In this document: positions 1-64,000 of the stretch, in pieces
Position numbering within the stretch: the stretch's first letter is position 1
How the letters are laid out: each line of letters starts with the position of its first letter
Notes under the pieces: generated by a model
Seen by the model: only the letters and a program-made list of their open reading frames with translations
What the model was told of the DNA's origin: nothing
Databases searched by the model: none
Position numbers and translations under genes: made by a program
NCBI GenBank assembly: GCA_019634165.1
Contig: JAHQVT010000008.1
Coordinates: 1 to 64,000, forward strand
Direction of reading: 5' to 3'
Source of the DNA: Rhodospirillales bacterium
Lineage (GTDB): Bacteria > Pseudomonadota > Alphaproteobacteria > Rhodospirillales > Thalassospiraceae
Length of the DNA stretch: 64,000 nucleotides

Positions 1-326
1 TGGCGGCGAAAACCAAAGAACAGGGTGCTGATCCATTCTGATCAGGGCTCCCAATATACCAGCATCGACTGGGCCGCTTTCCTTCGACAGCACAATCTGG
101 AACATAGTATGAGCCGCCGCGGGAACTGTCATGACAATGCTATGCTGTTGCCGAAAGTTTCTTCAACTTGCTTAAACGCGAACGCATCCGCCGCAGGGTC
201 TATAAATCACGGGATGAGGCACGTCAGGATGTCTTCGATTACATAGAAATGTTCTATAATCCGAAACGCAAACATAGTACCAACGGGATGTTGTCACCCG
301 TCGAATTCGAAAGACGACAAATCTGA
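1..326 (+). pseudogene. IS3-family transposase OrfB, 3' end, frameshifted
   Basis: This is the C-terminal part of an rve-type DDE transposase (IS3 family OrfB), which acts on its own IS ends. Coding runs from the window edge through HSDQGSQYTS, which holds a catalytic Asp, and then SMSRRGNCHDNA. After that the frame is lost. The expected continuation (AESFFNLLKRERIRRRVYKS, then IEMFYNPKRKHS and LSPVEFERRQI) is intact in another frame and ends in TGA at 324-326. The break is a 5-base tandem duplication, ATGCT at 137-141 repeated at 142-146. The last DDE-box Glu (in AESFF) is therefore out of frame and the enzyme should be dead. The 5' part lies outside the window. Family assignment is sure; the subgroup is not. 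Confidence 0.9.
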
Positions 327-330
327 TCAA

Positions 331-361
331 ACCGGGTGTCTACAATTCCAGGGGCTATTCA
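331..361 (+). repeat. Right terminal inverted repeat of the IS3-family element
   Basis: Just after the transposase stop, the sequence ends in GGGGCTATTCA at 361. Its reverse complement, TGAATAGCCCC followed by TAGACA at offset 20, has the form of IS3-family termini. The same 11 bases and the same TAGACA at the same offset occur at 3593. I therefore place the IS right end at 361. No target duplication can be verified because the left end is outside the window. Confidence 0.7.
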
Positions 362-433
362 GTTATGGAGCACGATGATAGCACAAAACTGTGCTGTGCT
401 GCTGGCGCTTGGTTCCACGTTTAGGGAGGATGG

Positions 434-685
434 TTAGATAGCGAAGCCCGCCTTCTTAAGTAGTTTTAGCACCTTGCTACTTTGTTCCATGAGTTTTGCG
501 ACCTTTTCGTTTTCTGAGGTAGCATTTCGAACATCGGCGAGGTTTTGTCGAAGGTCTGCGAGCTCCTCATCTGTGAAAGTCTCCTTGAGATCAAAGTGAT
601 TGAGCGGCGTTAGTGCGGTGAGATCATCGATGATATCACCAATCTCGTTGCCGTAGTCATTACGTATGTCAGCTAGTCTAACCAT
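434..685 (-). CDS. Small hypothetical protein
   Basis: This is an 83-aa acidic, probably cytoplasmic and helical protein with no signal peptide or membrane segment, and I do not recognise its family. It is the last gene of a leftward run (nuclease, two membrane proteins, lipoprotein-like protein, this gene). It starts 14 bases after the stop of the upstream gene, with a purine-rich stretch (GAGAGGAAGAG) before the ATG. The Leu/Lys-rich C-terminus could form an amphipathic helix. Its function is unknown; conservation of the neighbourhood would be the only clue. Confidence 0.6.
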   Translation of the reverse strand: MVRLADIRNDYGNEIGDIIDDLTALTPLNHFDLKETFTDEELADLRQNLADVRNATSENEKVAKLMEQSSKVLKLLKKAGFAI

Positions 686-699
686 GTATCTCTTCCTCT

Positions 700-1257
700 C
701 TAACTTTGTTGGGTAAGTGCGATTGCTTCATCTATGAGGCCGGAGATATCGGGCAGCGGAACGAGATCTTTCATCGTCTCAATGATCTCGGATCGTGCGG
801 TTCCAACTTGCCTGGCCGACGCCAGAAGTTTGGTGATTTCATCATTGGCAGTTTTCACAGTGGCGGTATTTTTCTGAACTGTTGCTTTTGTCTCGGCAAT
901 CTTTTGATCGATTAGTTCATGTGCCTTTTCAAATACGATGAGTACAATACCCGATACTTCTTGGCGCTGATCATCATTTAGAGGAGTGCCTGCGGCGACG
1001 CCACGCTTCGCTCGAACTGAATCCTCAGCTGCATCGTGGATATGAGAAAACTCAGCCTGTACGGCTAAGCGTAGTGACTGGCGGTACGCATCCAAGATTG
1101 TCTCGGTATCAGCACTCAGACGCTGGACACCAATTGAAACAGCTGAGTTAGCCGATTCTGCTCCAATAGGTATATTAGCGCACGCAGATGTGAAGGTCAT
1201 TGAGGCAATCGCCACGGATTTAACCGTAATGGAACGCATCCTTGATTGTGTGAACAT
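700..1257 (-). CDS. Predicted exported lipoprotein-like protein, coiled-coil
   Basis: This is a 185-aa protein with an N-terminal export signal ending at TSACANIP. The Cys could be a lipid attachment site, although the lipobox is weak because it lacks Leu at -3. The body is almost entirely helical and coiled-coil-like: residues about 95-165 are rich in Ala, Glu, Lys and Thr, with runs such as TKATVQKNTATVKTANDE. No catalytic motif is visible. It lies between the small hypothetical gene and two small membrane-protein genes in the same direction, so it probably works at the envelope with them and with the secreted nuclease. An alternative start is Met7. Confidence 0.65.
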   Translation of the reverse strand: MFTQSRMRSITVKSVAIASMTFTSACANIPIGAESANSAVSIGVQRLSADTETILDAYRQSLRLAVQAEFSHIHDAAEDSVRAKRGVAAGTPLNDDQRQEVSGIVLIVFEKAHELIDQKIAETKATVQKNTATVKTANDEITKLLASARQVGTARSEIIETMKDLVPLPDISGLIDEAIALTQQS

Positions 1258-1275
1258 TTAGGTCCCCCTTTGTGC

Positions 1276-1653
1276 CTATTTTTCTTGAACTGGTGGAGGT
1301 GTAGCCGACTTCGGTTTTGGTGTTTCATCTGATCTCGCTGCGTTTTGAGCGATCTTAGATCCGACATATCCTCCAGCACTGATACCTAGTAGCCCGAAGA
1401 TGTCCGTGCCAACCGTAGGGAATGTGCCTTGTTCCAAGATCATGAACAAAAGCCCAGTAGAGATGACGAAAGTGAAGATGAGGAACTGAAAGCGAGATAA
1501 GCTTGCCTTTCCATTGGACTCGCTAATCAAGTACTGAAGATCAATGCCGCCTTCACCTTGACCTTTGAGGACTTTGAATATGATGACCGCGCCAAGGGTC
1601 GCAAGGAATACGACGCCTACCCAGCCTGCGATTTCTTGTTGAAGACCAGTCAT
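1276..1653 (-). CDS. Small membrane protein, paralogue of the next gene upstream
   Basis: This is a 125-aa protein with about three hydrophobic segments: residues about 9-30, 55-75 and 83-100, the last ending in GLLGISAGGYVGSKI. A Pro-rich soluble tail follows (SATPPPVQEK). Its centre aligns by eye with the neighbouring 115-aa protein: both have a soluble loop with LSxxRxQxL, a hydrophobic stretch, a TFP motif, and then a terminal GISAGGY/GVSNAGY module. The pair look like diverged duplicates that form a membrane complex. The family is unknown. The gene is transcribed with the nuclease and lipoprotein-like genes; the paralogue stop is 3 bases upstream of its ATG. Confidence 0.65.
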   Translation of the reverse strand: MTGLQQEIAGWVGVVFLATLGAVIIFKVLKGQGEGGIDLQYLISESNGKASLSRFQFLIFTFVISTGLLFMILEQGTFPTVGTDIFGLLGISAGGYVGSKIAQNAARSDETPKPKSATPPPVQEK

Positions 1654-1656
1654 GAT

Positions 1657-2004
1657 TTATTTCCCTCTTAATCCTAAGCCGAAAATGTTCTGTAGTAGGC
1701 CACGGGAATAAAGCTTCCCTCCAAGATAGCCAGCATTGCTAACCCCCAAGACGATGAGTAGTTCAGTCGGGACAGGTGGAAATGTAGTTAGATCGTCGGC
1801 ACCGATTATTTTGGAGTAATAAGAGAGTGCGCCAATCAACGTAACGACTAGTAGCTGAAGTCGACCTGGGCTGAGCGTATTCGTTTCCTTGTCGTGTATG
1901 AGGCCAGAGAGAGTTATTTGGCCCACAAACATTTTGACCGCGACGATCGAGATCAACGCGACAACAAATCCAATCACTATGACTTTTCCGATAAGAGCGA
2001 GCAT
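1657..2004 (-). CDS. Small membrane protein, paralogue of its neighbour
   Basis: This is a 115-aa protein with an N-terminal hydrophobic segment (about 4-26), a middle one (about 50-63) and a C-terminal one (about 82-97, including LLIVLGVSNAGYLGGKLY). The loop NTLSPGRLQLLVVTLIGALS matches KASLSRFQFLIFTFVISTGL of the next protein in position and pattern. It lies 7 bases downstream of the secreted nuclease gene, so co-transcription is likely. No enzymatic motif is visible. It might be an envelope partner, immunity or channel component for the nuclease, but nothing in the sequence proves this. Confidence 0.65.
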   Translation of the reverse strand: MLALIGKVIVIGFVVALISIVAVKMFVGQITLSGLIHDKETNTLSPGRLQLLVVTLIGALSYYSKIIGADDLTTFPPVPTELLIVLGVSNAGYLGGKLYSRGLLQNIFGLGLRGK

Positions 2005-2011
2005 TTAAATC

Positions 2012-2815
2012 CTATGGGTTGCAACCTAATTCAGATCTTAGTTTGGAAGGCTGTGTTTCTAGGGCATCCTGCTTGTTCGCCGAAAGGCCGTGAAAGAAAT
2101 TGAGGCCGGAACGTTGTTCGACTGTCCGGATGCTGGCTACAAAATCCTCGCTGCAGTAATCAGCCTTTCGAGATGTTTCCTGATCAAACATGAATGCTGC
2201 GGACCGGATTTCTTCGGAGTCCTGTATCGAGATGATTTTCCAGTAACCACTCGGTATCTTGTGATGCTCGTCCGCACCGGGCATCGATGGCATATCGCGT
2301 TCATACAGAGGTCCTGTCATAACAAAGACTGCATCTACGCTCGATGACTTCGCGAGTGCCCGAATCACTGTTTCCAAATCCACCCAAGGACCTTGGTTCA
2401 GAGTGCTCTTCTGCGGGGTAATGTTCGAAAGATAATTTGTCGTTTCCCAATACCGCGTTGATGTAAAGCTTGCGAGCGGAACTTGGTGGCCTCGATCTAT
2501 CTTGAGTTCTGCCCACGCGCCCTTATAGTCTTTTGGTTCTAAGGTTTCTTCGTCGGCCAATGCAGGGTCTGACTTCCAGTTTCGCTCCGCCGTTGATCCA
2601 ATTGTTTCTTCGGAGATCTTGTACGCAGCCCAGTCCGCAAACTTTGTTTCGTCATTTGAACTTAGAATGTAAATCTCGCGAATTACGAGATCATTGGTTC
2701 CGGGGGAACCTTCTGGGCACCCGAAGAGGCAATGGGGCGCATGGATTTCTTGGGCAGAAACCGGGGCGCCGGAAATAGCGATTGCTAGTGTCGCAAGGGT
2801 TAAGCGATCAGGCAT
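2012..2815 (-). CDS. Secreted DNA/RNA non-specific endonuclease (NUC1/Serratia-nuclease type)
   Basis: This 267-aa protein has a cleavable signal peptide (MPDRLTLATLAIAISGAPVSAQ). The DRGHQVPLASF motif matches the DRGH active site of the beta-beta-alpha metal nucleases, with the general-base His. It is followed by YLSNITPQKSTLNQGPW, which supplies the conserved Asn metal ligand, and later TGPLYE. Members of this family cut both DNA and RNA with Mg2+, usually outside the cytoplasm. Cysteines near both ends may form disulphides, as expected after export. It is the first gene of a leftward operon with two membrane proteins and a lipoprotein-like protein. Nutrient scavenging, competition or barrier to incoming DNA are all possible roles. 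Confidence 0.88.
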   Translation of the reverse strand: MPDRLTLATLAIAISGAPVSAQEIHAPHCLFGCPEGSPGTNDLVIREIYILSSNDETKFADWAAYKISEETIGSTAERNWKSDPALADEETLEPKDYKGAWAELKIDRGHQVPLASFTSTRYWETTNYLSNITPQKSTLNQGPWVDLETVIRALAKSSSVDAVFVMTGPLYERDMPSMPGADEHHKIPSGYWKIISIQDSEEIRSAAFMFDQETSRKADYCSEDFVASIRTVEQRSGLNFFHGLSANKQDALETQPSKLRSELGCNP

Positions 2816-3206
2816 TTTGAAAATCCAAGAAATTGGGAGCGACAGACAATTTTTAAGAGTAGTTATTGAAGTGTTGTATACACATAATGGATAAAAAGTG
2901 GAGTCATTTTCTCGTTAGGATAGAATTTTAGGTTGCTAGGTTAAGGTGAAATATGGCTGGGGTAGGGGTGTCGGTCGCGGAAGAAAGATGCGATGACTGC
3001 CCCTGAATAGGGACTAACCTCGGGCCTGTTTTGGGCTTTCTGAGCCGATTCTCAATGTTATTCTGCGCATACATGACCCAGCAGATTGTAGCCCCATCTA
3101 AGTGCTTCAGGTTGCTCTCAACTCATGGTGACGTATGCTTTGCACGGTTCAAATGGATTTGAGCTAGGAAGCTGGCGCTTGTTTGTTAACGGTTGAGAGT
3201 TTTGTG
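2816..3206. other. Intergenic region upstream of the nuclease operon
   Basis: This stretch of about 390 bases holds no supported gene. The part next to 2815 is AT-rich and should contain the promoter of the leftward nuclease operon, but I could not assign clear -35/-10 boxes. From about 3070 onward the sequence is homologous to 5365-5560, the segment between umuD and the recombinase, and marks the left part of the degenerate duplicated recombinase module. Confidence 0.5.
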
Positions 3207-3560
3207 TTACAGTGATCCTGTGTTGTTGCAAAAATCACTTTCAATGTAATCGGCAGAATTTTGCCGCTTTAACTGTGTCTTCGTTTGGAAAGAAACTATC
3301 GCAGGGAAGTCAAAGTTCGCAGTGCATGTACGCAGGCGATCCGACCTGTTTCCAGCTTTGTTGGCAACGACTGTAAGCTTGAGAATGACTTGGCGTAACA
3401 GCTTTACCGCGCTAGGATCACGAGACCATACAGCAAGTTTGGCCACCAGATTTTGGTGGTGTTTAACAATGGTATCCAGTTTTTTCGGAGAAGCATTGTC
3501 TGCAATCGCCCGCTTATGCTGGGCGAGGTCGAGTTTTGTTCGTTGGATCTGTTCAGCTTT
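3070..3560. repeat. Diverged copy of the umuD-recombinase junction (second copy at about 5365-5905)
   Basis: About 490 bases here match 5365-5905 with many substitutions and some indels. Shared stretches include CTAAGTGCTTCAG, the GGAAGCTGGCG segment, GGCAGAATTTTGCCG and most of the recombinase 3' coding end. Similarity stops abruptly at 3560, in the middle of the recombinase reading frame, about 33 bases before a solitary IS end. It is best read as the remnant of a related recombinase module, either an older duplication or another element. Confidence 0.8.
3207..3560 (-). pseudogene. Truncated 3' fragment of a large serine recombinase
   Basis: The frame reads KAEQIQRTKLDLAQHKRAIA, continues through HHQNLVAKLAVWSRDPSAV, and then DRLRTCTANFDFPAIVS. 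It is nearly identical in pattern to the last 115 or so codons of the intact recombinase gene at 5613-7259. The resolvase and zinc-ribbon domains are missing, because homology ends at 3560. The C-terminus is extended by about 22 residues relative to the intact copy. It cannot be catalytic. The conserved amino acids despite silent changes suggest it was once a separate functional gene and not a very recent copy. Confidence 0.85.
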
Positions 3561-3592
3561 GGGGAAAGCCCTCCCCTTACTCTAGGGTCAAG

Positions 3593-3626
3593 TGAATAGC
3601 CCCGCCTTTTCTAGACATCCTGCGGG
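3593..3626 (+). repeat. Solitary IS3-type left terminal repeat
   Basis: TGAATAGCCCC followed by TAGACA at offset 20 matches the inverse of the IS end at 331-361. It is oriented as a left end, but no IS body follows: the umuC gene ends at 3644. It is the scar of an IS3-family insertion whose interior has been lost, and it may have caused the truncation of the recombinase copy at 3560. No target duplication is visible. Confidence 0.6.
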
Positions 3627-3643
3627 TTTAGTTATTCCGATGG

Positions 3644-4903
3644 CTACTTGATTGACGGAATGTCCGTCCAACGGGTGGTATAGCAAGGTGAGCGATTGCT
3701 TGCTGTCATGTACCAGTCGGGTTTTTGTTGATTGCCCAGCCGACCAATTGTGACAGTCTCTTTGCCAAATCGGTTCTCTATCTGATCAAGCGCTGCCATC
3801 AGAGTATTATCGGTGGTGTAAAGAGGCGTTAGCAGGTCTTGCGGAGCTTTTGAAGAAGGGCACAAGTCCATCATCAGGATACCTGCTTTTTTTACGCTCA
3901 TACCATCGCGCCATATTCGGTCAAGGTTTTGGGAAATGCTCTTTGAGAGTATTCTTGTGTCGTTTGTATGTGGAACAAGCCCAACATCGCGGCCTTTTGA
4001 AAACTGCGGTTGGTTAGGCTTGAAACGATTGCTCAGGACATATATCTGAAACCGACCAGCAACAAGATCAAAGCGTCGCAGCTTTTTGCAAGCACGTGCA
4101 CCGAAGGTCAACAGAGCTTCCTTCAGTGTTTCTACGTCGGTCACTTCTTTGCCAAAAGATCTGGAAACACACACGGTTTCCCTTTGTTCCGGACTGTCAT
4201 CAAAATCGATGCAACGCAGGCCGCGAAGCTCCAAAACGGTCTTGAGCCCCCCGACAGTCATCATGTTTCGGGCGTTACGGTCAGGCATATCTCGAAGTTG
4301 CTTGGCCGTCGTGACCCCAATACTGGCAAGTTTGCGCGAGAGTTGTCGGCCAATGCCCCAAACGTCTTTTGTTGCGGTTCGTTCCAGTGCAAGGTCGATC
4401 CACTTTGGGGTGTTTAGCACAAGGCATCCGTCTGCTTTGCTTGATTGTTTGGCCAACTTATTGGCAACTTTTGCAAGTGTCTTGGTTAGTGATATGCCGA
4501 TCCCAACTGGTATGCCTGTTTCGCGTAGGATTTTATACTTAAGTTCGCGGGCCCATTCAGAGTGATTAATCACCAGTCGATCAAGATCAACAAAGATCTC
4601 ATCAATTGAGTAGATTGTGCTCTCAGGAGCACTATCAGTGACTATCGTCATGACCCGTTGGCTGATATCCCCATAAAGAGCGTAGTTGCTTGATTTGACG
4701 ACGACGTTGTGATGACGAACAAGGTCGAGGATTTGAAATAGGGGTTGGCCCATTTTGATCCCTAGAGCTTTCGCCTCGTTGCTTCGGGCAATGGCACAGC
4801 CGTCATTGTTACTAAGAACGATCACTGGTCGATTGCGCAAGCTCGGATCAAACAGACGTTCACAACTGACATAGAAGTTGTTGCAATCAACAAGGCCGAT
4901 CAT
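3644..4903 (-). CDS. umuC: Y-family DNA polymerase V catalytic subunit UmuC
   Basis: This 419-aa protein of standard length is an error-prone translesion polymerase that works with cleaved UmuD. The N-terminal palm begins [18 protein letters not shown], with the first catalytic Asp in VDCNNFY. The second carboxylate motif is [10 protein letters not shown]. The helix-hairpin-helix region follows ([18 protein letters not shown]), then the little-finger domain and a C-terminus ending [12 protein letters not shown]. It starts 1 base after the umuD stop, so the two form an operon. Mobile umuDC pairs on plasmids and ICEs are well known, and this pair sits beside the recombinase of the island, probably under SOS control through the site at the umuD start. 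Confidence 0.95.
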
Positions 4904-4904
4904 T

Positions 4905-5318
4905 TTACGACGGCCAGTGAAGGTTTATTAGTACGACACCCCAAATTTCCGTGCCATCTGAACAAGGTAGGCGAGGATAATCAGGGTTTTCCGGTTCAAG
5001 CCAAGCATCGTTAGCTGATTGGTGTAGACGCTTGACTGTTAGTTCACCGTCATAAATTGCAATTACAATGTGACCGTTGCGAGGTGCAATGGCACGGTCT
5101 ACGACAAGCAGATCACCGTCACGCATGAGCGGATACATGCTGTCGCCTTGTAAGCGAAAAAAGAAAGTTGCCGACGGATGCTCTATAAACTCGTTCAGGT
5201 CGAGGGACCTGTCGGTATAGTCCTCGGCAGGCGATGGAAATCCTGCAGGCAAGCGCGCCAGAGCAAGTGGCCTGGGTATAAAGCTCAGAGGGGCATATTT
5301 GGTGAAAAAATGGAACAT
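4905..5318 (-). CDS. umuD: UmuD-type S24 peptidase, pol V regulatory subunit
   Basis: This is a 137-aa protein if translation begins at the ATG at 5318 ([17 protein letters not shown]). It has the self-cleavage site region [10 protein letters not shown], the catalytic Ser in QGDSMYPLM and the catalytic Lys in LTVKRLHQ. RecA-stimulated removal of the N-terminus makes UmuD', which activates UmuC. The frame stays open upstream, but the added residues do not resemble UmuD, and the chosen ATG gives the usual family length. No Shine-Dalgarno is visible; the start overlaps an SOS box and may be leaderless. Confidence 0.93.
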
Positions 5319-5354
5319 AACAGGAACATTGTGCCAGATAGGCGTAATGTCAAT
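5313..5354 (-). promoter_or_regulatory. SOS (LexA) box and promoter overlapping the umuD start codon
   Basis: On the coding strand, GTTC-N7-GTTC (5327 to 5313) matches the direct-repeat LexA site of Alphaproteobacteria, and the umuD ATG falls inside the N7 spacer and second repeat. Upstream is an exact TTGACA (5354 to 5349) with a weak -10 (AATGTT, 5330 to 5325, 18-base spacing). Transcription would begin at or very near the ATG. LexA bound here would block initiation. The site match is seen directly; the mode of control is inferred. Confidence 0.65.
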
Positions 5355-5612
5355 GTTCTTCTGTCTATCTATGGGCCACAGCAGATTGATCTCGGCTAAG
5401 TGCTTCAGATTCTTCCCAACTCCTTGGAGCGCATGTTCTGTACGGTTCAATTGGATATGGGGTAGGAAGCTGGCGTTTGTTCGTTAATCGCTGCGAGTCT
5501 TGGATTACTTGATACTAGGTTGAGCCAATTCGGATGATTTTTGCACGCCTGCGATACTGTGTTGTCGCCAAAATGACTTTGCAATTTGACAGGCAGAATT
5601 TTGCCGTTTTAC
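5319..5612. other. Intergenic region between recombinase and umuD
   Basis: About 290 bases hold the umuD promoter (near 5350) and the section shared with 3070-3206. GTTC-N6-GTTC occurs near 5435 on the + strand, but its spacing is wrong for an alphaproteobacterial LexA site. No gene or terminator is supported. Confidence 0.4.
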
Positions 5613-7259
5613 CTATGTCTTCGTTGGGGAGGAAACTATTGCTGGGAAGTCAAAGTCAGCAGTGCATGTACGCAGGCGATCCGACTTGTTTCCAGCTTTA
5701 TTGGTAACGATTGTAAGTTTGAGAATGACCTGACGTAACAGGTTTACCGCGCTAGGATCACGAGACCATATAGCAAGCCTGGCCACCAGATTTTGGTGGT
5801 GTTTAACAATGGAATCCAGTTTTTTCGGAGAGGCAGTGTCTGCAATCGCCCGCTTATGCTGGGAGATGTCGAGTTTCGTTCGTTGGATCTGTTCGGCTTT
5901 GTCGTCAAAAAATGCGCGTATCTCATTTGAACGGGCATCGGGACCAAGAGCGTCGATAACCTTGTTCATGCCAGCACGCAAATTTTCAAGTTGCGTTGTG
6001 AGGCGTGTTATTTCCTGAGTGTGATGAGCTCGAATGTTGCGCAGTTCAGCACCTTCAAAATGCTCAATAATCTTCACTTCATCAAGATTCGCTATGGCAT
6101 CCAAAACAAGCCTGATGACTTCGTCATAATGCAGGTTTCGGTTCGCGCATCCTTTAACAGGGCAGGAATAATGCTTTGCGTAAGTCGCAGTGATCTTCTG
6201 ATCATGCTCGCCGCAATAGAGCTTTCCGCCGAATATCGCATTGGCGCGTTTATTACCCACGGCCTGATTACGTCGCCATTCTTTGGAGCGACGGATTGAT
6301 TTGTCGCGTCTTTCCTCGTCGGTCATGACAGCGGGTATTAGCTTGCGCTGCATGTACATGCTGGAGCGTTCATCCAGTGCCTTTTGAACCTTGAGGAAGG
6401 TTTCTTCTTTGAGGATGGCGAGTTCAGGAATTGGAACGGTTATCCATTCCTTGTCAGGTCGAACAATAGACAATCGTTTCCCGTTTTCAGGATGCTTCCG
6501 ATACTGCAGCTTGTTGAAAGTGACAAAGCCGTTATAGAGGGTTTGGCGCAGCATCCCGGTTTGCCGGACAAATGATCCGACAAGGCTTGATGGTGCCCAT
6601 TTACCGCCTTTGGGAGAATCTATACCTTGGCGATTGAGGTCATCGCAAATGTGTTTGAGCTTCCGGCCTTCGGCATAGTACTCAAAAATCTCCCGGATGA
6701 TTGCGGCTTGCTCTTCGTTGACTTTGCGCTTGCCGCGAATGGGTTCGCCGAATTCGTCAAGCGCGTGAACGAGATCGTACCCGCAAAGCTGGCCGCCTGG
6801 TACGCCGCCACGCAGAACCGCAGCAACAACGCCTCTGTGTGTTTTGTCTGAAAGGTCTTTGAGGTAGAGAGCATTCATGGTGCTTTTCAGACCAATATGC
6901 AGCTCATTGATCAATCCATCACTGACGGTCTCAACCGGCACACCGAGGAACACCATTTTCTTGAAGAAGTTGGCGGTGTCGGCTTGATCGCGGCTGATCC
7001 GGCTTAGGTCTTCGGCAATCACACCTTCGAATTTACCATCCAGAGCAGCAACCAAAAGCGCGCCAATACCTGGGCGGTTCGCAAGATGGGAGCCCGATAT
7101 GCCTTCATCAAAAAATACATCAGCAACGTGATAGCCCTTTACGCTGCAATATTCGCGGCAGCGCCGGATCTGGTCTTGCGTGCTGGTTTCCTGTTTGTCG
7201 GTGGAGTGGCGGGCGTAGATTGCTACATGCACTGATTGTGTCCTCGAAGGTTGAATCAA
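5613..7259 (-). CDS. Large serine recombinase (site-specific integrase/resolvase family)
   Basis: This 548-aa protein catalyses cut-and-rejoin recombination between att sites through a 5'-phosphoserine link. The N-terminal resolvase domain (about 1-160) has nucleophile Ser19 in YARHSTDKQ, the Arg-containing motif EDLSRISRDQADTANFF, and GLKSTMNALYLKDLSDKT. A recombinase domain (about 165-330, HICDDLNRQGI) follows. Next come a zinc-ribbon (about 345-375, LYCGEHDQK then SCPVKGCANR) and a coiled-coil (about 405-470). The length is complete. It is divergent from the defence operon and upstream of umuDC. It could be the integrase of the island or a cargo inversion/excision enzyme. Its 3' end exists in a second broken copy at 3207-3560. 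Confidence 0.93.
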   Translation of the reverse strand: MIQPSRTQSVHVAIYARHSTDKQETSTQDQIRRCREYCSVKGYHVADVFFDEGISGSHLANRPGIGALLVAALDGKFEGVIAEDLSRISRDQADTANFFKKMVFLGVPVETVSDGLINELHIGLKSTMNALYLKDLSDKTHRGVVAAVLRGGVPGGQLCGYDLVHALDEFGEPIRGKRKVNEEQAAIIREIFEYYAEGRKLKHICDDLNRQGIDSPKGGKWAPSSLVGSFVRQTGMLRQTLYNGFVTFNKLQYRKHPENGKRLSIVRPDKEWITVPIPELAILKEETFLKVQKALDERSSMYMQRKLIPAVMTDEERRDKSIRRSKEWRRNQAVGNKRANAIFGGKLYCGEHDQKITATYAKHYSCPVKGCANRNLHYDEVIRLVLDAIANLDEVKIIEHFEGAELRNIRAHHTQEITRLTTQLENLRAGMNKVIDALGPDARSNEIRAFFDDKAEQIQRTKLDISQHKRAIADTASPKKLDSIVKHHQNLVARLAIWSRDPSAVNLLRQVILKLTIVTNKAGNKSDRLRTCTADFDFPAIVSSPTKT

Positions 7260-7353
7260 ATTGATTACCTTTCGGGGTTGCTCATGCGCAAGGGTAAAAC
7301 GCTGTCTTCTCGTAAGAATAGGTAATTAAGAAAATGCTGCAAATACAAGGCAC

Positions 7354-7433
7354 TGCATGTGATTGCATGAGAGTGCATAAGATTGCACGAAAATGCAAAA
7401 GAGTGCATGATGGTGCACGAAATGGCACAACTT
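7354..7433 (+). repeat. Eight direct repeats with an exact 10-bp period (TGCA-type units)
   Basis: Units begin at 7354, 7364, 7374, 7384, 7394, 7404, 7414 and 7424. The first seven begin TGCA (five TGCAT or TGCAC followed by purine-rich bases) and the eighth begins GGCAC. The last five bases vary but are rich in A and G. A period equal to one helical turn places every TGCA on the same face of the DNA, as expected for cooperative binding of a protein. It is not a coding repeat in any supported gene. Confidence 0.8.
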
Positions 7434-7460
7434 TCACCTGTCGTTCTGGGGGCAGGATAG

Positions 7461-7480
7461 GTTTGGTGGGCCCACCAAAC
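7461..7480. repeat. Perfect 20-bp palindrome
   Basis: GTTTGGTGGGCCCACCAAAC is its own reverse complement without a mismatch. It sits between the phased repeats and the defence operon start. Such symmetry suits a dimeric repressor operator or a serine recombinase crossover site. Which of the two applies cannot be decided from sequence. Confidence 0.75.
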
Positions 7481-7660
7481 AGCCCAAACGGGCTTCCTGC
7501 TTATTCGCATGGCTGTGCCATGCTCAACGGATTGACATATATTTACGTTATTCTAGCCAAATACCTTTGCGTCAGTTTTGGCTGTGAATCGTGAGACAAC
7601 TGACCTTGCGAGCTGTTAGGGTTTGTTAGTTTATTAATTTGCTAAATTTGGACCATTTAT

Positions 7661-10615
7661 ATGAATGCTACGCCTCAACCGGGATCTGTGGTCCGCATCC
7701 GTTCAGCGACTTGGAAGGTTCTGGGAACCTCTAAGCTTAAGCTTGGTTACAAGGAAGTACATTGTCGTGGCTTGTCCGGACTTGTTCGAGATAAAGAAGC
7801 TAAGTTCATATGGGACATTGAGACAGATAAACGTGTGCTGGACCCGAGCGCGATAGGATTGGTTGCGGATGCTTCACCTGGCTTGATCGACACGAAACTT
7901 TATCTGGAGGCTGCTTTTAGGCACACTTCGACAACTACTCGAAGGCCTCTTGCTCTCGGACATGCGGCCATTGATGACTTAAAATTCCAACATTTACCGG
8001 TTGAGAGAGCGCTTGCACAAGATCGCGTGCGCCTTTTGATTGCTGATGACGTTGGACTGGGTAAGACCCTTGAGGCTGGTTTGATTGCGTCGGAGCTGGC
8101 TTTGAGGGGGCGGGCCGATAGAATCTTGGTTGTCACTACTCGTGCAATGTTGACGCAGTTTCAAAAGGAGTTCTGGACACGGTTTTCTATACCGTTATCC
8201 CGACTTGACAGCGCAGCTATTCGAAGAATGCGTAACAAAATTCCGGCTCATTATAACGTTTTTGATCAGTTTGATAGGTCGATTGTATCGATCGATACAC
8301 TCAAACGAGACGCACAAATCCGAAATGCTATTAGGCATTCTTATTGGGACTTGATCATTATCGACGAGGCCCATAACGCCGCAGTTCGAAAGAGTACAAC
8401 AGGTAGTAACTCGCAACGTGCAGAGCTGGCTCGCCTTTTGTCACGTAGAGCTGACTCTCTATTGTTGCTTACAGCCACCCCGCACGATGGATCGCATGAG
8501 AGCTTTGCCAGCCTCATAGAAATGCTAGATCCAACGCGGGTACCGGATCCTTCGAACTTACACAGAAGCGATATCGAAGACTTAGTTGTAAGAAGATTCA
8601 GGTCTTCGCCAGAAGTAGCCGCTGATATTGGGCGCAAGGTGCCAGCGCGCCAACTACACAGACGCTCCTTTCCCCTCAGCAGTGAGGAAGAGATCGCATA
8701 TCAGTCGATAGCTGACCTAAATCTTGATCTTGATGAAGAAGCTGGGCGAGGACGCGCAATTGATTTGTTTCGTACAACGTTGGCCAAGGCGGTGTTTTCT
8801 AGTCCAGCGGCTTGCGTTGAAACATTGGAACGGAGAATCAACGGTATTAAAGCTGGTATCGCGCGTGGCACACCTGCGGATCAAGAACGGCTTAGCTCGT
8901 TAGCTGAAAAAGTTTCAGCAATTGATACCAAAGAATTCAGCAAGTATCAGGATTTCCTTCAGCTATTGAGGGACATCAAGTGGACGGGAAAAGACCCTCG
9001 CGACCGACTGGTGATATTCTCAGAGAGGATTGCCACGGTCTCTTGGCTTTGTGATCGTTTGCGCACAGACTTGGTGCTGACTGAAGAGCAGATTGCCCGG
9101 GTTGATGGTGGTAGCGTCGAGGTAGATACACGAACTCAAGAGGTCATTGAACAGTTTGGCCAAGAACGTTCGCCTATTCGCATTCTAATTGCGTCAGATA
9201 TGGCTTCTGAGGGCTTGAACCTACATTTCCAGTGCCATCGCCTTGTGCATTTTGACTTGCCTTGGTCTCTTCTTCGCTTTCAGCAAAGAAATGGACGTAT
9301 TGATCGGTATGGGCAGGACCGAGCGCCACAAATCACCTACTTCGTCGGTGAAAGTACACATGACAAAGTTCGTCAAATGTGGGTGCTTGAGAAGCTCGTT
9401 GAGAAAGATGCTGCTGCACAGGAGGGCGTTGGAGATCCTGCAGTGTTCCTGGGCGTTGGGGATATTGAAGCAGAAGAAAATCTGGTAGCAGAAGCAGTTG
9501 CTGGCGGTGTTGGACCAGATGCCTTTGATGCAGAGATGAATACGCGAGCTGAGTCTGCAGCGAAGCATCAAAGCCTAGATGATGAGTTCGCTGCTCTGTT
9601 TGGCGATTATGCGACTTCCGAGCCGATAAAATTCAATGATGCTGCCGAGACCAATATCTCTCCGCCTCGGTTGTATCGGGATACCTTCACGTATACGACA
9701 GCGATGTTAAGGCGGCTGTCTCTCCCCGAAGAACGTATATTTCAGTCTATTCCTGTGGTCTCTGAAGAAGAGCGGTTGATCCGTTTAACGATCCCTGACG
9801 ATATGAAGGCTCGAGAAGGATTTGGGTACTCAAATGAGGGATCGGTCGATGGACGATATATGCCGGAAGAAGCTGTCGGGCCGGGGGGCCGGATTGAACT
9901 AACAGATCAATCACAGGTTATTAGCCGAGCCATTGAGCGTGCGAAGATGCAGGAGCGTTCCTGGCCGGTGATGCAGTACCTTTGGGATGGCCACCCAATT
10001 CTTGAATGGTTTGCTGACCGTACTTCAACCTTCTTCCCTGAGCATAGCGCACCCGTTGCGCCACTGCCTAGTCGTCTTTCGCCAGGAGAAATAGCTGTCG
10101 TGCTTCATGGCGCTATCCCGAACGCGAATGGTGCACCTGTAGTTGACCGTTGGGCTGTGGTTGTCAGAACGGCAGATGGCGGCATGCAAATTGACGAAGT
10201 TCCTGCTTTTCTTGAGCGTGTCCGTCTTGCGGAGGACACTCCAAGCCGTGCGATTGAAGAACTTTCATCTATTGAAGGTCTGATGCCGGTAGTTGTGGAC
10301 CGGTTCCAAACTCATCTTGTTGATTTACGGCGTTCTCGGGAGGCGGAAATCCAACGTGATTTGGACAAAGTTCTGGAACGTCTTAGCGCATTGGAGCGGC
10401 GTTTTAAGGCGCAACTAACTCTGGACCTTGGGGATATGGACGGCGGCACGAATCAATTGAGTTCGGCTGAGAAGCGAAAATTGACGCTTCGCCAAGCTGA
10501 AGAGGAAAAAATTGAACGAATGTTTCGTGATTGGACGGAATGGTTCGAGCGAACACGTTCCATGGTGTCCGATCCGAACCCGCACGTTGATGTAAAAGCA
10601 GTATTTGTAGGATAG
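7661..10615 (+). CDS. drmD: SNF2/RapA-type helicase, DISARM DrmD-like
   Basis: This 984-aa superfamily 2 ATPase is the first gene of the defence array. Walker A is ADDVGLGKTLEAGL (about 127-140), the DEAH box is IIDEAHNA (about 232-239), and motif III is LTATPHDGS (about 269-277). In the C-terminal lobe, SDMASEGLNLHFQ (about 512-524) and LLRFQQRNGRIDRYGQ (about 536-551) are the classic RapA/SNF2 motifs V and VI. Long helical segments follow. DrmD is the SNF2-like helicase that marks class 1 DISARM, where it stands upstream of the methylase, and that order is kept here. It probably translocates on DNA to help distinguish self from foreign DNA. Only 1-4 bases separate it from the next gene. The symbol rests on motif and context, not on a search. 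Confidence 0.82.
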   Translation: MNATPQPGSVVRIRSATWKVLGTSKLKLGYKEVHCRGLSGLVRDKEAKFIWDIETDKRVLDPSAIGLVADASPGLIDTKLYLEAAFRHTSTTTRRPLALGHAAIDDLKFQHLPVERALAQDRVRLLIADDVGLGKTLEAGLIASELALRGRADRILVVTTRAMLTQFQKEFWTRFSIPLSRLDSAAIRRMRNKIPAHYNVFDQFDRSIVSIDTLKRDAQIRNAIRHSYWDLIIIDEAHNAAVRKSTTGSNSQRAELARLLSRRADSLLLLTATPHDGSHESFASLIEMLDPTRVPDPSNLHRSDIEDLVVRRFRSSPEVAADIGRKVPARQLHRRSFPLSSEEEIAYQSIADLNLDLDEEAGRGRAIDLFRTTLAKAVFSSPAACVETLERRINGIKAGIARGTPADQERLSSLAEKVSAIDTKEFSKYQDFLQLLRDIKWTGKDPRDRLVIFSERIATVSWLCDRLRTDLVLTEEQIARVDGGSVEVDTRTQEVIEQFGQERSPIRILIASDMASEGLNLHFQCHRLVHFDLPWSLLRFQQRNGRIDRYGQDRAPQITYFVGESTHDKVRQMWVLEKLVEKDAAAQEGVGDPAVFLGVGDIEAEENLVAEAVAGGVGPDAFDAEMNTRAESAAKHQSLDDEFAALFGDYATSEPIKFNDAAETNISPPRLYRDTFTYTTAMLRRLSLPEERIFQSIPVVSEEERLIRLTIPDDMKAREGFGYSNEGSVDGRYMPEEAVGPGGRIELTDQSQVISRAIERAKMQERSWPVMQYLWDGHPILEWFADRTSTFFPEHSAPVAPLPSRLSPGEIAVVLHGAIPNANGAPVVDRWAVVVRTADGGMQIDEVPAFLERVRLAEDTPSRAIEELSSIEGLMPVVVDRFQTHLVDLRRSREAEIQRDLDKVLERLSALERRFKAQLTLDLGDMDGGTNQLSSAEKRKLTLRQAEEEKIERMFRDWTEWFERTRSMVSDPNPHVDVKAVFVG

Positions 10616-10619
10616 GGTG

Positions 10620-13600
10620 ATGGATCTAATAGGCATTGAAAACGAAGCCGAGTTCTTTCCATCTGGAACTCTGTCTGATGTTTTGAAGGAAGAATTGCAG
10701 GACATCATCTCCCGTTGGGCTGGGCTTGATAAGAACGAGCATCCTATTGAACGACTTGTTCGTGTTGCCGCAGCTGCTTCCGAAACGCTCCGACAGATCA
10801 GAAACTCTTCTGACAAAAAACGGCAAGTTCAACAGATCCGTGATGTCCATCAACAGATCCTGAGTTCTCTTGGTTATATATGGAGCCGTGACACGGTAAT
10901 AACGGCCTTAGATGGGAGCCCTCTAATTCCCGTGGTTGGTAGAGTTGCTGATAACTCCGGTCGCGACGCTTTATGGATTGTCGAAGCGCCTACTACAGAT
11001 ACCGAAGAAGCTGCAGATCCCCTCGGTGCGTGCTTCTCAAAGGAACAGTTTCCAGACGATCTCCTTGACCGGGCTTTGCTGAAGACGACTATCGAGGCTG
11101 TTCTTGCAGACGGAGTGTTTGAGCTTCCAGAAGGACCTCGTCATGTCCTTGTTCTTGGGCTATCTCAACTTGTTCTTATCGATAAACGCAAATGGCCAGC
11201 TCGTTCGGTGCTGCGCTTTGATCTGCAGGAAATATTTGCGCGGGCAGAACGCGATACGTTGTCGGTGATGGCTTGCCTTATTTCCCGTGAGGCGCGCGTG
11301 CCCGAGCAGGGTAAGCCGATTTCGGATCGTCTTGAAGAAGAAGCCCAACGCAACGCCAATGCCGTTACTGGATCGCTCAAGCGGACAGTTCGAGACGCGA
11401 TCGAGTTGCTAGGGCAGGAAGTGCTGGAGGTCACCGGGGGGAAATACCCTTCCAACTTTACGGAGTCAAGTCGCCGGGGCGTCTGGATTGATGGACCAGA
11501 TTTGTCCCGCGAATGCTTACGATTCATGTATCGGTTGCTATTTTTGTTTTATGCAGAGGCCAATCCTCGTCTCAAGTTACTGGACCTTCGCAATCCGATT
11601 TATGCAACTGGATATTCGCTCGAAAGCCTGCGAGAGCTGGAGTCAGTGCCCTTGCGATCTACATCGGATCGTGAGGGGACTTTCTTATGGGGCAGTCTTA
11701 AGCAAACACTTGACCTGCTCTATACGGGCTTGGACCTGATTGACGAAGAAAAAGGAACCGGATTGCGTCTCCCAGCGGTAAAGGTTTCTTTGCTTGATCC
11801 AGAAAGTACGCCCCTACTGAAAGCAGTTAGACTGAGGAATGAGGCGATCCAAAAAGTTGTCCGTCTTTTGTCTCTTCGTTCTACCGGTAAGAGTACGGGC
11901 CGTATATCTTATGCCAAGCTGGGCATAGGGCAACTGGGGGCTGTCTATGAAACTCTTATATCCTTTACTGGTGTCGTCGCAAAAACAGATTTGATTGAGC
12001 TAAAACCACGCAAAGGGCACTCGGTAGATAGCGAAGATGAGACAGTTGCCAGTGCTTCGAGTGAGGACGACGATCCAGAAGAAGATATTGCGTTCGAACA
12101 TGAAAACGAAAGCGCTGATGAAGTATTTCGGCGAGACAAAATCGACCCATTGGCTCCAAGCTGGTTTGTTCCGCGGGCCCGAATTGGTGAATTCAAGCCA
12201 GAGGAAGTTGTTTTTAACGGCCCTGAAGCAAGGGTGTACCCCAAAGGAACATTCATCTATCGGTTGGCTGGCCGTGACCGAGAAAAGTCTGCTTCCTATT
12301 ATACGCCAGAGCCGCTTGCCCGGTTGCTGGTAAAGCACGCGCTGATGGAGCGCTGCAAAGACTTAAAAGCGGATGAACTTCTTGACCTGAAAATCCTTGA
12401 ACCGGCAATGGGATCCGCTGCGTTCCTGGTTGAAACCACGAATCAGCTCGCCGATCTATATCTAGAGCGGAAACAAAAAGAGACCGAGCGGACAATCCCT
12501 CAGGAGAAAGTGGTTGTTGAGAAGCAGAAAGTTCGTGCGTTCATTGCGGATCGAAACTGTTTCGGGGTCGACCTGAACCCGATTGCTGTCGAACTTGGTG
12601 CAATATCTCTTTGGCTCAATAGCCTGCATGAGAGCGATTTTTCGCCTTGGTTTGGTGACCAGCTTCATGCTGGAAATTCTCTGATTGGCGCTCGTCGCGC
12701 ATCATATGCGCAATCTTCTTTAACGGCAAAAAAGAGGTCTGACCTGTGGTTCAATGCCAAACCAGATGAGATCGGCTGGAAGAATAAGCTGCCCGAAGGG
12801 CACGTATGGCAATGGCTTTTGCCCGCAAAGGATATGGCGAACTTCGAAAAGGATAAGTCTATTAAGCCATTTGCCGGAGACGCCCAGACGCAGATCAAAG
12901 TTTGGCGAGCAGGTGGTTTTTTCAACAAGCTTGAACCCCATGAGATAAAGCTCGTTCAGAAATTAAGCAAGATCGCCGAGCGCTTATTCGACGAAGTCGC
13001 CCGCGATCTGGCGAGAACCCGTGATGCGGCTAACGATGAGATTGTCATTTGGCCTGACAAAGTCATGGCTGGTAACAAGCGCATGGATTTTCGTGACAAG
13101 GCTCGGTTGAATGATCGCCTGACCGGGGCGGATCATGCCAGCAACACCCTTCCCTACAAGCGCCTTAAGACGGCGATGGACGCCTGGTGTGCCCTCTGGC
13201 TTTGGCCACTCGACAAAACAGACCTTTTGCCAAGTCGGGCAGAGTTTCTCCAAGGCATGGCGATGATCCTTGAAGGTGGTTTTACCTCTGACGGGGCACT
13301 TGCTGCACCGAGCTTTGAAGAATTTTCTGATCCAGAGCCAGACTTCCTTGACCGCCTTGAGCCCGACGCCCCTGCGCGTGATTTATTTAAAGCTGCTGCT
13401 AAACGGCAAGACGGATTGTTCCGGGAAACTAATGTAGAAGCGCTGATCGAGAGTTTTAATTGGTTGCAAACGGCAGTTGAGGTTGCTGAACGGGAGAAGT
13501 TTGTTCATTTTGATCTAATATTCGCCGATGTGATGAAGGCGCGGGGCGGGTTCGACGTGATTGTCGGGAACCCGCCATGGGCGAAACCGTCTTGGAACGA

Positions 13601-15566
13601 AGGTTTGGTGCTTGCTGACATAGATCCACTCTATGCCGGGCTTTCGGCATCAGACGCGAAGAAGATTCTGCCCGAGGTGTTACCAAAGGGGCCAGCCGTG
13701 CGGCGAGATGGACGAGTGGTTCCCGCAGTCCAGGCATTCCTTCAAGATTTCGTCTCCACGCGCGGTGCGATGGAGGTCACATCGTCAGAAGTCATGAACC
13801 CCTTTGCAGGGGGCGGGTCGAACAATCTTTACCGGTGTTTCATTGACTTGTCGTTCAGATTGGTCGCGCCGCAGGGATATGCGGCACTAATTCATCAAGA
13901 CGGACATTTGGGGGACCCGAATTCTGGGGCGTTTCGGCGCCATTGGTATGCACGGATTGCAAAGCATTTCGAGTTCATCAATCGAATGAAGTCACGGAAC
14001 TTCATGGAGGTGGATCACAACGTCCGATTCAGTCTGAACATCTATCGTGGCGACGTCGACGATATTCTTTTTGAAAAATTCACCTATGCCTTCACGGCTT
14101 CTCAAATCGAAGACTCTTATGCAGATCAGGACGGGATTGGCCCAGTCCCTAGCATAAAGAACGCCGAAGGCCACTGGGACACGCGTGGTCACCGTGATCG
14201 CGTGATCCGGATCGACTGGGAATCTCTTGCAGTAATCCATGCCTTGTCTGAGGAGGAGGCGGTGCCGGTTGAAGAAGCTCGGTTCATCCAGCCCTATTCG
14301 ACAAAGACACTTGACGTGTTTCGTCAGATGGCGCGGTTCCCTAAACTGGATGAGGCGATCCCGAAAATTGAGCGCACAGTGAGTACTGCGGCAGGTGAAC
14401 GCATAACAGAAATTCCGCTATGGCAGATGTCTGCACATTGGCACGAGGTTGGTGCGCAGAAAGACGGGACAATCAAGCGTGAAACCGCATTCCGTTCACC
14501 TGAACAGATGGTCCTTCAAGGACCTCTCATTCATGTAGGAAATCCGCTCTATAAAACACCTCGATCAGTAAGCCGCACCAACGCGGATTATGATGTGATC
14601 GATTTGGCGACTGCGCCTGACGATTACATTCCGCGTACCAATTATGGTCCGGCAGTCGATGTAAGTGAATACCGAATTCGGATGACGCGATGCAGATGGG
14701 ACCCGACGAAGAGTCATGCCGATTTCTATCGGTTGGCGTTTCGGAATATGATCGCGTTGAACGGCGAGCGTAGTTTGATAGCAGCACTTATCCCCCCGGG
14801 CATAGCTCACATCAATAAGGTCGAAAGTATCGCTTGCGAAAATGAAGTACATACACTGACGATACATTCTTTCGCTTGTTCCATTCCGTTTGATTATCTT
14901 GTCAAAGCAAATGGCCGAGGTGACTTATTCGCTTCCGACATAGCTCGTTGGCCATTTCCAGCTTTAGAAGCGACTGCTCGTCACCGCTCCCTCCGTCTCG
15001 CCTGCCTGACCTCGGCCTATACTGACCTCTGGAACCGCAACGCACCTGCACTAGATACTCTGCCCTGGTCTTCCCCTGATGCCCGTCTTTGTCTTGAGGG
15101 GCCGGTCGAAGGCCCTACAGCTTGGGACCGAACCGCGGGCCTAAGGACTGAATTCGCCCGCCGCATGGCACTGGTTGAAATCGATGTTCTGGTCGCCCAA
15201 GCGCTGGGCCTTACCCTCGATCAGTTGATCGAGATCTACCGGATATACTTCCCGGTTCTGCAGGAGAATGAGGCGGGCACTTGGTATGATCAAAACGGGC
15301 GCATTGTTTGGACGTCTTCCAGAGGTTTGCCTGGTGTCGGTTGGCTCGATGAGCGTGGGAGAAGTCCTGGACGTGCTGCGTGGGAGAAAATCCTTGCAGC
15401 GAAACCGCTTGAGCTGCGTTGTACTGCTATCGACGATACTATGCCCGGTGGTGCACGAGAGGTTGTTCGTCGCTTTGTCGGGCCCTTCACCCAATCTGAT
15501 CGCATTGAAGACTACAAGCGTGCTTGGGCGCATTTCGAACGGTTGAAATCAGAGGAGGCCGCTTGA
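10620..15566 (+). CDS. Very large adenine-specific DNA methyltransferase (Eco57I/DrmMI-like)
   Basis: This protein of about 1648 aa has an SAM-binding core. SASYYTPEPLARLLVKHAL (about 553-571) precedes motif I, LEPAMGSAAFLVE (about 593-605). Then come CFGVDLNPIAVELGAISLWL (about 643-662) and GDQLHAGNSLIG. The catalytic NPPW motif is FDVIVGNPPWAKPSW (about 979-993). The large insert between motif I and NPPW and the long C-terminal target-recognition part are typical of Eco57I-type gamma-class N6-adenine methylases. The first 540 residues have no clear motif. In DISARM the methylase protects host DNA. GTG at 10617 is an alternative start; AGGATAGG lies just upstream. It ends 1 base before the next gene. 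Confidence 0.85.
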   Translation: MDLIGIENEAEFFPSGTLSDVLKEELQDIISRWAGLDKNEHPIERLVRVAAAASETLRQIRNSSDKKRQVQQIRDVHQQILSSLGYIWSRDTVITALDGSPLIPVVGRVADNSGRDALWIVEAPTTDTEEAADPLGACFSKEQFPDDLLDRALLKTTIEAVLADGVFELPEGPRHVLVLGLSQLVLIDKRKWPARSVLRFDLQEIFARAERDTLSVMACLISREARVPEQGKPISDRLEEEAQRNANAVTGSLKRTVRDAIELLGQEVLEVTGGKYPSNFTESSRRGVWIDGPDLSRECLRFMYRLLFLFYAEANPRLKLLDLRNPIYATGYSLESLRELESVPLRSTSDREGTFLWGSLKQTLDLLYTGLDLIDEEKGTGLRLPAVKVSLLDPESTPLLKAVRLRNEAIQKVVRLLSLRSTGKSTGRISYAKLGIGQLGAVYETLISFTGVVAKTDLIELKPRKGHSVDSEDETVASASSEDDDPEEDIAFEHENESADEVFRRDKIDPLAPSWFVPRARIGEFKPEEVVFNGPEARVYPKGTFIYRLAGRDREKSASYYTPEPLARLLVKHALMERCKDLKADELLDLKILEPAMGSAAFLVETTNQLADLYLERKQKETERTIPQEKVVVEKQKVRAFIADRNCFGVDLNPIAVELGAISLWLNSLHESDFSPWFGDQLHAGNSLIGARRASYAQSSLTAKKRSDLWFNAKPDEIGWKNKLPEGHVWQWLLPAKDMANFEKDKSIKPFAGDAQTQIKVWRAGGFFNKLEPHEIKLVQKLSKIAERLFDEVARDLARTRDAANDEIVIWPDKVMAGNKRMDFRDKARLNDRLTGADHASNTLPYKRLKTAMDAWCALWLWPLDKTDLLPSRAEFLQGMAMILEGGFTSDGALAAPSFEEFSDPEPDFLDRLEPDAPARDLFKAAAKRQDGLFRETNVEALIESFNWLQTAVEVAEREKFVHFDLIFADVMKARGGFDVIVGNPPWAKPSWNEGLVLADIDPLYAGLSASDAKKILPEVLPKGPAVRRDGRVVPAVQAFLQDFVSTRGAMEVTSSEVMNPFAGGGSNNLYRCFIDLSFRLVAPQGYAALIHQDGHLGDPNSGAFRRHWYARIAKHFEFINRMKSRNFMEVDHNVRFSLNIYRGDVDDILFEKFTYAFTASQIEDSYADQDGIGPVPSIKNAEGHWDTRGHRDRVIRIDWESLAVIHALSEEEAVPVEEARFIQPYSTKTLDVFRQMARFPKLDEAIPKIERTVSTAAGERITEIPLWQMSAHWHEVGAQKDGTIKRETAFRSPEQMVLQGPLIHVGNPLYKTPRSVSRTNADYDVIDLATAPDDYIPRTNYGPAVDVSEYRIRMTRCRWDPTKSHADFYRLAFRNMIALNGERSLIAALIPPGIAHINKVESIACENEVHTLTIHSFACSIPFDYLVKANGRGDLFASDIARWPFPALEATARHRSLRLACLTSAYTDLWNRNAPALDTLPWSSPDARLCLEGPVEGPTAWDRTAGLRTEFARRMALVEIDVLVAQALGLTLDQLIEIYRIYFPVLQENEAGTWYDQNGRIVWTSSRGLPGVGWLDERGRSPGRAAWEKILAAKPLELRCTAIDDTMPGGAREVVRRFVGPFTQSDRIEDYKRAWAHFERLKSEEAA

Positions 15567-15567
15567 G

Positions 15568-18500
15568 ATGAACCCGATACTTCTGGCCCGTCATGTCGAG
15601 GAAAGCCTGCGAGAGCTGGTACAGACGACATTGAATAGTTCCAGTCGCGCTTTCGATGGCATGGTGGACAGGTTTCTTGCCGAGCCAGCGAATTTCATCA
15701 AGGGACCTTGGGCTTCCGTCGATATGCCATTTCGGCAAGTCGACGGAGCGGAGGATGGAACGTGGCGCCAGCCCTTTGCTGAAGTGCCTCTTCGCTTCGC
15801 GCCATATCAACATCAGATGGATGCTTTTGCCCGGCTGAGTGGTCAGGCAATGCAGTCCACGCTGGTGGCAACGGGAACCGGTTCGGGTAAAACAGAGTCT
15901 TATCTTTGGCCAATCCTTGAACACTGCCGACAGCAAAAGGGATTGCCAGGTATCAAGGCGATCTTAATCTATCCAATGAATGCGCTTGCTAGCGACCAGG
16001 CGCGCCGGGTTGCCGCAGCTATTTCATCCATTCCGTCGCTTGATGGTATCACGGCGGGGATTTATGCAGACGCAGAACCGCAAAATGCAACCCATGAGGT
16101 AACCGCTGAAAGCATCATCACGCATCGTGAGACAATGCGGCGTAATCCGCCTGATATTCTGCTTACAAACTACAAGATGCTCGATTACTTGCTTTTGCGG
16201 GGTCGGGATAAGCCTCTTTGGCAGAGTAATTCCCCCGAAACACTTCGGTTTCTGGTAGTTGATGAGATGCACACGTTTGATGGAGCTCAGGGTGCAGATC
16301 TTGCGCTATTGCTCCGTCGCGTGAAGCAAAGGCTTGGTACTCCTGAACGCCATCTTGTGTGTGTTGGGTCGTCTGCCACGCTTGGAGTTAGTGAAGAAGC
16401 CGCGACTGAACTACGCCAGTACGCAGAGACAATTTTTGGTGAAAATTTCAACGCTGGTTCTGTCATTCGCGAAAGTCGCAAGAGCCCAAATGAAGTATTT
16501 GGTGAGGCGGAATATGTGGAACGTCCTGATCCGGCGATGGTGCATGCGGCCTTACGTGAAGCGGAAGATCTGAACCAGCCTAATGCTGCCCGTCGGTTGG
16601 CGGAATGCCTTTTCCCGGATAAGAGTGACCCTGATCTATCCTTCATCCACGAAGGAGATCCGTCCAAAATATCATGGCGAATAGAGCTCGGGGCGCGAGT
16701 TTTAGAACACCATCTGTGCCAGAGAGCGCTTAAGATCATTGCGGAGCACTCAGGACCAGCATCACTAGATGAGTTATCTGCCGGGCTCTCGCAGGTGCGG
16801 GTGCTCAGAGGATGGGAACCTGCCGATAACAGGGCTCTAGCCGAGCTGGTTATTGCTCTTGTTGCATGGGCGCGGTCTGGGTCTGAAGAGGCCCCGCGTC
16901 CGCTCTTTAATGTGCGCCTTCAGATGTGGATCAGGGAAATGTCACGTATGGTGACGAATTTGCCAGTTCTGCAAGAAGGCGGACAGCGATCCGAAATGGA
17001 CTTGGTGCATGGCCTTGACTTGGACCGCAATGCTCTTAGGCGAACCTTGCCAGTCGTAAACTGCAATCGGTGTGGGGCGACTGCTCATGTTGGTCGCGAA
17101 AATGCTGGATCAGGCTCTTATTGGGCACCGCTGGATCAGCTTTATGAAGAGTTTTTTGATGAGAATGGCGGTGACCGTATACGGTTGTTCTATCATGATT
17201 CAATCGATCGGATGGTGCAGGCGAGCAGCACTAACGGGCAAATTGTCAAAGGGATGCTTGATGCTGAGACGGTTGTATTCAAACCATCAGATCATGGTGA
17301 GTTAGAGCCGGGCCCAGCGGCACCAGTTTGGATGTATAATCCTAATGATGGGCAGGGGCGGATAGATCGGACATGTCCTGCCTGCGGTCAATCTCGTGGA
17401 TTGCTTCTGTTTGGTATGCGTGCTGCGCGACTAACGACAGGAATTACGGGGACGCTTTATACTTCTCTGCAAAATGAGGAGGAAGCTGAAGCAAAACCGC
17501 GCTTCCTGATGTTCTCTGACTCTGTGCAAGATGCTGCGCATCGTGCTGCGGTCGCTGAAACACGTAATTCTCTCACTGTTTATCAGAAGGCCCTGTTTAC
17601 TGCGATTGCAAACGCGGATGATAGACAGATGAGCTTGCGCGATGTCATTGAATTAGTTCCCGAAACGCAGCTCAAAGCACTTGGCCCGGACAATTTCACT
17701 GCTCTATTCATCTCGAAAGAGCAGACTTGGCGTCGTCGCTATCAGGAACTTGTCCAGGACGGTATTTCGATATCAGACCCGGTATTCCTTGAACATATGA
17801 AATTACGGCTCGGTTGGGAGTACTTCGTTGACCTGAGTTACCGTGCTCATTTTAGCCATACGCTTGAAGTAAACGGTATGGTCGCAGCAGATGTTCCTGT
17901 GCGGCGTTTACGTGACTCAGCGGAACGGCTTTCAAACCAGCTTCGGAATGAGTTGCCGGGTGCACCTGCTATAGATGGCGATCTTCTTACACAGTTTTTG
18001 GCTGGTATCGTGCAAAGAATGCGTCGACAGGGATCCGTCGCGCATAAGTATCTAGTTAATGCTGTCGAGACAAGTAAGGGATCGCGCGGACTGAATTGGT
18101 TTGCTGCCGCAGCACAAATGGGACTTGCCCGGACAGGGACCCTGCCTGCTCCAGACTATCGGAGGGGGCTGTCACCATCTCCTGTTACACTAAATAGTGG
18201 TCCAGCAGGGTTTGAACGCATCACAAGGAACCATGTTTCTAACTGGTATAGGGATTGGCTGTTTCGAGTATTTGGAGCAACTAATTTGCAGGCGGCTACA
18301 GATCCTGAACTTATATATCAACTGGCTTTACAGCGACTAGAAGCTGATGGGTTCATCCGCAAGGTAGATTGCTTAGAGGGCAGCTATAACCACGCTTGGT
18401 TATTGAAACCTGATCAGATCATGGTTTCAACGGCAACAGTAGCTATGATCTGCGACCATTGTGGCCGGAAAGAAACGACGATCGCTGAAAACTCAGTGGT

Positions 18501-21500
18501 GGTCGTTGGAAGTCCATGCACCAGAATTGGCTGCAGAGGGCATCTTCAGGAGGCAGAAAAACAGAACCGTCCGGCTTTGCGCCGTGCATTGACTTCTGAT
18601 CGAAACCACCGAGTTGTTGCTCGGGAGCACACAGGTATCCTTGAGCCAAAAGAACGTCTGCGCATTGAGAATGGCTTTATCAATGACGAAGTAAGTTGGG
18701 CACCAAACCTGATCTCCGCTACTCCAACATTGGAAATGGGGATTGATATCGGTGATCTTTCGACATTGCTCCTGAGTTCGGTGCCACCTGAGGAAGCTAA
18801 TTATGTCCAAAGGATTGGCCGAAGTGGCCGTCGAGACGGTAATGCCTTAAATCTTGTTTTGGCGAATGCGCGGTCTCATGATCTTCAGTTTTGGGAAGAC
18901 CCGAGCCCAATGCTTGCCGGTCAAGTCCACCCGCCAGGAGTGTTCTTAGCCGCTGAGGAAGTGCTTTTGCGTCAAGTAACAGCTTTCACTCTTGATGCCT
19001 ATGTGGCGACTTCAGTAGATGTGGGAGACTATGGGAAAGTTCGTGAGGTTCTCAAGCGTCGTTCGACTGGAGAAATGGATGGGTTCCCAATCGAATGGCT
19101 AGCACTTGTTAACAAGCACGGTGCAGAGTTTGCGAATACATTTTTGTCTAAACTTCCACGTGATGTTCAAGATAGGCGAGATTTAGCAGGCCGAGTACGT
19201 GATTATCTCACTTCAAATGATGAAGGCTCTATCGGTTGGCGAGTTGGATCTGCATTTGACGCTGCGTCTGAAGAGCGGGCAAGTTTGCTTGAAAAACGTC
19301 AGGAGGCGACCAGAGAATTGGAGCGTTTGCGTCGGCGGCGAGCGGAACTGACTGATGAAGAGTTCGAAAAGCGGGAAAAGGAAATCTCCCGAGATAGAAC
19401 AGAGATTAACAGATTTATCCGAAACGGGATTGACGACGTCCCTGTTATCAAATTTTTGACAGATAAGGGGCTGCTTCCAAACTATTCCTTCCCGGAGGAA
19501 GGAGTGAAGCTAACTTCGATCATATCGAGACGGAACGACTCAGCTCGTGACGAAGAAGGACTTCTTTATCTCGAATATTCGCGACCGGCGAGTTCTGCGC
19601 TGTCAGAGTTTGCACCAGGTCAGTTCTTCTATGCGAATGGACGTCAGGTTCAAATCGAAAGGATTGACATTGGAAAAGAGGACCTGACTGTTTGGACCTT
19701 CTGTCCTTCGTGCTCATATGTGGCAAGTCGTGTGGAAGGGCCTGAAATCAGCTGCTGCCCAAGATGCGGTGACGAAATGTGGTCTGATAATGGGGCACAC
19801 CACGAAGTTGTTCAACTGAAGTCAGTTATCTCAGTAGACAGTGAAGAAAAGGCTGTCATTCGAGATCTTGATCAGAGAGATCAACGGCAATTTGATCGTG
19901 TCCTAATGCCATTTCACGGTCCTGAACATATTGCGTTATCTTGGTTCACAGCTCAAGAGACCGGAACGCCATTTGGTGTGGAGTTCATTCCAAATTGTGC
20001 GTTTCGAGATTTTAACTTTGGTCCTAAATCGGCCTTTCCTGGGCCGAGAATAGCTGGTGATCATCGTTCTTCACAACCATTCAGGCTTTGCAGATATTGC
20101 GGTACTGTACAAAAACCGAGCCGAAATGAGGATGACCGTGGCACGCACCCACCAAGCTGCAAAGTATCACGCGATCAAGAACTTTCCCGGGATAAATGGG
20201 AGACGGATGTTTTCCTTATGCGGAGCTTTAATACTGAAGCTATTCGTATATTAATTCCGGTCGTCGGTGATGCAGACGACGACGATCTTAAAAGCTTCGT
20301 AGCGGCTATTAATTTAGGTATGCGTCAGCACTTTGCCGGAAAAGTTGATCATATTCGATCTGCGATTTATGAAGCTCGGCTTGATGGATTGGCGACAGTT
20401 CGCAGTCTGTATCTCTATGACGCGGTTCCGGGCGGTTCTGGGTATCTTCGCCAGATTGGGGAGCATCCAGAAACAATGCGTGCAGTTGTGTCACGAGCTG
20501 CTCAGGCGTTGCGTGATTGCGCGTGTAATCAGGATCCTGCGAAGAACGGGTGTTATAGGTGTGTTAAGCCATATCGAAGTCAGTTTGGTCCGGGTGAGCC
20601 AGACCGGGATCGAGCTCGGCAAATGATGGAAGCTATCCTGCAGAAGTGGGATAGTCTTCAGCGCACTGAAACAGGTATCGATGAGTCTATCCGAGGGGGA
20701 TTGATTGAAAGTGCCCTAGAGAAACGCTTTCTGACTGCTTTAATGGACCTATACGGTGAACAGGCCCTCACTCCTCATGTGCTCTCAGGTGGACGGCGAG
20801 GTTTCATTCTTCGAGCTGGCCGTCCTGGATCGCAAAAGCTTTGGACAATTGAGCCGCAAGTACAGATAAATTCTAGGTTCCATGGGTTGCCGAAGAAGCG
20901 AATTGATTTTTTGCTTACACCTATTGGAGGCGATGGGCTCAAGCCTATTGTCGTAGAAATGGATGGTGTTGAGTACCATTCTGCTACTGTTGCTAAGGAT
21001 CTTCTAGACCGCTTGATGATGATTCGATCTGGAGAGGTAAATGTTTGGACTTTGTCTTGGAAAGATTTAGATCCAGACGAGGGTATTGGAATAAATCTTC
21101 TCTCAGAGCAAGTCCTTGGTCCTCAAAAAATAGGGGCACTTGGTAGGGTGCTTGCTCACCCAAGCTTCTCTCATCTTGCGGATCAGATACAAGGGTTTCA
21201 GAACGATAGTGCGCTGAATTCTTTGCAGCGTGTGCTTGATGGAGAAACTGATCGGGTACGTTTAGCATTATCAGTCCTAACGCGCGCTCTGATCACGACA
21301 GGGCGAGTATTTGATGATTTACCGAGGGCTGACAAACTTTCTGATGAAGGCCGAGAGTTCCTTCTGGCACCTGGCCTGTTGGAGCATTGCGGAACGTCTG
21401 GGCTCGATCTTTATCTTGCTAGTCAACAAATAAGACCAACTGAATGGTTGGAAAAAGATCAGGACATCAGAGCTGTTCTACGAGCAGAGCTCCCAGCACA

Positions 21501-21963
21501 AGGGGAAACGCGTCAAACGAAAGCAGCTTACATTGAGGTCTGGAGAGGACTCTGGCGTCTTGTAAACTTGTTTCATGGTTTTCGAGGTTTTCATGTGGAA
21601 ATCGATGGCCTGGATACACTGTCTCCACCAGATTCGCTGGAGGGCGCTGATTTGGTCGATGGCGGCATTTCATCTAGAGGATGGTTGGAAGCACGGGCAC
21701 TTTGTGACGATTGTTTCCACCCCTTGATCGACGCTCTGATAGCGGCAGGTGTTTCTGCGCCAGATCGGTTTGGCGACGACTTGATATGTGACGGTCGTGT
21801 TGTTGGCATGATCGAGTTTGGATGGTCTTTGGCAGGGGTGGCAGTGGCTGAGGAAGCCTACGACCATGTTGGGTGGTTTCTGGTTAGCTTTGACCCAGAA
21901 CAAGATATGGTCGGAAATACAGTTACAAGAGTATTGCAAGCACTAGAGGAAATACAGTCATGA
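15568..21963 (+). CDS. DEAD/DEAH helicase - DUF1998 - PD-(D/E)XK-like nuclease fusion (DrmA/DrmB-like)
   Basis: This 2131-aa multidomain protein starts with Walker A VATGTGSGKTESYL (about 96-109). The motif II position reads VVDEMHTFDGAQGAD (about 229-243), and GSSATLG follows at about 267-273. Several zinc-type Cys clusters follow (NCNRCG about 497, CPACG about 606, CDHCG about 963, CPSC with CCPRCG about 1378-1400). Motif VI is YVQRIGRSGRRDG (about 1080-1092). A DUF1998-type module with VPGGSGYL, and then CACNQDP with CYRC, lies at about 1615-1665. At about 1775-1830, RIDFLL, VVEMDGVEYH and a later DLLDRLMM resemble a Vsr/DUF559-type nuclease core. It apparently combines DrmA-like and DrmB-like functions with a nuclease. 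Four bases (ATGA) overlap with the next gene. Confidence 0.82.
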   Translation: MNPILLARHVEESLRELVQTTLNSSSRAFDGMVDRFLAEPANFIKGPWASVDMPFRQVDGAEDGTWRQPFAEVPLRFAPYQHQMDAFARLSGQAMQSTLVATGTGSGKTESYLWPILEHCRQQKGLPGIKAILIYPMNALASDQARRVAAAISSIPSLDGITAGIYADAEPQNATHEVTAESIITHRETMRRNPPDILLTNYKMLDYLLLRGRDKPLWQSNSPETLRFLVVDEMHTFDGAQGADLALLLRRVKQRLGTPERHLVCVGSSATLGVSEEAATELRQYAETIFGENFNAGSVIRESRKSPNEVFGEAEYVERPDPAMVHAALREAEDLNQPNAARRLAECLFPDKSDPDLSFIHEGDPSKISWRIELGARVLEHHLCQRALKIIAEHSGPASLDELSAGLSQVRVLRGWEPADNRALAELVIALVAWARSGSEEAPRPLFNVRLQMWIREMSRMVTNLPVLQEGGQRSEMDLVHGLDLDRNALRRTLPVVNCNRCGATAHVGRENAGSGSYWAPLDQLYEEFFDENGGDRIRLFYHDSIDRMVQASSTNGQIVKGMLDAETVVFKPSDHGELEPGPAAPVWMYNPNDGQGRIDRTCPACGQSRGLLLFGMRAARLTTGITGTLYTSLQNEEEAEAKPRFLMFSDSVQDAAHRAAVAETRNSLTVYQKALFTAIANADDRQMSLRDVIELVPETQLKALGPDNFTALFISKEQTWRRRYQELVQDGISISDPVFLEHMKLRLGWEYFVDLSYRAHFSHTLEVNGMVAADVPVRRLRDSAERLSNQLRNELPGAPAIDGDLLTQFLAGIVQRMRRQGSVAHKYLVNAVETSKGSRGLNWFAAAAQMGLARTGTLPAPDYRRGLSPSPVTLNSGPAGFERITRNHVSNWYRDWLFRVFGATNLQAATDPELIYQLALQRLEADGFIRKVDCLEGSYNHAWLLKPDQIMVSTATVAMICDHCGRKETTIAENSVVVVGSPCTRIGCRGHLQEAEKQNRPALRRALTSDRNHRVVAREHTGILEPKERLRIENGFINDEVSWAPNLISATPTLEMGIDIGDLSTLLLSSVPPEEANYVQRIGRSGRRDGNALNLVLANARSHDLQFWEDPSPMLAGQVHPPGVFLAAEEVLLRQVTAFTLDAYVATSVDVGDYGKVREVLKRRSTGEMDGFPIEWLALVNKHGAEFANTFLSKLPRDVQDRRDLAGRVRDYLTSNDEGSIGWRVGSAFDAASEERASLLEKRQEATRELERLRRRRAELTDEEFEKREKEISRDRTEINRFIRNGIDDVPVIKFLTDKGLLPNYSFPEEGVKLTSIISRRNDSARDEEGLLYLEYSRPASSALSEFAPGQFFYANGRQVQIERIDIGKEDLTVWTFCPSCSYVASRVEGPEISCCPRCGDEMWSDNGAHHEVVQLKSVISVDSEEKAVIRDLDQRDQRQFDRVLMPFHGPEHIALSWFTAQETGTPFGVEFIPNCAFRDFNFGPKSAFPGPRIAGDHRSSQPFRLCRYCGTVQKPSRNEDDRGTHPPSCKVSRDQELSRDKWETDVFLMRSFNTEAIRILIPVVGDADDDDLKSFVAAINLGMRQHFAGKVDHIRSAIYEARLDGLATVRSLYLYDAVPGGSGYLRQIGEHPETMRAVVSRAAQALRDCACNQDPAKNGCYRCVKPYRSQFGPGEPDRDRARQMMEAILQKWDSLQRTETGIDESIRGGLIESALEKRFLTALMDLYGEQALTPHVLSGGRRGFILRAGRPGSQKLWTIEPQVQINSRFHGLPKKRIDFLLTPIGGDGLKPIVVEMDGVEYHSATVAKDLLDRLMMIRSGEVNVWTLSWKDLDPDEGIGINLLSEQVLGPQKIGALGRVLAHPSFSHLADQIQGFQNDSALNSLQRVLDGETDRVRLALSVLTRALITTGRVFDDLPRADKLSDEGREFLLAPGLLEHCGTSGLDLYLASQQIRPTEWLEKDQDIRAVLRAELPAQGETRQTKAAYIEVWRGLWRLVNLFHGFRGFHVEIDGLDTLSPPDSLEGADLVDGGISSRGWLEARALCDDCFHPLIDALIAAGVSAPDRFGDDLICDGRVVGMIEFGWSLAGVAVAEEAYDHVGWFLVSFDPEQDMVGNTVTRVLQALEEIQS

Positions 21964-24140
21964 CAGGTAGCACCACGAAGCGTGTTTCATATGACATCGG
22001 TTGCATGAAAAGTCTCAGAAAGCTGCCTGACAAGGTGATCATCCGTTTCATGGACATGATGACCCGCTACATGACTGATCCGTCTGGAAATGGACTAAAC
22101 CTCGAGACAGTAGAGGGGGCGAAGGACAGTTCCATCAAGTCACTTAGGGTTGACCAAGGATACCGTGCCATTGCGTTTGAAGTTGGCAAGGATATTATGT
22201 TCGTGCACGTCAATGAACACGATAAAGCATATCGTTGGGCGCTCGGACGACGCATCAAGTTAGACCCGGCAACGAATAGGATACGTGTAGTCGAGGAGAT
22301 TGACGTAGCGGAACAGTCTATAAGGGACGTACGTGAATCTAAACCGCATTTGTTTGCGGAGGTGTCGGATAGGAGGTTAAAGGCGCTTGGGGTTGCCGAG
22401 GAAGAGCTTGTTGCCATCAGGGAACTGGAGACAATTGAAGCACTCGAGACTTCTGAAGAACGGTTTGATCCACTTAGCTATCAAGTTCTCTATGCTATTG
22501 CGGCAGGATACTCAGACGAGGATGTCTACGCGCTGATAGGCATAGCTGACGATGCAAACGTCCATTCCGAGACACAGACGCAAAATCTAGATTTCAATCG
22601 TTTGATAGAAACAGAAGAAAGTCGTCAGACGATCTTCATCCCGGAATCTGAAGCAGAACTGCGACGAGTGTTCGAGGAAGGACTTGAAGGATGGCGAGTT
22701 TTCCTTCACCCAGAGCAGCGTAAGCTCGCCTACCGGAACTATAACGGTCCTGCCATGGTGCGTGGCGGCGCCGGGACAGGTAAGACGGTGGTAGCTATGC
22801 ATCGGGCCAAGCACTTAGCGGACCAGATCAAGAACGATGCGAGCCGGATGGGACAGAGAGTTCTTCTGACCACTTTCACTACTAGTCTTGCCCACGACAT
22901 AGAGGCAAACCTCAGGACTCTTTGTCCAGAGCATCTTGACGCCCGCCCACCACGTATTGAGGTGATCAACTTGGACCGATGGGTTTCTCAGTTTCTCAAG
23001 CGCAAAAACTTTGCTCGCGAAGTTGCTTTCTTTGGAGAGGCTCGTGAACGGTTGGACCAGATTTGGCAGGAAGTGTTCGACGACCATCAGTTGCCGGAGG
23101 AGCTCTCTGAGCCCTTTGTTAAGTCAGAATGGGCTCAGATAGTTCAGGCCAAAGGTATCACAGACAAGCGAACTTACCTTAAGGCTTCCCGTGCTGGTCG
23201 CGGGACCCCTCTCGACCGGCGCAAGCGTGCTGAACTTTGGGACTTATTCGAGGATTACAGAGCCCGTATAATTAGCGAGGGGCTAGCTGAGCCCGATGAC
23301 GCTTATAGGGAGGCGACTGATATCCTTTGCTCCGAGGCCCCCAACCTTCCCTACGCGTCAGTAATAGTGGACGAAGCACAGGATATGGGCGAACAAGCGT
23401 TTCGACTGGTTCGGGCGATCGTTCCGGTTAACCCGCACGGAGAACAGAACTCTCTCTTTATTGTTGGAGACGCACATCAAAGGATCTACGGTCGTCGAGC
23501 GAGCATGTCATCCTGTGGGATTGAGGTGCGAGGTCGATCTCGCAGACTGCGTTTGAACTACCGCACTACGCAAGAGATCCGGGCATGGGCTGTTTCCATT
23601 CTTGAGGGAGTGAGCGTTGACGACCTCGATGATGGAACTGACACACTTCGAGGTTATGTAAGCTTGCTGCACGGAGTGTCGCCTGAACTGGTCAGCTGTG
23701 CTTCTGAGGTATTGGAACTAGAGAAACTAGTGTCTTGGATCCAATCGCTTCCCTCAGATCAGATCCGCCTATCGGATATCGGCGTACTTTGTGCGCGTAA
23801 AAACGATACAAAACGCATACAAGAAGTACTTCAAACAGCGCAAATCGATACTGTAATTCTTCAGGCCGGTGCAGATGACAGATCAGTTCCGGGGGTGCGG
23901 GTCACGACCATGCATAGGGCAAAGGGGCTAGAGTTTTTTGCGGTGGCAATCCCGTTCATGTCCGCTGCTTCATTCCCTCCGCCAGGAGCACTCAGGGCTG
24001 CGGTAGATGCGGCTGACCGAGAAGATATAATTACCCAGTATCGTTCCCTGCTTCATGTTGCGGCGACACGAGCAAAAAAGGCCCTACTGGTTTCGTGGTC
24101 GGGTGAACCCACAAACATTATGAGCGCACCAAAAAATTGA
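21960..24140 (+). CDS. UvrD/SF1 helicase with N-terminal RelE/ParE-like domain
   Basis: In this 726-aa protein, residues about 5-105 look like a RelE/ParE-type toxin fold: KSLRKLPDKVIIRFMDMM, then SIKSLRVDQGYRAI, then VHVNEHDKAYRWA. After a linker, an SF1 helicase begins, with Walker A MVRGGAGTGKTVVAMHRA (about 262-279), the Walker B site VIVDEAQDMGEQAF (about 465-478), motif IV-like LNYRTTQEIR and the C-terminal TTMHRAKGLEF (about 649-659) and AATRAKKALLVSW. RelE-like domains fused to UvrD helicases recur in genomes and may bind RNA or DNA without being toxins. It is the fourth gene of the array, translationally coupled to the preceding one. Textbook DISARM lacks such a protein. Confidence 0.85.
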   Translation: MTGSTTKRVSYDIGCMKSLRKLPDKVIIRFMDMMTRYMTDPSGNGLNLETVEGAKDSSIKSLRVDQGYRAIAFEVGKDIMFVHVNEHDKAYRWALGRRIKLDPATNRIRVVEEIDVAEQSIRDVRESKPHLFAEVSDRRLKALGVAEEELVAIRELETIEALETSEERFDPLSYQVLYAIAAGYSDEDVYALIGIADDANVHSETQTQNLDFNRLIETEESRQTIFIPESEAELRRVFEEGLEGWRVFLHPEQRKLAYRNYNGPAMVRGGAGTGKTVVAMHRAKHLADQIKNDASRMGQRVLLTTFTTSLAHDIEANLRTLCPEHLDARPPRIEVINLDRWVSQFLKRKNFAREVAFFGEARERLDQIWQEVFDDHQLPEELSEPFVKSEWAQIVQAKGITDKRTYLKASRAGRGTPLDRRKRAELWDLFEDYRARIISEGLAEPDDAYREATDILCSEAPNLPYASVIVDEAQDMGEQAFRLVRAIVPVNPHGEQNSLFIVGDAHQRIYGRRASMSSCGIEVRGRSRRLRLNYRTTQEIRAWAVSILEGVSVDDLDDGTDTLRGYVSLLHGVSPELVSCASEVLELEKLVSWIQSLPSDQIRLSDIGVLCARKNDTKRIQEVLQTAQIDTVILQAGADDRSVPGVRVTTMHRAKGLEFFAVAIPFMSAASFPPPGALRAAVDAADREDIITQYRSLLHVAATRAKKALLVSWSGEPTNIMSAPKN

Positions 24141-24401
24141 GAGCATTTATGATCTCAATGATAATGGATCGGTCCCTTGAGTTTGCTAGAGCAGTCGATA
24201 ATGTCGGTCCAGGTCCGCTGAAGATCAGTCGTTCTTGCATGCTAAACCGTATGGTGATTGCCTGGCGATCCTGATCGCTTCGCCGGACGTGTTTCAAGCC
24301 GAGTACAAGAAGATGGTTCAGATTTAAGATGTTTCTGTGGAAGCGAAAACGATAGCAGCGATGGGCAATGCCACCAACACTGCGACTGGGAGGGATGGTG
24401 G
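24141..24401 (+). other. Gap inside the defence array with possible gene remnants
   Basis: This 260-base break in an otherwise tightly packed operon contains no complete gene. One frame from about 24208 to 24327 reads SFLHAKPYGDCLAILIAS and continues to EYKKMVQI before a TAA, without a start codon. Another frame from 24150 gives 42 codons that end in TGA. The pieces look like a decayed gene end. GGGAGG at 24389-24394 is the ribosome site for the next gene. Base composition changes across this gap. Confidence 0.45.
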
Positions 24402-25991
24402 ATGAGTGTGGATCAAATTGAAGTAAACCATGTCGCGCTGCCCGAGTGGACAGAGTATAGGAAGAAGAACGGGCTCGATCCCTTGGGGATGCAAAACAGC
24501 AGCGTCAGTCTGTATCAAACTTTCCTGCCCGGCATCTCAAACGTGACTTTGAGGATGCGCTACTATGGTCTTTATCCATGGCTCGCGCATCGATACGCGA
24601 AAGAGATTGGCGATACGAACCCTGAAAGCTGGAAGCGCATCGTCAGACGGGCCGAGGCTCTATATGCACTGATCGCCGCTGCCAATGGCGGTGAAACTGG
24701 TGTTGCTGGAACCGAATGGGCTTTGCGTACATTAGAGGTCACCCACGGCGATACGATTGAATTCGCCAGCGCGACCGAGCCAGGCAGTGAGACATACTAC
24801 CTCAAACAGGCTTGGGGAGCTTTTGGCGCAGCGTATCGCAGCCAGCTCTTCGAGATTGGAGCTTTTGATCCGACCGAGTTCGGGGAAATTCCGCTCCCTA
24901 AAAGGCCACATGGTCAAGAGTTGGCCAATGGGTTTCAAAATTCTTTGGATAGCGTTGCCGATAAATTCTTCGAAACCCTCCAACGTGGCCATGTCCAAAG
25001 AGGCGAACTCACTAAGTTCGCACCAGTGCTGCCGTCGGCAATTGCTCCCGATAGCAAGGAACGCAGCATTTATGAGAGCGTCTTGTTGAGCGATGCCAGC
25101 GACCCGAAGCCGGGCGATCTGTCCCGAAAGCTTAGTATCCAGCTGATCCTGAAAATCACCGAGCTTTTGGAGCGTGAGCCACGCGCAGATGAAATCCGCT
25201 GGGTGCTCTACGCGGGGCAGGACCAGCTAGGTACGCCGCTCGTCCTCGATGATGGCGGCCTGCAAGCGCAGCGCGCGCGTTGGTGGGTCTACCATGCTAA
25301 CGATCTCTGCCACATTGCGTTTGAAGCTTTGCTGAAATTCTCGCTGGATACGCTGTCAGAGCACCCGGCGGGTCTCAGCCTGGCACGCCTTATCGGAGAT
25401 TGTGCAGAGGCGATCCTCTCAGAATTCGAGCAAAGACCGACCAGCTTGGCAGCGTTGATCGAAAGTACCAAAGCGACAGAGAACGCATTCAACCCAGACG
25501 ATGCGGGTTCCGAGTTTTCTCTTGCGCGTAACATTATCCGCGCAGGGCGAAGTGATGCGAGCGTGTGCACGCCCGAGACAGCGGCAGACGCAATCAGGCT
25601 GCTCGCGATCTTGCATCAGCGCATCGACGATACTGGAGCCGACCTGAATGAATCGTTTGGCGGGTTTAATCCTGATGCGTTTCGGTCACTGCTCAGCGAA
25701 AAGCGGTTCCTAGATCGCTACCGCGATGAGGACTTCCAGCAGATCGTTGAGCGTCTGTTTGAAGAACGCATCGTGCGCAGACATTTGTGGGTGGCACTAC
25801 GGAAGCTCCGCCATCAAGGCGACTACACGTTCTTGATTGAAAACGATGATGGGAAGCTGCGACTTCGCGAAAAAGATGGACCGGTCTTCACCAATCCTCG
25901 TCTCGGCCCTGCCATCACTTTTCTAAAGGATATTGGATTGCTGGGTGAGAATGGCCTCACCGCCAAAGGCCGGGAGGCTGTAGGCGTATGA
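24402..25991 (+). CDS. Conserved hypothetical protein of the defence array
   Basis: This 529-aa protein starts at MSVDQIEVNHVALPEW, 7 bases after a GGGAGG ribosome site; the frame is open further upstream but without protein-like sequence. I do not recognise a catalytic motif. The N-terminal segment has LDPLGMQNSSVSLYQTFLPG followed by SNVTLRMRYYGLYPWLAHRY. A pattern of this kind (start of a domain, LPG, RYYG, P-W/Y) reminds me of DUF6361-type proteins found near restriction and defence genes, but this is a weak match. The rest is mixed helical, with a short winged-helix-like end (FTNPRLGPAITFLKDIGLLG). Its TGA overlaps the ATG of the PLD gene, so the two are coupled. Base composition is visibly more G+C-rich than in the four preceding genes. 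Confidence 0.75.
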   Translation: MSVDQIEVNHVALPEWTEYRKKNGLDPLGMQNSSVSLYQTFLPGISNVTLRMRYYGLYPWLAHRYAKEIGDTNPESWKRIVRRAEALYALIAAANGGETGVAGTEWALRTLEVTHGDTIEFASATEPGSETYYLKQAWGAFGAAYRSQLFEIGAFDPTEFGEIPLPKRPHGQELANGFQNSLDSVADKFFETLQRGHVQRGELTKFAPVLPSAIAPDSKERSIYESVLLSDASDPKPGDLSRKLSIQLILKITELLEREPRADEIRWVLYAGQDQLGTPLVLDDGGLQAQRARWWVYHANDLCHIAFEALLKFSLDTLSEHPAGLSLARLIGDCAEAILSEFEQRPTSLAALIESTKATENAFNPDDAGSEFSLARNIIRAGRSDASVCTPETAADAIRLLAILHQRIDDTGADLNESFGGFNPDAFRSLLSEKRFLDRYRDEDFQQIVERLFEERIVRRHLWVALRKLRHQGDYTFLIENDDGKLRLREKDGPVFTNPRLGPAITFLKDIGLLGENGLTAKGREAVGV

Positions 25992-28456
25992 GGCTTTACG
26001 AACGTTTTGCAGATAAAGGGTATCACACAAGTATAGCGACCACCTTCGGCATCGATTTCGACGCCTATGAGAACATCGTACTTCCCCGGCTGCGCGGCGC
26101 TGGCTGCCGCAACAATATGGTGCTGGCAGATGGAAGAATGCTGACGCACGCGCTCGTCGGGGCATCGGCGCTGCCGCGACAGGCCGGTCGATACTACACA
26201 GCAACGGGCGCGCGCGCGATGGGCCTATTCCATCCGAAGATATTTTTTCAGGTCGGGCGCAAAGGTGGCCGCCTTATCATTGGCTCGGCCAATATGACGG
26301 CGGCTGGACTTGCCGGAAATCTTGAACTTGTGGCGATGATGGAGTGCGAGGCAGACGATAGCGGCGCGCAGCGCCTGATCGCTCAAGCCTGGCAGTATCT
26401 CTCCGGGCTGATCGATCCTGCCGATCCAATGGTTCCGGCGCAGCGCGACTGGATGCTTGGCCGTGCAGCATGGCTGCGCAGCGCTGCTCCTGCGACCGGC
26501 GTTGTCAGTCTCAGCGATGGAACCGAGGCGGCGCTTCTGATTGCCGATAGGCAAAGCGGCATCGGCAGGCATTTTTCTGACCTTATTGACGAGCCCGTAA
26601 AGCGGCTGACAGTGATCTCTCCTTATTGGGACGAAAGGCTCGCGGCACTTTCCTATCTGGATGAGCGGCTCAGCCCGCTTGAAAATGCTGCGATCATCGA
26701 CCGGGAGACAGGTCTATTTCCCGGAGACGCGGCAAATACCATTCGCAACCTGAAGCTCTATCACCGAGAGAAGTTCGAAGCGGGACGCTTTATCCACGCC
26801 AAGGCGGTGATCGCCGAGACGGACAGTTTCGATCACTTGTTGCTCGGGAGTGCCAACTGCACGGTGGCTGCACTTGGCAAAGCCGAGGTTGCGGGAAGCA
26901 ACGACGAGGCATGCATCTACCGGCGCTTGCCTGCTGGAACAGCCATCGACGCCCTTGGTCTTTCGAAGCTACTTCAGGATGAAAAACGGATTGAGCCGAG
27001 TGAGCTGGAACCATTCGGGCTGGAGGACGACATACCACTGGACGCGCTGGCAAACCAGCATCCGGGGACATTTTCCTTGCGCGGAACCACATTGACCTGG
27101 CAGCCATCTGCAAAAGTCGCCGCGCCAGAAGATCAGGCAATCGAGCTTCTAGGCGCAACTGGGAGCGCGCTCGATATTTCGCCCAAGAAGATCGAGGACA
27201 GTAAGCCAACTGTCCTGCGGTATCAGGTTGAAATCGAGGAGGAGCTTCCCGCCTTTGCAAAGGTTGCCGGTGCACAAAACTTCCCGCCAGCCATCGTCAC
27301 ACAAGTGGATATGCTGCATACGGCCATTCGGGAAACCCACTCCAAGAGAGTTGAAAACATCTTGGCACAGCTGGACGGCGAAACCGAAGCTAGCTTGGCC
27401 TTGCTGGAGGTTCTGGATGTGCTGGAACAGATCGAGGAACCGGATAGCAATGCGCCCGGCGAAGGCGTTTCAATCCCCAAAGCGCAGCGGCAGGATGATG
27501 GCGACAATGCTCAAGGCTACAAGAAGCTCAGCTATGCGGAATTTGTTGCCGGAAGACGCCCGCATCACGCTGGTCCGATCTTGCACAACAGCCTCGGCGG
27601 CAGCGATGTCTCAATCGTCCGGGGCTTTCTAAACAGGATCGTTGGGCTAAACGCGCTGCAAATCGCAGCCGAGGACGACGATGAGGACTACCTGAAAGCT
27701 GCATTCGATCTTGGCGACGAGACCGAGGATGCGAGCGGGGCTCTTGAAGCGGGCGAAGAATTCGACCGGCCCTCGGCGCCACTGGATGAACAGGCCATCG
27801 AAGCAGAAGAGCGCCGCCAAAAGGCGAGGCAGCGCAAAGCAACCAAGGACCAGATTGTCGCCGCTGTTTCGAACTTTTCCAAACGGATTGACCTCAAGCA
27901 AGCCAAGGGTCAGCTCTCGACCCGTGATTTCCTCCGCCTCCGTGCCCTTCTAATGATTATCTGCGCTGCCGCATGGAAAGGAACCGATAAAACAAATCAA
28001 AATGGCCGGACATCTTTGCAGGTTTTGCCGGTGGAAGGCGACCCTCACAGCTGGCCGGTCGTCATCGGCCGCCTTCTCTTCAAGGTCTTCGGCGGCACAA
28101 ATCCCGCCATCCGGAGCCCGGAACCCGACGCCGACCAACTGCCTGCCGACCTTATCGAATGCTGGGCGACGTGCTTCTGGTGTCTTCAAGCCTGCCTGTC
28201 GGCCCCTGTGTCGCGCACCGAGGCGGACAGGATCGAAAAATACATAAAGCCGCTTGCTGTAGAGACTTACCAGCTGACGTTTCTGTCAGCACAAGGATTT
28301 CTAGATCAGTCTGTTGTCTCCGTGATGGATGCAATGAACAAACAGTATTCTGAGCGCCTTGGTATTGATCCAAACGTTGTCTTAAGCAAACACAAAGCGT
28401 GTGCGGACACGCAACTAGAACTGACCGAATCAGATATGTCGGCGGGTAAGGCTTAG
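25988..28456 (+). CDS. Phospholipase D-like (HKD) nuclease-type protein of the defence array
   Basis: This 822-aa protein has two HKD half-sites. The first, GLFHPKIFFQVGRKGGRLII, is followed by GSANMTAAGL (residues about 79-108). The second is GRFIHAKAVIAE followed by LLLGSANCTVAALG (about 264-296). Each has HxK and GSxN, as in PLD-family phosphodiesterases, which pair two such sites for phosphodiester cleavage through a phospho-His. The remaining 500 residues are of unknown fold, with an acidic stretch (about 560-610). DISARM has a small PLD protein, DrmC, and this one is far longer. It is last in the operon and faces the relaxase gene, with 81 bases between their ends. I infer a nuclease role. 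Confidence 0.82.
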   Translation: MRLYERFADKGYHTSIATTFGIDFDAYENIVLPRLRGAGCRNNMVLADGRMLTHALVGASALPRQAGRYYTATGARAMGLFHPKIFFQVGRKGGRLIIGSANMTAAGLAGNLELVAMMECEADDSGAQRLIAQAWQYLSGLIDPADPMVPAQRDWMLGRAAWLRSAAPATGVVSLSDGTEAALLIADRQSGIGRHFSDLIDEPVKRLTVISPYWDERLAALSYLDERLSPLENAAIIDRETGLFPGDAANTIRNLKLYHREKFEAGRFIHAKAVIAETDSFDHLLLGSANCTVAALGKAEVAGSNDEACIYRRLPAGTAIDALGLSKLLQDEKRIEPSELEPFGLEDDIPLDALANQHPGTFSLRGTTLTWQPSAKVAAPEDQAIELLGATGSALDISPKKIEDSKPTVLRYQVEIEEELPAFAKVAGAQNFPPAIVTQVDMLHTAIRETHSKRVENILAQLDGETEASLALLEVLDVLEQIEEPDSNAPGEGVSIPKAQRQDDGDNAQGYKKLSYAEFVAGRRPHHAGPILHNSLGGSDVSIVRGFLNRIVGLNALQIAAEDDDEDYLKAAFDLGDETEDASGALEAGEEFDRPSAPLDEQAIEAEERRQKARQRKATKDQIVAAVSNFSKRIDLKQAKGQLSTRDFLRLRALLMIICAAAWKGTDKTNQNGRTSLQVLPVEGDPHSWPVVIGRLLFKVFGGTNPAIRSPEPDADQLPADLIECWATCFWCLQACLSAPVSRTEADRIEKYIKPLAVETYQLTFLSAQGFLDQSVVSVMDAMNKQYSERLGIDPNVVLSKHKACADTQLELTESDMSAGKA

Positions 28457-28537
28457 GGTCTTCTCGGTTCTGAAACAATGCCTCGGCCCCCTTATTCTGG
28501 GATATACAGTATTGTATTCGTAAGCGCCGCGTCACGG

Positions 28538-29668
28538 TTAGATTGACGGAAGAACGCTTTCAGTTTTCTTGAGGTGATCAGGCTTTTGCTTGATGTGTGT
28601 GTGTAAGGTCATAAGACCAAGCATCTCCCGATGCGCCATGATCAACACCATCGCCAACGGATCCTGGTGGGCTTCCATGAGCAAAAACATCTTCCAGTTT
28701 CGCAAGGCATGTGCTGTCAGTCCGCGTTGTTTGGGCAGGAGTCTCCGTGAGCTAAGATAGCACCGCCAAAGGGCAGGACTATTGCTATGTCTCGCGAGCG
28801 GTCGGGGCTTATAGCGATGTCTCGTTCTAACCTGGTGTAAGCCTTTGTTTGGTTGTTTAATTTGTCGTGCTTTAAACATCCCGAACCGACCTTCCAGCTT
28901 CTTTTTGCTACAAGAACGATCTAGCTGACTGGCTTTCATCGCCTGACCATCCGGGCTCATAAGGACCATACCATTGCCGCGCAGTTTCAGGCTGATGTCA
29001 TATCCGGCCAGAACCTCGTGCGCTTCCTGCCAGTTCTTTGCTTTTCCCAAACCTTCCAGTATTTCCTCACGGTGCTTCAGAACATGCCGCTGGAATGATT
29101 CCTGCCAGGTATGGGCTTCATAGTCCCGCGCTGCAGGTGAAAGCTTGTTTGGATCGCGTGCTTTTCCATCGGTCATGCCGGGATCGATGGCGAGACCGTA
29201 TTTCTTCTCCATCTCACGCGAGACTTTGGCGAGGATCTTGAAATCCCGGTGCGGTGTGATCACCTTGAGCGTTTCCGGATTCACCTTGTTAAAGGCAATA
29301 TGCATGTGGAAATTATCGGTATTGATATGGGTCCCGGCCACACGCTGATGATCTGCGTAGCCAAGTGCCTTGGCATATTCGGCCTCAATCGCCATCAGAT
29401 CATCTTTGCTCAGCCTGTCCTGCTCACCGGGCCGGAAGGAAACGACAAGATGATAGGTCTTATCGGCAATGTCGGGCTTTTGACGCCGAACGGCCTCGAT
29501 CTCCAAAAGGGCTAAGTCGAGATCCTCGATATTTGTGCCGGCATCGCAATTGCGGATCCAGAACTGATGGAGCTTCTCGCCTTTTTCTTCGGCTGCGGCG
29601 ATGTATTCGCCAAGGCGCGTGTAATTATCCGGCACCCCGGATTTCTTGCCGATCTTGGTCGCGATCAT
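28538..29668 (-). CDS. traI: MOBP-family relaxase (TraI/VirD2-like)
   Basis: This 376-aa protein nicks oriT and pilots the DNA strand. The N-terminal domain has a candidate catalytic Tyr in DNYTRLGEYIA (Tyr17). The metal-binding motif III is NTDNFHMHIAFNKVNPETL, with the HxHxxxN pattern, preceded by the conserved GYADHQRVAGTHI region. The C-terminal part (about 290-350, NWKMFLLMEAHQDPLAMV) resembles the end of TraI proteins. It is shorter than IncP TraI but appears complete. Its ATG overlaps the mobC stop by 4 bases (ATGA), so both are made together. It converges with the defence operon. Confidence 0.88.
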   Translation of the reverse strand: MIATKIGKKSGVPDNYTRLGEYIAAAEEKGEKLHQFWIRNCDAGTNIEDLDLALLEIEAVRRQKPDIADKTYHLVVSFRPGEQDRLSKDDLMAIEAEYAKALGYADHQRVAGTHINTDNFHMHIAFNKVNPETLKVITPHRDFKILAKVSREMEKKYGLAIDPGMTDGKARDPNKLSPAARDYEAHTWQESFQRHVLKHREEILEGLGKAKNWQEAHEVLAGYDISLKLRGNGMVLMSPDGQAMKASQLDRSCSKKKLEGRFGMFKARQIKQPNKGLHQVRTRHRYKPRPLARHSNSPALWRCYLSSRRLLPKQRGLTAHALRNWKMFLLMEAHQDPLAMVLIMAHREMLGLMTLHTHIKQKPDHLKKTESVLPSI

Positions 29669-30087
29669 GATTTGGCCTGTTTGCGTTTGCGTTTGCGTTT
29701 GCGTTTGCGTTTGCGTTTGCGTTTGCGTTTGCGTTTGCTAGGCTGAAGCTGATCGCGGATCTCGCCAATGACGGCCTTCAGGTCTGCTTGGGTTGTTTCG
29801 ATGTCACGGACCAGGCCGTCAAATTTCTTGAGCAGATCAGCCGAAAGCGGTTCATCCAAGGCCAGCTTAAACAGGTTGCCCAAGCGTGCCTGATCGGCAT
29901 TGACCTTGAGAAGATCACGAATGCCCTGCCATGCAGCAAAGTCTGCGGCACTGGGCAATTTGGCATTCATCAGCAGGCGCTTCAGAAGCTCTGAGCGCGA
30001 CAAGCGCATTTGATGGGCAAGCTGATCGATGCGCGCTTTCTCTTCGTCGTTCAGATAGGTCTTGATGACGTGTCGTTCGGTGGCCAT
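29665..30087 (-). CDS. mobC: MobC-like ribbon-helix-helix relaxosome protein with (KR)n tail
   Basis: This 140-aa protein starts at MATERHVIKTYLNDEEKARI, 6 bases after GGGAG. The first 45 residues form a ribbon-helix-helix DNA-binding unit (VIKTYLNDEE, then MRLSRSELLKRLLM), as in MobC/NikA accessory proteins that bind oriT and recruit the relaxase. A helical middle part (LLKKFDGLVRDIETTQADL) is followed by a tail of nine or more Lys-Arg pairs encoded by a hexanucleotide repeat. The charged tail probably strengthens DNA contact and can vary in length. It is coupled to the relaxase gene by ATGA. Confidence 0.85.
   Translation of the reverse strand: MATERHVIKTYLNDEEKARIDQLAHQMRLSRSELLKRLLMNAKLPSAADFAAWQGIRDLLKVNADQARLGNLFKLALDEPLSADLLKKFDGLVRDIETTQADLKAVIGEIRDQLQPSKRKRKRKRKRKRKRKRKRKQAKS
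29683..29736 (+). repeat. Hexanucleotide microsatellite GCGTTT x9
   Basis: Nine perfect tandem units of GCGTTT lie within the 3' end of mobC and code for Lys-Arg pairs on the minus strand. Because the unit is six bases, slippage alters protein length by two residues per unit and never shifts the frame. Confidence 0.95.
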
Positions 30088-30114
30088 AGCACGCTCCCGG
30101 CATGAGAAGAGGGT

Positions 30115-30141
30115 GCCGGTGGCGTACATCGCGCCACCGGC
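30115..30141. repeat. Perfect 10-bp inverted repeat upstream of mobC (candidate oriT hairpin)
   Basis: GCCGGTGGCG (30115-30124) and CGCCACCGGC (30132-30141) are exact inverse copies with a 7-base loop. They lie in the 63-base gap between the ArdC-primase stop and the mobC start. MOBP origins often lie just upstream of mobC/relaxase and carry such a hairpin. No U-run follows, so a simple terminator is less likely. No clear YATCCTGY nick sequence was found beside it. Confidence 0.5.
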
Positions 30142-30150
30142 GCTCAAAGA

Positions 30151-32310
30151 TCAGACCGCCAAGCTGGCAGTCTGCTGCTCGCGTCCCCGTGTTCTGGATT
30201 TGGCTTTCGGCTTGGTCAGCCCAAGCTGTTCGGTGACAAGGCGTTTCAACGCCTCAAGCCCGCGTTCCCGATGGATGTCGTTAAAGTCAGTCAGACCTTT
30301 GGCTTTTTCGTCATCGCTCAGATCCGGACGCAGGATCTTCGCCCCGGTTAGTTCAGAAGCCCGTTCGGCTCCCTTGATCCCGGCATTAACCTTCTTGGCG
30401 TGATCGTCATCGGCGGCAATCACTAGGGCGCGATCCGGATGTTTCTTATGAAGGGCCTCAGCTACAGGTGCGAGGTTGCCGGAATCAAGTGCAACGACGA
30501 CAGTCAGTCCACTGGCCATATGCAGGCTTTGGCCGGTGGAATAGCCTTCAGTAACGATCATCGGACCTTTGGGATCACCCTCGATCACATGCATCAGGCC
30601 GCGCTTCTTGCCGTCCTTGAGGAACATCTTGGTGCCATCGGGGTGGATGGTCTGGACGTTTTCAATAAAGCCCTTGTCATTGGCCATCGGCATCAGAAGG
30701 TTGCCCGACTGATCAATGCGCAGATCCCCGGCAGGCACCTGTTTGTTTTGCAGGTAAGCATGGTTGGCCGGTGCCGGTTCGGCGTTCTGGAATATCCCGT
30801 AAGCCCGTTTTGCAACAGCACGATATTGCGCCCGCAGTTCCTGTTCCTGAGCCGCCTTGCGGGCCGCAGCTTCGGCTCTGGACTGTTCCAACTCCTTTGG
30901 ATCGATCTTGGTGCCGGTCGCGACCCATTTGACCGGATCCTGCCCGGATTTGTAATTGGTGATGTTGCCCGCCGGGAGACCTTCGAGGAACCCGCGATAG
31001 GATCCGCTTTTCTGACCCTTGCGATCACCATCAACTGCAACCCGGTGCCATTTGCCATCCATGGTTGGCGGACCGTCCAAGACTAGGCCGTTTTCCTTAA
31101 GCGCCTGGGCAAATTCGTCTTCAGGATTGATCTTCGGTTCCGGGGCTTTGGCTTTTGTTTCCTGCCACCGTTTGAAGGGTTCCAGTTCCATATCATCGCG
31201 GGCATACCAGGCTTTGGCACGACGATCCCATTTGGCACCCAGCGCCTTGGCTTCATCCTTTTCACTAAACGGCACATTGAGATAAATGCGCTTGCGTTCG
31301 GTGTTGGCGTCTTGGTTCGGCGCCTGTGACATCTCGCTGCTCATGGCGTGTTCCTTCTGTCGTTCAACAGCCGGGTTTTGGGCGATGGTTTTGGTTTCTT
31401 CTTTGGCTTTGATGGGGATCAGGCTTTGGCGTTTGTCCGGTTCCATGATCCAGGTGCGGATGTTTTCCGCATCGCGTGCAGACGCAAACAAGGCATTGTG
31501 ATCTTCCTTGATGGCTTTCATCCAGGAGCCGACATAGGCAGCATGACGTTCCGGGTAATGTCCAAGACCAAGCTCGGTGGTCAGCATGTAGCTGGCGATC
31601 TCGGCGCGCAGCTCTTCCTTAGCATAAACTTCCGAGCCAAACGGTCCAAACTCACGCGCCATACGCGACCCATGGCCGGTGGCATGGCCAAGCTCATGCA
31701 GGGCAGTTGCGTAATATTCATACTGGCCTTTAAAGGCAGCCTGATGGGGCATGTGGATCTGATCTGTTGAGGACCGATAAAACGCCCGATCATTCTGATC
31801 ATGGAAGATCGGCACATTGCCCTGCTTGAGGATCTGTTCGGCGCGTTCAACCGGGCCGAAAGTCGGTTCGGGCGCGATATAGGGGGCAAGGCCATCAATC
31901 TGATCGGCATTAAACACGACCGCATGAAACACCCGTGGCCGGTCAAGACGCACGTCGCGGGTTTTGGCGAGACCCTTATCGTCAAGAACCGGCTTGCCGT
32001 TGTCATCTAAGACCTTCTCGCGCTCGGACCATTTCCAATATTCGATCATGGTGCCTTTTTCGCCCTTGCGGACTTGTGCGTCCTGGGCGCTCGCTTGGCG
32101 ATAGGTCATCCAGCGCGGATCGGAGTGCGCGCGCATTTCAAGCCAGAGCGCATTGATGCCGCGATAATCCTTGCCCGATACAGGATTGAATGGGGCCATG
32201 CGCACCTTTCCCGGCTCCCACGGTTTTTGCCAGGGCGCGGTGCCTGCTTCGATATGGCCAAGCAGTTCTTCGACCACCTGATCGCGATAGCTTTTCTTCT
32301 TCTCAGCCAT
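30151..32310 (-). CDS. ArdC-type antirestriction/metallopeptidase - DUF5710 - Toprim primase fusion
   Basis: This 719-aa protein starts at MAEKKKSYRDQVVEELLGHI, 8 bases after GGAGGG. Residues about 1-290 form an ArdC N-terminal ssDNA-binding region and a zincin-like domain with ALHELGHATGHGSRMAREFG (HExxH). A DUF5710 module follows (IYLNVPFSEKDEAKALGAKW, about 350-395), then a TraC/DnaG-type Toprim region with MIVTEGYSTGQSLHMA (about 600-615) and ALVIAADDDHAKK (about 645-657). Such proteins travel with the transferred strand, prime complementary strand synthesis and protect incoming DNA. It fits the start of a conjugation module and overlaps the upstream small gene by 8 bases. Confidence 0.88.
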   Translation of the reverse strand: MAEKKKSYRDQVVEELLGHIEAGTAPWQKPWEPGKVRMAPFNPVSGKDYRGINALWLEMRAHSDPRWMTYRQASAQDAQVRKGEKGTMIEYWKWSEREKVLDDNGKPVLDDKGLAKTRDVRLDRPRVFHAVVFNADQIDGLAPYIAPEPTFGPVERAEQILKQGNVPIFHDQNDRAFYRSSTDQIHMPHQAAFKGQYEYYATALHELGHATGHGSRMAREFGPFGSEVYAKEELRAEIASYMLTTELGLGHYPERHAAYVGSWMKAIKEDHNALFASARDAENIRTWIMEPDKRQSLIPIKAKEETKTIAQNPAVERQKEHAMSSEMSQAPNQDANTERKRIYLNVPFSEKDEAKALGAKWDRRAKAWYARDDMELEPFKRWQETKAKAPEPKINPEDEFAQALKENGLVLDGPPTMDGKWHRVAVDGDRKGQKSGSYRGFLEGLPAGNITNYKSGQDPVKWVATGTKIDPKELEQSRAEAAARKAAQEQELRAQYRAVAKRAYGIFQNAEPAPANHAYLQNKQVPAGDLRIDQSGNLLMPMANDKGFIENVQTIHPDGTKMFLKDGKKRGLMHVIEGDPKGPMIVTEGYSTGQSLHMASGLTVVVALDSGNLAPVAEALHKKHPDRALVIAADDDHAKKVNAGIKGAERASELTGAKILRPDLSDDEKAKGLTDFNDIHRERGLEALKRLVTEQLGLTKPKAKSRTRGREQQTASLAV

Positions 32311-32551
32311 GGTGTGAACCCTCCGCGTCAGCGGTCGGATCGATGCCATCAAAATGACTATCAAGCGCGTCATCAGACGAAAGCGCGTCTTCGGCAAACG
32401 CGCCCATGGCCTCGGCAATGTCCGGGTCAACCGGCACTGGGCCAGCCAGGCTTTCGGCATTAATCATGGAAGAAGCCAGCGCGAGATAGTCCTGGTCATT
32501 CAGCGCTGCAGACGCAGGAATGCCTTTGTCAGGTGTATTGGGTGTTTTCAT
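32303..32551 (-). CDS. Small acidic hypothetical protein in the tra operon
   Basis: This 82-aa protein is very acidic towards its C-terminus (AFAEDALSSDDALDSHFDGI) and has no signal peptide or membrane segment. I do not recognise a family. It overlaps virD4 by 4 bases upstream and the ArdC-primase gene by 8 bases downstream, so translation is coupled. Its position between the coupling protein and the DNA-processing genes suggests an accessory role in DNA transfer, but there is no direct evidence. Confidence 0.7.
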   Translation of the reverse strand: MKTPNTPDKGIPASAALNDQDYLALASSMINAESLAGPVPVDPDIAEAMGAFAEDALSSDDALDSHFDGIDPTADAEGSHHG

Positions 32552-34371
32552 GATTTGGGTCCTTTGAGAGAGTTGGAAGGCATGGAAGAGAGCGCCATTT
32601 GGGGTGGAGTCATTTGCGAACGACGAGAAAGCTCGCGATCAAGGAAGTAGAGCTTTTGACGGCCAAGGATGGGCGGCAGACCGGCGACAAAGATCAGGGC
32701 ATCGCCGGGGATTGGCCTTTTGCCCTCGGTATCAATGATCTGCAGACGCATGCATTCATCCGGTGTCAAAAGCGGGCGGGAGGTTTCGGCCAGATTGTCC
32801 GAGACAGATCCAAGATCGCCCATGCGCCCGGAGTGCGAGCGGCGCTTTTGCACGATGGTTGCCTTGCCGGTCATGTCCGAGAGCAGCTTGGCGGTTTCGA
32901 GCTTGTTGGGGGTGAAGGCAATCCGGATTTTGCAGTTGGCCATGATTGATTCATCACGTCCGTAATGCTTGAACAGCTGTTCGGTGTTCTGGACGATGAT
33001 CATGGCCTTGAGGCCATATCCCGCCATGAATGCCAGCGATTCCTCAAATATCTCCAACTTGCCGATGGAGGTGAACTCATCGAGCATCAAAAGCAGGCGG
33101 TGTTTATATCCGGCGACCGCTTGGCCAGACCCAAAATCCATGCGTTCGGTCAGACGGCGCATGAACAGATTGAGAATGATGCGAAGCAAGGGCCGCAAGC
33201 GATCCTTGTCGGCAGGGGAAACGACAAGGAACAACGCCATTGGTGCATCGCCATTCATCAGATCATGAAGACGAAAATCGCTGGTGGCGGTGTTGCGGGC
33301 GATGATCGGATCGGCAAAGACGGTCAGTTGGGTCTTGGCGGTTGAATGCACGCCGGAGCGTTCCTGCGGGGCCTTGATCATCATGCTATTGGCCCCGCGC
33401 CGGACTTCCTTGTTTACATGGGCTTTGCCGTGATCGAAGGCGGCCATTTCCGCCAGAATATGCTCGAAATTATCATCGGCTTGTTCGCGGGTTTCATTTC
33501 CACTGGGGCCGTCTTCGCTCGGCTGGCCGGTGATGCCGGAAAGGAAGATGTTCACATCATCAAAGCAGGCAATCCGGCCTTGCTCAGTTCGAACCCGATA
33601 GATGACATGAAGCAAAACGACCGAGAGCCAACCCCAGCCTTCCTCACGCCAATAGCTGCCCGAGAGGCCTTTGCCGTCGGGATCTATGATCATCGCGGCA
33701 ATGTTCTGGCAATCGGCAATGTCGCGTTCGCTGTCGATCCGCACTTCCGCCAGAGGATTGAAGCGCGTCGACCCCGACGTTGCGGCTGGCTCGAACCGAA
33801 GGACTTTGTGGCCGATGCTGGCAAGCCACCCACCGGTTTTGGCGAAGTTTTCCCCTTTGATATCAAGACAGAGAATGCTTTCGCGCCAACTGAGTAGGGT
33901 CGAGAGGATCAGGCTCACCCCTTTGCCGGTGCGGGTCGGGGCCCAGACCAGAACGTGTTCTGGCCCGTCATGGCGCAATTCGCGGATCTGGCCAAACCAG
34001 GACGGCCAGCCGCCAACAACCACACCGTCCTTGCGAAACAGTCGTGCCTTCTTGAGATCAGGCAGCTTTGCCCAGCGCGCCGAACCATGCAGCTCGTCGC
34101 CTTTTCGATTGCCCCTAAGCGTGCTGTTATTGGCACGAGATGCCAATGCCAAGACACCAAACATGGAAACCAGTCCGGCAATGCCGGTCCAAAGAGCGGG
34201 ATAAAGCATTTCATCGGGAAGGCCCGCCGAATGGGTGACGGCCTCAAGCGACCATTTCCACCAGCGCAGATCAAGCGCATCAAAGCCGACAGCCAGATGC
34301 CATTGCCAGAGAATGGCGGTGATCATGGCCATCAGGATGACCGGCAGAGACATTCGATAAAGAGCTGTCAT
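32548..34371 (-). CDS. virD4: Type IV coupling protein VirD4/TraG
   Basis: This 607-aa inner-membrane ATPase links the relaxosome to the T4SS channel. Two N-terminal membrane segments (about 5-25 and 60-82) are followed by the VirD4 core. Walker A is VWAPTRTGKGVSLILSTLL (about 145-163), and ILCLDIKGENF comes next. Walker B is RLLLMLDEFTSIGKLEIF, and MIIVQNTEQLFKHYG is the late motif. The start at MTALYRMSLPV overlaps the upstream stop by ATGA; the open frame further upstream is not protein-like. Length is normal for the family. Confidence 0.93.
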   Translation of the reverse strand: MTALYRMSLPVILMAMITAILWQWHLAVGFDALDLRWWKWSLEAVTHSAGLPDEMLYPALWTGIAGLVSMFGVLALASRANNSTLRGNRKGDELHGSARWAKLPDLKKARLFRKDGVVVGGWPSWFGQIRELRHDGPEHVLVWAPTRTGKGVSLILSTLLSWRESILCLDIKGENFAKTGGWLASIGHKVLRFEPAATSGSTRFNPLAEVRIDSERDIADCQNIAAMIIDPDGKGLSGSYWREEGWGWLSVVLLHVIYRVRTEQGRIACFDDVNIFLSGITGQPSEDGPSGNETREQADDNFEHILAEMAAFDHGKAHVNKEVRRGANSMMIKAPQERSGVHSTAKTQLTVFADPIIARNTATSDFRLHDLMNGDAPMALFLVVSPADKDRLRPLLRIILNLFMRRLTERMDFGSGQAVAGYKHRLLLMLDEFTSIGKLEIFEESLAFMAGYGLKAMIIVQNTEQLFKHYGRDESIMANCKIRIAFTPNKLETAKLLSDMTGKATIVQKRRSHSGRMGDLGSVSDNLAETSRPLLTPDECMRLQIIDTEGKRPIPGDALIFVAGLPPILGRQKLYFLDRELSRRSQMTPPQMALSSMPSNSLKGPKS

Positions 34372-34976
34372 GACATATGACTTCCATCTATGGCGGCGGG
34401 GTTTGGGGCAGTCCTGTGGGACAGAAGGATTGCCTGAATATCGCCTGTGGCACACATCAGGGCGCAGAACCCGGCACTTGCCTGCGCAGCGGTTCTGATC
34501 AGGGTTGAAAGATCGACTAGGTGGGGAAGCTCATGGGCTATGCCTGCGGACAGTCCGCCAAGAAGCATTGCAACACATGCGATGGCCACCCGAGCACCAA
34601 TGAACTCATTGAGAATGGCGGGATGTTCCTTCAGCAGGGTTTCCTGCGGTCTCAGGAGCCATGTTGCCGTCACGCGGATAACGGCATAGACTGACATGAA
34701 AACAATGAGTGCCCATACCCCTGCAAAAAGACACATCAGGGCACAGTAGAGAGCATACAAACTGGAGATACGAAGGTGGATTTTCTTGTCGGTTTCTATT
34801 TGGTCGTGGGACTTGTTATGACTGTCGGGGTTGGCCTCATTTTTTATGGTGTGCGCAGCTACAGGATATTCGCGCACCCGGTCCGTTGGGGGATTGCACC
34901 GTGCGTAATGATCATTGGAGGTATCATCACCTTGCAAAATCTCGGTTGAGTGATTGTTCTTAGTCCGGTTCATCAC
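34368..34976 (-). CDS. Hypothetical membrane protein between virB11 and virD4
   Basis: This 202-aa protein has a polar N-terminus of about 70 residues and then about three hydrophobic segments (about 73-105, 128-148 and 158-180, including YALYCALMCLFAGVWALIVF). The family is not recognised. ATGA overlaps couple it to virB11 upstream and virD4 downstream, so it belongs to the transfer operon. An accessory T4SS membrane role or entry exclusion are both possible. Confidence 0.7.
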   Translation of the reverse strand: MMNRTKNNHSTEILQGDDTSNDHYARCNPPTDRVREYPVAAHTIKNEANPDSHNKSHDQIETDKKIHLRISSLYALYCALMCLFAGVWALIVFMSVYAVIRVTATWLLRPQETLLKEHPAILNEFIGARVAIACVAMLLGGLSAGIAHELPHLVDLSTLIRTAAQASAGFCALMCATGDIQAILLSHRTAPNPAAIDGSHMS

Positions 34977-35926
34977 ACCAACTCCTTGCCATCATTGAGG
35001 ACATAGCGATCATTGCGCGGTTCCCAGATATCGGTGATCCGTCGCCAGCCATCGGCATTGCGTTTGATTTGAACGACAACATCGACGAGTTCGGCCAGAA
35101 ACTCCGGCACACGCGGCATGGTTTCCCCGGCCCAGGCGATGTTTTGATCGAACTTGCGGTGAATGGCCTGCCATGGACTTTCGGCATGGATGGTGCACAT
35201 AAAACCGGTCACCCCGGAGTTGAGGGCCGCTAAGGCAGCAAAGGCGTTCTGGGTGCTGATCTCGCCAAACAGGATATGGTCAGGCGTGATCCGCATCAGA
35301 TGATCATAGATCTCGCGCCAGCCAACCATGCCGCTCCCGGTCCCGGCCTCACGGGCAGCAATCAAGCCATTGCCATCCCAGAACTGTTCAATATGAAGCT
35401 CTGGCGTATCCTCAATGGCCAGCACACGACGGGCTGGATCGACCGTGGCCAGAAGCATGTTGAGCAGAGTGGTCTTGCCGGTATTGGTCGCACCGGAAAT
35501 GATCATGTTGGCGTCACCCGCGACCTTATCGATCAGATAATCGCGGATGGTTGGTGTCACCCCGGCCTGTTCCCAGGTCGGGGTGAAAGGATGCTTGCAG
35601 CGGATTGCGAGGCTGAGGTGTGATCGCACCGATGCCCCGACGAGGATCTCGCAACGATGGTTGCCTGGCAGGACGCAGGAGAGTTTTGGATTATCATCGG
35701 GATTGAACTTCAGGCCGCGCTGATTGGCCAGACTGATGGCAATCCGTTCGATGGCGGCCAAGGTTAGGGCAGGATCCTCGATCTCGCGCTTGCCTTCCCC
35801 GCGCCGTTCGGTAACGACGCGGTGCGGGCGGTTCATGCGGATTTCGACGGTAGAAAGATCGCCGTAATAGCTGGCCAGAGGACCGAGGATTTTTTCAAAC
35901 AGGGGATTTGGGGAAAGGGCGTTCAT
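34973..35926 (-). CDS. virB11: T4SS ATPase VirB11
   Basis: This 317-aa protein forms the hexameric secretion ATPase at the inner-membrane base of the T4SS. Walker A is MIISGATNTGKTTLLNMLL (about 140-158), the Asp box is VLAIEDTPELHIEQ, Walker B-like HILFGEIST follows, and the His box is GVTGFMCTIHAESPWQAI. I choose the ATG at 35926, which follows GGGGGTGG by 6 bases, leaving 2 bases after the upstream stop. A TTG five codons earlier is also possible. Confidence 0.94.
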   Translation of the reverse strand: MNALSPNPLFEKILGPLASYYGDLSTVEIRMNRPHRVVTERRGEGKREIEDPALTLAAIERIAISLANQRGLKFNPDDNPKLSCVLPGNHRCEILVGASVRSHLSLAIRCKHPFTPTWEQAGVTPTIRDYLIDKVAGDANMIISGATNTGKTTLLNMLLATVDPARRVLAIEDTPELHIEQFWDGNGLIAAREAGTGSGMVGWREIYDHLMRITPDHILFGEISTQNAFAALAALNSGVTGFMCTIHAESPWQAIHRKFDQNIAWAGETMPRVPEFLAELVDVVVQIKRNADGWRRITDIWEPRNDRYVLNDGKELV

Positions 35927-35928
35927 GA

Positions 35929-38118
35929 TCACCACCCCCAATTATCTTGAAGGTCGTCTTTGATCGACCCAGGGATTGGGTTATATGGGCTCGTGCTGTT
36001 TAGCCATGGCTGGCACTTTGCCTTTGCGTTTCTCTCCGCAACATCTCCTTCTGAACTGGATTGATAGAAATCCCCACTGGTTGATTTCTGGGCCATGCCT
36101 GCTTTGGGGCCAAGAGTCTGGATCAAAGCGCCATCACTATTGCGAATGATTTTCTTGGTCGCATTCGTGTACGTTCTGGCGTAGCACGTGTAACCAATAT
36201 GTACATTTCCGGGTACATACTGGATTAGTCCTTGGCTATAGCCTTTCTGGAATGTCGGGTTTGAGTCATCCCAAATGATCTCTGCCGTGCAATCGTCACC
36301 CTGATTTACTGGGTCTGCTTCGGCGAGTTGCAGTTTGTAAGTTGTGCCGTCAGGTCGTTCGTATTTTCTGACGGTTGCTGTCTTCGCAAACTTCGTACAT
36401 CCCTCATGTTCAAACTCTCCGGTGGTCTCAATTGTTTCCTCTTGGTAGATGTACGGCATTTGAACAGCCCCATCTAAAACTTGGCTGGTAACGATGCTGT
36501 ACCGTCCCTTGGGAGTGCCTTCGATATAGACAGTCGTTAAACGGTAGGAGAACAGTTGGTCGTCATGGTGTTGCCAGCCAGTGGTTTCGACCTGATGAAG
36601 ATAGGAAACCTCACTATCCTGACACTGCGAAATGTATTCCCTGCTGCTATCAAGCAGATAATAGAAACGTTCGCGGCCATAGCTGGCACCTGCTGCAAGA
36701 TCGTGATTCCAAAGCGATGGATTGTCGCAGCCATCAATTGTCGACTGGATCGCGATGTTGGTGCTGTCGGGTTTGCATTCGGTGATGAATTGCTCAACGC
36801 CATTAACGACAATCTGTTTACGGCTTTGGCGGGTGACCGTGCCAGCCGCCTGGTTAATGATTGGCGCACAGACTTCCTGTCCGGCAGCGCTTTTGTAAAC
36901 CGTCTCGTGGGGATATTCGGTGCCATTGTCCGAGCAGGCATCTGCCTGCCAGGTCGTACCATTCAGCTCATAGATATGACGACCGGTTTGCAAGGACAGG
37001 CCACCGGCAAAATCATGCCGGATTGAACAACCATCAGTGACAGAAACCAGTGGAACAGCGGCAAGCTCTTCTGAAGGCTCACAACTGCGCACCTGGACTT
37101 CATTGTTGCTGGCATTGACATAGGCAAGTGAGGCCTGCGGGACCGCCATCATCTCGTTGTAATCAAGATAGACCGAGCAGGCAGAGGCCTTCTCGGTAAT
37201 ATCAAAGACCTTGTCTTCATCCTTCAGGCAGTCGGTAACTTCCTGCCGGTTGCCGCCGCCATCGGTGTAATAAAGCAGATACTGCGCGGTTGCCTGACGG
37301 GTTTCCATATCGATGGTGTCACCGCAGACCGAGTAGCTTCGATCCAGTGGATAACGATCTGCACCGTCTTCGCATGTTCCAGAACTAACAGCGCCATCTT
37401 CGGTGGTTTCAACCCGGCTTTGCTGGACGGCGACAAGTTGGGCGAGATCAACCCGTATGTTGCAGCCTTCCGTCGTGACACGGACAGTGGGCGTGCTGGT
37501 ATCTTCCGCAACATCCAAAGCGGCAGGTGAGGAATAGCCTGCGGCATCTGCATTCTTTGAGGCGTTTGATCCGACAGTGTTTGACGCCCCGGTATCGGCC
37601 TCTGCCGCCTCGGTTTCTTTTTCTTCCTTGTCATTCTCGTCTTCGACCGCATTTAAACGCTCAAGCGCAGCGATCAGGGTTTCCTGATTACCTTCAATGG
37701 TGACAGGCGAGGCCGGATCAAGCTCCGGGCTGTCCATATTGAATTGCGCAACAAAATCGTTTGAATCAAGCGGCTCGGATCTGCCGTCTTTCTCAACCCC
37801 GGTAAGGACCAGTTGGGCAATCAGGCTGTCTTCATAATTGACATAACGGGCATAGGCTTTGGCGGTGACACCTTCGGTCAGTTTAGGCGGCGCACCAGGT
37901 ACATCGACCAGACCAAGATCGATGGCCATCGGTTCGTTTTGCGAGACGGCGGTGCGGGTTTTTGCGCGGGTCACGATATTGACCTTGCGCACCATCGCCT
38001 CGATGCCTGGCTCAGGATTGGTTTCGGAAGATGGGGCCAATGTTTCTTGCATCTGTGCCAGTGCCGGAGACACCAGACAGGATGACAGGAGCAAACACCA
38101 AAGCGTTTGTTTGTTCAT
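35929..38118 (-). CDS. Large secreted Cys-rich protein with internal repeats, T4SS-associated
   Basis: This 729-aa protein starts at MNKQTLWCLLLSSCLVSPAL with a signal peptide. At least four loosely repeated units begin with patterns such as RVTTEGCNIRVDLAQLVAV, VSVTDGCSIRHDFAGGLSLQ and QSTIDGCDNPSLWNHDLAAG. Each is followed by Cys-containing strands, giving many paired cysteines suited to periplasmic or surface disulphides. It has no known catalytic motif. It sits between virB10 (4-base gap) and virB11, so it is part of the transfer operon. A TraN-like mating-pair or adhesin role is plausible but not shown. The long upstream extension of the frame overlaps virB10 and is rejected. Confidence 0.75.
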   Translation of the reverse strand: MNKQTLWCLLLSSCLVSPALAQMQETLAPSSETNPEPGIEAMVRKVNIVTRAKTRTAVSQNEPMAIDLGLVDVPGAPPKLTEGVTAKAYARYVNYEDSLIAQLVLTGVEKDGRSEPLDSNDFVAQFNMDSPELDPASPVTIEGNQETLIAALERLNAVEDENDKEEKETEAAEADTGASNTVGSNASKNADAAGYSSPAALDVAEDTSTPTVRVTTEGCNIRVDLAQLVAVQQSRVETTEDGAVSSGTCEDGADRYPLDRSYSVCGDTIDMETRQATAQYLLYYTDGGGNRQEVTDCLKDEDKVFDITEKASACSVYLDYNEMMAVPQASLAYVNASNNEVQVRSCEPSEELAAVPLVSVTDGCSIRHDFAGGLSLQTGRHIYELNGTTWQADACSDNGTEYPHETVYKSAAGQEVCAPIINQAAGTVTRQSRKQIVVNGVEQFITECKPDSTNIAIQSTIDGCDNPSLWNHDLAAGASYGRERFYYLLDSSREYISQCQDSEVSYLHQVETTGWQHHDDQLFSYRLTTVYIEGTPKGRYSIVTSQVLDGAVQMPYIYQEETIETTGEFEHEGCTKFAKTATVRKYERPDGTTYKLQLAEADPVNQGDDCTAEIIWDDSNPTFQKGYSQGLIQYVPGNVHIGYTCYARTYTNATKKIIRNSDGALIQTLGPKAGMAQKSTSGDFYQSSSEGDVAERNAKAKCQPWLNSTSPYNPIPGSIKDDLQDNWGW

Positions 38119-38122
38119 GCTT

Positions 38123-39214
38123 CTACTCCACATTTGCGATGTACCAGTCCGTTGCTGGACGGATTTGAAGGCGTGTGCCTTGGGGAATGGTGATGATGGG
38201 CTGCAGCGACAGGGTTTCTTCGAGCACGTTGGCACTGATCTCGCCAAAGCGAGTCGAGAGCTCTTCAGCGGCTTTTTCAGAAGCCGCCGTTGCAACTTCG
38301 CCCTCGCTATCTTCGGATTTTGTTGAGGCAGCGGCATAGCGCACAGCCGTTGAGATGCCGGTCAGCATGAAGGCCGTTCCATAGCGCTCCCAGAAACGGC
38401 GATCCACTTCGCCCGCAGCCCCTTGCCTGCCCTGAATGTCACTGATCGGAGAGGCGAGCTGGCGGATCTCGGCGCGATGTCCGGCAATCAGGATCCGCTC
38501 GCACGCAATCGATAGACGCGAACTGCCCATATCCTTGGGTGGATCATAATTACAAATCAGGCGTGATCCTTTGGGGATCAGAACATTGCGCCCGTGATAG
38601 CCGTAAACATCGCGGGCTGACTGCACGATCACGGTGCCGGTCGCATCACCGCCAACCTGACTGTTGATGCCGGTTTCCAAAATGACCGTGATGTAACGAT
38701 CTGCCGTAATGATCCGGCTACTATCGACCGGAAGTGTTGAGGTGCGGCGCGGACCTTCATAATCGGCCTTGTCGTTTTCACCGACCGGCAGATCTAGCGG
38801 ATCCATCGCTGCTGGTGCAGTCATACCGGGCAGGGCTGCATTGCGCGAAAAACTGGCCATATCTCCAGACTGCCACGCCGGAGTGCCCCAGTTTGACGAC
38901 AGGGAAACGCGATGTTGCCAGGCGGCTTCCAATGCCGTGCGGTAGGGATCGGGGGCAGGCGGTTCAGGAACCGGCTCAGTTTCCGGCTCGACTTTGAGAA
39001 CAGGCTCTGGTTGCGGTTCTGGTTTTGCGTCCTTGATGATAATCGGCGGCATCGAAGGTGCCAGTGCCGGGGGCGCTGGCGGAGGTGGTGCCGGAAGTGC
39101 CCAGACCGATGGGTCATCGGCTGGCAAGGTCGGTGGTTGATTGACCACCGGTTCCGCACATACACCGCCAAAGGTCAAACCAAGCACCAGAGCGACATCG
39201 CAAAACGCACTCAT
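38123..39214 (-). CDS. virB10: T4SS core protein VirB10
   Basis: In this 363-aa protein, a hydrophobic N-terminus is followed by a long Pro-rich linker (about 25-95, many PEP/PAP units) and the conserved VirB10/TrbI C-terminal barrel. The barrel includes RYITVILETGINSQVGGDAT, YGYHGRNVLIPKGSRLICNY, and RRFWERYGTAFMLTGIST leading into the antennae region. It spans from inner to outer membrane and senses energy from VirB11/VirD4. An ATGA overlap with virB9 is present. Confidence 0.93.
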   Translation of the reverse strand: MSAFCDVALVLGLTFGGVCAEPVVNQPPTLPADDPSVWALPAPPPPAPPALAPSMPPIIIKDAKPEPQPEPVLKVEPETEPVPEPPAPDPYRTALEAAWQHRVSLSSNWGTPAWQSGDMASFSRNAALPGMTAPAAMDPLDLPVGENDKADYEGPRRTSTLPVDSSRIITADRYITVILETGINSQVGGDATGTVIVQSARDVYGYHGRNVLIPKGSRLICNYDPPKDMGSSRLSIACERILIAGHRAEIRQLASPISDIQGRQGAAGEVDRRFWERYGTAFMLTGISTAVRYAAASTKSEDSEGEVATAASEKAAEELSTRFGEISANVLEETLSLQPIITIPQGTRLQIRPATDWYIANVE

Positions 39215-40293
39215 GCTGCGTCCCCGGTGTATTCAATACAGAGGAAGCTTTGACCGCTTTTGAGTGTGATCAGCGGGCGGGTACTTTCAATGATGTAGGT
39301 CTCGCCCTGAACGCGGGTATTGACCAACTCATCAATGCCATCAACCACCACATAGGCGGTTGGCAGTTCGACATCCTTCCAACGTTTGCCAAAGCGGATA
39401 TACGTAAAATGATCATCGCGAAAAACGGTTTCGGGGCGCAGCGTCTCATCGCCCCAAAGATTATATTCACCCCAGCCGCGCAGCGCATTTGGATCGAACG
39501 GCGATTGTGCAACAAAGTCACCTTCGGGCGTGCCCGGATTGGTGTCACTCAACCCGGTAATTGCAGTGTCGATGGCAGCAGACTTATTGCCATATCCGGG
39601 AACAGACATCGCCGGAAGGGCCGGGTTGCTTGTGTCGTCCAAAACACCGGCAAAGCCGGGGACTGCCGGATCGCTATCGATCAGAACGGATCCTTCGATG
39701 CGGACAACAAGATCCGGCACATTGACCGAATTAAAGCTCTCTGCCCGCAAATAGAACGGATAAACCGCACCGGACTTGCCATAGACGACAAGTGAAGTGT
39801 CATAACCATAACCGCTTGGACGCACAGCAAGGCGGCGCTCCCCGCGCGGTTTGACCGAGAACCCGCCATCATCACCGAGATCGACGGCTTCGATGATCTC
39901 GCCGCGCGGCAGTTCAACCACTGTTACCATGAATTCGCGGGTGCGGATTTTATAGGTGCAGTCACTACAGAGATCCGTTGCATAGACCGCATCATCGGGT
40001 TCCGCCCGATCCCAGACATCTTGAACCTGCCCGCTGGTGCGCGGGCGGCTCATTGCGTTGAAGTAGCCTTCATTCTGATCACGGGCCTGATCGACCACAC
40101 TGTCAGGGACGGGCATGGCCGGGGCAGATTGTTGTGGCGAAGCAGGCGCGCCCGAGAACGGCTGTTGTGATTGTCCCGGCATCGGTGGGCGTGCTGCCGT
40201 CTGGGCATTGGCGCGGTGATAGCCGAGGATGAGGGTAGCCAAAATCAGGCTGCCCAGAACAAGATGGAAAACAAGATTGGTCAGGCGTTTCAT
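39211..40293 (-). CDS. virB9: T4SS outer-membrane complex protein VirB9
   Basis: This 360-aa protein has a signal peptide (MKRLTNLVFHLVLGSLILAT, continuing to ANAQ) and a Pro/Gln-rich linker. The VirB9/TrbG domain then follows (VYATDLCSDCTYKIRTREFM, then YDTSLVVYGKSGAVYPFYLR). The C-terminal domain has VFRDDHFTYIRFGKRWKDVE and VVDGIDELVNTRVQGE. It forms the outer-membrane ring with VirB7 and VirB10. ATGA overlaps occur at both ends, which shows a tightly coupled operon. Confidence 0.93.
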   Translation of the reverse strand: MKRLTNLVFHLVLGSLILATLILGYHRANAQTAARPPMPGQSQQPFSGAPASPQQSAPAMPVPDSVVDQARDQNEGYFNAMSRPRTSGQVQDVWDRAEPDDAVYATDLCSDCTYKIRTREFMVTVVELPRGEIIEAVDLGDDGGFSVKPRGERRLAVRPSGYGYDTSLVVYGKSGAVYPFYLRAESFNSVNVPDLVVRIEGSVLIDSDPAVPGFAGVLDDTSNPALPAMSVPGYGNKSAAIDTAITGLSDTNPGTPEGDFVAQSPFDPNALRGWGEYNLWGDETLRPETVFRDDHFTYIRFGKRWKDVELPTAYVVVDGIDELVNTRVQGETYIIESTRPLITLKSGQSFLCIEYTGDAA

Positions 40294-41018
40294 GACGCAC
40301 CTCTTTCTCTCAGCACCATGTCGAGCACGGTGACGCCAAAGGGATTTGTGTATTTGTCGGCTTCGGAGACGTTCTGCTGGCGGGTTGCCAGCGTCAGGTA
40401 GGCGCGCAATGCTTTGCGCGAGATCTCTTTGCCGCGACGGTGATCGATCTGGATGAAATCGACCGCGTATTTATGATCTGATGACAGGGTGGCGATGGGA
40501 TCGATGGAGACGATCCGCACTTCGCGCTCGATGCCTTTTTCAAGGGCTTCAGTGATCAGGCCGCTATCGATCCGCTCGCGTTTGAAGCGTTCCCAAAAGC
40601 TGGCATCAGATAGCCGTGATGCTTCGCGTTGGCGTTCTTCCTGGGTGACCGGATCAATCTCGTTTGTGATCAGGACAAAGCGTTTGGCCTGAGCTTCAAG
40701 AAAGACCTCAAAGCCCCCAACTTTCTTGCTGACAGGTTCGACGACGTAGGTGCGATCATCCGGGCCATAGGTCCGGACCAAGGCAATCTCGGTTTCCTTA
40801 AGCGGCACGAGATGGGCAACGGTTTGAACCAGCACAACCACTCCGGCCCCCAGCACGATGTTGGTGCCAGCAGAAAGGCGCAGCATCCAGGCCAACCGAC
40901 GATGACTTGCCTGAAAGCTGTATGGATCTGCTGCGACCGTCTGCGCATGACGAGATACTGGAGCCATAACCGACTTGCGCCCTGTATCGCGCTTGCCGAT
41001 ACGTCCTAGCCAAGCCAT
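40290..41018 (-). CDS. virB8: T4SS inner-membrane protein VirB8
   Basis: This 242-aa bitopic protein has a cytoplasmic N-terminus, one membrane segment (about 50-70, LSAGTNIVLGAGVVVLVQTV) and a periplasmic VirB8/TrbF domain with ETEIALVRTYGPDDRTYVVE, YAVDFIQIDHRRGKEI and a conserved end (NPFGVTVLDMVLRE). VirB8 nucleates the assembly of the T4SS. It overlaps virB7 by 13 bases upstream and virB9 by 4 bases downstream. Confidence 0.92.
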   Translation of the reverse strand: MAWLGRIGKRDTGRKSVMAPVSRHAQTVAADPYSFQASHRRLAWMLRLSAGTNIVLGAGVVVLVQTVAHLVPLKETEIALVRTYGPDDRTYVVEPVSKKVGGFEVFLEAQAKRFVLITNEIDPVTQEERQREASRLSDASFWERFKRERIDSGLITEALEKGIEREVRIVSIDPIATLSSDHKYAVDFIQIDHRRGKEISRKALRAYLTLATRQQNVSEADKYTNPFGVTVLDMVLRERGAS

Positions 41019-41191
41019 GAGAAACCCTCGCCGTTGAACTCAACCGGATCGCAAACGCAGGGGCTGAGTTTCATTTCATCGGTGCCAGTCCCGTCTGTGG
41101 GGATCTCGCGGTCCTTTGACGCGGTGACACAACCCGACAGAAGAAAGACGAGGAAAAGCATCGGAATAAGACGTGCTTGGATCAGGCGCAT
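41006..41191 (-). CDS. virB7: VirB7-type small lipoprotein
   Basis: This 61-aa protein starts at MRLIQARLIPMLFLVFLLSG, after AGAAAGGA. The lipobox LLSGC places the lipidated Cys at about residue 21. The mature part is short and ends SPCVCDPVEFNGEGFSWLG. Its position directly before virB8 and its size fit VirB7, which anchors VirB9 to the outer membrane. It lies in a longer open frame whose earlier part is a shadow of the neighbouring gene. Confidence 0.82.
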   Translation of the reverse strand: MRLIQARLIPMLFLVFLLSGCVTASKDREIPTDGTGTDEMKLSPCVCDPVEFNGEGFSWLG

Positions 41192-41475
41192 GGCTGCGAT
41201 CCTTTCTGGTTTGGGGTGGTTTGCGAGGAGGATTTGCCGAGGCCAAAGACAAGCCGGGCAAAGGCAAAAACGATGGAAAGCGCGATCCAGATATGGACGG
41301 CACTGCGCATCAAACCGGCAAGCTGGGCGGCATCGACTTCGCGAAGGGCCATGACAAAGACAATCAGGCTTTCCGGCGAAAACATGCCCGTAAGGATGGC
41401 AAGCCACAGCAACACCATCGGAAGGGCGAGGATCATCAGGAAGGCATCACGGAGGAACTGTTTGAGACGTGTCAT
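41182..41475 (-). CDS. Small T4SS-associated membrane protein
   Basis: This 97-aa protein has two hydrophobic segments (about 10-32 and 58-80). It is coupled to virB6 by a 4-base overlap and overlaps the virB7 start by 10 bases. I know no family for it. Entry-exclusion (Eex) genes often lie near virB6/virB7 and are small membrane proteins, so this is one candidate, without direct support. Confidence 0.65.
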   Translation of the reverse strand: MTRLKQFLRDAFLMILALPMVLLWLAILTGMFSPESLIVFVMALREVDAAQLAGLMRSAVHIWIALSIVFAFARLVFGLGKSSSQTTPNQKGSQPCA

Positions 41476-42605
41476 GACTTGTCTCCCCGATCAAAGCTCG
41501 GGGTTTTAAGGCGGTCCATGACGGCATTCTTGGCGTTAACTATGCTGTCTTTGGCAGCACCAGCAGCACCCAGCGGGTTGCGCGTGGCACCTGCGCCATA
41601 AAGGACTGCATCAAGTGCGGCAGAAGCGCCGCCGGGCGCATGTTTCTTGGCCGCATTAACAAGCGAAAGACCGGTTGCGGTCATGCCAGCGGTAATGACG
41701 GCAGCCGCCTGATTGGTCAGCTGAGATCCGGCAATCGAGTTGGCCATGCCGGTTGCTTCGGCCATAAAGGCCGTTCCCATCCAGCCAAGCACAATGGCGA
41801 CCCATAGGCCGGGATTGTCGATAGAGGTAATCTCGCGCACATTTTCGGTGTTCTGGATATCAAGCGAGGCCGCACCATAGAGGCACAATGCCAAAGCCAG
41901 TGTTGAACCAAACAGAACCATGAAGGCAGCAAAGACGGTGCGAACACCGGTAATCGCCATCCCACGACCCCAGCCAAACCCGAGGGCAAGCATCAGGATC
42001 GGGGAAAGGGCCGAGAACATCATCACGCGGAAAATGCTGACCACCACCTGGCTGAAATAGACAATGATCAGGATGATGTAGGGCAGGGCCAGCAGAACGC
42101 CGTATACACCGGCCATCAGATTGCCAAGCGAGATTGATGCCCAAATCTCAAAGGCAATCCGCAAGACAACCATCAAGCCGCGTTCGGCGACATAAACCAG
42201 CTGTGCCATGCCGCCCAGCGAAGAGGCCTCTCCAGGAATTTTGGCGCTTGCGATACCACCTTCCATACCCGCAGACAGAACCACTCCTGCAGCACTACCC
42301 ATCGTTGATAAAGCCATCTGATAGATGGAATTTACGAGAGTGGGCCCTTGCCCGCCGAGCAGCAGACCGGCTATAGTGATGAACGCGAATTCATGAGCGA
42401 ATCCACTCAGATCGCCCTTGCCCATGATCATCTTGCCGCCATGAATGACGATCCATAGACCAACGACGGAGAGATAGATGAACCACATGGGATCGAGCAG
42501 CACACTGCTCAGGTTTTGGGTGAAACTGTTTGCCAGATCGACATACTCCGTCACCACGCCACAGGTTAGGCAGGTGATGTCATCGGTTCTTCCAGTGTTG
42601 CTCAT
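41472..42605 (-). CDS. virB6: T4SS polytopic membrane protein VirB6
   Basis: This 377-aa protein has about six to seven membrane segments, and a conserved central region (LRIAFEIWASISLGNLMAGV followed by long hydrophobic stretches) typical of VirB6/TrbL. The C-terminal tail (about 310-377) is soluble and Ala-rich. VirB6 forms part of the inner-membrane channel. The ATG at 42605 (MSNTGRTDDITCL) is preferred to a start eight codons earlier. Its 5' end overlaps the opposite-strand gene at 42577. Confidence 0.9.
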   Translation of the reverse strand: MSNTGRTDDITCLTCGVVTEYVDLANSFTQNLSSVLLDPMWFIYLSVVGLWIVIHGGKMIMGKGDLSGFAHEFAFITIAGLLLGGQGPTLVNSIYQMALSTMGSAAGVVLSAGMEGGIASAKIPGEASSLGGMAQLVYVAERGLMVVLRIAFEIWASISLGNLMAGVYGVLLALPYIILIIVYFSQVVVSIFRVMMFSALSPILMLALGFGWGRGMAITGVRTVFAAFMVLFGSTLALALCLYGAASLDIQNTENVREITSIDNPGLWVAIVLGWMGTAFMAEATGMANSIAGSQLTNQAAAVITAGMTATGLSLVNAAKKHAPGGASAALDAVLYGAGATRNPLGAAGAAKDSIVNAKNAVMDRLKTPSFDRGDKS

Positions 42606-43062
42606 GCTATTTGTCTTTCTGTTCAACACGCCGGTGACTGCGCAGATCTACGCGCAGCAAAGCGATTACTTGGACTGGGATTACGCGGTGTCCGTTTGGA
42701 CTGAAATTCAGACGGGAAGTGAGTTCGATGAGGAATGGGCTCAGGTCATGCCGGTCTATGAAGCAAACAAGAAACTTCTCTCTGGCTCGCGAGATGAAGT
42801 CCTGCTGCGTTTGGCAAGTCATCCTGAAGGTGATCTGATTAAACGTGGACATGACTTGGATCGGGTTTATCAAGTCTGGAAACACGTCTATCGCGCCGTT
42901 ACCAACAAGGATAAAGCGTTCGCCTGGAACGATTGGAAACCGGGAGGGTCTTGCTGGACGATGGAGCAGCGAAATGTTTTCACGCACTCGTGCCGCGATC
43001 TTCCTGATTGGCGCACCAAGAATGACGTGAAACGGGACAACGCGTTTTTGGCAGGAAACTGA
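42577..43062 (+). CDS. Opposite-strand small exported protein within the T4SS operon
   Basis: This is a 161-aa frame on the + strand, in the 460-base space between virB6 and virB5 that has no gene on the minus strand. It has a convincing signal peptide (VLLMLFVFLFNTPVTAQ), and then a soluble, protein-like sequence rich in Trp, Asp and Lys (DYLDWDYAVSVWTEIQTGS) with two Cys near the end. AGGCAGGTG precedes the ATG; an ATG nine codons later is an alternative. It runs against the whole operon, so it has its own promoter. The family is unknown; a surface, exclusion or periplasmic inhibitor role is possible. Confidence 0.65.
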   Translation: MSSVLPVLLMLFVFLFNTPVTAQIYAQQSDYLDWDYAVSVWTEIQTGSEFDEEWAQVMPVYEANKKLLSGSRDEVLLRLASHPEGDLIKRGHDLDRVYQVWKHVYRAVTNKDKAFAWNDWKPGGSCWTMEQRNVFTHSCRDLPDWRTKNDVKRDNAFLAGN

Positions 43063-43067
43063 AACAC

Positions 43068-43919
43068 TCATTCTGCTTCCTCCCCACCATCACGTTGCTG
43101 GGGCGGCAGGTATTGCAGCAACATGGTCGATTGGATTTTTACCAACTGCGCCATGAGCTGCTGTTGCTGAACCTGTTGGCGGTTTGACATCGCCATCCAC
43201 TTGGCAATCGCCATCAACAGCCGCTTCATATCCGCCGCACCGTTGGTTGCAGCTTCAAGTTCTTCAATCGCCTGCTGGATTTCCTCAGTGCTTTGAACGG
43301 TCAGGTCACTTTGCGCGAGCCCCGTGGTGACAGCATCTTTGGCGAGCTCTTCGCGTCTGGCTTCGACCATGGCGCGGGCCTGTTGTTGTGCCTGCCATTT
43401 GGCTTTGTTGACAGGGTGATCCGGATTGGACCAGACACCGCTGCCTGAACCGGATCCACTATTGGTTCCTTCAAATTCGCTGCCTTCCGGGAAAGTCCAG
43501 GTCGAAGGGTCGTTCGGATCAAACCAAAGCGATTTACGGTAAATGCTGCGCCCTTCGCAGATGCTAAAGAAATCAAGATCATCAAGATTGAGGCCCGGCA
43601 TCAGACCGGACAGATCCGGCGTCAGACACTGAATGTCACGCATGATCCGGCTGGTAAGCTTTTGCATGTTCAGGATAGGCAAGGTGATCTGCCCGGCGGC
43701 CCCGATGGCATCAATCGTACCTTGTGCCTGAGCACTGAGTTTGGTTAGCCATTCGGTATGCTGCTTGAGCTGATCAATCTGCTTTTGCATTTTGCTCAAC
43801 TGCTCGCCCAGTTTGGCGATGGCCGACTCATCGATCACCGGATAGGTGGCATAGGCAATGGCAGGTGTTGCCATGACAATCCCGAATGCCAGAGCAACTG
43901 AACGCAGACGCCTGTTCAT
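43068..43919 (-). CDS. virB5: T4SS pilus-tip type protein VirB5
   Basis: This 283-aa protein has a signal peptide (MNRRLRSVALAFGIVMATPA). Helical coiled segments follow (KLGEQLSKMQKQIDQLKQHT), then a Gly/Ser-rich insertion (SGSGSGSG) and a long C-terminal coiled-coil ending in QQVQQQQLMAQLVKIQ. This is the pattern of VirB5/TrbJ, which sits at the pilus tip. The frame continues far upstream over the next genes, but the signal peptide and the overlap of ATG with the preceding stop mark this start. Confidence 0.85.
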   Translation of the reverse strand: MNRRLRSVALAFGIVMATPAIAYATYPVIDESAIAKLGEQLSKMQKQIDQLKQHTEWLTKLSAQAQGTIDAIGAAGQITLPILNMQKLTSRIMRDIQCLTPDLSGLMPGLNLDDLDFFSICEGRSIYRKSLWFDPNDPSTWTFPEGSEFEGTNSGSGSGSGVWSNPDHPVNKAKWQAQQQARAMVEARREELAKDAVTTGLAQSDLTVQSTEEIQQAIEELEAATNGAADMKRLLMAIAKWMAMSNRQQVQQQQLMAQLVKIQSTMLLQYLPPQQRDGGEEAE

Positions 43920-44101
43920 GAGGCACCTCTTGTGCGGAGAATGACGACAAGCAAAAGGATAAGGATCGCGCTGGTGGCGACCGGCCAGTGCAACATGCCA
44001 ATCAGGCCGATGACACCAATGAGGCTGGCAACAGCGATAGAGGCCAAAGGCACTTTCATCATGTTCGGATGCTTGGTCCGGGTTACAGATGGCTCTGCCA
44101 T
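43916..44101 (-). CDS. Small membrane protein between virB4 and virB5
   Basis: This 61-aa protein (MAEPSVTRTKHPNMM and on) has two hydrophobic helices (about 18-35 and 39-55) and a short basic end. It overlaps the virB4 3' end by about 19 bases and virB5 by ATGA. I do not recognise a family; the position suggests a small accessory subunit of the transfer apparatus. Confidence 0.65.
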   Translation of the reverse strand: MAEPSVTRTKHPNMMKVPLASIAVASLIGVIGLIGMLHWPVATSAILILLLVVILRTRGAS

Positions 44102-46473
44102 GCATCCCCCCATTTGGTTTGAATGGTGGCCAGATCGTTGTTGGCATCCGGTCCGGAACGATAGAACCGGACGGCATCGCCAAGCGGTGTCAGATCGACA
44201 TCCAGAATGGCGCTTTCCTCAAAGCCGCTGGCTTCATCGCGTTTGATGATCAGAACCCGCCGATCATTCTTTTTGCGCGAACGGGTGCGGCCCTGGACAA
44301 ACAGCTTTTGCTCTTCATTGAGATTGAAAGGCTTGAGGCTTTCTTCCGTTACCTTGGAGTTCGGGAAAAAGATCATCGTCGCGGTGTTTTCGATGATGGC
44401 TTCCGCCGCTCCGGTTTTGCCAAGCCCTGCCGGATCCTGAAACGCCATGCCGACTGCACCGCCAAACTTGCGATATTCGCGGTACATCTCGGCCCCGAGA
44501 TCGCGAAAGCCGGGGTTGGAAAGAAGCTTGGCCGCTTCATCAATGAAGATGACAAAGCCGCCATTGCGTTCGGCAACTGATTTACTGATCGCCTCAGAGA
44601 TGTGACCGACCACAGGCGCGCCCAGTGCTGGATCGGCAAGCGCTTCGTTCATGTTGATGCCAACCATGTGGGATTGGTTCAAAAGCCCACCGAGGCTGTC
44701 ATGGGGGGCATTGAAGATATGGCTGCGAAGACCAGTATTTCCCTTGTCGTCCGCAACCCATTGCGCAAAGGCACGCCGGAGTGTTGAACGTCGGGCAAAG
44801 GCAAAAGGATAAATCGCGTTGAGCGTGCGGTGTGGCGGTTCAATCTGAAACGCCAGATCGACGGCATGATTAAGGGCGTCGATATCGGCATCTTCCAGAT
44901 CGATCCCGGCCAGCGATTTTAAGATCGCATAAACACGTTCACGGTTCTTGGGGGTGTCGTCGCCAACATCAAGCGGATTAAGCGAGAGCCCGTCATAGGC
45001 CTGATACAGCCCGCCCATGGCTTCGACCATGAAGCGCGTGCCTTCCTTGGAATCAAAGATGTAGGATCGGACATTGTTGAACTTTGCCAGCCCACCCATC
45101 AGATGCATGATCAGGGTGGATTTACCGACACCCGACGGGGCAAAGACAAGGAAGTTGCCCAGCGAAAAGGGCTTGTTCACCACTTGGAACTGAAACGCAT
45201 AGGATTGGCCGGTTGGGGTTTTAAACCAGCGCACAGGTGCCGGGCCAAACTGACTGGCCAACAGGCCGGTGGCGGAATGGGGCAAGGCCCAAAGGGCGGC
45301 AATGTTCTGATCGCGCAAATCCAGCGGTGCCATAAACTGACTGCCGGGCAATCTGATCTTGCGTTTAGAGACGACAGGCAGACGGTTGAACCAGCAAACC
45401 GGTGCGCCGCGTGTTTGCAGGGCATAGCCGATCCGCTTGTTGCCAAGGATCTCGGTAATCTCGCGGATCAGGGTATTGAGTTTGTCTTCGGTTTGCGCAC
45501 GCGGAATGATCTGGAACTGCGTTGCAAAGAGCGCTGTTTTGCCCTCGGCGAGAAGATCGAGTAGCGTTGATACTTCTGCCGCTGCAGCAGGGTTGCCAAA
45601 CCATGAGTTTGATTCACCCGCCATGCGGCGCTTGTTGACCATCATCGCCTGATCGCTGCCCCATGGATCGCAGATCTGGCAGATCTCGATATCACCCTGC
45701 AGGGCGAGGATCTCGCCGATCAGATGGCCTGAAACCGTTTCTGGCCACAGGGTCACTGTGATGACTTTCTGAAACTGCTGTGCTGGAACATGGGTGGTGA
45801 TGGTGCCCGTCACCTTGTCGCAGTGAAGGTCCGAGGTCGGAAGGTTGGCAGACAAGTTGCGGCAGATGGCGGGGAGATCGCGGCGATATTCGCCACTGAC
45901 CAGCCCATTCAAGAACCCGTTCAGAAGACATGGTTGCTCGTCGTCAGAACGGGCGAGGAGTTCCGGGTGGTATTCCGACAGAATGGCCGGGATCTTCTCT
46001 TCGGCATCCAGCAAGGGCTGCATCGCCTGAGCGGTTGCCATCAAATACCAGTCGATGAAGTAGCTTGATTTATATTGCCGGGCTTCTGCGGTGCCGATCT
46101 CGTCAAGAACAGTGTTTGGCCAAGTGGCATCTGCGGCAATCTCGCGTCGGCGTTTAATCGCAAACAGGCGGACAGCGATGTTGCGTTTGCCAAGTTCCTG
46201 CAGCAGTGATTGACGGCCCAGCAGCAAGCTTTGTTGCTCGGTCTCAATTCTTGCGTCATAGCTCGTGCCCTGTAGGTGCCAGACACGCGAAAGCGATCCA
46301 TCCTTGCCACGGACAGTGACACCATCAACCGGATCAATTCCGTCAAGCTCCAACTCGTCCTGGAGCCAGTCTTGGGTAATGTCGCCCAGCAACAGGCGGC
46401 GACCTGCCGGAACGACCAGTCCCCCAGCCATTCCGGACACAAGGCCCGTTGTGATCACATCGGTCCAGATCAT
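44083..46473 (-). CDS. virB4: T4SS ATPase VirB4
   Basis: This 796-aa protein is the large conserved T4SS ATPase. The N-terminal VirB4/CagE domain is followed by the ATPase lobe with Walker A FLVFAPSGVGKSTLIMHLMG (about 435-454), IFDSKEGTRFMVEAMGGLYQ, Walker B GGFVIFIDEAAKLLSN (about 632-647) and the late GGAVGMAFQDPAG motif. It powers pilus assembly and substrate transfer. The start at MIWTDVITTGLVSG overlaps the virB3 stop (ATGA). Length is normal. Confidence 0.94.
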   Translation of the reverse strand: MIWTDVITTGLVSGMAGGLVVPAGRRLLLGDITQDWLQDELELDGIDPVDGVTVRGKDGSLSRVWHLQGTSYDARIETEQQSLLLGRQSLLQELGKRNIAVRLFAIKRRREIAADATWPNTVLDEIGTAEARQYKSSYFIDWYLMATAQAMQPLLDAEEKIPAILSEYHPELLARSDDEQPCLLNGFLNGLVSGEYRRDLPAICRNLSANLPTSDLHCDKVTGTITTHVPAQQFQKVITVTLWPETVSGHLIGEILALQGDIEICQICDPWGSDQAMMVNKRRMAGESNSWFGNPAAAAEVSTLLDLLAEGKTALFATQFQIIPRAQTEDKLNTLIREITEILGNKRIGYALQTRGAPVCWFNRLPVVSKRKIRLPGSQFMAPLDLRDQNIAALWALPHSATGLLASQFGPAPVRWFKTPTGQSYAFQFQVVNKPFSLGNFLVFAPSGVGKSTLIMHLMGGLAKFNNVRSYIFDSKEGTRFMVEAMGGLYQAYDGLSLNPLDVGDDTPKNRERVYAILKSLAGIDLEDADIDALNHAVDLAFQIEPPHRTLNAIYPFAFARRSTLRRAFAQWVADDKGNTGLRSHIFNAPHDSLGGLLNQSHMVGINMNEALADPALGAPVVGHISEAISKSVAERNGGFVIFIDEAAKLLSNPGFRDLGAEMYREYRKFGGAVGMAFQDPAGLGKTGAAEAIIENTATMIFFPNSKVTEESLKPFNLNEEQKLFVQGRTRSRKKNDRRVLIIKRDEASGFEESAILDVDLTPLGDAVRFYRSGPDANNDLATIQTKWGDAWQSHL

Positions 46474-46769
46474 TTGGGCCCTCCTGTTGTCAGAAGGCGC
46501 GCGCCCTTGCGGCTGCCCCAAAACATCGGGGCAACCAGTAATTCACGGTCATGGTTTGGATTGATCCGCTGATGTTTGACGAGATAGATCCATGCGACGA
46601 TAAATCCGAGAAGACCGCCTGGAATAACAAGAGCGGGAAAGTCGAACACGACGGGCAGAACAAAACCCAGCACACCGGCAAGCCCTGCGATGAGAAGCAA
46701 ACTGACGGGCAGGCCGATCAGGGTCATCTGTCGTTGGACCTGAATAAGAACGGCACTGGCGGCTTTCAT
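46470..46769 (-). CDS. virB3: T4SS inner-membrane protein VirB3
   Basis: This 99-aa protein has two adjacent hydrophobic helices (about 17-40 and 45-66) and a conserved polar C-terminus (RINPNHDRELLVAPMFWGSR). VirB3 sits with VirB4 at the inner membrane. It is coupled by ATGA overlaps to virB2 upstream and virB4 downstream. Confidence 0.9.
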   Translation of the reverse strand: MKAASAVLIQVQRQMTLIGLPVSLLLIAGLAGVLGFVLPVVFDFPALVIPGGLLGFIVAWIYLVKHQRINPNHDRELLVAPMFWGSRKGARLLTTGGPK

Positions 46770-47080
46770 TTGAGAACCCCCAGAAGACCGGAAGCAATGG
46801 CAGGTCCTGCTGTCACCAGAATGCCGCCGATCACCATCATGATGCCGCGCTGCGGATCAAGCCGACCGGTGAATGCCGCCCAGCCGCCATAAACGACAAG
46901 GCCAAGACCCAGTGCGATGGCAAAGATCTTGCCAAAGCCTTCGGCCAGCAGCTCAAGGAAGGAAACAACCGGATCCCACCAGTTGCCACCTGCGGCGTCC
47001 TGAGCAAATGCTGGTTCGGTCATCGCTAATGTCGCGAGGCCTGCGATGACAGCGATTTTGAGAAGATTACGTTTATCCAT
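46766..47080 (-). CDS. virB2: T4SS major pilin VirB2
   Basis: This 104-aa prepilin has a signal peptide cleaved near EPAFAQDAAG. It is followed by two hydrophobic helices separated by a short polar loop (GRLDPQ), the standard form of VirB2/TrbC pilins. It is the first gene of the virB run proper, 18 bases after the TraM-like gene. No virB1 lytic transglycosylase gene is found nearby. Confidence 0.92.
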   Translation of the reverse strand: MDKRNLLKIAVIAGLATLAMTEPAFAQDAAGGNWWDPVVSFLELLAEGFGKIFAIALGLGLVVYGGWAAFTGRLDPQRGIMMVIGGILVTAGPAIASGLLGVLK

Positions 47081-47098
47081 GGTGTGTTTTCCTTGTCG

Positions 47099-47539
47099 TC
47101 AGATCGTCAAAACGGTGAGGACGCCTAGCGTGAAGACGACGGCGACCAGATTGAGGGCGGTGAGGATGGAGATCAGCTTGACCATCTTGCGAAAGCGGTC
47201 CTGTGCCGTATCAGCAAGACGGGCGGCTTCCTGCATGGCAGACAGACGTTCACGCACAGCATCGTTCAGAGCTTCATTCTTGAAGTCCTCAATGGCGGCG
47301 GTGACATCAGTGGTGAAGGCGTCTGCCTGTGCCTGAATGATTCCGGACAGGGTTCGGTTGTGCTGATCAATCAGACGACGGTGCTCGTCGAGCACGACCT
47401 TGTGGATGGTGTAGATCATCAGCACCGGATCACCGTCCTCGACGGTGACCTGGTGAACCTTCCACAAATGCGTGCGCAGCTCTTCGATGCTGTCCATGGT
47501 CAGGGGCGGGGGCGGAGCCTCATCAAGAACACTGGCCAT
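47099..47539 (-). CDS. traM: IncP TraM-like conjugal transfer protein
   Basis: This 146-aa protein has a helical soluble body (VLDEHRRLIDQHNRTLSGII, continuing with coiled-coil-like sequence) and a single C-terminal membrane anchor (about 120-142). In IncP plasmids TraM follows TraL and TraK in this order, and the same order is kept here. Its stop lies 18 bases before virB2, and its start shares one base with the traL stop. Exact role in transfer is poorly known. The symbol is given by size, shape and context. Confidence 0.72.
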   Translation of the reverse strand: MASVLDEAPPPPLTMDSIEELRTHLWKVHQVTVEDGDPVLMIYTIHKVVLDEHRRLIDQHNRTLSGIIQAQADAFTTDVTAAIEDFKNEALNDAVRERLSAMQEAARLADTAQDRFRKMVKLISILTALNLVAVVFTLGVLTVLTI

Positions 47540-48282
47540 TACAGCACCGCCTGTTCCATGGAGGCTCCAATGCTGCGCCAGGTCATCATCAGGCGCTGGC
47601 GCGACATCAAGGGAAAGTCTGCGTGACTGCCTGCTTCATCGAAGGTCAGGCGGGCGCGCATCATTTGCTCGATGTCATGACCGAAGGTTTCCTTGCGAAC
47701 CTCGGGCAGACGCACCAGCGCGTGAATGCGGGTCTTGTTTTTCTTGTAAAGCCCGGAATGTTCGAAGCTCTCGATCTCCCCGGATGCATTCTTGCGCTCA
47801 ATCCGCCCGAAATACTCGTTGAGCCAAACGACAACCGGAATATCGGGAACACTCTGCAAGACCTGATGCAGACCCTGCATGGTGTCATTAAGCGCTTGTC
47901 CTCCTGTCAGGACCGTATGAAGGCGAACCTCATGACCTGCATCGGCCAGCATCTGCAGCGCCTGTGCTTCGACCATATAGCCAAGGAGCGGCAAGAAGGT
48001 GCTGGCACCGTTATCAATCACGACAACCCCGTCTTCCGGGCCGGTCATGATCTGTTCGATCAGCGCATCGAAATAACGCGGGTTGATCTCATCCGGACGC
48101 TCGCCGAGGCGAATGGTTTCGACCGGGAAGGCCTTGTATCCGGCAAAGGTCTGGTTGACCGGATCAGTGTCATAGCATTGAAGCGCGGTTTCACGTTTGA
48201 GGTAATGCTGCGCGAGAAGGCTGGCGACAAACGACTTGCCGACCCCGCCCTTGCCCTGAAGGGTGAGATTAATCAACGCCAT
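47539..48282 (-). CDS. traL: IncP TraL-like P-loop ATPase (ParA/MinD family)
   Basis: This 247-aa protein has a deviant Walker A motif, LTLQGKGGVGKSFVASLLAQ, at the start. Then come an Asp-containing DTDPVNQTF and VVVIDNGASTFLPLLGY (Walker B). This is the ParA/MinD fold, as in IncP TraL. Such proteins organise conjugation machinery or DNA on membranes. It overlaps the preceding regulator gene by 14 bases and is followed directly by traM. Confidence 0.85.
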   Translation of the reverse strand: MALINLTLQGKGGVGKSFVASLLAQHYLKRETALQCYDTDPVNQTFAGYKAFPVETIRLGERPDEINPRYFDALIEQIMTGPEDGVVVIDNGASTFLPLLGYMVEAQALQMLADAGHEVRLHTVLTGGQALNDTMQGLHQVLQSVPDIPVVVWLNEYFGRIERKNASGEIESFEHSGLYKKNKTRIHALVRLPEVRKETFGHDIEQMMRARLTFDEAGSHADFPLMSRQRLMMTWRSIGASMEQAVL

Positions 48283-48505
48283 CGGCGATTACTCCATCTG
48301 AAATGATAATTTTGATGCCCAGCACATGGGCGAGGCGAAAAACATGAGCAGCAGGCAGATCGGTTCGGCCCGCTTCAAAATCGCGATAGGTGCGTTCGCA
48401 AACGCCAATGCGTTCGCCTGCACCTGCTTGGGTGAGACGTTTGGACTGACGGGCTTGCCTTAGGCGGGTGTGAAGGGTGAGGTAATCCGATTGCCAATGG
48501 CTCAT
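48269..48505 (-). CDS. XRE-family helix-turn-helix regulator
   Basis: This 78-aa protein holds a Cro/CI-type helix-turn-helix (RLRQARQSKRLTQAGAGERI, then VCERTYRDFEAGRTDLPAAH) and little more. It lies between traK and traL with short overlaps at each end, so it is co-transcribed with the transfer genes it probably regulates. Confidence 0.85.
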   Translation of the reverse strand: MSHWQSDYLTLHTRLRQARQSKRLTQAGAGERIGVCERTYRDFEAGRTDLPAAHVFRLAHVLGIKIIISDGVIADGVD

Positions 48506-48867
48506 TGGGCGTCCTCCCCGTCATCGGAGGGCGCATCCCATAGGCGATTAAACTCGGCCTGTTCTTCGGCTTTGAGCGTTGGCAGCGTATTGGTTTGGAT
48601 TGGATGTGCGTTTGCAGCTCGCGGCTGCCTGTTCTGACTGTTTGGTCGAACATGCGGTTTTGCTGCAGAGCTTCCAGATGATTTGGCCGCACTGGAACGT
48701 AGTTGTTTAACCCGGTCATAAAACGACCGGCGGGACATGGTGACACGTCCCAAAGCGCTTAGGTCTTCGTAGATTGTTCGGACCAAAATGCCTTGCTCGA
48801 TTTTGGCGAGAATTTCATCTCGCAGAGCAAGTATTTCGATCTTTGCCTGACCCCATTCGGTTGGCAT
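48502..48867 (-). CDS. traK: IncP TraK-like oriT-binding protein
   Basis: This 121-aa protein has an N-terminal helical DNA-binding part (ALRDEILAKIEQGILVRTIY, then LGRVTMSRRSFYDRVKQLR). It ends in a basic, Ser/Ala-rich linker and an acidic tail. The pattern matches TraK-type proteins that bind and bend oriT. It is the first gene of the leftward transfer operon; GGGGG lies upstream of the ATG. It is the reason to suspect oriT elements in the adjacent non-coding region. Confidence 0.75.
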   Translation of the reverse strand: MPTEWGQAKIEILALRDEILAKIEQGILVRTIYEDLSALGRVTMSRRSFYDRVKQLRSSAAKSSGSSAAKPHVRPNSQNRQPRAANAHPIQTNTLPTLKAEEQAEFNRLWDAPSDDGEDAQ

Positions 48868-48988
48868 TGTTGGACCCCCATCATGCCGTTAACGACTTGA
48901 CAAGGATCGGAAATGTATGGTCTCAATTCTCTACCGAGTGCACCAGAATTTGATGTTCCTCGGGGAAAAGAATTGGGCAATCAGGTAT

Positions 48989-49001
48989 GCCCCCGCAACC
49001 A
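48989..49001 (+). repeat. tRNA-fMet 3'-end fragment (candidate att site 1)
   Basis: GCCCCCGCAACCA equals the acceptor strand, discriminator and CCA of initiator tRNAs (known form ...CCCCCGCAACCA). No tRNA body precedes it. A terminator follows 10 bases later, as downstream of a true tRNA gene. This is the expected scar of integration at a tRNA 3' end. Confidence 0.6.
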
Positions 49002-49011
49002 ACTTTAAAGA

Positions 49012-49037
49012 AGCTCGCCCTCGTGGCGGGCTTTTTT
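49012..49037 (+). terminator. Rho-independent terminator
   Basis: The stem AGCTCGCC (49012-49019) pairs with GGCGGGCT (49025-49032) around a 5-base loop and is followed by a T-run. It sits just after the first tRNA-fMet fragment. Confidence 0.8.
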
Positions 49038-49134
49038 AATGTCTGGTAGGTGGGGGAGGTGGACTTGAAACGTATGTTCAAACCAAGCAAAGCAAAGCTT
49101 TGCGCAGGTTCAGCGTAGGGCGAAGCCCATAGCT

Positions 49135-49154
49135 AAATCCTACCCCCGCAACCA
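49135..49154 (+). repeat. tRNA-fMet 3'-end fragment (candidate att site 2)
   Basis: AAATCCTACCCCCGCAACCA corresponds to the T-loop end, T-stem strand, acceptor strand and CCA of an initiator tRNA. The rest of the tRNA is absent upstream. It is followed by a strong terminator 9 bases later. With the + orientation, the intact tRNA gene should be at the left end of the island, outside the window. Confidence 0.65.
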
Positions 49155-49162
49155 ATAAAAAA

Positions 49163-49192
49163 ACCCTGTCACCTTCGGTGGCAGGGTTTTTT
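49163..49192 (+). terminator. Strong rho-independent terminator
   Basis: An 11-bp stem ACCCTGTCACC / GGTGGCAGGGT (49163-49173 and 49177-49187, one G-T pair) has a TTC loop and is followed by a T-run. It is probably the native terminator of the tRNA-fMet gene that served as integration target. Confidence 0.88.
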
Positions 49193-49384
49193 ATTGTTCG
49201 CAGAGATAGTCTTTAAACCTATGACTTTCCCGCGTTATGGGCCTGTGCTCATAACTTGAAGGCTGAGGCTGTGAAGAAATCGCTCCAGTGGCACGTTTTT
49301 AATCGGAAGGTCGAGCACAGCGAAGCCGCGCGCAGATTGCGTCGGGCGGCATCCTCCACCCCCTCTATCCCCCATGCACCTTCG

Positions 49385-50314
49385 TTACGGCTCAGTCGCG
49401 GGCAAAGGCGGCATGATCTCCCCTTCATTGCCATCCTCAAGAACTGCATCCACAACGCCTGCCTCTACCAAATCCACCCGCCCCGGAAACCAAATCCCTG
49501 AATGTGGCTCGGTGAAAATCTGTGCCAAGAAGCTCTCGCTAATACCTTGCCCGCGGTAGAAGGTGATCTCTTTTTCCTGTTCGCCTTTAAGATCATAGAG
49601 AGGCGTCGGGAATTCGAGTTCGAGCTTATATTGATGAAAGCCAAGCTTGGCGTTTGGGCCAAGATATCGCTTTGCCCCGCCGATGAAGGCCGTGGTGCAG
49701 GCTGATTTGCAGGTGTCAAACACATAGGTGTTAAGCTTGCGGTTGCGGATCAGGTAGGCGACCCCGCGGCCTTCATAGACGTGCCCGCCATCACTGTTAA
49801 GCACGATCCCGGTCACCGTCGGGTTCCGGTCCAGCAGTGCGGTGAGTTTGTCGGTCATGCCAAGGGTGAATGTCCCGGTAATATGAATGCGGTTGGTATC
49901 CGGGTTGAGGATCAGCGCATATTGGCGGGTGCGGGCATCTTCAAGCGCGAAGGGGTTGAGCGTTTCAAACTTTTCCGGGGCCAAGGCCCGATAGGTGCTG
50001 GCAATGCTGAGCGCAGTGAAGGCCAGACAAAGCGCAATCGCGCCATAGGTCGCCGCCGTCCAGATCCCGGCAAGAATGCCTGTTTGGTTCCCGGTGGATC
50101 TGATCACGCCGACCACCTGCCAGGCAAAGACAACGCCGTGAAACAGGATGATGAAAGCGATCGTTGCGATCAATGCGTCGGTGCGATCCCGGATAAAGGG
50201 CGGGAGCGTATATTGATCGGCAAACAGGATGAGGACGCGCAGAAGGATCAGGTTGATAAACAGCGCATAGATAAGCGGATGCTTTCCCTGCCAGTGATCC
50301 CGGATATAGGTCAA
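49385..50314 (-). CDS. Membrane protein with ClpP/crotonase-like domain (COG3904-type)
   Basis: This 309-aa protein has about four membrane segments in its first 110 residues (YALFINLILLRVLILFADQY and following). The soluble domain that follows is of the ClpP/crotonase type seen in predicted periplasmic proteins: GIVLNSDGGHVYEGRGVAYL, then NTYVFDTCKSACTTAFIGGA and KLGFHQYKLE. Asp/Ser/Ala around KSACTTAF is where the ClpP-like Ser lies. It may be a membrane-linked serine peptidase, but the substrate is unknown. It is the first chromosomal-type gene after the island border. Confidence 0.8.
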   Translation of the reverse strand: MTYIRDHWQGKHPLIYALFINLILLRVLILFADQYTLPPFIRDRTDALIATIAFIILFHGVVFAWQVVGVIRSTGNQTGILAGIWTAATYGAIALCLAFTALSIASTYRALAPEKFETLNPFALEDARTRQYALILNPDTNRIHITGTFTLGMTDKLTALLDRNPTVTGIVLNSDGGHVYEGRGVAYLIRNRKLNTYVFDTCKSACTTAFIGGAKRYLGPNAKLGFHQYKLELEFPTPLYDLKGEQEKEITFYRGQGISESFLAQIFTEPHSGIWFPGRVDLVEAGVVDAVLEDGNEGEIMPPLPATEP

Positions 50315-50624
50315 CCGATCTTTCCCTAAGAAATTTCAGATCCTTTTTCCACGATACAGTTTTATTGCAGGCCCGAATAGCGCTGTGCGGGTTTGTGTGT
50401 TGAGCAGCTTGCGCCATTGCCGGCAACTTTTCTTTGCCGATAGCAAGCAAAAGATCCATCGGTTGCTTAACGGCGAATTCGGTTTGCCATGTGGTATCGA
50501 GATACGGTGCGATCTGAATATGGGGAGACTTAAAAGCGGACTATAAATAGATCTGTCCCCTTATTTTTAAACTCGAATTTCCTCCCAAGTGACAAGTCTT
50601 TGAATTGTCCCCTTTTTCGTTCTG
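50315..50624. other. Intergenic region, no clear feature
   Basis: The first part should contain the promoter for the leftward membrane-protease gene. The part near 50525-50624 is AT-rich and already resembles the composition of the ATPase gene that follows, which may mark the border of an inserted segment. I see no repeat, RNA gene or convincing terminator. Confidence 0.4.
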
Positions 50625-53600
50625 CTATATGTACAGTACACCGAGCACGTGCCTTGCTGTATTTAATGAAGGTGATCCGTCGTATGTTTCATCATTGCTG
50701 GTCGCAACAACTTGTGACGACCCCAATCCGCCGATTGTTTCAAACTGACGCAAATGAGCCAACTTTCCTGGCAATTGTGAGCCGACCCTCTTAAAGAGAC
50801 TGGATCCATCATTTAAAGTTAGTGCTACTAGTTTGCCTCTGACTGCTTCTAGGTTCGTTCGAGCTATCTCCTGGCCACCCAAAATGGTTTGGTTCGGAAG
50901 AGCCAGAGGAATCGCGCTATCCTCTTTTACTCGGTATGCTACTTGGATCTGTGAAAGTTCAGGAGCCTCTTCAATAAAAGTAGCTTCTCCTTTCCCCTCG
51001 GGTGGTGGCATATCCGTAAAGATTGCTCCGACGATCCTATGAAGTCGAAGTTTGCTTGCGTCATATGTGAGAGATGGACGTCCTTGTAAAGGGTTTGGCA
51101 CTTGTGCAGTTAGTGACACACCTATTGCTCCATGAGGTTTGATCAACCTACGTGCAAATATTTTGTCGTTATAATGAGCAATTACTAAGTCTTGATCGCC
51201 TCCCGGATATGGCTCTGATTCAACAATGGCTACTGCACCAGATGGAATCGCGAAGCCAAGACTCTCACTCCTGATGTAGTAGAAGGATTTATTATCGAAC
51301 CAACTCTGGTTGAGGGTTTCAACTTCTGTATCTTGAGATGGGCCTTCGGCGGAAGTGTCAGTGAACGCTGCAATGTCGGGATAAATTGGGACAGAGAAAT
51401 TGGGGCTAAGAGCAGGCTCCAGCATCTCAACGGCACTGATGGAAATCTCTTCTGTTGCCAAAGGTTCGCGCCAACGATGAAACCTGAATTGTTCGTGAAC
51501 CTCTTCTATTCCGGTTCGTAGTCGTTGAAAATCTTCGGCAACATCTTTGACATCAGCATAGGTAATAGAGGCTTTATCATGATGAGATTGGTTCAGAATT
51601 CTTCGTGCCTCATGCCCTTCTGTAAGGCTTATATCATTCACAAACTTATTAAGAATAGGGTGTTGGAATAAGTCGTTAGAACTATTCGAAATCAAACCAC
51701 GTAGGCGATCAAGCAGTTGAAACAGAGTTAATGCCTTGGTCGATGAAGAATAAGCAGGATGAACAACGTTGTCGAAGAGGTCACCTAATCGGGATTCTAA
51801 AAATACACGCAAGTCTGCAGCATAATCTTGTGCGCTAATGTGGTCATCAGGATTTTTTCGGAATACAGTCCGCTTCCTATCGACTTCTTCTATTGCTGGT
51901 GCCAATTCAAGTGTTGGTCGAACTCCGTTCACGGGGTGGACAGAAAAGTGCTCAACTAAATCCGCTTTGCGGTGTTCGGCAACAAGTGATCGAGCAAAGA
52001 GACGATCATGCGTAGTTACAAGCATCTGTGCGCCAGCCTTGGTAAGGTTCAGGACTCCGCGAGCCAATCGTTCACGATTGTCATTATCGAGTAACTCCTG
52101 AGGGTCATCTAAAACTAAAGTTAATAACCCTCCTCGCTCGTTCAGTACATATTCCCGAAATGCTAGGAAAAAACCTAGGAGTGAACCGCGCAATGCAGAC
52201 GCGTTTGATACATGTTGAGCTGGTGCTGAAACACCTTCACGGCCAACATTTAACTCAAGAACCCCTTTGGCATTCATTCGTGTTTCGGTGGGGGAAGGAG
52301 CGTATACCGTTGCGTTACGGTACATGTTCTTACGCCAATGTTCCGAGCGAATATGAAGAGTGTTTTGTAGTGCACTTACCTGCGCTTCTGCCAGTTCTCC
52401 AAGGGGAACGATTTCTCGTAGCGCAGTGGCAGCCTTGTTGCAGGCTTTAATTCGTTCTTGTTTTACTGAGTGTTGGTCTCTGTGTTTTTGCATCCTAGAT
52501 ATTATACTGGATATATTGTTGAGTGGTGCCACTCCCTCCACGATTTCGAGGAGTGTTTCTAAGTATTGCTTGATTCCAGGTTCCTCATCATTCGAGCCCT
52601 CTTTTCCGCTGCACACACATTTCATGAATTCCCGTAGTTGTAATTTGTTCGTTGTGCGCCATTCCGCAAATGCAAGTGCTCTGTCGATCCTTCTGACTAA
52701 TTGATTAAGTTCTTGCGTTAATTGTGAAATGTTTTTTGGGAAATCGTATGCAGGTGGCTCTTCAAATGCAGGTAAATCCTTCTCGTATCGAGTGAGAAGA
52801 TGTTCCATTTTGGACCTCAAGGAAGAAAGTATGCCTTGGAAGCCATCTGTTTTGAAAAGTTCCTCACCCAGAGCTAGCTTGATAAGATCTTGAGGTGAAG
52901 TTGGTAAATTTTTTCTAGCTTCGTCAACGATGGGGCGAGGGAGCTTTCGCAGCAGTTCACCAACCCAACTTGAGGACCATTGCGATAGAGTTTTTGAGAG
53001 CAGTTCACTATTTTTGGCAACGCCTTTTAGGTGAGCTGTAACTGGTTTATCTGTAACAGGATCGGTTACGCCTTCTAGGTCTCTGTAGCAGATCGCACAC
53101 AAGTTTTCGCTGTCGAAGTTGTGCTCGTTCATCCAAGATACCACGCGAGCGTATAGCTGATCTCTGATAGCGGTCTCAGGAGCGGAAACCAATTGTGATA
53201 TTGTATTTGCTTCTTCGATGAGCTTAGCACGTAACTCGGCTATTTGGGCAATATCGTCCTGAGTTATTTCCATCTTTGATAGACGAGATATCGAAGGAAT
53301 ATTTCCAGTTGACTTAATCTGTAGGATTGCTGGATGAATATTGCGCTCTAAATCATCTCTTGATGATTTGTTTTCTGAGTCGAATTCGTCGCCCAAAACT
53401 GAACGTGCATCATCTAGAGATTTAGTTTTAAGCTCAAGAAAATGGCGATCTATAGTCTCGAGTGATTCCTTGGAGTCTTTTTCGTCAATTTTGGGAAATG
53501 AGCCTTCGAATTGCAGTTTCTCATTCTCTTCTAAAATTGCGGCTACATCACTTTGTGCATCATCATAATTTTGCTCGATTGTGCTGCAGTCGTTATCTAG

Positions 53601-54539
53601 GTCTTTAATACTCCTTTTCAATATTCGGTCATTAGCTTTAGCTGCGTGCTTAGAGAGATCGACTAGGTCTGCAAGACCAGTAAGACGGGCTACTGCCTCT
53701 CCTAACTGTGAATTAGAGCCAACAGGGAGAAACGGGAGCAAGGCTGGCATTGTCGACGCTATTCGCCAAGCAATTGGGTCAACTCCGTATGATTCGAAGT
53801 TATGGGTCGTCTCTGTTAACTTTCCACGTGAATTGCGGTTCTGTACTCGCTTGAGTGGAGGAAAGTCATTTCCATCTTGGTCAACGAATGTTAGCTCAAC
53901 CCAAGTATCTGCAGGTATTGCTGTGGCGTCTTGATGGCTCTCCTCGGAGTTATTATCTGGCATAGGCGTCACAGATGACATCATATGACTGGTTGTAGAG
54001 CCGTCACTTTGCTTAATGTCACACATGAACTCTGTCGGGCCCGGTTCCGGTTCTCGTTGGGACCTTATTAAATGACCTGTCAAACACCAAATTACAGCAT
54101 TAGCGATTGAAGTTTTTCCTGAACCATTTGCGCCCTCAAAAAGGGTCATATCTTGCGTTGGTTCGAAGACGAAGTTTTTTGGGGGTTCAGTTTGTCGTCC
54201 ATATGCGTGTAGACCTCCAAAGCGATGGGCTACGATCTTCTTGAGTCTTAGTAATTGAGTTTTTTTGCCCGTTTCCACTTCAGATGCTGCAGCAGTAGTG
54301 GGTGGGGAGGCGCCTATAGTGTCAATAATGGATTCAGTGTCACCAGCTGTAAGATTTCCTGCCCACTTTCCCACATTCATTCGATACCAGTTTAATACGT
54401 TTCGAGTGTCATCGGAGCTAAAGGAGAGTTTTTCTCCGGTGTGGGTTGTAAGTTCTTGTCCTGAAACTAACTTGCTCAGGAGAACGTCAGTGGTCATTAG
54501 ATGCAGATCGTGCTTGGAAGCTGGAGTTAAAGTTTTCAT
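50625..54539 (-). CDS. Large SMC/ABC-type ATPase with two C-terminal LexA/S24-like modules
   Basis: This 1304-aa protein starts at MKTLTPASKHDLHLMTTDVL, with AGGGGAGG upstream. Walker A is LFEGANGSGKTSIANAVIW (about 129-147) and a long helical middle follows. CAICYRDLEG (about 480) is a CxxC spot reminiscent of Rad50/RloC hooks. Then come the signature-like NASALRGSLLGFF (about 775-790), Walker B LTLVLDDPQELLDN (about 812-825) and the H-loop QMLVTTHDRLF. After about 1080, two LexA-fold-like units occur. One has RSESLGFAIPSGAVAIVES and KIFARRLIKP; the other has KEDSAIPLALPNQTILGG and SLFKRVG. The second keeps Ser and Lys positions of an S24 dyad. The gene is AT-rich and stands alone; a defence or DNA-damage role is inferred. 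Confidence 0.8.
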   Translation of the reverse strand: MKTLTPASKHDLHLMTTDVLLSKLVSGQELTTHTGEKLSFSSDDTRNVLNWYRMNVGKWAGNLTAGDTESIIDTIGASPPTTAAASEVETGKKTQLLRLKKIVAHRFGGLHAYGRQTEPPKNFVFEPTQDMTLFEGANGSGKTSIANAVIWCLTGHLIRSQREPEPGPTEFMCDIKQSDGSTTSHMMSSVTPMPDNNSEESHQDATAIPADTWVELTFVDQDGNDFPPLKRVQNRNSRGKLTETTHNFESYGVDPIAWRIASTMPALLPFLPVGSNSQLGEAVARLTGLADLVDLSKHAAKANDRILKRSIKDLDNDCSTIEQNYDDAQSDVAAILEENEKLQFEGSFPKIDEKDSKESLETIDRHFLELKTKSLDDARSVLGDEFDSENKSSRDDLERNIHPAILQIKSTGNIPSISRLSKMEITQDDIAQIAELRAKLIEEANTISQLVSAPETAIRDQLYARVVSWMNEHNFDSENLCAICYRDLEGVTDPVTDKPVTAHLKGVAKNSELLSKTLSQWSSSWVGELLRKLPRPIVDEARKNLPTSPQDLIKLALGEELFKTDGFQGILSSLRSKMEHLLTRYEKDLPAFEEPPAYDFPKNISQLTQELNQLVRRIDRALAFAEWRTTNKLQLREFMKCVCSGKEGSNDEEPGIKQYLETLLEIVEGVAPLNNISSIISRMQKHRDQHSVKQERIKACNKAATALREIVPLGELAEAQVSALQNTLHIRSEHWRKNMYRNATVYAPSPTETRMNAKGVLELNVGREGVSAPAQHVSNASALRGSLLGFFLAFREYVLNERGGLLTLVLDDPQELLDNDNRERLARGVLNLTKAGAQMLVTTHDRLFARSLVAEHRKADLVEHFSVHPVNGVRPTLELAPAIEEVDRKRTVFRKNPDDHISAQDYAADLRVFLESRLGDLFDNVVHPAYSSSTKALTLFQLLDRLRGLISNSSNDLFQHPILNKFVNDISLTEGHEARRILNQSHHDKASITYADVKDVAEDFQRLRTGIEEVHEQFRFHRWREPLATEEISISAVEMLEPALSPNFSVPIYPDIAAFTDTSAEGPSQDTEVETLNQSWFDNKSFYYIRSESLGFAIPSGAVAIVESEPYPGGDQDLVIAHYNDKIFARRLIKPHGAIGVSLTAQVPNPLQGRPSLTYDASKLRLHRIVGAIFTDMPPPEGKGEATFIEEAPELSQIQVAYRVKEDSAIPLALPNQTILGGQEIARTNLEAVRGKLVALTLNDGSSLFKRVGSQLPGKLAHLRQFETIGGLGSSQVVATSNDETYDGSPSLNTARHVLGVLYI

Positions 54540-54645
54540 GTTTAATGTTCCTCCCCTAATGGTAGCATTGTCTAATGCCAGTACTTGCAAGTCTAGAGAA
54601 GATCACCAAAAATTAGCTGTTTAATAGTTCGGTTGGGAATAACTA

Positions 54646-54680
54646 ATAAAAAACACCCCCAGCCTCACAGCCGGGGGTGT
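54646..54680 (-). terminator. Rho-independent terminator of katG
   Basis: On the minus strand, ACACCCCC (54680-54673) pairs with GGGGGTGT (54660-54653) around a 12-base segment and is followed by TTTTTTATT. It lies 58 bases downstream of the katG stop, in the right direction. Confidence 0.85.
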
Positions 54681-54737
54681 CCTCACATCAGAGCTCAAAA
54701 GCCCCAATCCAAATCATCTCAACGCTTACTCAAGCGC

Positions 54738-57441
<2,704 letters not shown>

Positions 57442-58452
57442 ATGTCTCATTCTTCCAAGGGTGCCATCTATATGGCAGCGGGGGCCAATCTGTTGATTGC
57501 AGTGGCCAAGTTCGGCGGGGCGGCGATTACGGGGTCTGCGGCGATGATGTCCGAAGGCATTCATTCGCTGGTCGATACCGGCAATCAGGGGCTTTTGCTT
57601 TTGGGGCTTAAGCTGTCGACCAAGGAGCCTGATGACAAACATCCCTTTGGGTATGGCAAGGAAACCTATTTCTGGTCGTTTCTGGTGGCGGTGATGATTT
57701 TTGGTCTTGGTGCCGGTGTGTCGATCTGGGAAGGCGTAGATAAGGTGATCCATCCTCATGCGCTTGATGTGCATGTGGTTGCGACGATATTCGGGATTGA
57801 TATTCGCACCTATCACGTTTTGTTTTCGATCCTTGTGATTGCCATGGTGCTTGAAGGGGCGGCATTCCGCACGGCCTACCACACATTCCGGGCACAACAC
57901 CCCAACACACCGATCCTTAAAGCCGTCCACAAAAGCAAAGACCCGACAGTCTTCGTGATCCTGTTTGAAGATTCAGCAGCGTTGCTTGGCCTGATGGTGG
58001 CCTGTGTCGGGATTGCCGGGGCGTATGCTTTTGAAATGCCTGTGCTTGACGGGTTGGCATCTGTTTTGATCGGGGTGATCTTGGCTGTAACGGCCTTCTT
58101 CCTGGCGGTTGAATGCAAGGGGCTTTTGATTGGTGAAAGTGCCAATAGCCAAAGCCGCGAAAAGATCAAAGGAATTGTGTCTGCCATCCCCGGTGTTTTG
58201 AAGGTCAATGAAATCATCACCCTGCATCTTGGGCCGCAAAGCCTGATTGTCTGCATCAGTGTTGATTTTCAGGACAATCTGAATTCGCCAGAGGTCGAAG
58301 CAGCAGTATCGCGCTTGGAAGGCGATATTCGCGGTGCCGTTCCCGAAGTTTCCAAGGTGTTTGTCGAGGCGCAAAATTGGCGATCACATGAAGAATTACG
58401 TGATCGGGTCTATGATAAAGACGAAACCCAAAAGGACGATCACCCGGCATAA
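57442..58452 (+). CDS. Cation diffusion facilitator family transporter
   Basis: This 336-aa inner-membrane metal/H+ antiporter (Zn, Fe, Mn or Co) starts at MSHSSKGAIYMAAGANLLI. It has about six membrane segments. The metal-site motif of TM2 is EGIHSLVDTGNQGLLLLG; the Asp at the first position is replaced by the EGIHSLVD pattern typical of one subgroup. HPFGYGKETYFW follows. The C-terminal cytoplasmic domain (about 235-320) is ferredoxin-like (NSQSREKIKGIVSAIPGVLK). Family is sure; the metal is not known. Confidence 0.92.
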   Translation: MSHSSKGAIYMAAGANLLIAVAKFGGAAITGSAAMMSEGIHSLVDTGNQGLLLLGLKLSTKEPDDKHPFGYGKETYFWSFLVAVMIFGLGAGVSIWEGVDKVIHPHALDVHVVATIFGIDIRTYHVLFSILVIAMVLEGAAFRTAYHTFRAQHPNTPILKAVHKSKDPTVFVILFEDSAALLGLMVACVGIAGAYAFEMPVLDGLASVLIGVILAVTAFFLAVECKGLLIGESANSQSREKIKGIVSAIPGVLKVNEIITLHLGPQSLIVCISVDFQDNLNSPEVEAAVSRLEGDIRGAVPEVSKVFVEAQNWRSHEELRDRVYDKDETQKDDHPA

Positions 58453-58604
58453 CGTTACCGGGGCTGCGGAAAGTGGCAAAATCTACAGATTGGTTCGATC
58501 AAGGGGGATGACGCGCAACCACGGGCGCATTGACCAAGCGTTCGACCAATAGTATGAGGAATAAAACCAAGATCAATCTTCATGGGCAGGAACCCGCGTC
58601 ACAC

Positions 58605-59585
58605 ATGGAACAAAAGACCTTGCCCACACAGAAGTTGCCGAAATTGCCAAAATTGCCGACAAAGACCCTTCCGACATGGATCGCGGTTGATTGGGGGACG
58701 TCCAATCTTCGGGTTTGGGCGTTGGATGATGGTGCAAACATTCTTGCAACTGCCGAAAGCCAGCTTGGCATGAATGCGATTGCCGCTGACCCGAACCTTG
58801 GTTTTGAAAGCGTTCTGATCAGTTTGATTGGTGGATGGCTCGACAACAACGCGCGCGACATTCCCGTGGTGATTTGCGGTATGGCCGGGGCCAAGCAAGG
58901 CTGGTGTGAAGCCCCTTATTGCGAAGTGCCCGCTGCCCCGACGGATTTGGCCTTTGGTGCGGTTCATCCCACGGTTAGCGATCCGCGCATTTTGGTTTCC
59001 ATCCTGCCCGGTCTTTGTCAGCGCGGTGATGCCGATGTGATGCGCGGCGAGGAAACCCAATTGGTTGGCTTTATGGCGCAGAACCCGGATTTTGCCGGCT
59101 GGGTTTGTTTGCCCGGCACCCATTCAAAATGGGCGCGGTTATCTGGTGGGCAAATCACAGCCTTTCGCACCTATATGAGCGGCGAGGTTTTTGCGCTTCT
59201 GTCGAAAAATTCGATCCTGCGTCATTCGGTCGATGATGCTTGGGATGATGTCGCCTTTGCCGATGCTGTGCGCGGGGCGCTGGCGCAGCCAAGTGGCTTT
59301 TTGCATAACCTGTTTACGGTCCGCGCTGGCGCACTTGTTGCCACGGATGGGGCGGTTGTGCCACCGGGGGCATCGGTTCTTTCCGGTGCTGTGATCGGGG
59401 CCGAGATTGCCGATGTGCTAAGCCTTTTGCGCGCTGGTGATGAGATCGCCCTGATTGGCACGGGCAAGTTGGCATCGCTTTATCAGGCGGCGTTGGCCGT
59501 GCATGGCCATAAGGCAACCCCGATGGATAGTGCGGCGATTACCTTGGCTGGATTGGCCCGCGCCCACAGCGTTGTCATTGGCTAA
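58605..59585 (+). CDS. dgoK: 2-dehydro-3-deoxygalactonokinase
   Basis: This protein of about 326 aa phosphorylates 2-keto-3-deoxygalactonate (KDGal) with ATP. The ASKHA-type phosphate motif is WIAVDWGTSNLRVWALDDG at the N-terminus. GMAGAKQGWCEAPYCEVPA, DVMRGEETQLVGF, and WVCLPGTHSKWARL follow, all DgoK hallmarks. The start is uncertain: TTG at 58530 and ATG at 58554 are also in frame, and none has a strong ribosome site. The aldolase gene follows 91 bases later, giving the last two steps of the De Ley-Doudoroff galactonate route. Confidence 0.92.
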   Translation: MEQKTLPTQKLPKLPKLPTKTLPTWIAVDWGTSNLRVWALDDGANILATAESQLGMNAIAADPNLGFESVLISLIGGWLDNNARDIPVVICGMAGAKQGWCEAPYCEVPAAPTDLAFGAVHPTVSDPRILVSILPGLCQRGDADVMRGEETQLVGFMAQNPDFAGWVCLPGTHSKWARLSGGQITAFRTYMSGEVFALLSKNSILRHSVDDAWDDVAFADAVRGALAQPSGFLHNLFTVRAGALVATDGAVVPPGASVLSGAVIGAEIADVLSLLRAGDEIALIGTGKLASLYQAALAVHGHKATPMDSAAITLAGLARAHSVVIG

Positions 59586-59676
59586 GCCAACCGTCCGCCG
59601 TTCGTGGGGTGTTCCCCAATACGTTTGCAACAGAATTAAGGCCCGGTTTGCGGGCAGGACATACAGGATCATAAAA

Positions 59677-60342
59677 ATGGCAATTCCAACCCCGGTTAAT
59701 GGTCAGATCACAGATGCCAAAACGCCAAATGGCCATCGCAAGCTGATTGCGATCTTGCGCGGGGTTGAGCCCGATGAAGCAGCCGCAATGGCGCGTGCCT
59801 TGGTGGCGGCCGGGATCACGATGATTGAAGTGCCGCTAAATTCGCCAGAACCGCTTAAAAGCATCGCCTTGATGAAAGAGGCGGTTGGGAAGGGCGCATT
59901 GATCGGGGCAGGCACGGTTTTGACGCCGCAAGATGTTGCCAATGTCAAAGCCGCATCGGGTGAATTTATCGTATCCCCCAATTGCGATGTCGCGGTGATT
60001 GCCAAGACCAAAGAACTTGGTATGGGATCATGGCCGGGGGTTTTAACCCCAACGGAATGCTTTGCCGCGATTAAGGCCGGTGCCGACGGGCTTAAAATTT
60101 TCCCCGCCAGCATCATTGGTGCCGATGGCATCAAAGCGATGCGTGCCGTTCTTCCCAAAGACATGCCGGTTTATGCGGTTGGTGGTGTTGGGCCGAATGA
60201 TTTTGCAACCTATGCCAAGGCCGGATGTGATGGGTTTGGTCTTGGATCAGGCATTTTTAAGCCGGGCATGCGTGCTGATGATGTTTCAAAGGCGGCTGTG
60301 GCTTATGTCGCGGCCCATGACGGGGTGTTTTCGGGCGCATAA
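59677..60342 (+). CDS. dgoA: 2-dehydro-3-deoxy-6-phosphogalactonate aldolase
   Basis: This 221-aa class I aldolase splits KDPGal to pyruvate and glyceraldehyde 3-phosphate. KLIAILRGVEPDEAAAMARA has the catalytic Glu/Arg region. IGAGTVLTPQDVANVKAASG and EFIVSPNCDVAVI follow, and the Schiff-base Lys lies in GADGLKIFPASIIGADGIKA. The start at MAIPTPVNGQITDAK is chosen because the upstream open frame overlaps dgoK. It works with DgoK. Confidence 0.95.
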   Translation: MAIPTPVNGQITDAKTPNGHRKLIAILRGVEPDEAAAMARALVAAGITMIEVPLNSPEPLKSIALMKEAVGKGALIGAGTVLTPQDVANVKAASGEFIVSPNCDVAVIAKTKELGMGSWPGVLTPTECFAAIKAGADGLKIFPASIIGADGIKAMRAVLPKDMPVYAVGGVGPNDFATYAKAGCDGFGLGSGIFKPGMRADDVSKAAVAYVAAHDGVFSGA

Positions 60343-60475
60343 ATTGGCTTGATCAACGACCGGTTCGGGTGAATTTGGATATTCCTTTTCCAAATCGTGG
60401 AACGGCGTTTGACCCGGCGGGCAAGCGCGGGCTAAATTCCTGCCATTGCAAGAACTCCAAGAACAGGAGGATCCA

Positions 60476-61258
60476 TTGGATCTGGGAATTAAAGGCCGTA
60501 AGGCAATTGTTTGTGCGTCGTCAAAAGGGCTTGGTCGTGGTTGCGCGATCAAATTGGCGGAAGCCGGTGTTGATCTGGTGCTGAATGCACGTTCCGAAGG
60601 GCCGCTGAATGAAACAGCGGAATATATTCGCGATACATTTGGCGTGAATGTCACCGCAGTTGCCTGTGATATCACCACCGAAGAAGGCCGCAATAAGGTT
60701 CTTGCCGCCGTCGATGCGCCGGACATCCTTGTCAATAATGCCGGTGGCCCGCCCCCCGGTGTTTGGTCCGATTGGGGACAGGCAGAATGGGAAGCCGCCG
60801 TGCAGTCAAACATGCTGACCCCGATCTTGTTGGCAACCGCAGTTCTGCCGGGGATGATTTCGCGCAAATGGGGCCGGGTTGTGAACATCACGTCTGGTTC
60901 GGTTAAATCACCGATCCCGCATCTTGGTTTGTCCAACGGCGCACGTGCCGGTCTGACCGGCTTTGTCGCCGGTACGTCACGTCAGGTCGCCAAGGATGGC
61001 GTGATCATGAATAACCTTCTGCCGGGACAGCATGATACGGATCGTATCAATGCACTGATGACCAACAAGTCCAAGAATGAAGGTATCAGCCTTGATGAGG
61101 CACGCACCAAAACACAGGCTGGTCTTCCGACCGGTCGTTTTGGTGACCCGCTTGATTTCGGTGCGACCTGTGCCTTTATGTGCAGCGAGCATGCGAAATT
61201 CATGGTTGGGCAGAATGTGTTGCTTGATGGCGGTGCGTTTAACTCGACAATGGGTTGA
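60476..61258 (+). CDS. Atypical SDR-family oxidoreductase (BKR-like)
   Basis: This 260-aa Rossmann protein starts at TTG (60476), 5 bases after a perfect AGGAGG, reading LDLGIKGRKAIVCASSKGLG. The NAD(P) loop is ASSKGLGRG. ILVNNAGGPPPG and VNITSGSVKSP follow. At the place of the usual YxxxK the sequence is PHLGLSNGARAGLTGF, so neither Tyr nor Lys is present. This is known for a BKR-like SDR subgroup. The tail has the expected GQNVLLDGG. Placed next to dgoK/dgoA, it may belong to sugar or acid oxidation, but the substrate is unknown. Confidence 0.88.
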   Translation: MDLGIKGRKAIVCASSKGLGRGCAIKLAEAGVDLVLNARSEGPLNETAEYIRDTFGVNVTAVACDITTEEGRNKVLAAVDAPDILVNNAGGPPPGVWSDWGQAEWEAAVQSNMLTPILLATAVLPGMISRKWGRVVNITSGSVKSPIPHLGLSNGARAGLTGFVAGTSRQVAKDGVIMNNLLPGQHDTDRINALMTNKSKNEGISLDEARTKTQAGLPTGRFGDPLDFGATCAFMCSEHAKFMVGQNVLLDGGAFNSTMG

Positions 61259-61415
61259 TATTTCGGGTCAGTAAATGGTCGCTTTCCGCGGCTTTCAGTG
61301 CGGGCGTTCTTCTTTAGGCCGCTTGTGCGCAGCTTCTCGAAAGCGATCATTTTCGCCGCGCGAGGATACGAACCTCAACACATCGGGCAGATGCCCCTTA
61401 ACGTGAGACAAAGGG

Positions 61416-61688
61416 ATGGCGTCCTTTACCTTTGTTTATGTGCTGCGCGAATTGGATTTCGATCCGTCGCGCAGCCGTGCCAAATTGCCACGCACTTATG
61501 TTGGTTGGTCAACAGATGTAGAATCCCGGCTTGCAACACATAATAGCGGCAAGGGGGCCAAGACCACGCGCGGGCGCCAATGGGAATTGGTTTATGTCGA
61601 ACGGTTCAGAACCTTTGGTCAGGCCATGAGCCGCGAATGGCATCTTAAGCGTGATCGCAAGCTGCGCCGTTTGCTGGCCGGCGGATAG
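61416..61688 (+). CDS. GIY-YIG nuclease-superfamily protein
   Basis: This 90-aa single-domain protein has the first motif FTFVYVLREL with YVGWSTDVESRLATHNSGKG (GIY-YIG with Arg), then GAKTTRGRQWELVYVERF and AMSREWHLKRDRKLRRLL. The pattern is close to the UPF0213 (YhbQ-like) group. Some members cut or bind branched or single-stranded DNA. Compared with the common form, a few residues are inserted after the first strand (ELDFDPSRSRAKLPR). It is monocistronic. Confidence 0.88.
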   Translation: MASFTFVYVLRELDFDPSRSRAKLPRTYVGWSTDVESRLATHNSGKGAKTTRGRQWELVYVERFRTFGQAMSREWHLKRDRKLRRLLAGG

Positions 61689-61848
61689 GGTTATCATCGG
61701 TCGCAGCCAACCCATGGAATGCGACAGGGATACAGGCGAAGCTTTGCATTTCATGCAAGGGGCTTGACCAAAACAGGGCTTGCATCAAAGTGCTAAGTAA
61801 CAGATATCTGCTTGCAAATATCTTCTATAAACCGGGGTAACACCAGAT

Positions 61849-62196
61849 ATGGCATTCGTTCGTAAAAATCCGCTGAAACTCAATAAGCTGCAGCTTCGCA
61901 CACTTGTTCTTGCACAGATCATTGCCAATGATCCGAATTCAGGACAGGTCGACGATGCCACGGGCGAAGGAACCCTTCTGCGTGTGCCACATGCCCATGG
62001 TGATCACGTTCATGTCGGTCAATTCACCGTTGCCGCACGCGACGCCAGTGGTTTTGACAACCCAGCAGTTTGGGTGGTTCTGACCCGCAAAGGTCTGGTC
62101 AAGGAAGGCTATCCGGGCAGTATCGTTCTGACCAAGGAAGGCATGGCCTATGACACAGGTCTTGGCGATCATTTCCTCGAGGAAAGCGACCACTAA
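61849..62196 (+). CDS. Conserved hypothetical protein with His-rich motif
   Basis: This 115-aa soluble protein has a cluster LLRVPHAHGDHVHVGQFTVA (four His in seven to eight residues), which could bind a metal. It also has DNPAVWVVLTRKGLVKEGYP. The family is not recognised. The gene stands alone, with a strong terminator downstream at 62244. Confidence 0.75.
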   Translation: MAFVRKNPLKLNKLQLRTLVLAQIIANDPNSGQVDDATGEGTLLRVPHAHGDHVHVGQFTVAARDASGFDNPAVWVVLTRKGLVKEGYPGSIVLTKEGMAYDTGLGDHFLEESDH

Positions 62197-62243
62197 TAAC
62201 TAACACGGCGTTTGACGGCCCGAGCCGCATGATGCTGATATTA

Positions 62244-62272
62244 AAAAGCCCTGCAATCGCAGGGCTTTTTCT
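62244..62272 (+). terminator. Rho-independent terminator, possibly bidirectional
   Basis: AAAAAGCCCTGC and GCAGGGCTTTTT form a perfect stem with a 4-base loop (AATC). It lies between the converging hypothetical gene and the binding-protein gene and should stop transcription from both sides. Confidence 0.93.
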
Positions 62273-62293
62273 GTTTTGTGGCAATGGTTTTGG

Positions 62294-63397
62294 TTATTGC
62301 ACCCGTATGAACTTCCCGTCTTGAATGGTGACGAAATAACTGTTCCGGTTACCATCGCCAAACTGGTCAAACATCAATTCCTGATGCAGGCCCATTTGCG
62401 GTGGCAGTGTTGTAAGCGCATCATCCAAACCTTGGTCCGGATGCTTGGTTTTAAGGGCTGTGAACAACACGTTTGCCGCATCATATGTCAGGACGGAAGA
62501 GTATCCGGGTGTTTCATCAAACATGGCCTGATAGTCGGCAATGAATTTCTGAAAGCGCGGATTATTGTCATAGCGGTCATAGGCCTGAACCAGTTCCATG
62601 CCTTCAATCGCATCACCACCCAATTCAATCAGCATTTCCGTCCCAGCCCATTCAGCGGCAGCCAAGGGGATGTCTTTGGACAGCTTGCGGATTTCTTTGG
62701 CAAGGTTTGCGCTATCTGCACTGTTGGTGATCAGAACAATGCCATCGGGTGAATTTTCCATAAGTTGGGCTGCAGCTTCGGCAAGTGTAATACCGTCAAC
62801 ATTAATCCAGATTTTGGAAATAACCCGGCCATCAAGTTCATCAAACTCCAACAAAAATTCACGATACCAGCTATCGGTGAATGCTTCGTTTTGTCCGTCC
62901 AAGGCGATAGAGATTGTGCGGTGATTGCGGTCGATATTTCGTCGGGCATAGGCGCGCGCATTCTGGCGGGTTGTGGTGTTCATGCGGAACAAATAGTCAC
63001 GAAAACCGGCAAATTCGGCGGCTGAAACTGTGGGGGAAACGGTCACAATACCCAATTCATTGATGACAGGCAGCATCGCCATGCCAATCGAACTTATGAT
63101 CGGGCCGACAATGGCATCGACGCCAATTTGGCTGAATTCACGGACATGTTTTTGGGCGATTTCCGGTGACTTTTCGTCATCTCGTGGAATGATTTCGATC
63201 ATTCGCCCATCAATACCGCCATCACTATTGACCTGATTGGCGGCAAGTTTTAGCGCATTAAGCGCAGCCGTTCCAACATCTGATCCCGGTCCCGCTAACC
63301 CGGCAATAAACCCAATTTTTATCGGTTTGGATTGATCGCAGGCGGTAAGAAAAAAACAGCCAACGATCAGTACGCATAGTGACTTGATTGTCCGCAT
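62294..63397 (-). CDS. Periplasmic ligand-binding lipoprotein (Leu/Ile/Val-binding family)
   Basis: This 367-aa protein has a signal peptide with lipobox FFLTAC (Cys20). It is followed by IKIGFIAGLAGPGSDVGTAA and a type I periplasmic binding fold (GPIISSIGMAMLPVINELGI, VTVSPTVSAAEF, SVLTYDAANVLFTALKTKHP). It should bind an amino acid or related ligand for an ABC transporter or a sensor. No transporter genes lie next to it. Ligand unknown. Confidence 0.9.
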   Translation of the reverse strand: MRTIKSLCVLIVGCFFLTACDQSKPIKIGFIAGLAGPGSDVGTAALNALKLAANQVNSDGGIDGRMIEIIPRDDEKSPEIAQKHVREFSQIGVDAIVGPIISSIGMAMLPVINELGIVTVSPTVSAAEFAGFRDYLFRMNTTTRQNARAYARRNIDRNHRTISIALDGQNEAFTDSWYREFLLEFDELDGRVISKIWINVDGITLAEAAAQLMENSPDGIVLITNSADSANLAKEIRKLSKDIPLAAAEWAGTEMLIELGGDAIEGMELVQAYDRYDNNPRFQKFIADYQAMFDETPGYSSVLTYDAANVLFTALKTKHPDQGLDDALTTLPPQMGLHQELMFDQFGDGNRNSYFVTIQDGKFIRVQ

Positions 63398-63541
63398 TAT
63401 ATCCTAGCCTGTTGTTGCAAAGCCGGAAACGAGGCTTTGATTATCTTGGGCAAGGGTTTGCCCAACGACACGAGCATGACATATTCGATATGGAGTTCTA
63501 CGTGCGGGGCTTCAAGCGGTTCACCACGCATTTGCCACCTG

Positions 63542-64000
63542 CTATCCAAAATCACGCCGCGCCTGAAGCACACGGCCAAACGTGGTCATCAGGCACAAAG
63601 CGCCAAAGATTCCAGCAATTTGTGCAAACCAGTGAGGGAACAAACAGATCAAGCAAAGCACAAAGATTGTTTCGCTGCCTTCGGTGATACCTGTCAGGTA
63701 ATAGAAGCCTTTTTTGCCCTGTTTTTCATGGTTGCGATTTTGTTTGGCGGCGATAATCGCATAGGCAAGAAAACTTGATCCGGTTCCGACAAAACAAAAG
63801 ATCAAAAAAGCAGCCATCAAGGCATGTTCCGGGCGCCCAATCGCAAAGCCCAGAATAACGCCAGCATAAAACAGAAAATCCGACACAATGTCGTAATAGG
63901 CACCAAGGTCGCTTTCTTGCGTTTTGGCACCTGGATGGCGTGACCGTGGTGCTGCATGGCGGGCAACTGCCCCATCCAAACCATCCATAAACCGTGATCC
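63542..64000 (-). CDS. CDP-alcohol phosphatidyltransferase family protein (5' end outside window)
   Basis: The frame is open to the window edge. It begins within GSRFMDGLDGAVARHAA, with an insertion before SDLGAYYDIVSDFLFYAGVI. Together they give the DG-x2-AR-...-G-x3-D-x3-D signature of this family, which joins CDP-diacylglycerol to an alcohol at the membrane. About three further membrane segments follow. At least 152 residues are present. Which phospholipid it makes cannot be told. Confidence 0.85.
   Translation of the reverse strand, partial: GSRFMDGLDGAVARHAAPRSRHPGAKTQESDLGAYYDIVSDFLFYAGVILGFAIGRPEHALMAAFLIFCFVGTGSSFLAYAIIAAKQNRNHEKQGKKGFYYLTGITEGSETIFVLCLICLFPHWFAQIAGIFGALCLMTTFGRVLQARRDFG

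Follow-up and report, generated by a model that had tools for sequence, protein, structure and literature searches.

An ARMADA Type II array and an adjacent ZacAB-related gene pair beside conjugation genes in a Rhodospirillales bacterium

Six consecutive genes occupy positions 7661 to 28456 of the window, by which we mean the whole 64,000-nucleotide stretch of DNA that was analyzed. We find that they very probably form two adjacent modules beside conjugation genes, an ARMADA Type II system and a separate ZacAB-related pair that lacks a ZacC. Judged by sequence, genes 1 to 4 (7661 to 24140) are ARMADA Type II, which is an already published system, and genes 5 and 6 are a separate, unnamed two-gene module, an Azaca-like variant. 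The earlier note on this DNA had suggested that the array may be a variant or sister system of DISARM. A set unit of six genes finds no support. Among the loci read, only the window has all six in this order, and genes 1 to 4 belong to a system already on record, findings that largely refute that suggestion.

Layout and genomic setting of the array

The six open reading frames of the earlier note were confirmed at its coordinates, all on the plus strand and of 984, 1649, 2131, 726, 529, and 822 amino acids. The note had described genes 1 to 4 as translationally coupled or within a few bases of one another, and their spacings are 1 base, 1 base, and then a 4-base overlap. The features are as follows.

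7661 to 10615, plus strand: armA, SNF2/RapA (BrxHII/DrmD-like) helicase, 984 amino acids; 37.6% global identity to E. coli ATCC 8739 ArmA, partial DrmD matches
10617 to 15566, plus strand: armB, PglX-like N6-adenine methyltransferase, 1649 amino acids, GTG start; 37.7% identity to E. coli ArmB, Eco57I/N6_Mtase in Pfam
15568 to 21963, plus strand: armC, YprA/DruE-like helicase fused to MZB (DUF1998), with a Vsr-like PD-(D/E)xK region at the C terminus, 2131 amino acids; 32.8% identity to E. coli ArmC, PADLOC DruE at 4.7e-101
21960 to 24140, plus strand: armD, fusion of a RelE-like N terminus with a UvrD/GajB-like helicase, 726 amino acids; 39.5% identity to E. coli ArmD, UvrD in Pfam
24141 to 24401, plus strand: inter-module gap of 261 bases with one weak sigma-70-like match across its start
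24402 to 25991, plus strand: gene 5, predicted helical protein whose N-terminal stretch is ZacA/DUF6361-like, 529 amino acids; PADLOC ZacA match, AF2 model
25988 to 28456, plus strand: gene 6, ZacB-like PLD-family protein, 822 amino acids; PADLOC ZacB at 5.5e-17, Tdp1 fold match

The domain calls made earlier also held, namely, SNF2 for gene 1, N6-MTase/Eco57I for gene 2, a DEAD helicase with MZB/DUF1998 in a single chain for gene 3, and, by Pfam, UvrD for gene 4 and PLD for gene 6. The 4-base overlap of armC and armD is matched by one of the same length between genes 5 and 6. For gene 5, the ATG at 24402 is the best start (529 amino acids); an alternative upstream TTG at 24258 would give 577 amino acids. 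GC3 is 0.43 to 0.51 in genes 1 to 4 versus 0.59 to 0.62 in genes 5 and 6. A promoter scan of the 261-base gap gave one sigma-70-like match, at 24137 to 24165 and overlapping the end of gene 4, a weak result with 0.3 matches expected; no terminator-like site was found from 24141 to 24401. The gap alone is no proof of two transcripts.

The window is the beginning of a 376-kb contig. Upstream of the array lie a large serine recombinase, whose weak similarity to CcrB is below the cut-off, and UmuC/UmuD-like genes, and downstream lie a MobP relaxase, an ArdC-like gene, and type IV secretion genes. The array is likely to reside on an integrated conjugative element or a plasmid. A near search of the conjugation module returned a single 2% match, and a scan of the window for tRNA genes found none.

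Genes 1 to 4 and ARMADA Type II

A 2025 preprint describes ARMADA Type II as a BrxHII-like helicase, a PglX-like methylase, a YprA-like helicase, and a fusion of a RelE-like domain with a GajB-like helicase, in that order (Bell et al. 2025, PMC12458937). Genes 1 to 4 follow this order, the RelE part being recognized from the alignment with E. coli ArmD only. They align over their full lengths, in the same order, to ArmA through ArmD of E. coli ATCC 8739 with 33 to 40% identity. Furthermore, all eight residues mutated in that study (PMC12458937) are kept in genes 1 to 4 when mapped via the ATCC 8739 proteins; the positions were checked on that strain, and the published mutants were made in the NCTC 12900 copy. 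K135 and D235 of armA correspond to the mutated K136 and D236 of E. coli ArmA, and G599 and N985 (of NPPW) of armB, K108 and D232 of armC, and K275 and D471 of armD are kept with respect to their E. coli counterparts. Taken together, the shared order, the full-length similarity, and the eight residues argue that genes 1 to 4 add a further member to ARMADA II, a system that was already known.

Profile searches against PADLOC matched genes 1 to 4 to DrmD, to type IIG/DrmMI-type methylases, to DruE, and to NERD plus UvrD/GajB-like helicases, respectively, and the best matches of the main helicase, ArmC, were DruE of Druantia. Pfam places the MZB domain of ArmC at residues 1580 to 1666. Its putative Vsr-type C-terminal nuclease was recognized by eye and from the published description (PMC12458937), without a profile match. 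The RelE-like/UvrD fusion claimed earlier for gene 4 stands in its UvrD half by Pfam; the RelE half, which had no Pfam match at an E value of ≤0.1 and none in NCBIfam, is read from the E. coli ArmD alignment and the published description.

The window copy shares with ARMADA Type II its four proteins, their order, similar lengths, and the eight tested residues. It differs in being only distantly identical to the ATCC 8739 copy, at the 33 to 40% given above, and in being set between conjugation genes and a serine recombinase, unlike that of E. coli. Haematobacter, Martelella, and Gemmobacter plasmids carry closer copies, with 68 to 80% identity. The window thus adds a natural ARMADA Type II whose close relatives on alphaproteobacterial plasmids should help to find conserved features. 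The E. coli system protects, and deleting any of its four genes abolishes protection (PMC12458937). On the basis of that system and of the conserved catalytic residues, the ArmB adenine methyltransferase would probably mark self DNA, the ArmA, ArmC, and ArmD motors may locate phage DNA that is unmarked or abnormal and process it, and the C-terminal nuclease region of ArmC would cut that DNA, the cell not being killed.

The earlier description of the array as DISARM related holds for genes 1 to 4 to the extent that they share with class 1 DISARM a gene pair for an SNF2 helicase and an N6-MTase. The relative in question, however, has been described before under the name ARMADA Type II (PMC12458937), and the main helicase is nearest DruE of Druantia, not DrmA. 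Additionally, the helicase and DUF1998 are two proteins in DISARM, according to the same source, and one here; the array has an added RelE-UvrD gene, and none of its six genes is a DrmC-sized PLD gene. Class 1 membership was ruled out because helicase and MZB lie in one 2131-amino-acid protein. Gene 6 had been taken for an oversized DrmC. That reading was rejected, as the DrmC matches are weak (23.9 bits versus a 133-bit cut-off for NCBIfam DrmC) and the best profile match is the ZacB of Azaca.

Genes 5 and 6 as a two-gene unit related to Azaca

Outside the window, we found gene 5 relatives at 68 loci, 61 from a survey that took a single genome for each species and 7 on plasmids (7 opened of 15 plasmid records with a relative). 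By tblastn, gene 6 was present in 63 of the 68. Adjacent gene 5 and gene 6 open reading frames were found in 60, counting the split, shortened, or contig-cut frames of L035, L048, L055, and L067, and the exact 4-base overlap was found in 52. The remaining eight comprise five loci at a contig edge (L040, L044, L065, L066, and L069), one with a gene 5 fragment (L070), and two in which gene 5 was lost by the ORF picker (L043 and L052). The distance matrices of the two proteins correlate with an r of 0.98 over 40 shared rows, a value that none of 2,000 permutations reached, which indicates that genes 5 and 6 travel together. The gene 5 alignment (A6) kept 43 of 48 rows, with L046 left out for a stop codon and L013, L043, L052, and L068 for caution; the 44 rows of the gene 6 alignment (A5) were picked for long matches, so that shortened or cut copies were left out.

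Most pairs come from Alphaproteobacteria and Betaproteobacteria; more distant ones occur in Bacteroidota. Among 60 relatives searched, 29 of them of the genus, gene 5 was found once, in the window's own genome, and full ArmC was likewise found in 1 of the 29 genus members, again the window's own. Gene 5 had no match among phage records, and neither gene had one in PHROGs. No model of PADLOC 2.0.0, Pfam, or NCBIfam names the pair as a system. In titles and the starts of abstracts, we found no ZacAB-like pair without ZacC; most subscription journals were outside this scope, and an earlier mention is possible, for example, in the supplements of PMC12458937.

Gene 6 matches the Pfam PLD model with 28.1 bits, barely over the 27-bit cut-off. 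It contains two half-sites of the form HxK...N...E, one at H82, K84, N102, and E113 and one at H270, K272, N290, and E307, and all eight residues are invariant in the 44 aligned sequences. The spacing in the first half-site (2, 20, and 31) agrees with that of the corresponding residues of Tdp1 and BfiI. The structural model of gene 6 (pLDDT 79, pTM 0.63) had Tdp1 as its top match, with an E value of 1.5e-8, a probability of 1.00, and a TM score by target of 0.47; the match is loose, with an rmsd of 9.6 over 428 columns and 13% identity. Gene 6 is like the Tdp1/BfiI-type PLD enzymes in its predicted Tdp1-like fold and differs from them in adding a beta region, a disordered linker, and a helical C terminus and in having a conserved partner gene. 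The AF2 model of that partner, gene 5, is helical (pLDDT 85.5, pTM 0.85). Foldseek found no fold match for it, the best E values being 0.12 in the PDB and 0.32 among viral structures, and neither Pfam nor NCBIfam matched it at an E value of ≤0.1. A sequence search of the PDB with the profiles of genes 5 and 6 gave best E values of 0.92 and 0.12, to unrelated proteins.

ZacA, ZacB, and ZacC are reportedly the protein names of the Azaca system published by Millman et al. in 2022. The PADLOC ZacA model matches eight of eight gene 5 members at an E value of ≤1 (best, 1.5e-5), and the ZacB model matches eight of eight gene 6 members at ≤0.001 (best, 5.5e-17). A profile search found true ZacA in 4 of 190 genomes, apart from a weak match in the window's own genome. 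In a profile comparison with these four true Azaca loci, gene 6 matched ZacB with an E value of 6.9e-11 and a probability of 97%, and gene 5 matched ZacA weakly across a stretch of about 80 residues close to the N terminus (E value of 1.8e-4, probability of 48%); the cross-controls failed to match (E values of 0.36 and 0.27). A review states that Azaca holds a PLD-like domain (PMC10952713), and a ZacB-type PLD gene follows directly after the A gene here. Genes 5 and 6 thus resemble ZacA (weakly, in its N-terminal part) and ZacB (in its PLD part) in the same order.

The differences bear on whether the pair could be ordinary Azaca, a reading that the A-B order and the weak to moderate profile matches favor and that we consider the most improbable of all. 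Gene 5 has 529 amino acids versus 392 to 412, and gene 6 has 822 versus 617 to 667, taking the longest open reading frames of Azaca, and identity is very low. DUF6361 matches a true ZacA at 9.9e-92, whereas gene 5 has no match to it at an E value of ≤0.1. ZacC comes after ZacB in four of four true Azaca loci (cut by the contig end in two), but the 68 pair loci yielded only motif matches of 43 to 65 residues, in 2 of them, in a search that could miss a very divergent ZacC. In the window, no ZacC was found with genes 5 and 6, and past gene 6 lies a conjugation relaxase on the other strand. The missing ZacC is why ordinary Azaca was rejected.

Neighbors of the pair and competing explanations

An alternative to two modules is that all six genes are one system, a DISARM sister in which the recognition and nuclease pair serves ARMADA II as an extra effector. 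The pair does adjoin ARMADA II in G000, the genome of the window, and in G241, and at L200 and L202 it lies next to an ARMADA I-like array. Gene 5, which is rare (4 of 385 genomes in the class sample), stands next door in G241, the sole other genome of that sample taken as ARMADA II. Given these placements, in G241 as a second, distant genome and beside the two Type I-like arrays, a functional link to ARMADA may exist. Against one system, only the window and G241 have the pair among 11 ARMADA II loci read, the downstream flanks of the other 9 lacking it, and 60 of the 68 loci elsewhere hold an adjacent pair of their own. The 11 loci were the window, G241, G629, G445, G539 (whose contig holds just the armD end), E. 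coli ATCC 8739, and five plasmids, these being the 5 opened of 74 with an ArmD match; flanks were searched by tblastn at an E value of ≤1e-4, with the G241 variant as an added query in one search only. With the gene 5 profile, a relative was found in two of nine genomes with strong ArmD and was absent from seven, where some genomes are incomplete and the flank is cut by contig ends in four of the nine. Nine ArmD matches of >480 bits were taken as ARMADA II, with the other 16 set aside; the line was the analyst's choice. ArmD of G241 is 54% identical, and the other 15 ArmD matches in the class sample are 29 to 33% identical and begin past the RelE part. Among the best 40 of 74 matches listed, 26 ArmD plasmids with at least 36% identity had no record in common with the 15 gene 5 plasmids. 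In G241, the two modules lie side by side, but the pair is 26 to 27% identical to that of the window and reversed so that it faces the array, and the two arrangements therefore look independently made. The ARMADA II block was seen in none of the 68 other gene 5 loci, in flanks that reach at most 10 kb per side for genome loci and are far shorter in some. Weaker matches to single Arm proteins (25 to 32%) occurred in L007, L011, L022, L046, L049, L014, L019, and L041, and those in the first five are DrmD-like or ARMADA I-like genes. Given these flank surveys, the 261-base gap and GC3 difference in the window, and the demonstration that E. coli ARMADA II works as four genes (PMC12458937), we rejected one six-gene system and regard it as very unlikely.

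The remaining alternatives concern what a separate pair does. Genes 5 and 6 could be a plug-in effector common to translocase-based systems, as DrmC serves DISARM, in which the partner finds DNA and the pair cuts it; this is compatible with the ARMADA II identity of genes 1 to 4, and we hold it to be unlikely. It is consistent with the operon-like placement of the pair next to HmaC (3 bases upstream at L053, with HmaB also present), a large SF1 helicase-nuclease (31 bases away at L010, and a 4-base overlap at L018, assigned by similarity to L010), HsdR (a 17-base overlap at L030), and the type I RM operon within which it lies at L009, as well as with the farther same-strand neighbors ZorD at L004 (about 350 bases) and MkoB at L032 (about 450 bases, with MkoA). 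These neighbors, apart from the type I RM genes and that of L018, were picked by eye and identified with PADLOC. Chance mixing of systems in defense islands could, however, produce such neighbors, and 38 of 51 loci, for example Sphingopyxis L061, had no defense marker. In the other 13, markers were present, versus 0 of 34 control stretches (P = 6e-4, leave-one-out), the controls having been drawn from arbitrary positions in genomes rather than from mobile regions, and the markers coming partly from the test loci. The 51 loci tested are what remains of the 68 without the duplicates L026, L062, and L063 and without loci of <15 kb; among the controls, L154 was too short to be kept, and 5 further positions gave no stretch. 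That defense markers are commoner near the pair than in controls, together with the kinship to Azaca, also weighs against a role in serving the pair's own mobile elements (plasmid competition or DNA-end repair) instead of phage defense. The 15 plasmid records, the 7 pair loci that have in common a cluster holding an annotated recombinase, and the predicted Tdp1-like fold, which could mean repair, point toward such a role, and we consider it still less probable than a plug-in effector, if less remote than a six-gene system.

The most far-reaching reading of the separate pair is tentative, and we give it somewhat less than an even chance. Genes 5 and 6 would be a two-gene antiphage module, a Tdp1/BfiI-like single-chain nuclease with a new-fold protein, related to Azaca and without a helicase of its own, whether lost or never gained; it may work alone or borrow the translocase of a neighbor (type I RM, Hma, DISARM, Mokosh, Zorya, or ARMADA). 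In the two-module explanation that we favor, gene 6 is a predicted PLD phosphodiesterase with both half-sites in one chain that would cut DNA without metal via a covalent histidine intermediate, and gene 5 is a candidate recognition or control partner. With its tight coupling and variable neighbors, the pair is the fresher object of the two modules. If it protects alone, it would be a compact new defense system, and if it needs a neighbor, it would allow a direct test of swappable effectors in defense islands.

Several of the 20 neighbors scanned had no PADLOC match, one each in L007, L064, L047, L033, and L028. Among the further neighbors, likewise picked by eye, PADLOC identified DrmD beside the pair at L022 and L007, a large SF1 helicase-nuclease at L051 that, like that of L010, has a partial MkoA match, SoFic at L013, and an OLD-like ATPase at L046. 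Type I RM genes are annotated at L003 and L009 and were recognized by similarity at L018, L021, L027, L030, L043, and L056. At L046 and L049, the pair adjoins an ARMADA Type I-like array (YprA with MZB, then SNF2, then MTase).

Surroundings of the array in the window

The array lies between two groups of genes, and a large ATPase gene is encoded further along the window.

3644-7259, upstream of the array: genes for a UmuC-like polymerase and an S24 peptidase (UmuD-like), adjoining a large serine recombinase
28538-38337, directly 3' of the array: genes for a MobP relaxase, an ArdC/Toprim protein, a coupling protein, and a T4SS ATPase
50625-54590: SMC/AAA_23 ATPase, 1,321 aa

The genes directly 3' of the array belong to a putative conjugative element. 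The patch that holds the SMC/AAA_23 ATPase has a low GC content of 0.45 to 0.47.

Settings of the gene 5-6 pair

In three other loci, the gene 5-6 pair adjoins an ARMADA Type I-like array (YprA with MZB, SNF2, and N6-MTase) or lies within a restriction-modification operon.

L200, 4740-16659: ARMADA Type I-like array, same strand as the adjoining pair
L202, 5894-18244: ARMADA Type I-like array, divergent from the adjoining pair
L009 (Myroides plasmid), 8593-17278: pair within a type I RM operon, with hsdS on one side and hsdR on the other

Another alphaproteobacterium (G241; L113 and L114) carries ARMADA II at 45 to 61% identity, and a gene 5-6 pair (27% identical) lies a few hundred bases downstream of it, convergent with the array. 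Some copies of gene 6 look shortened or broken: that in L055 (11503-12756) encodes 417 aa and adjoins a full-length gene 5, and that in L035 is split into three pieces.

ARMADA II and other YprA-like helicases elsewhere

Within ARMADA II of a Haematobacter plasmid, the armB-armC interval holds an additional gene.

L081, 10728-11576: annotated hypothetical gene, 849 bp

Other YprA-like helicases were observed in three congeners (G022, G009, and G016; L072-L079), with open frames of 1,776 to 2,041 aa and 32 to 38% identity over short stretches; these possibly belong to other defence systems.
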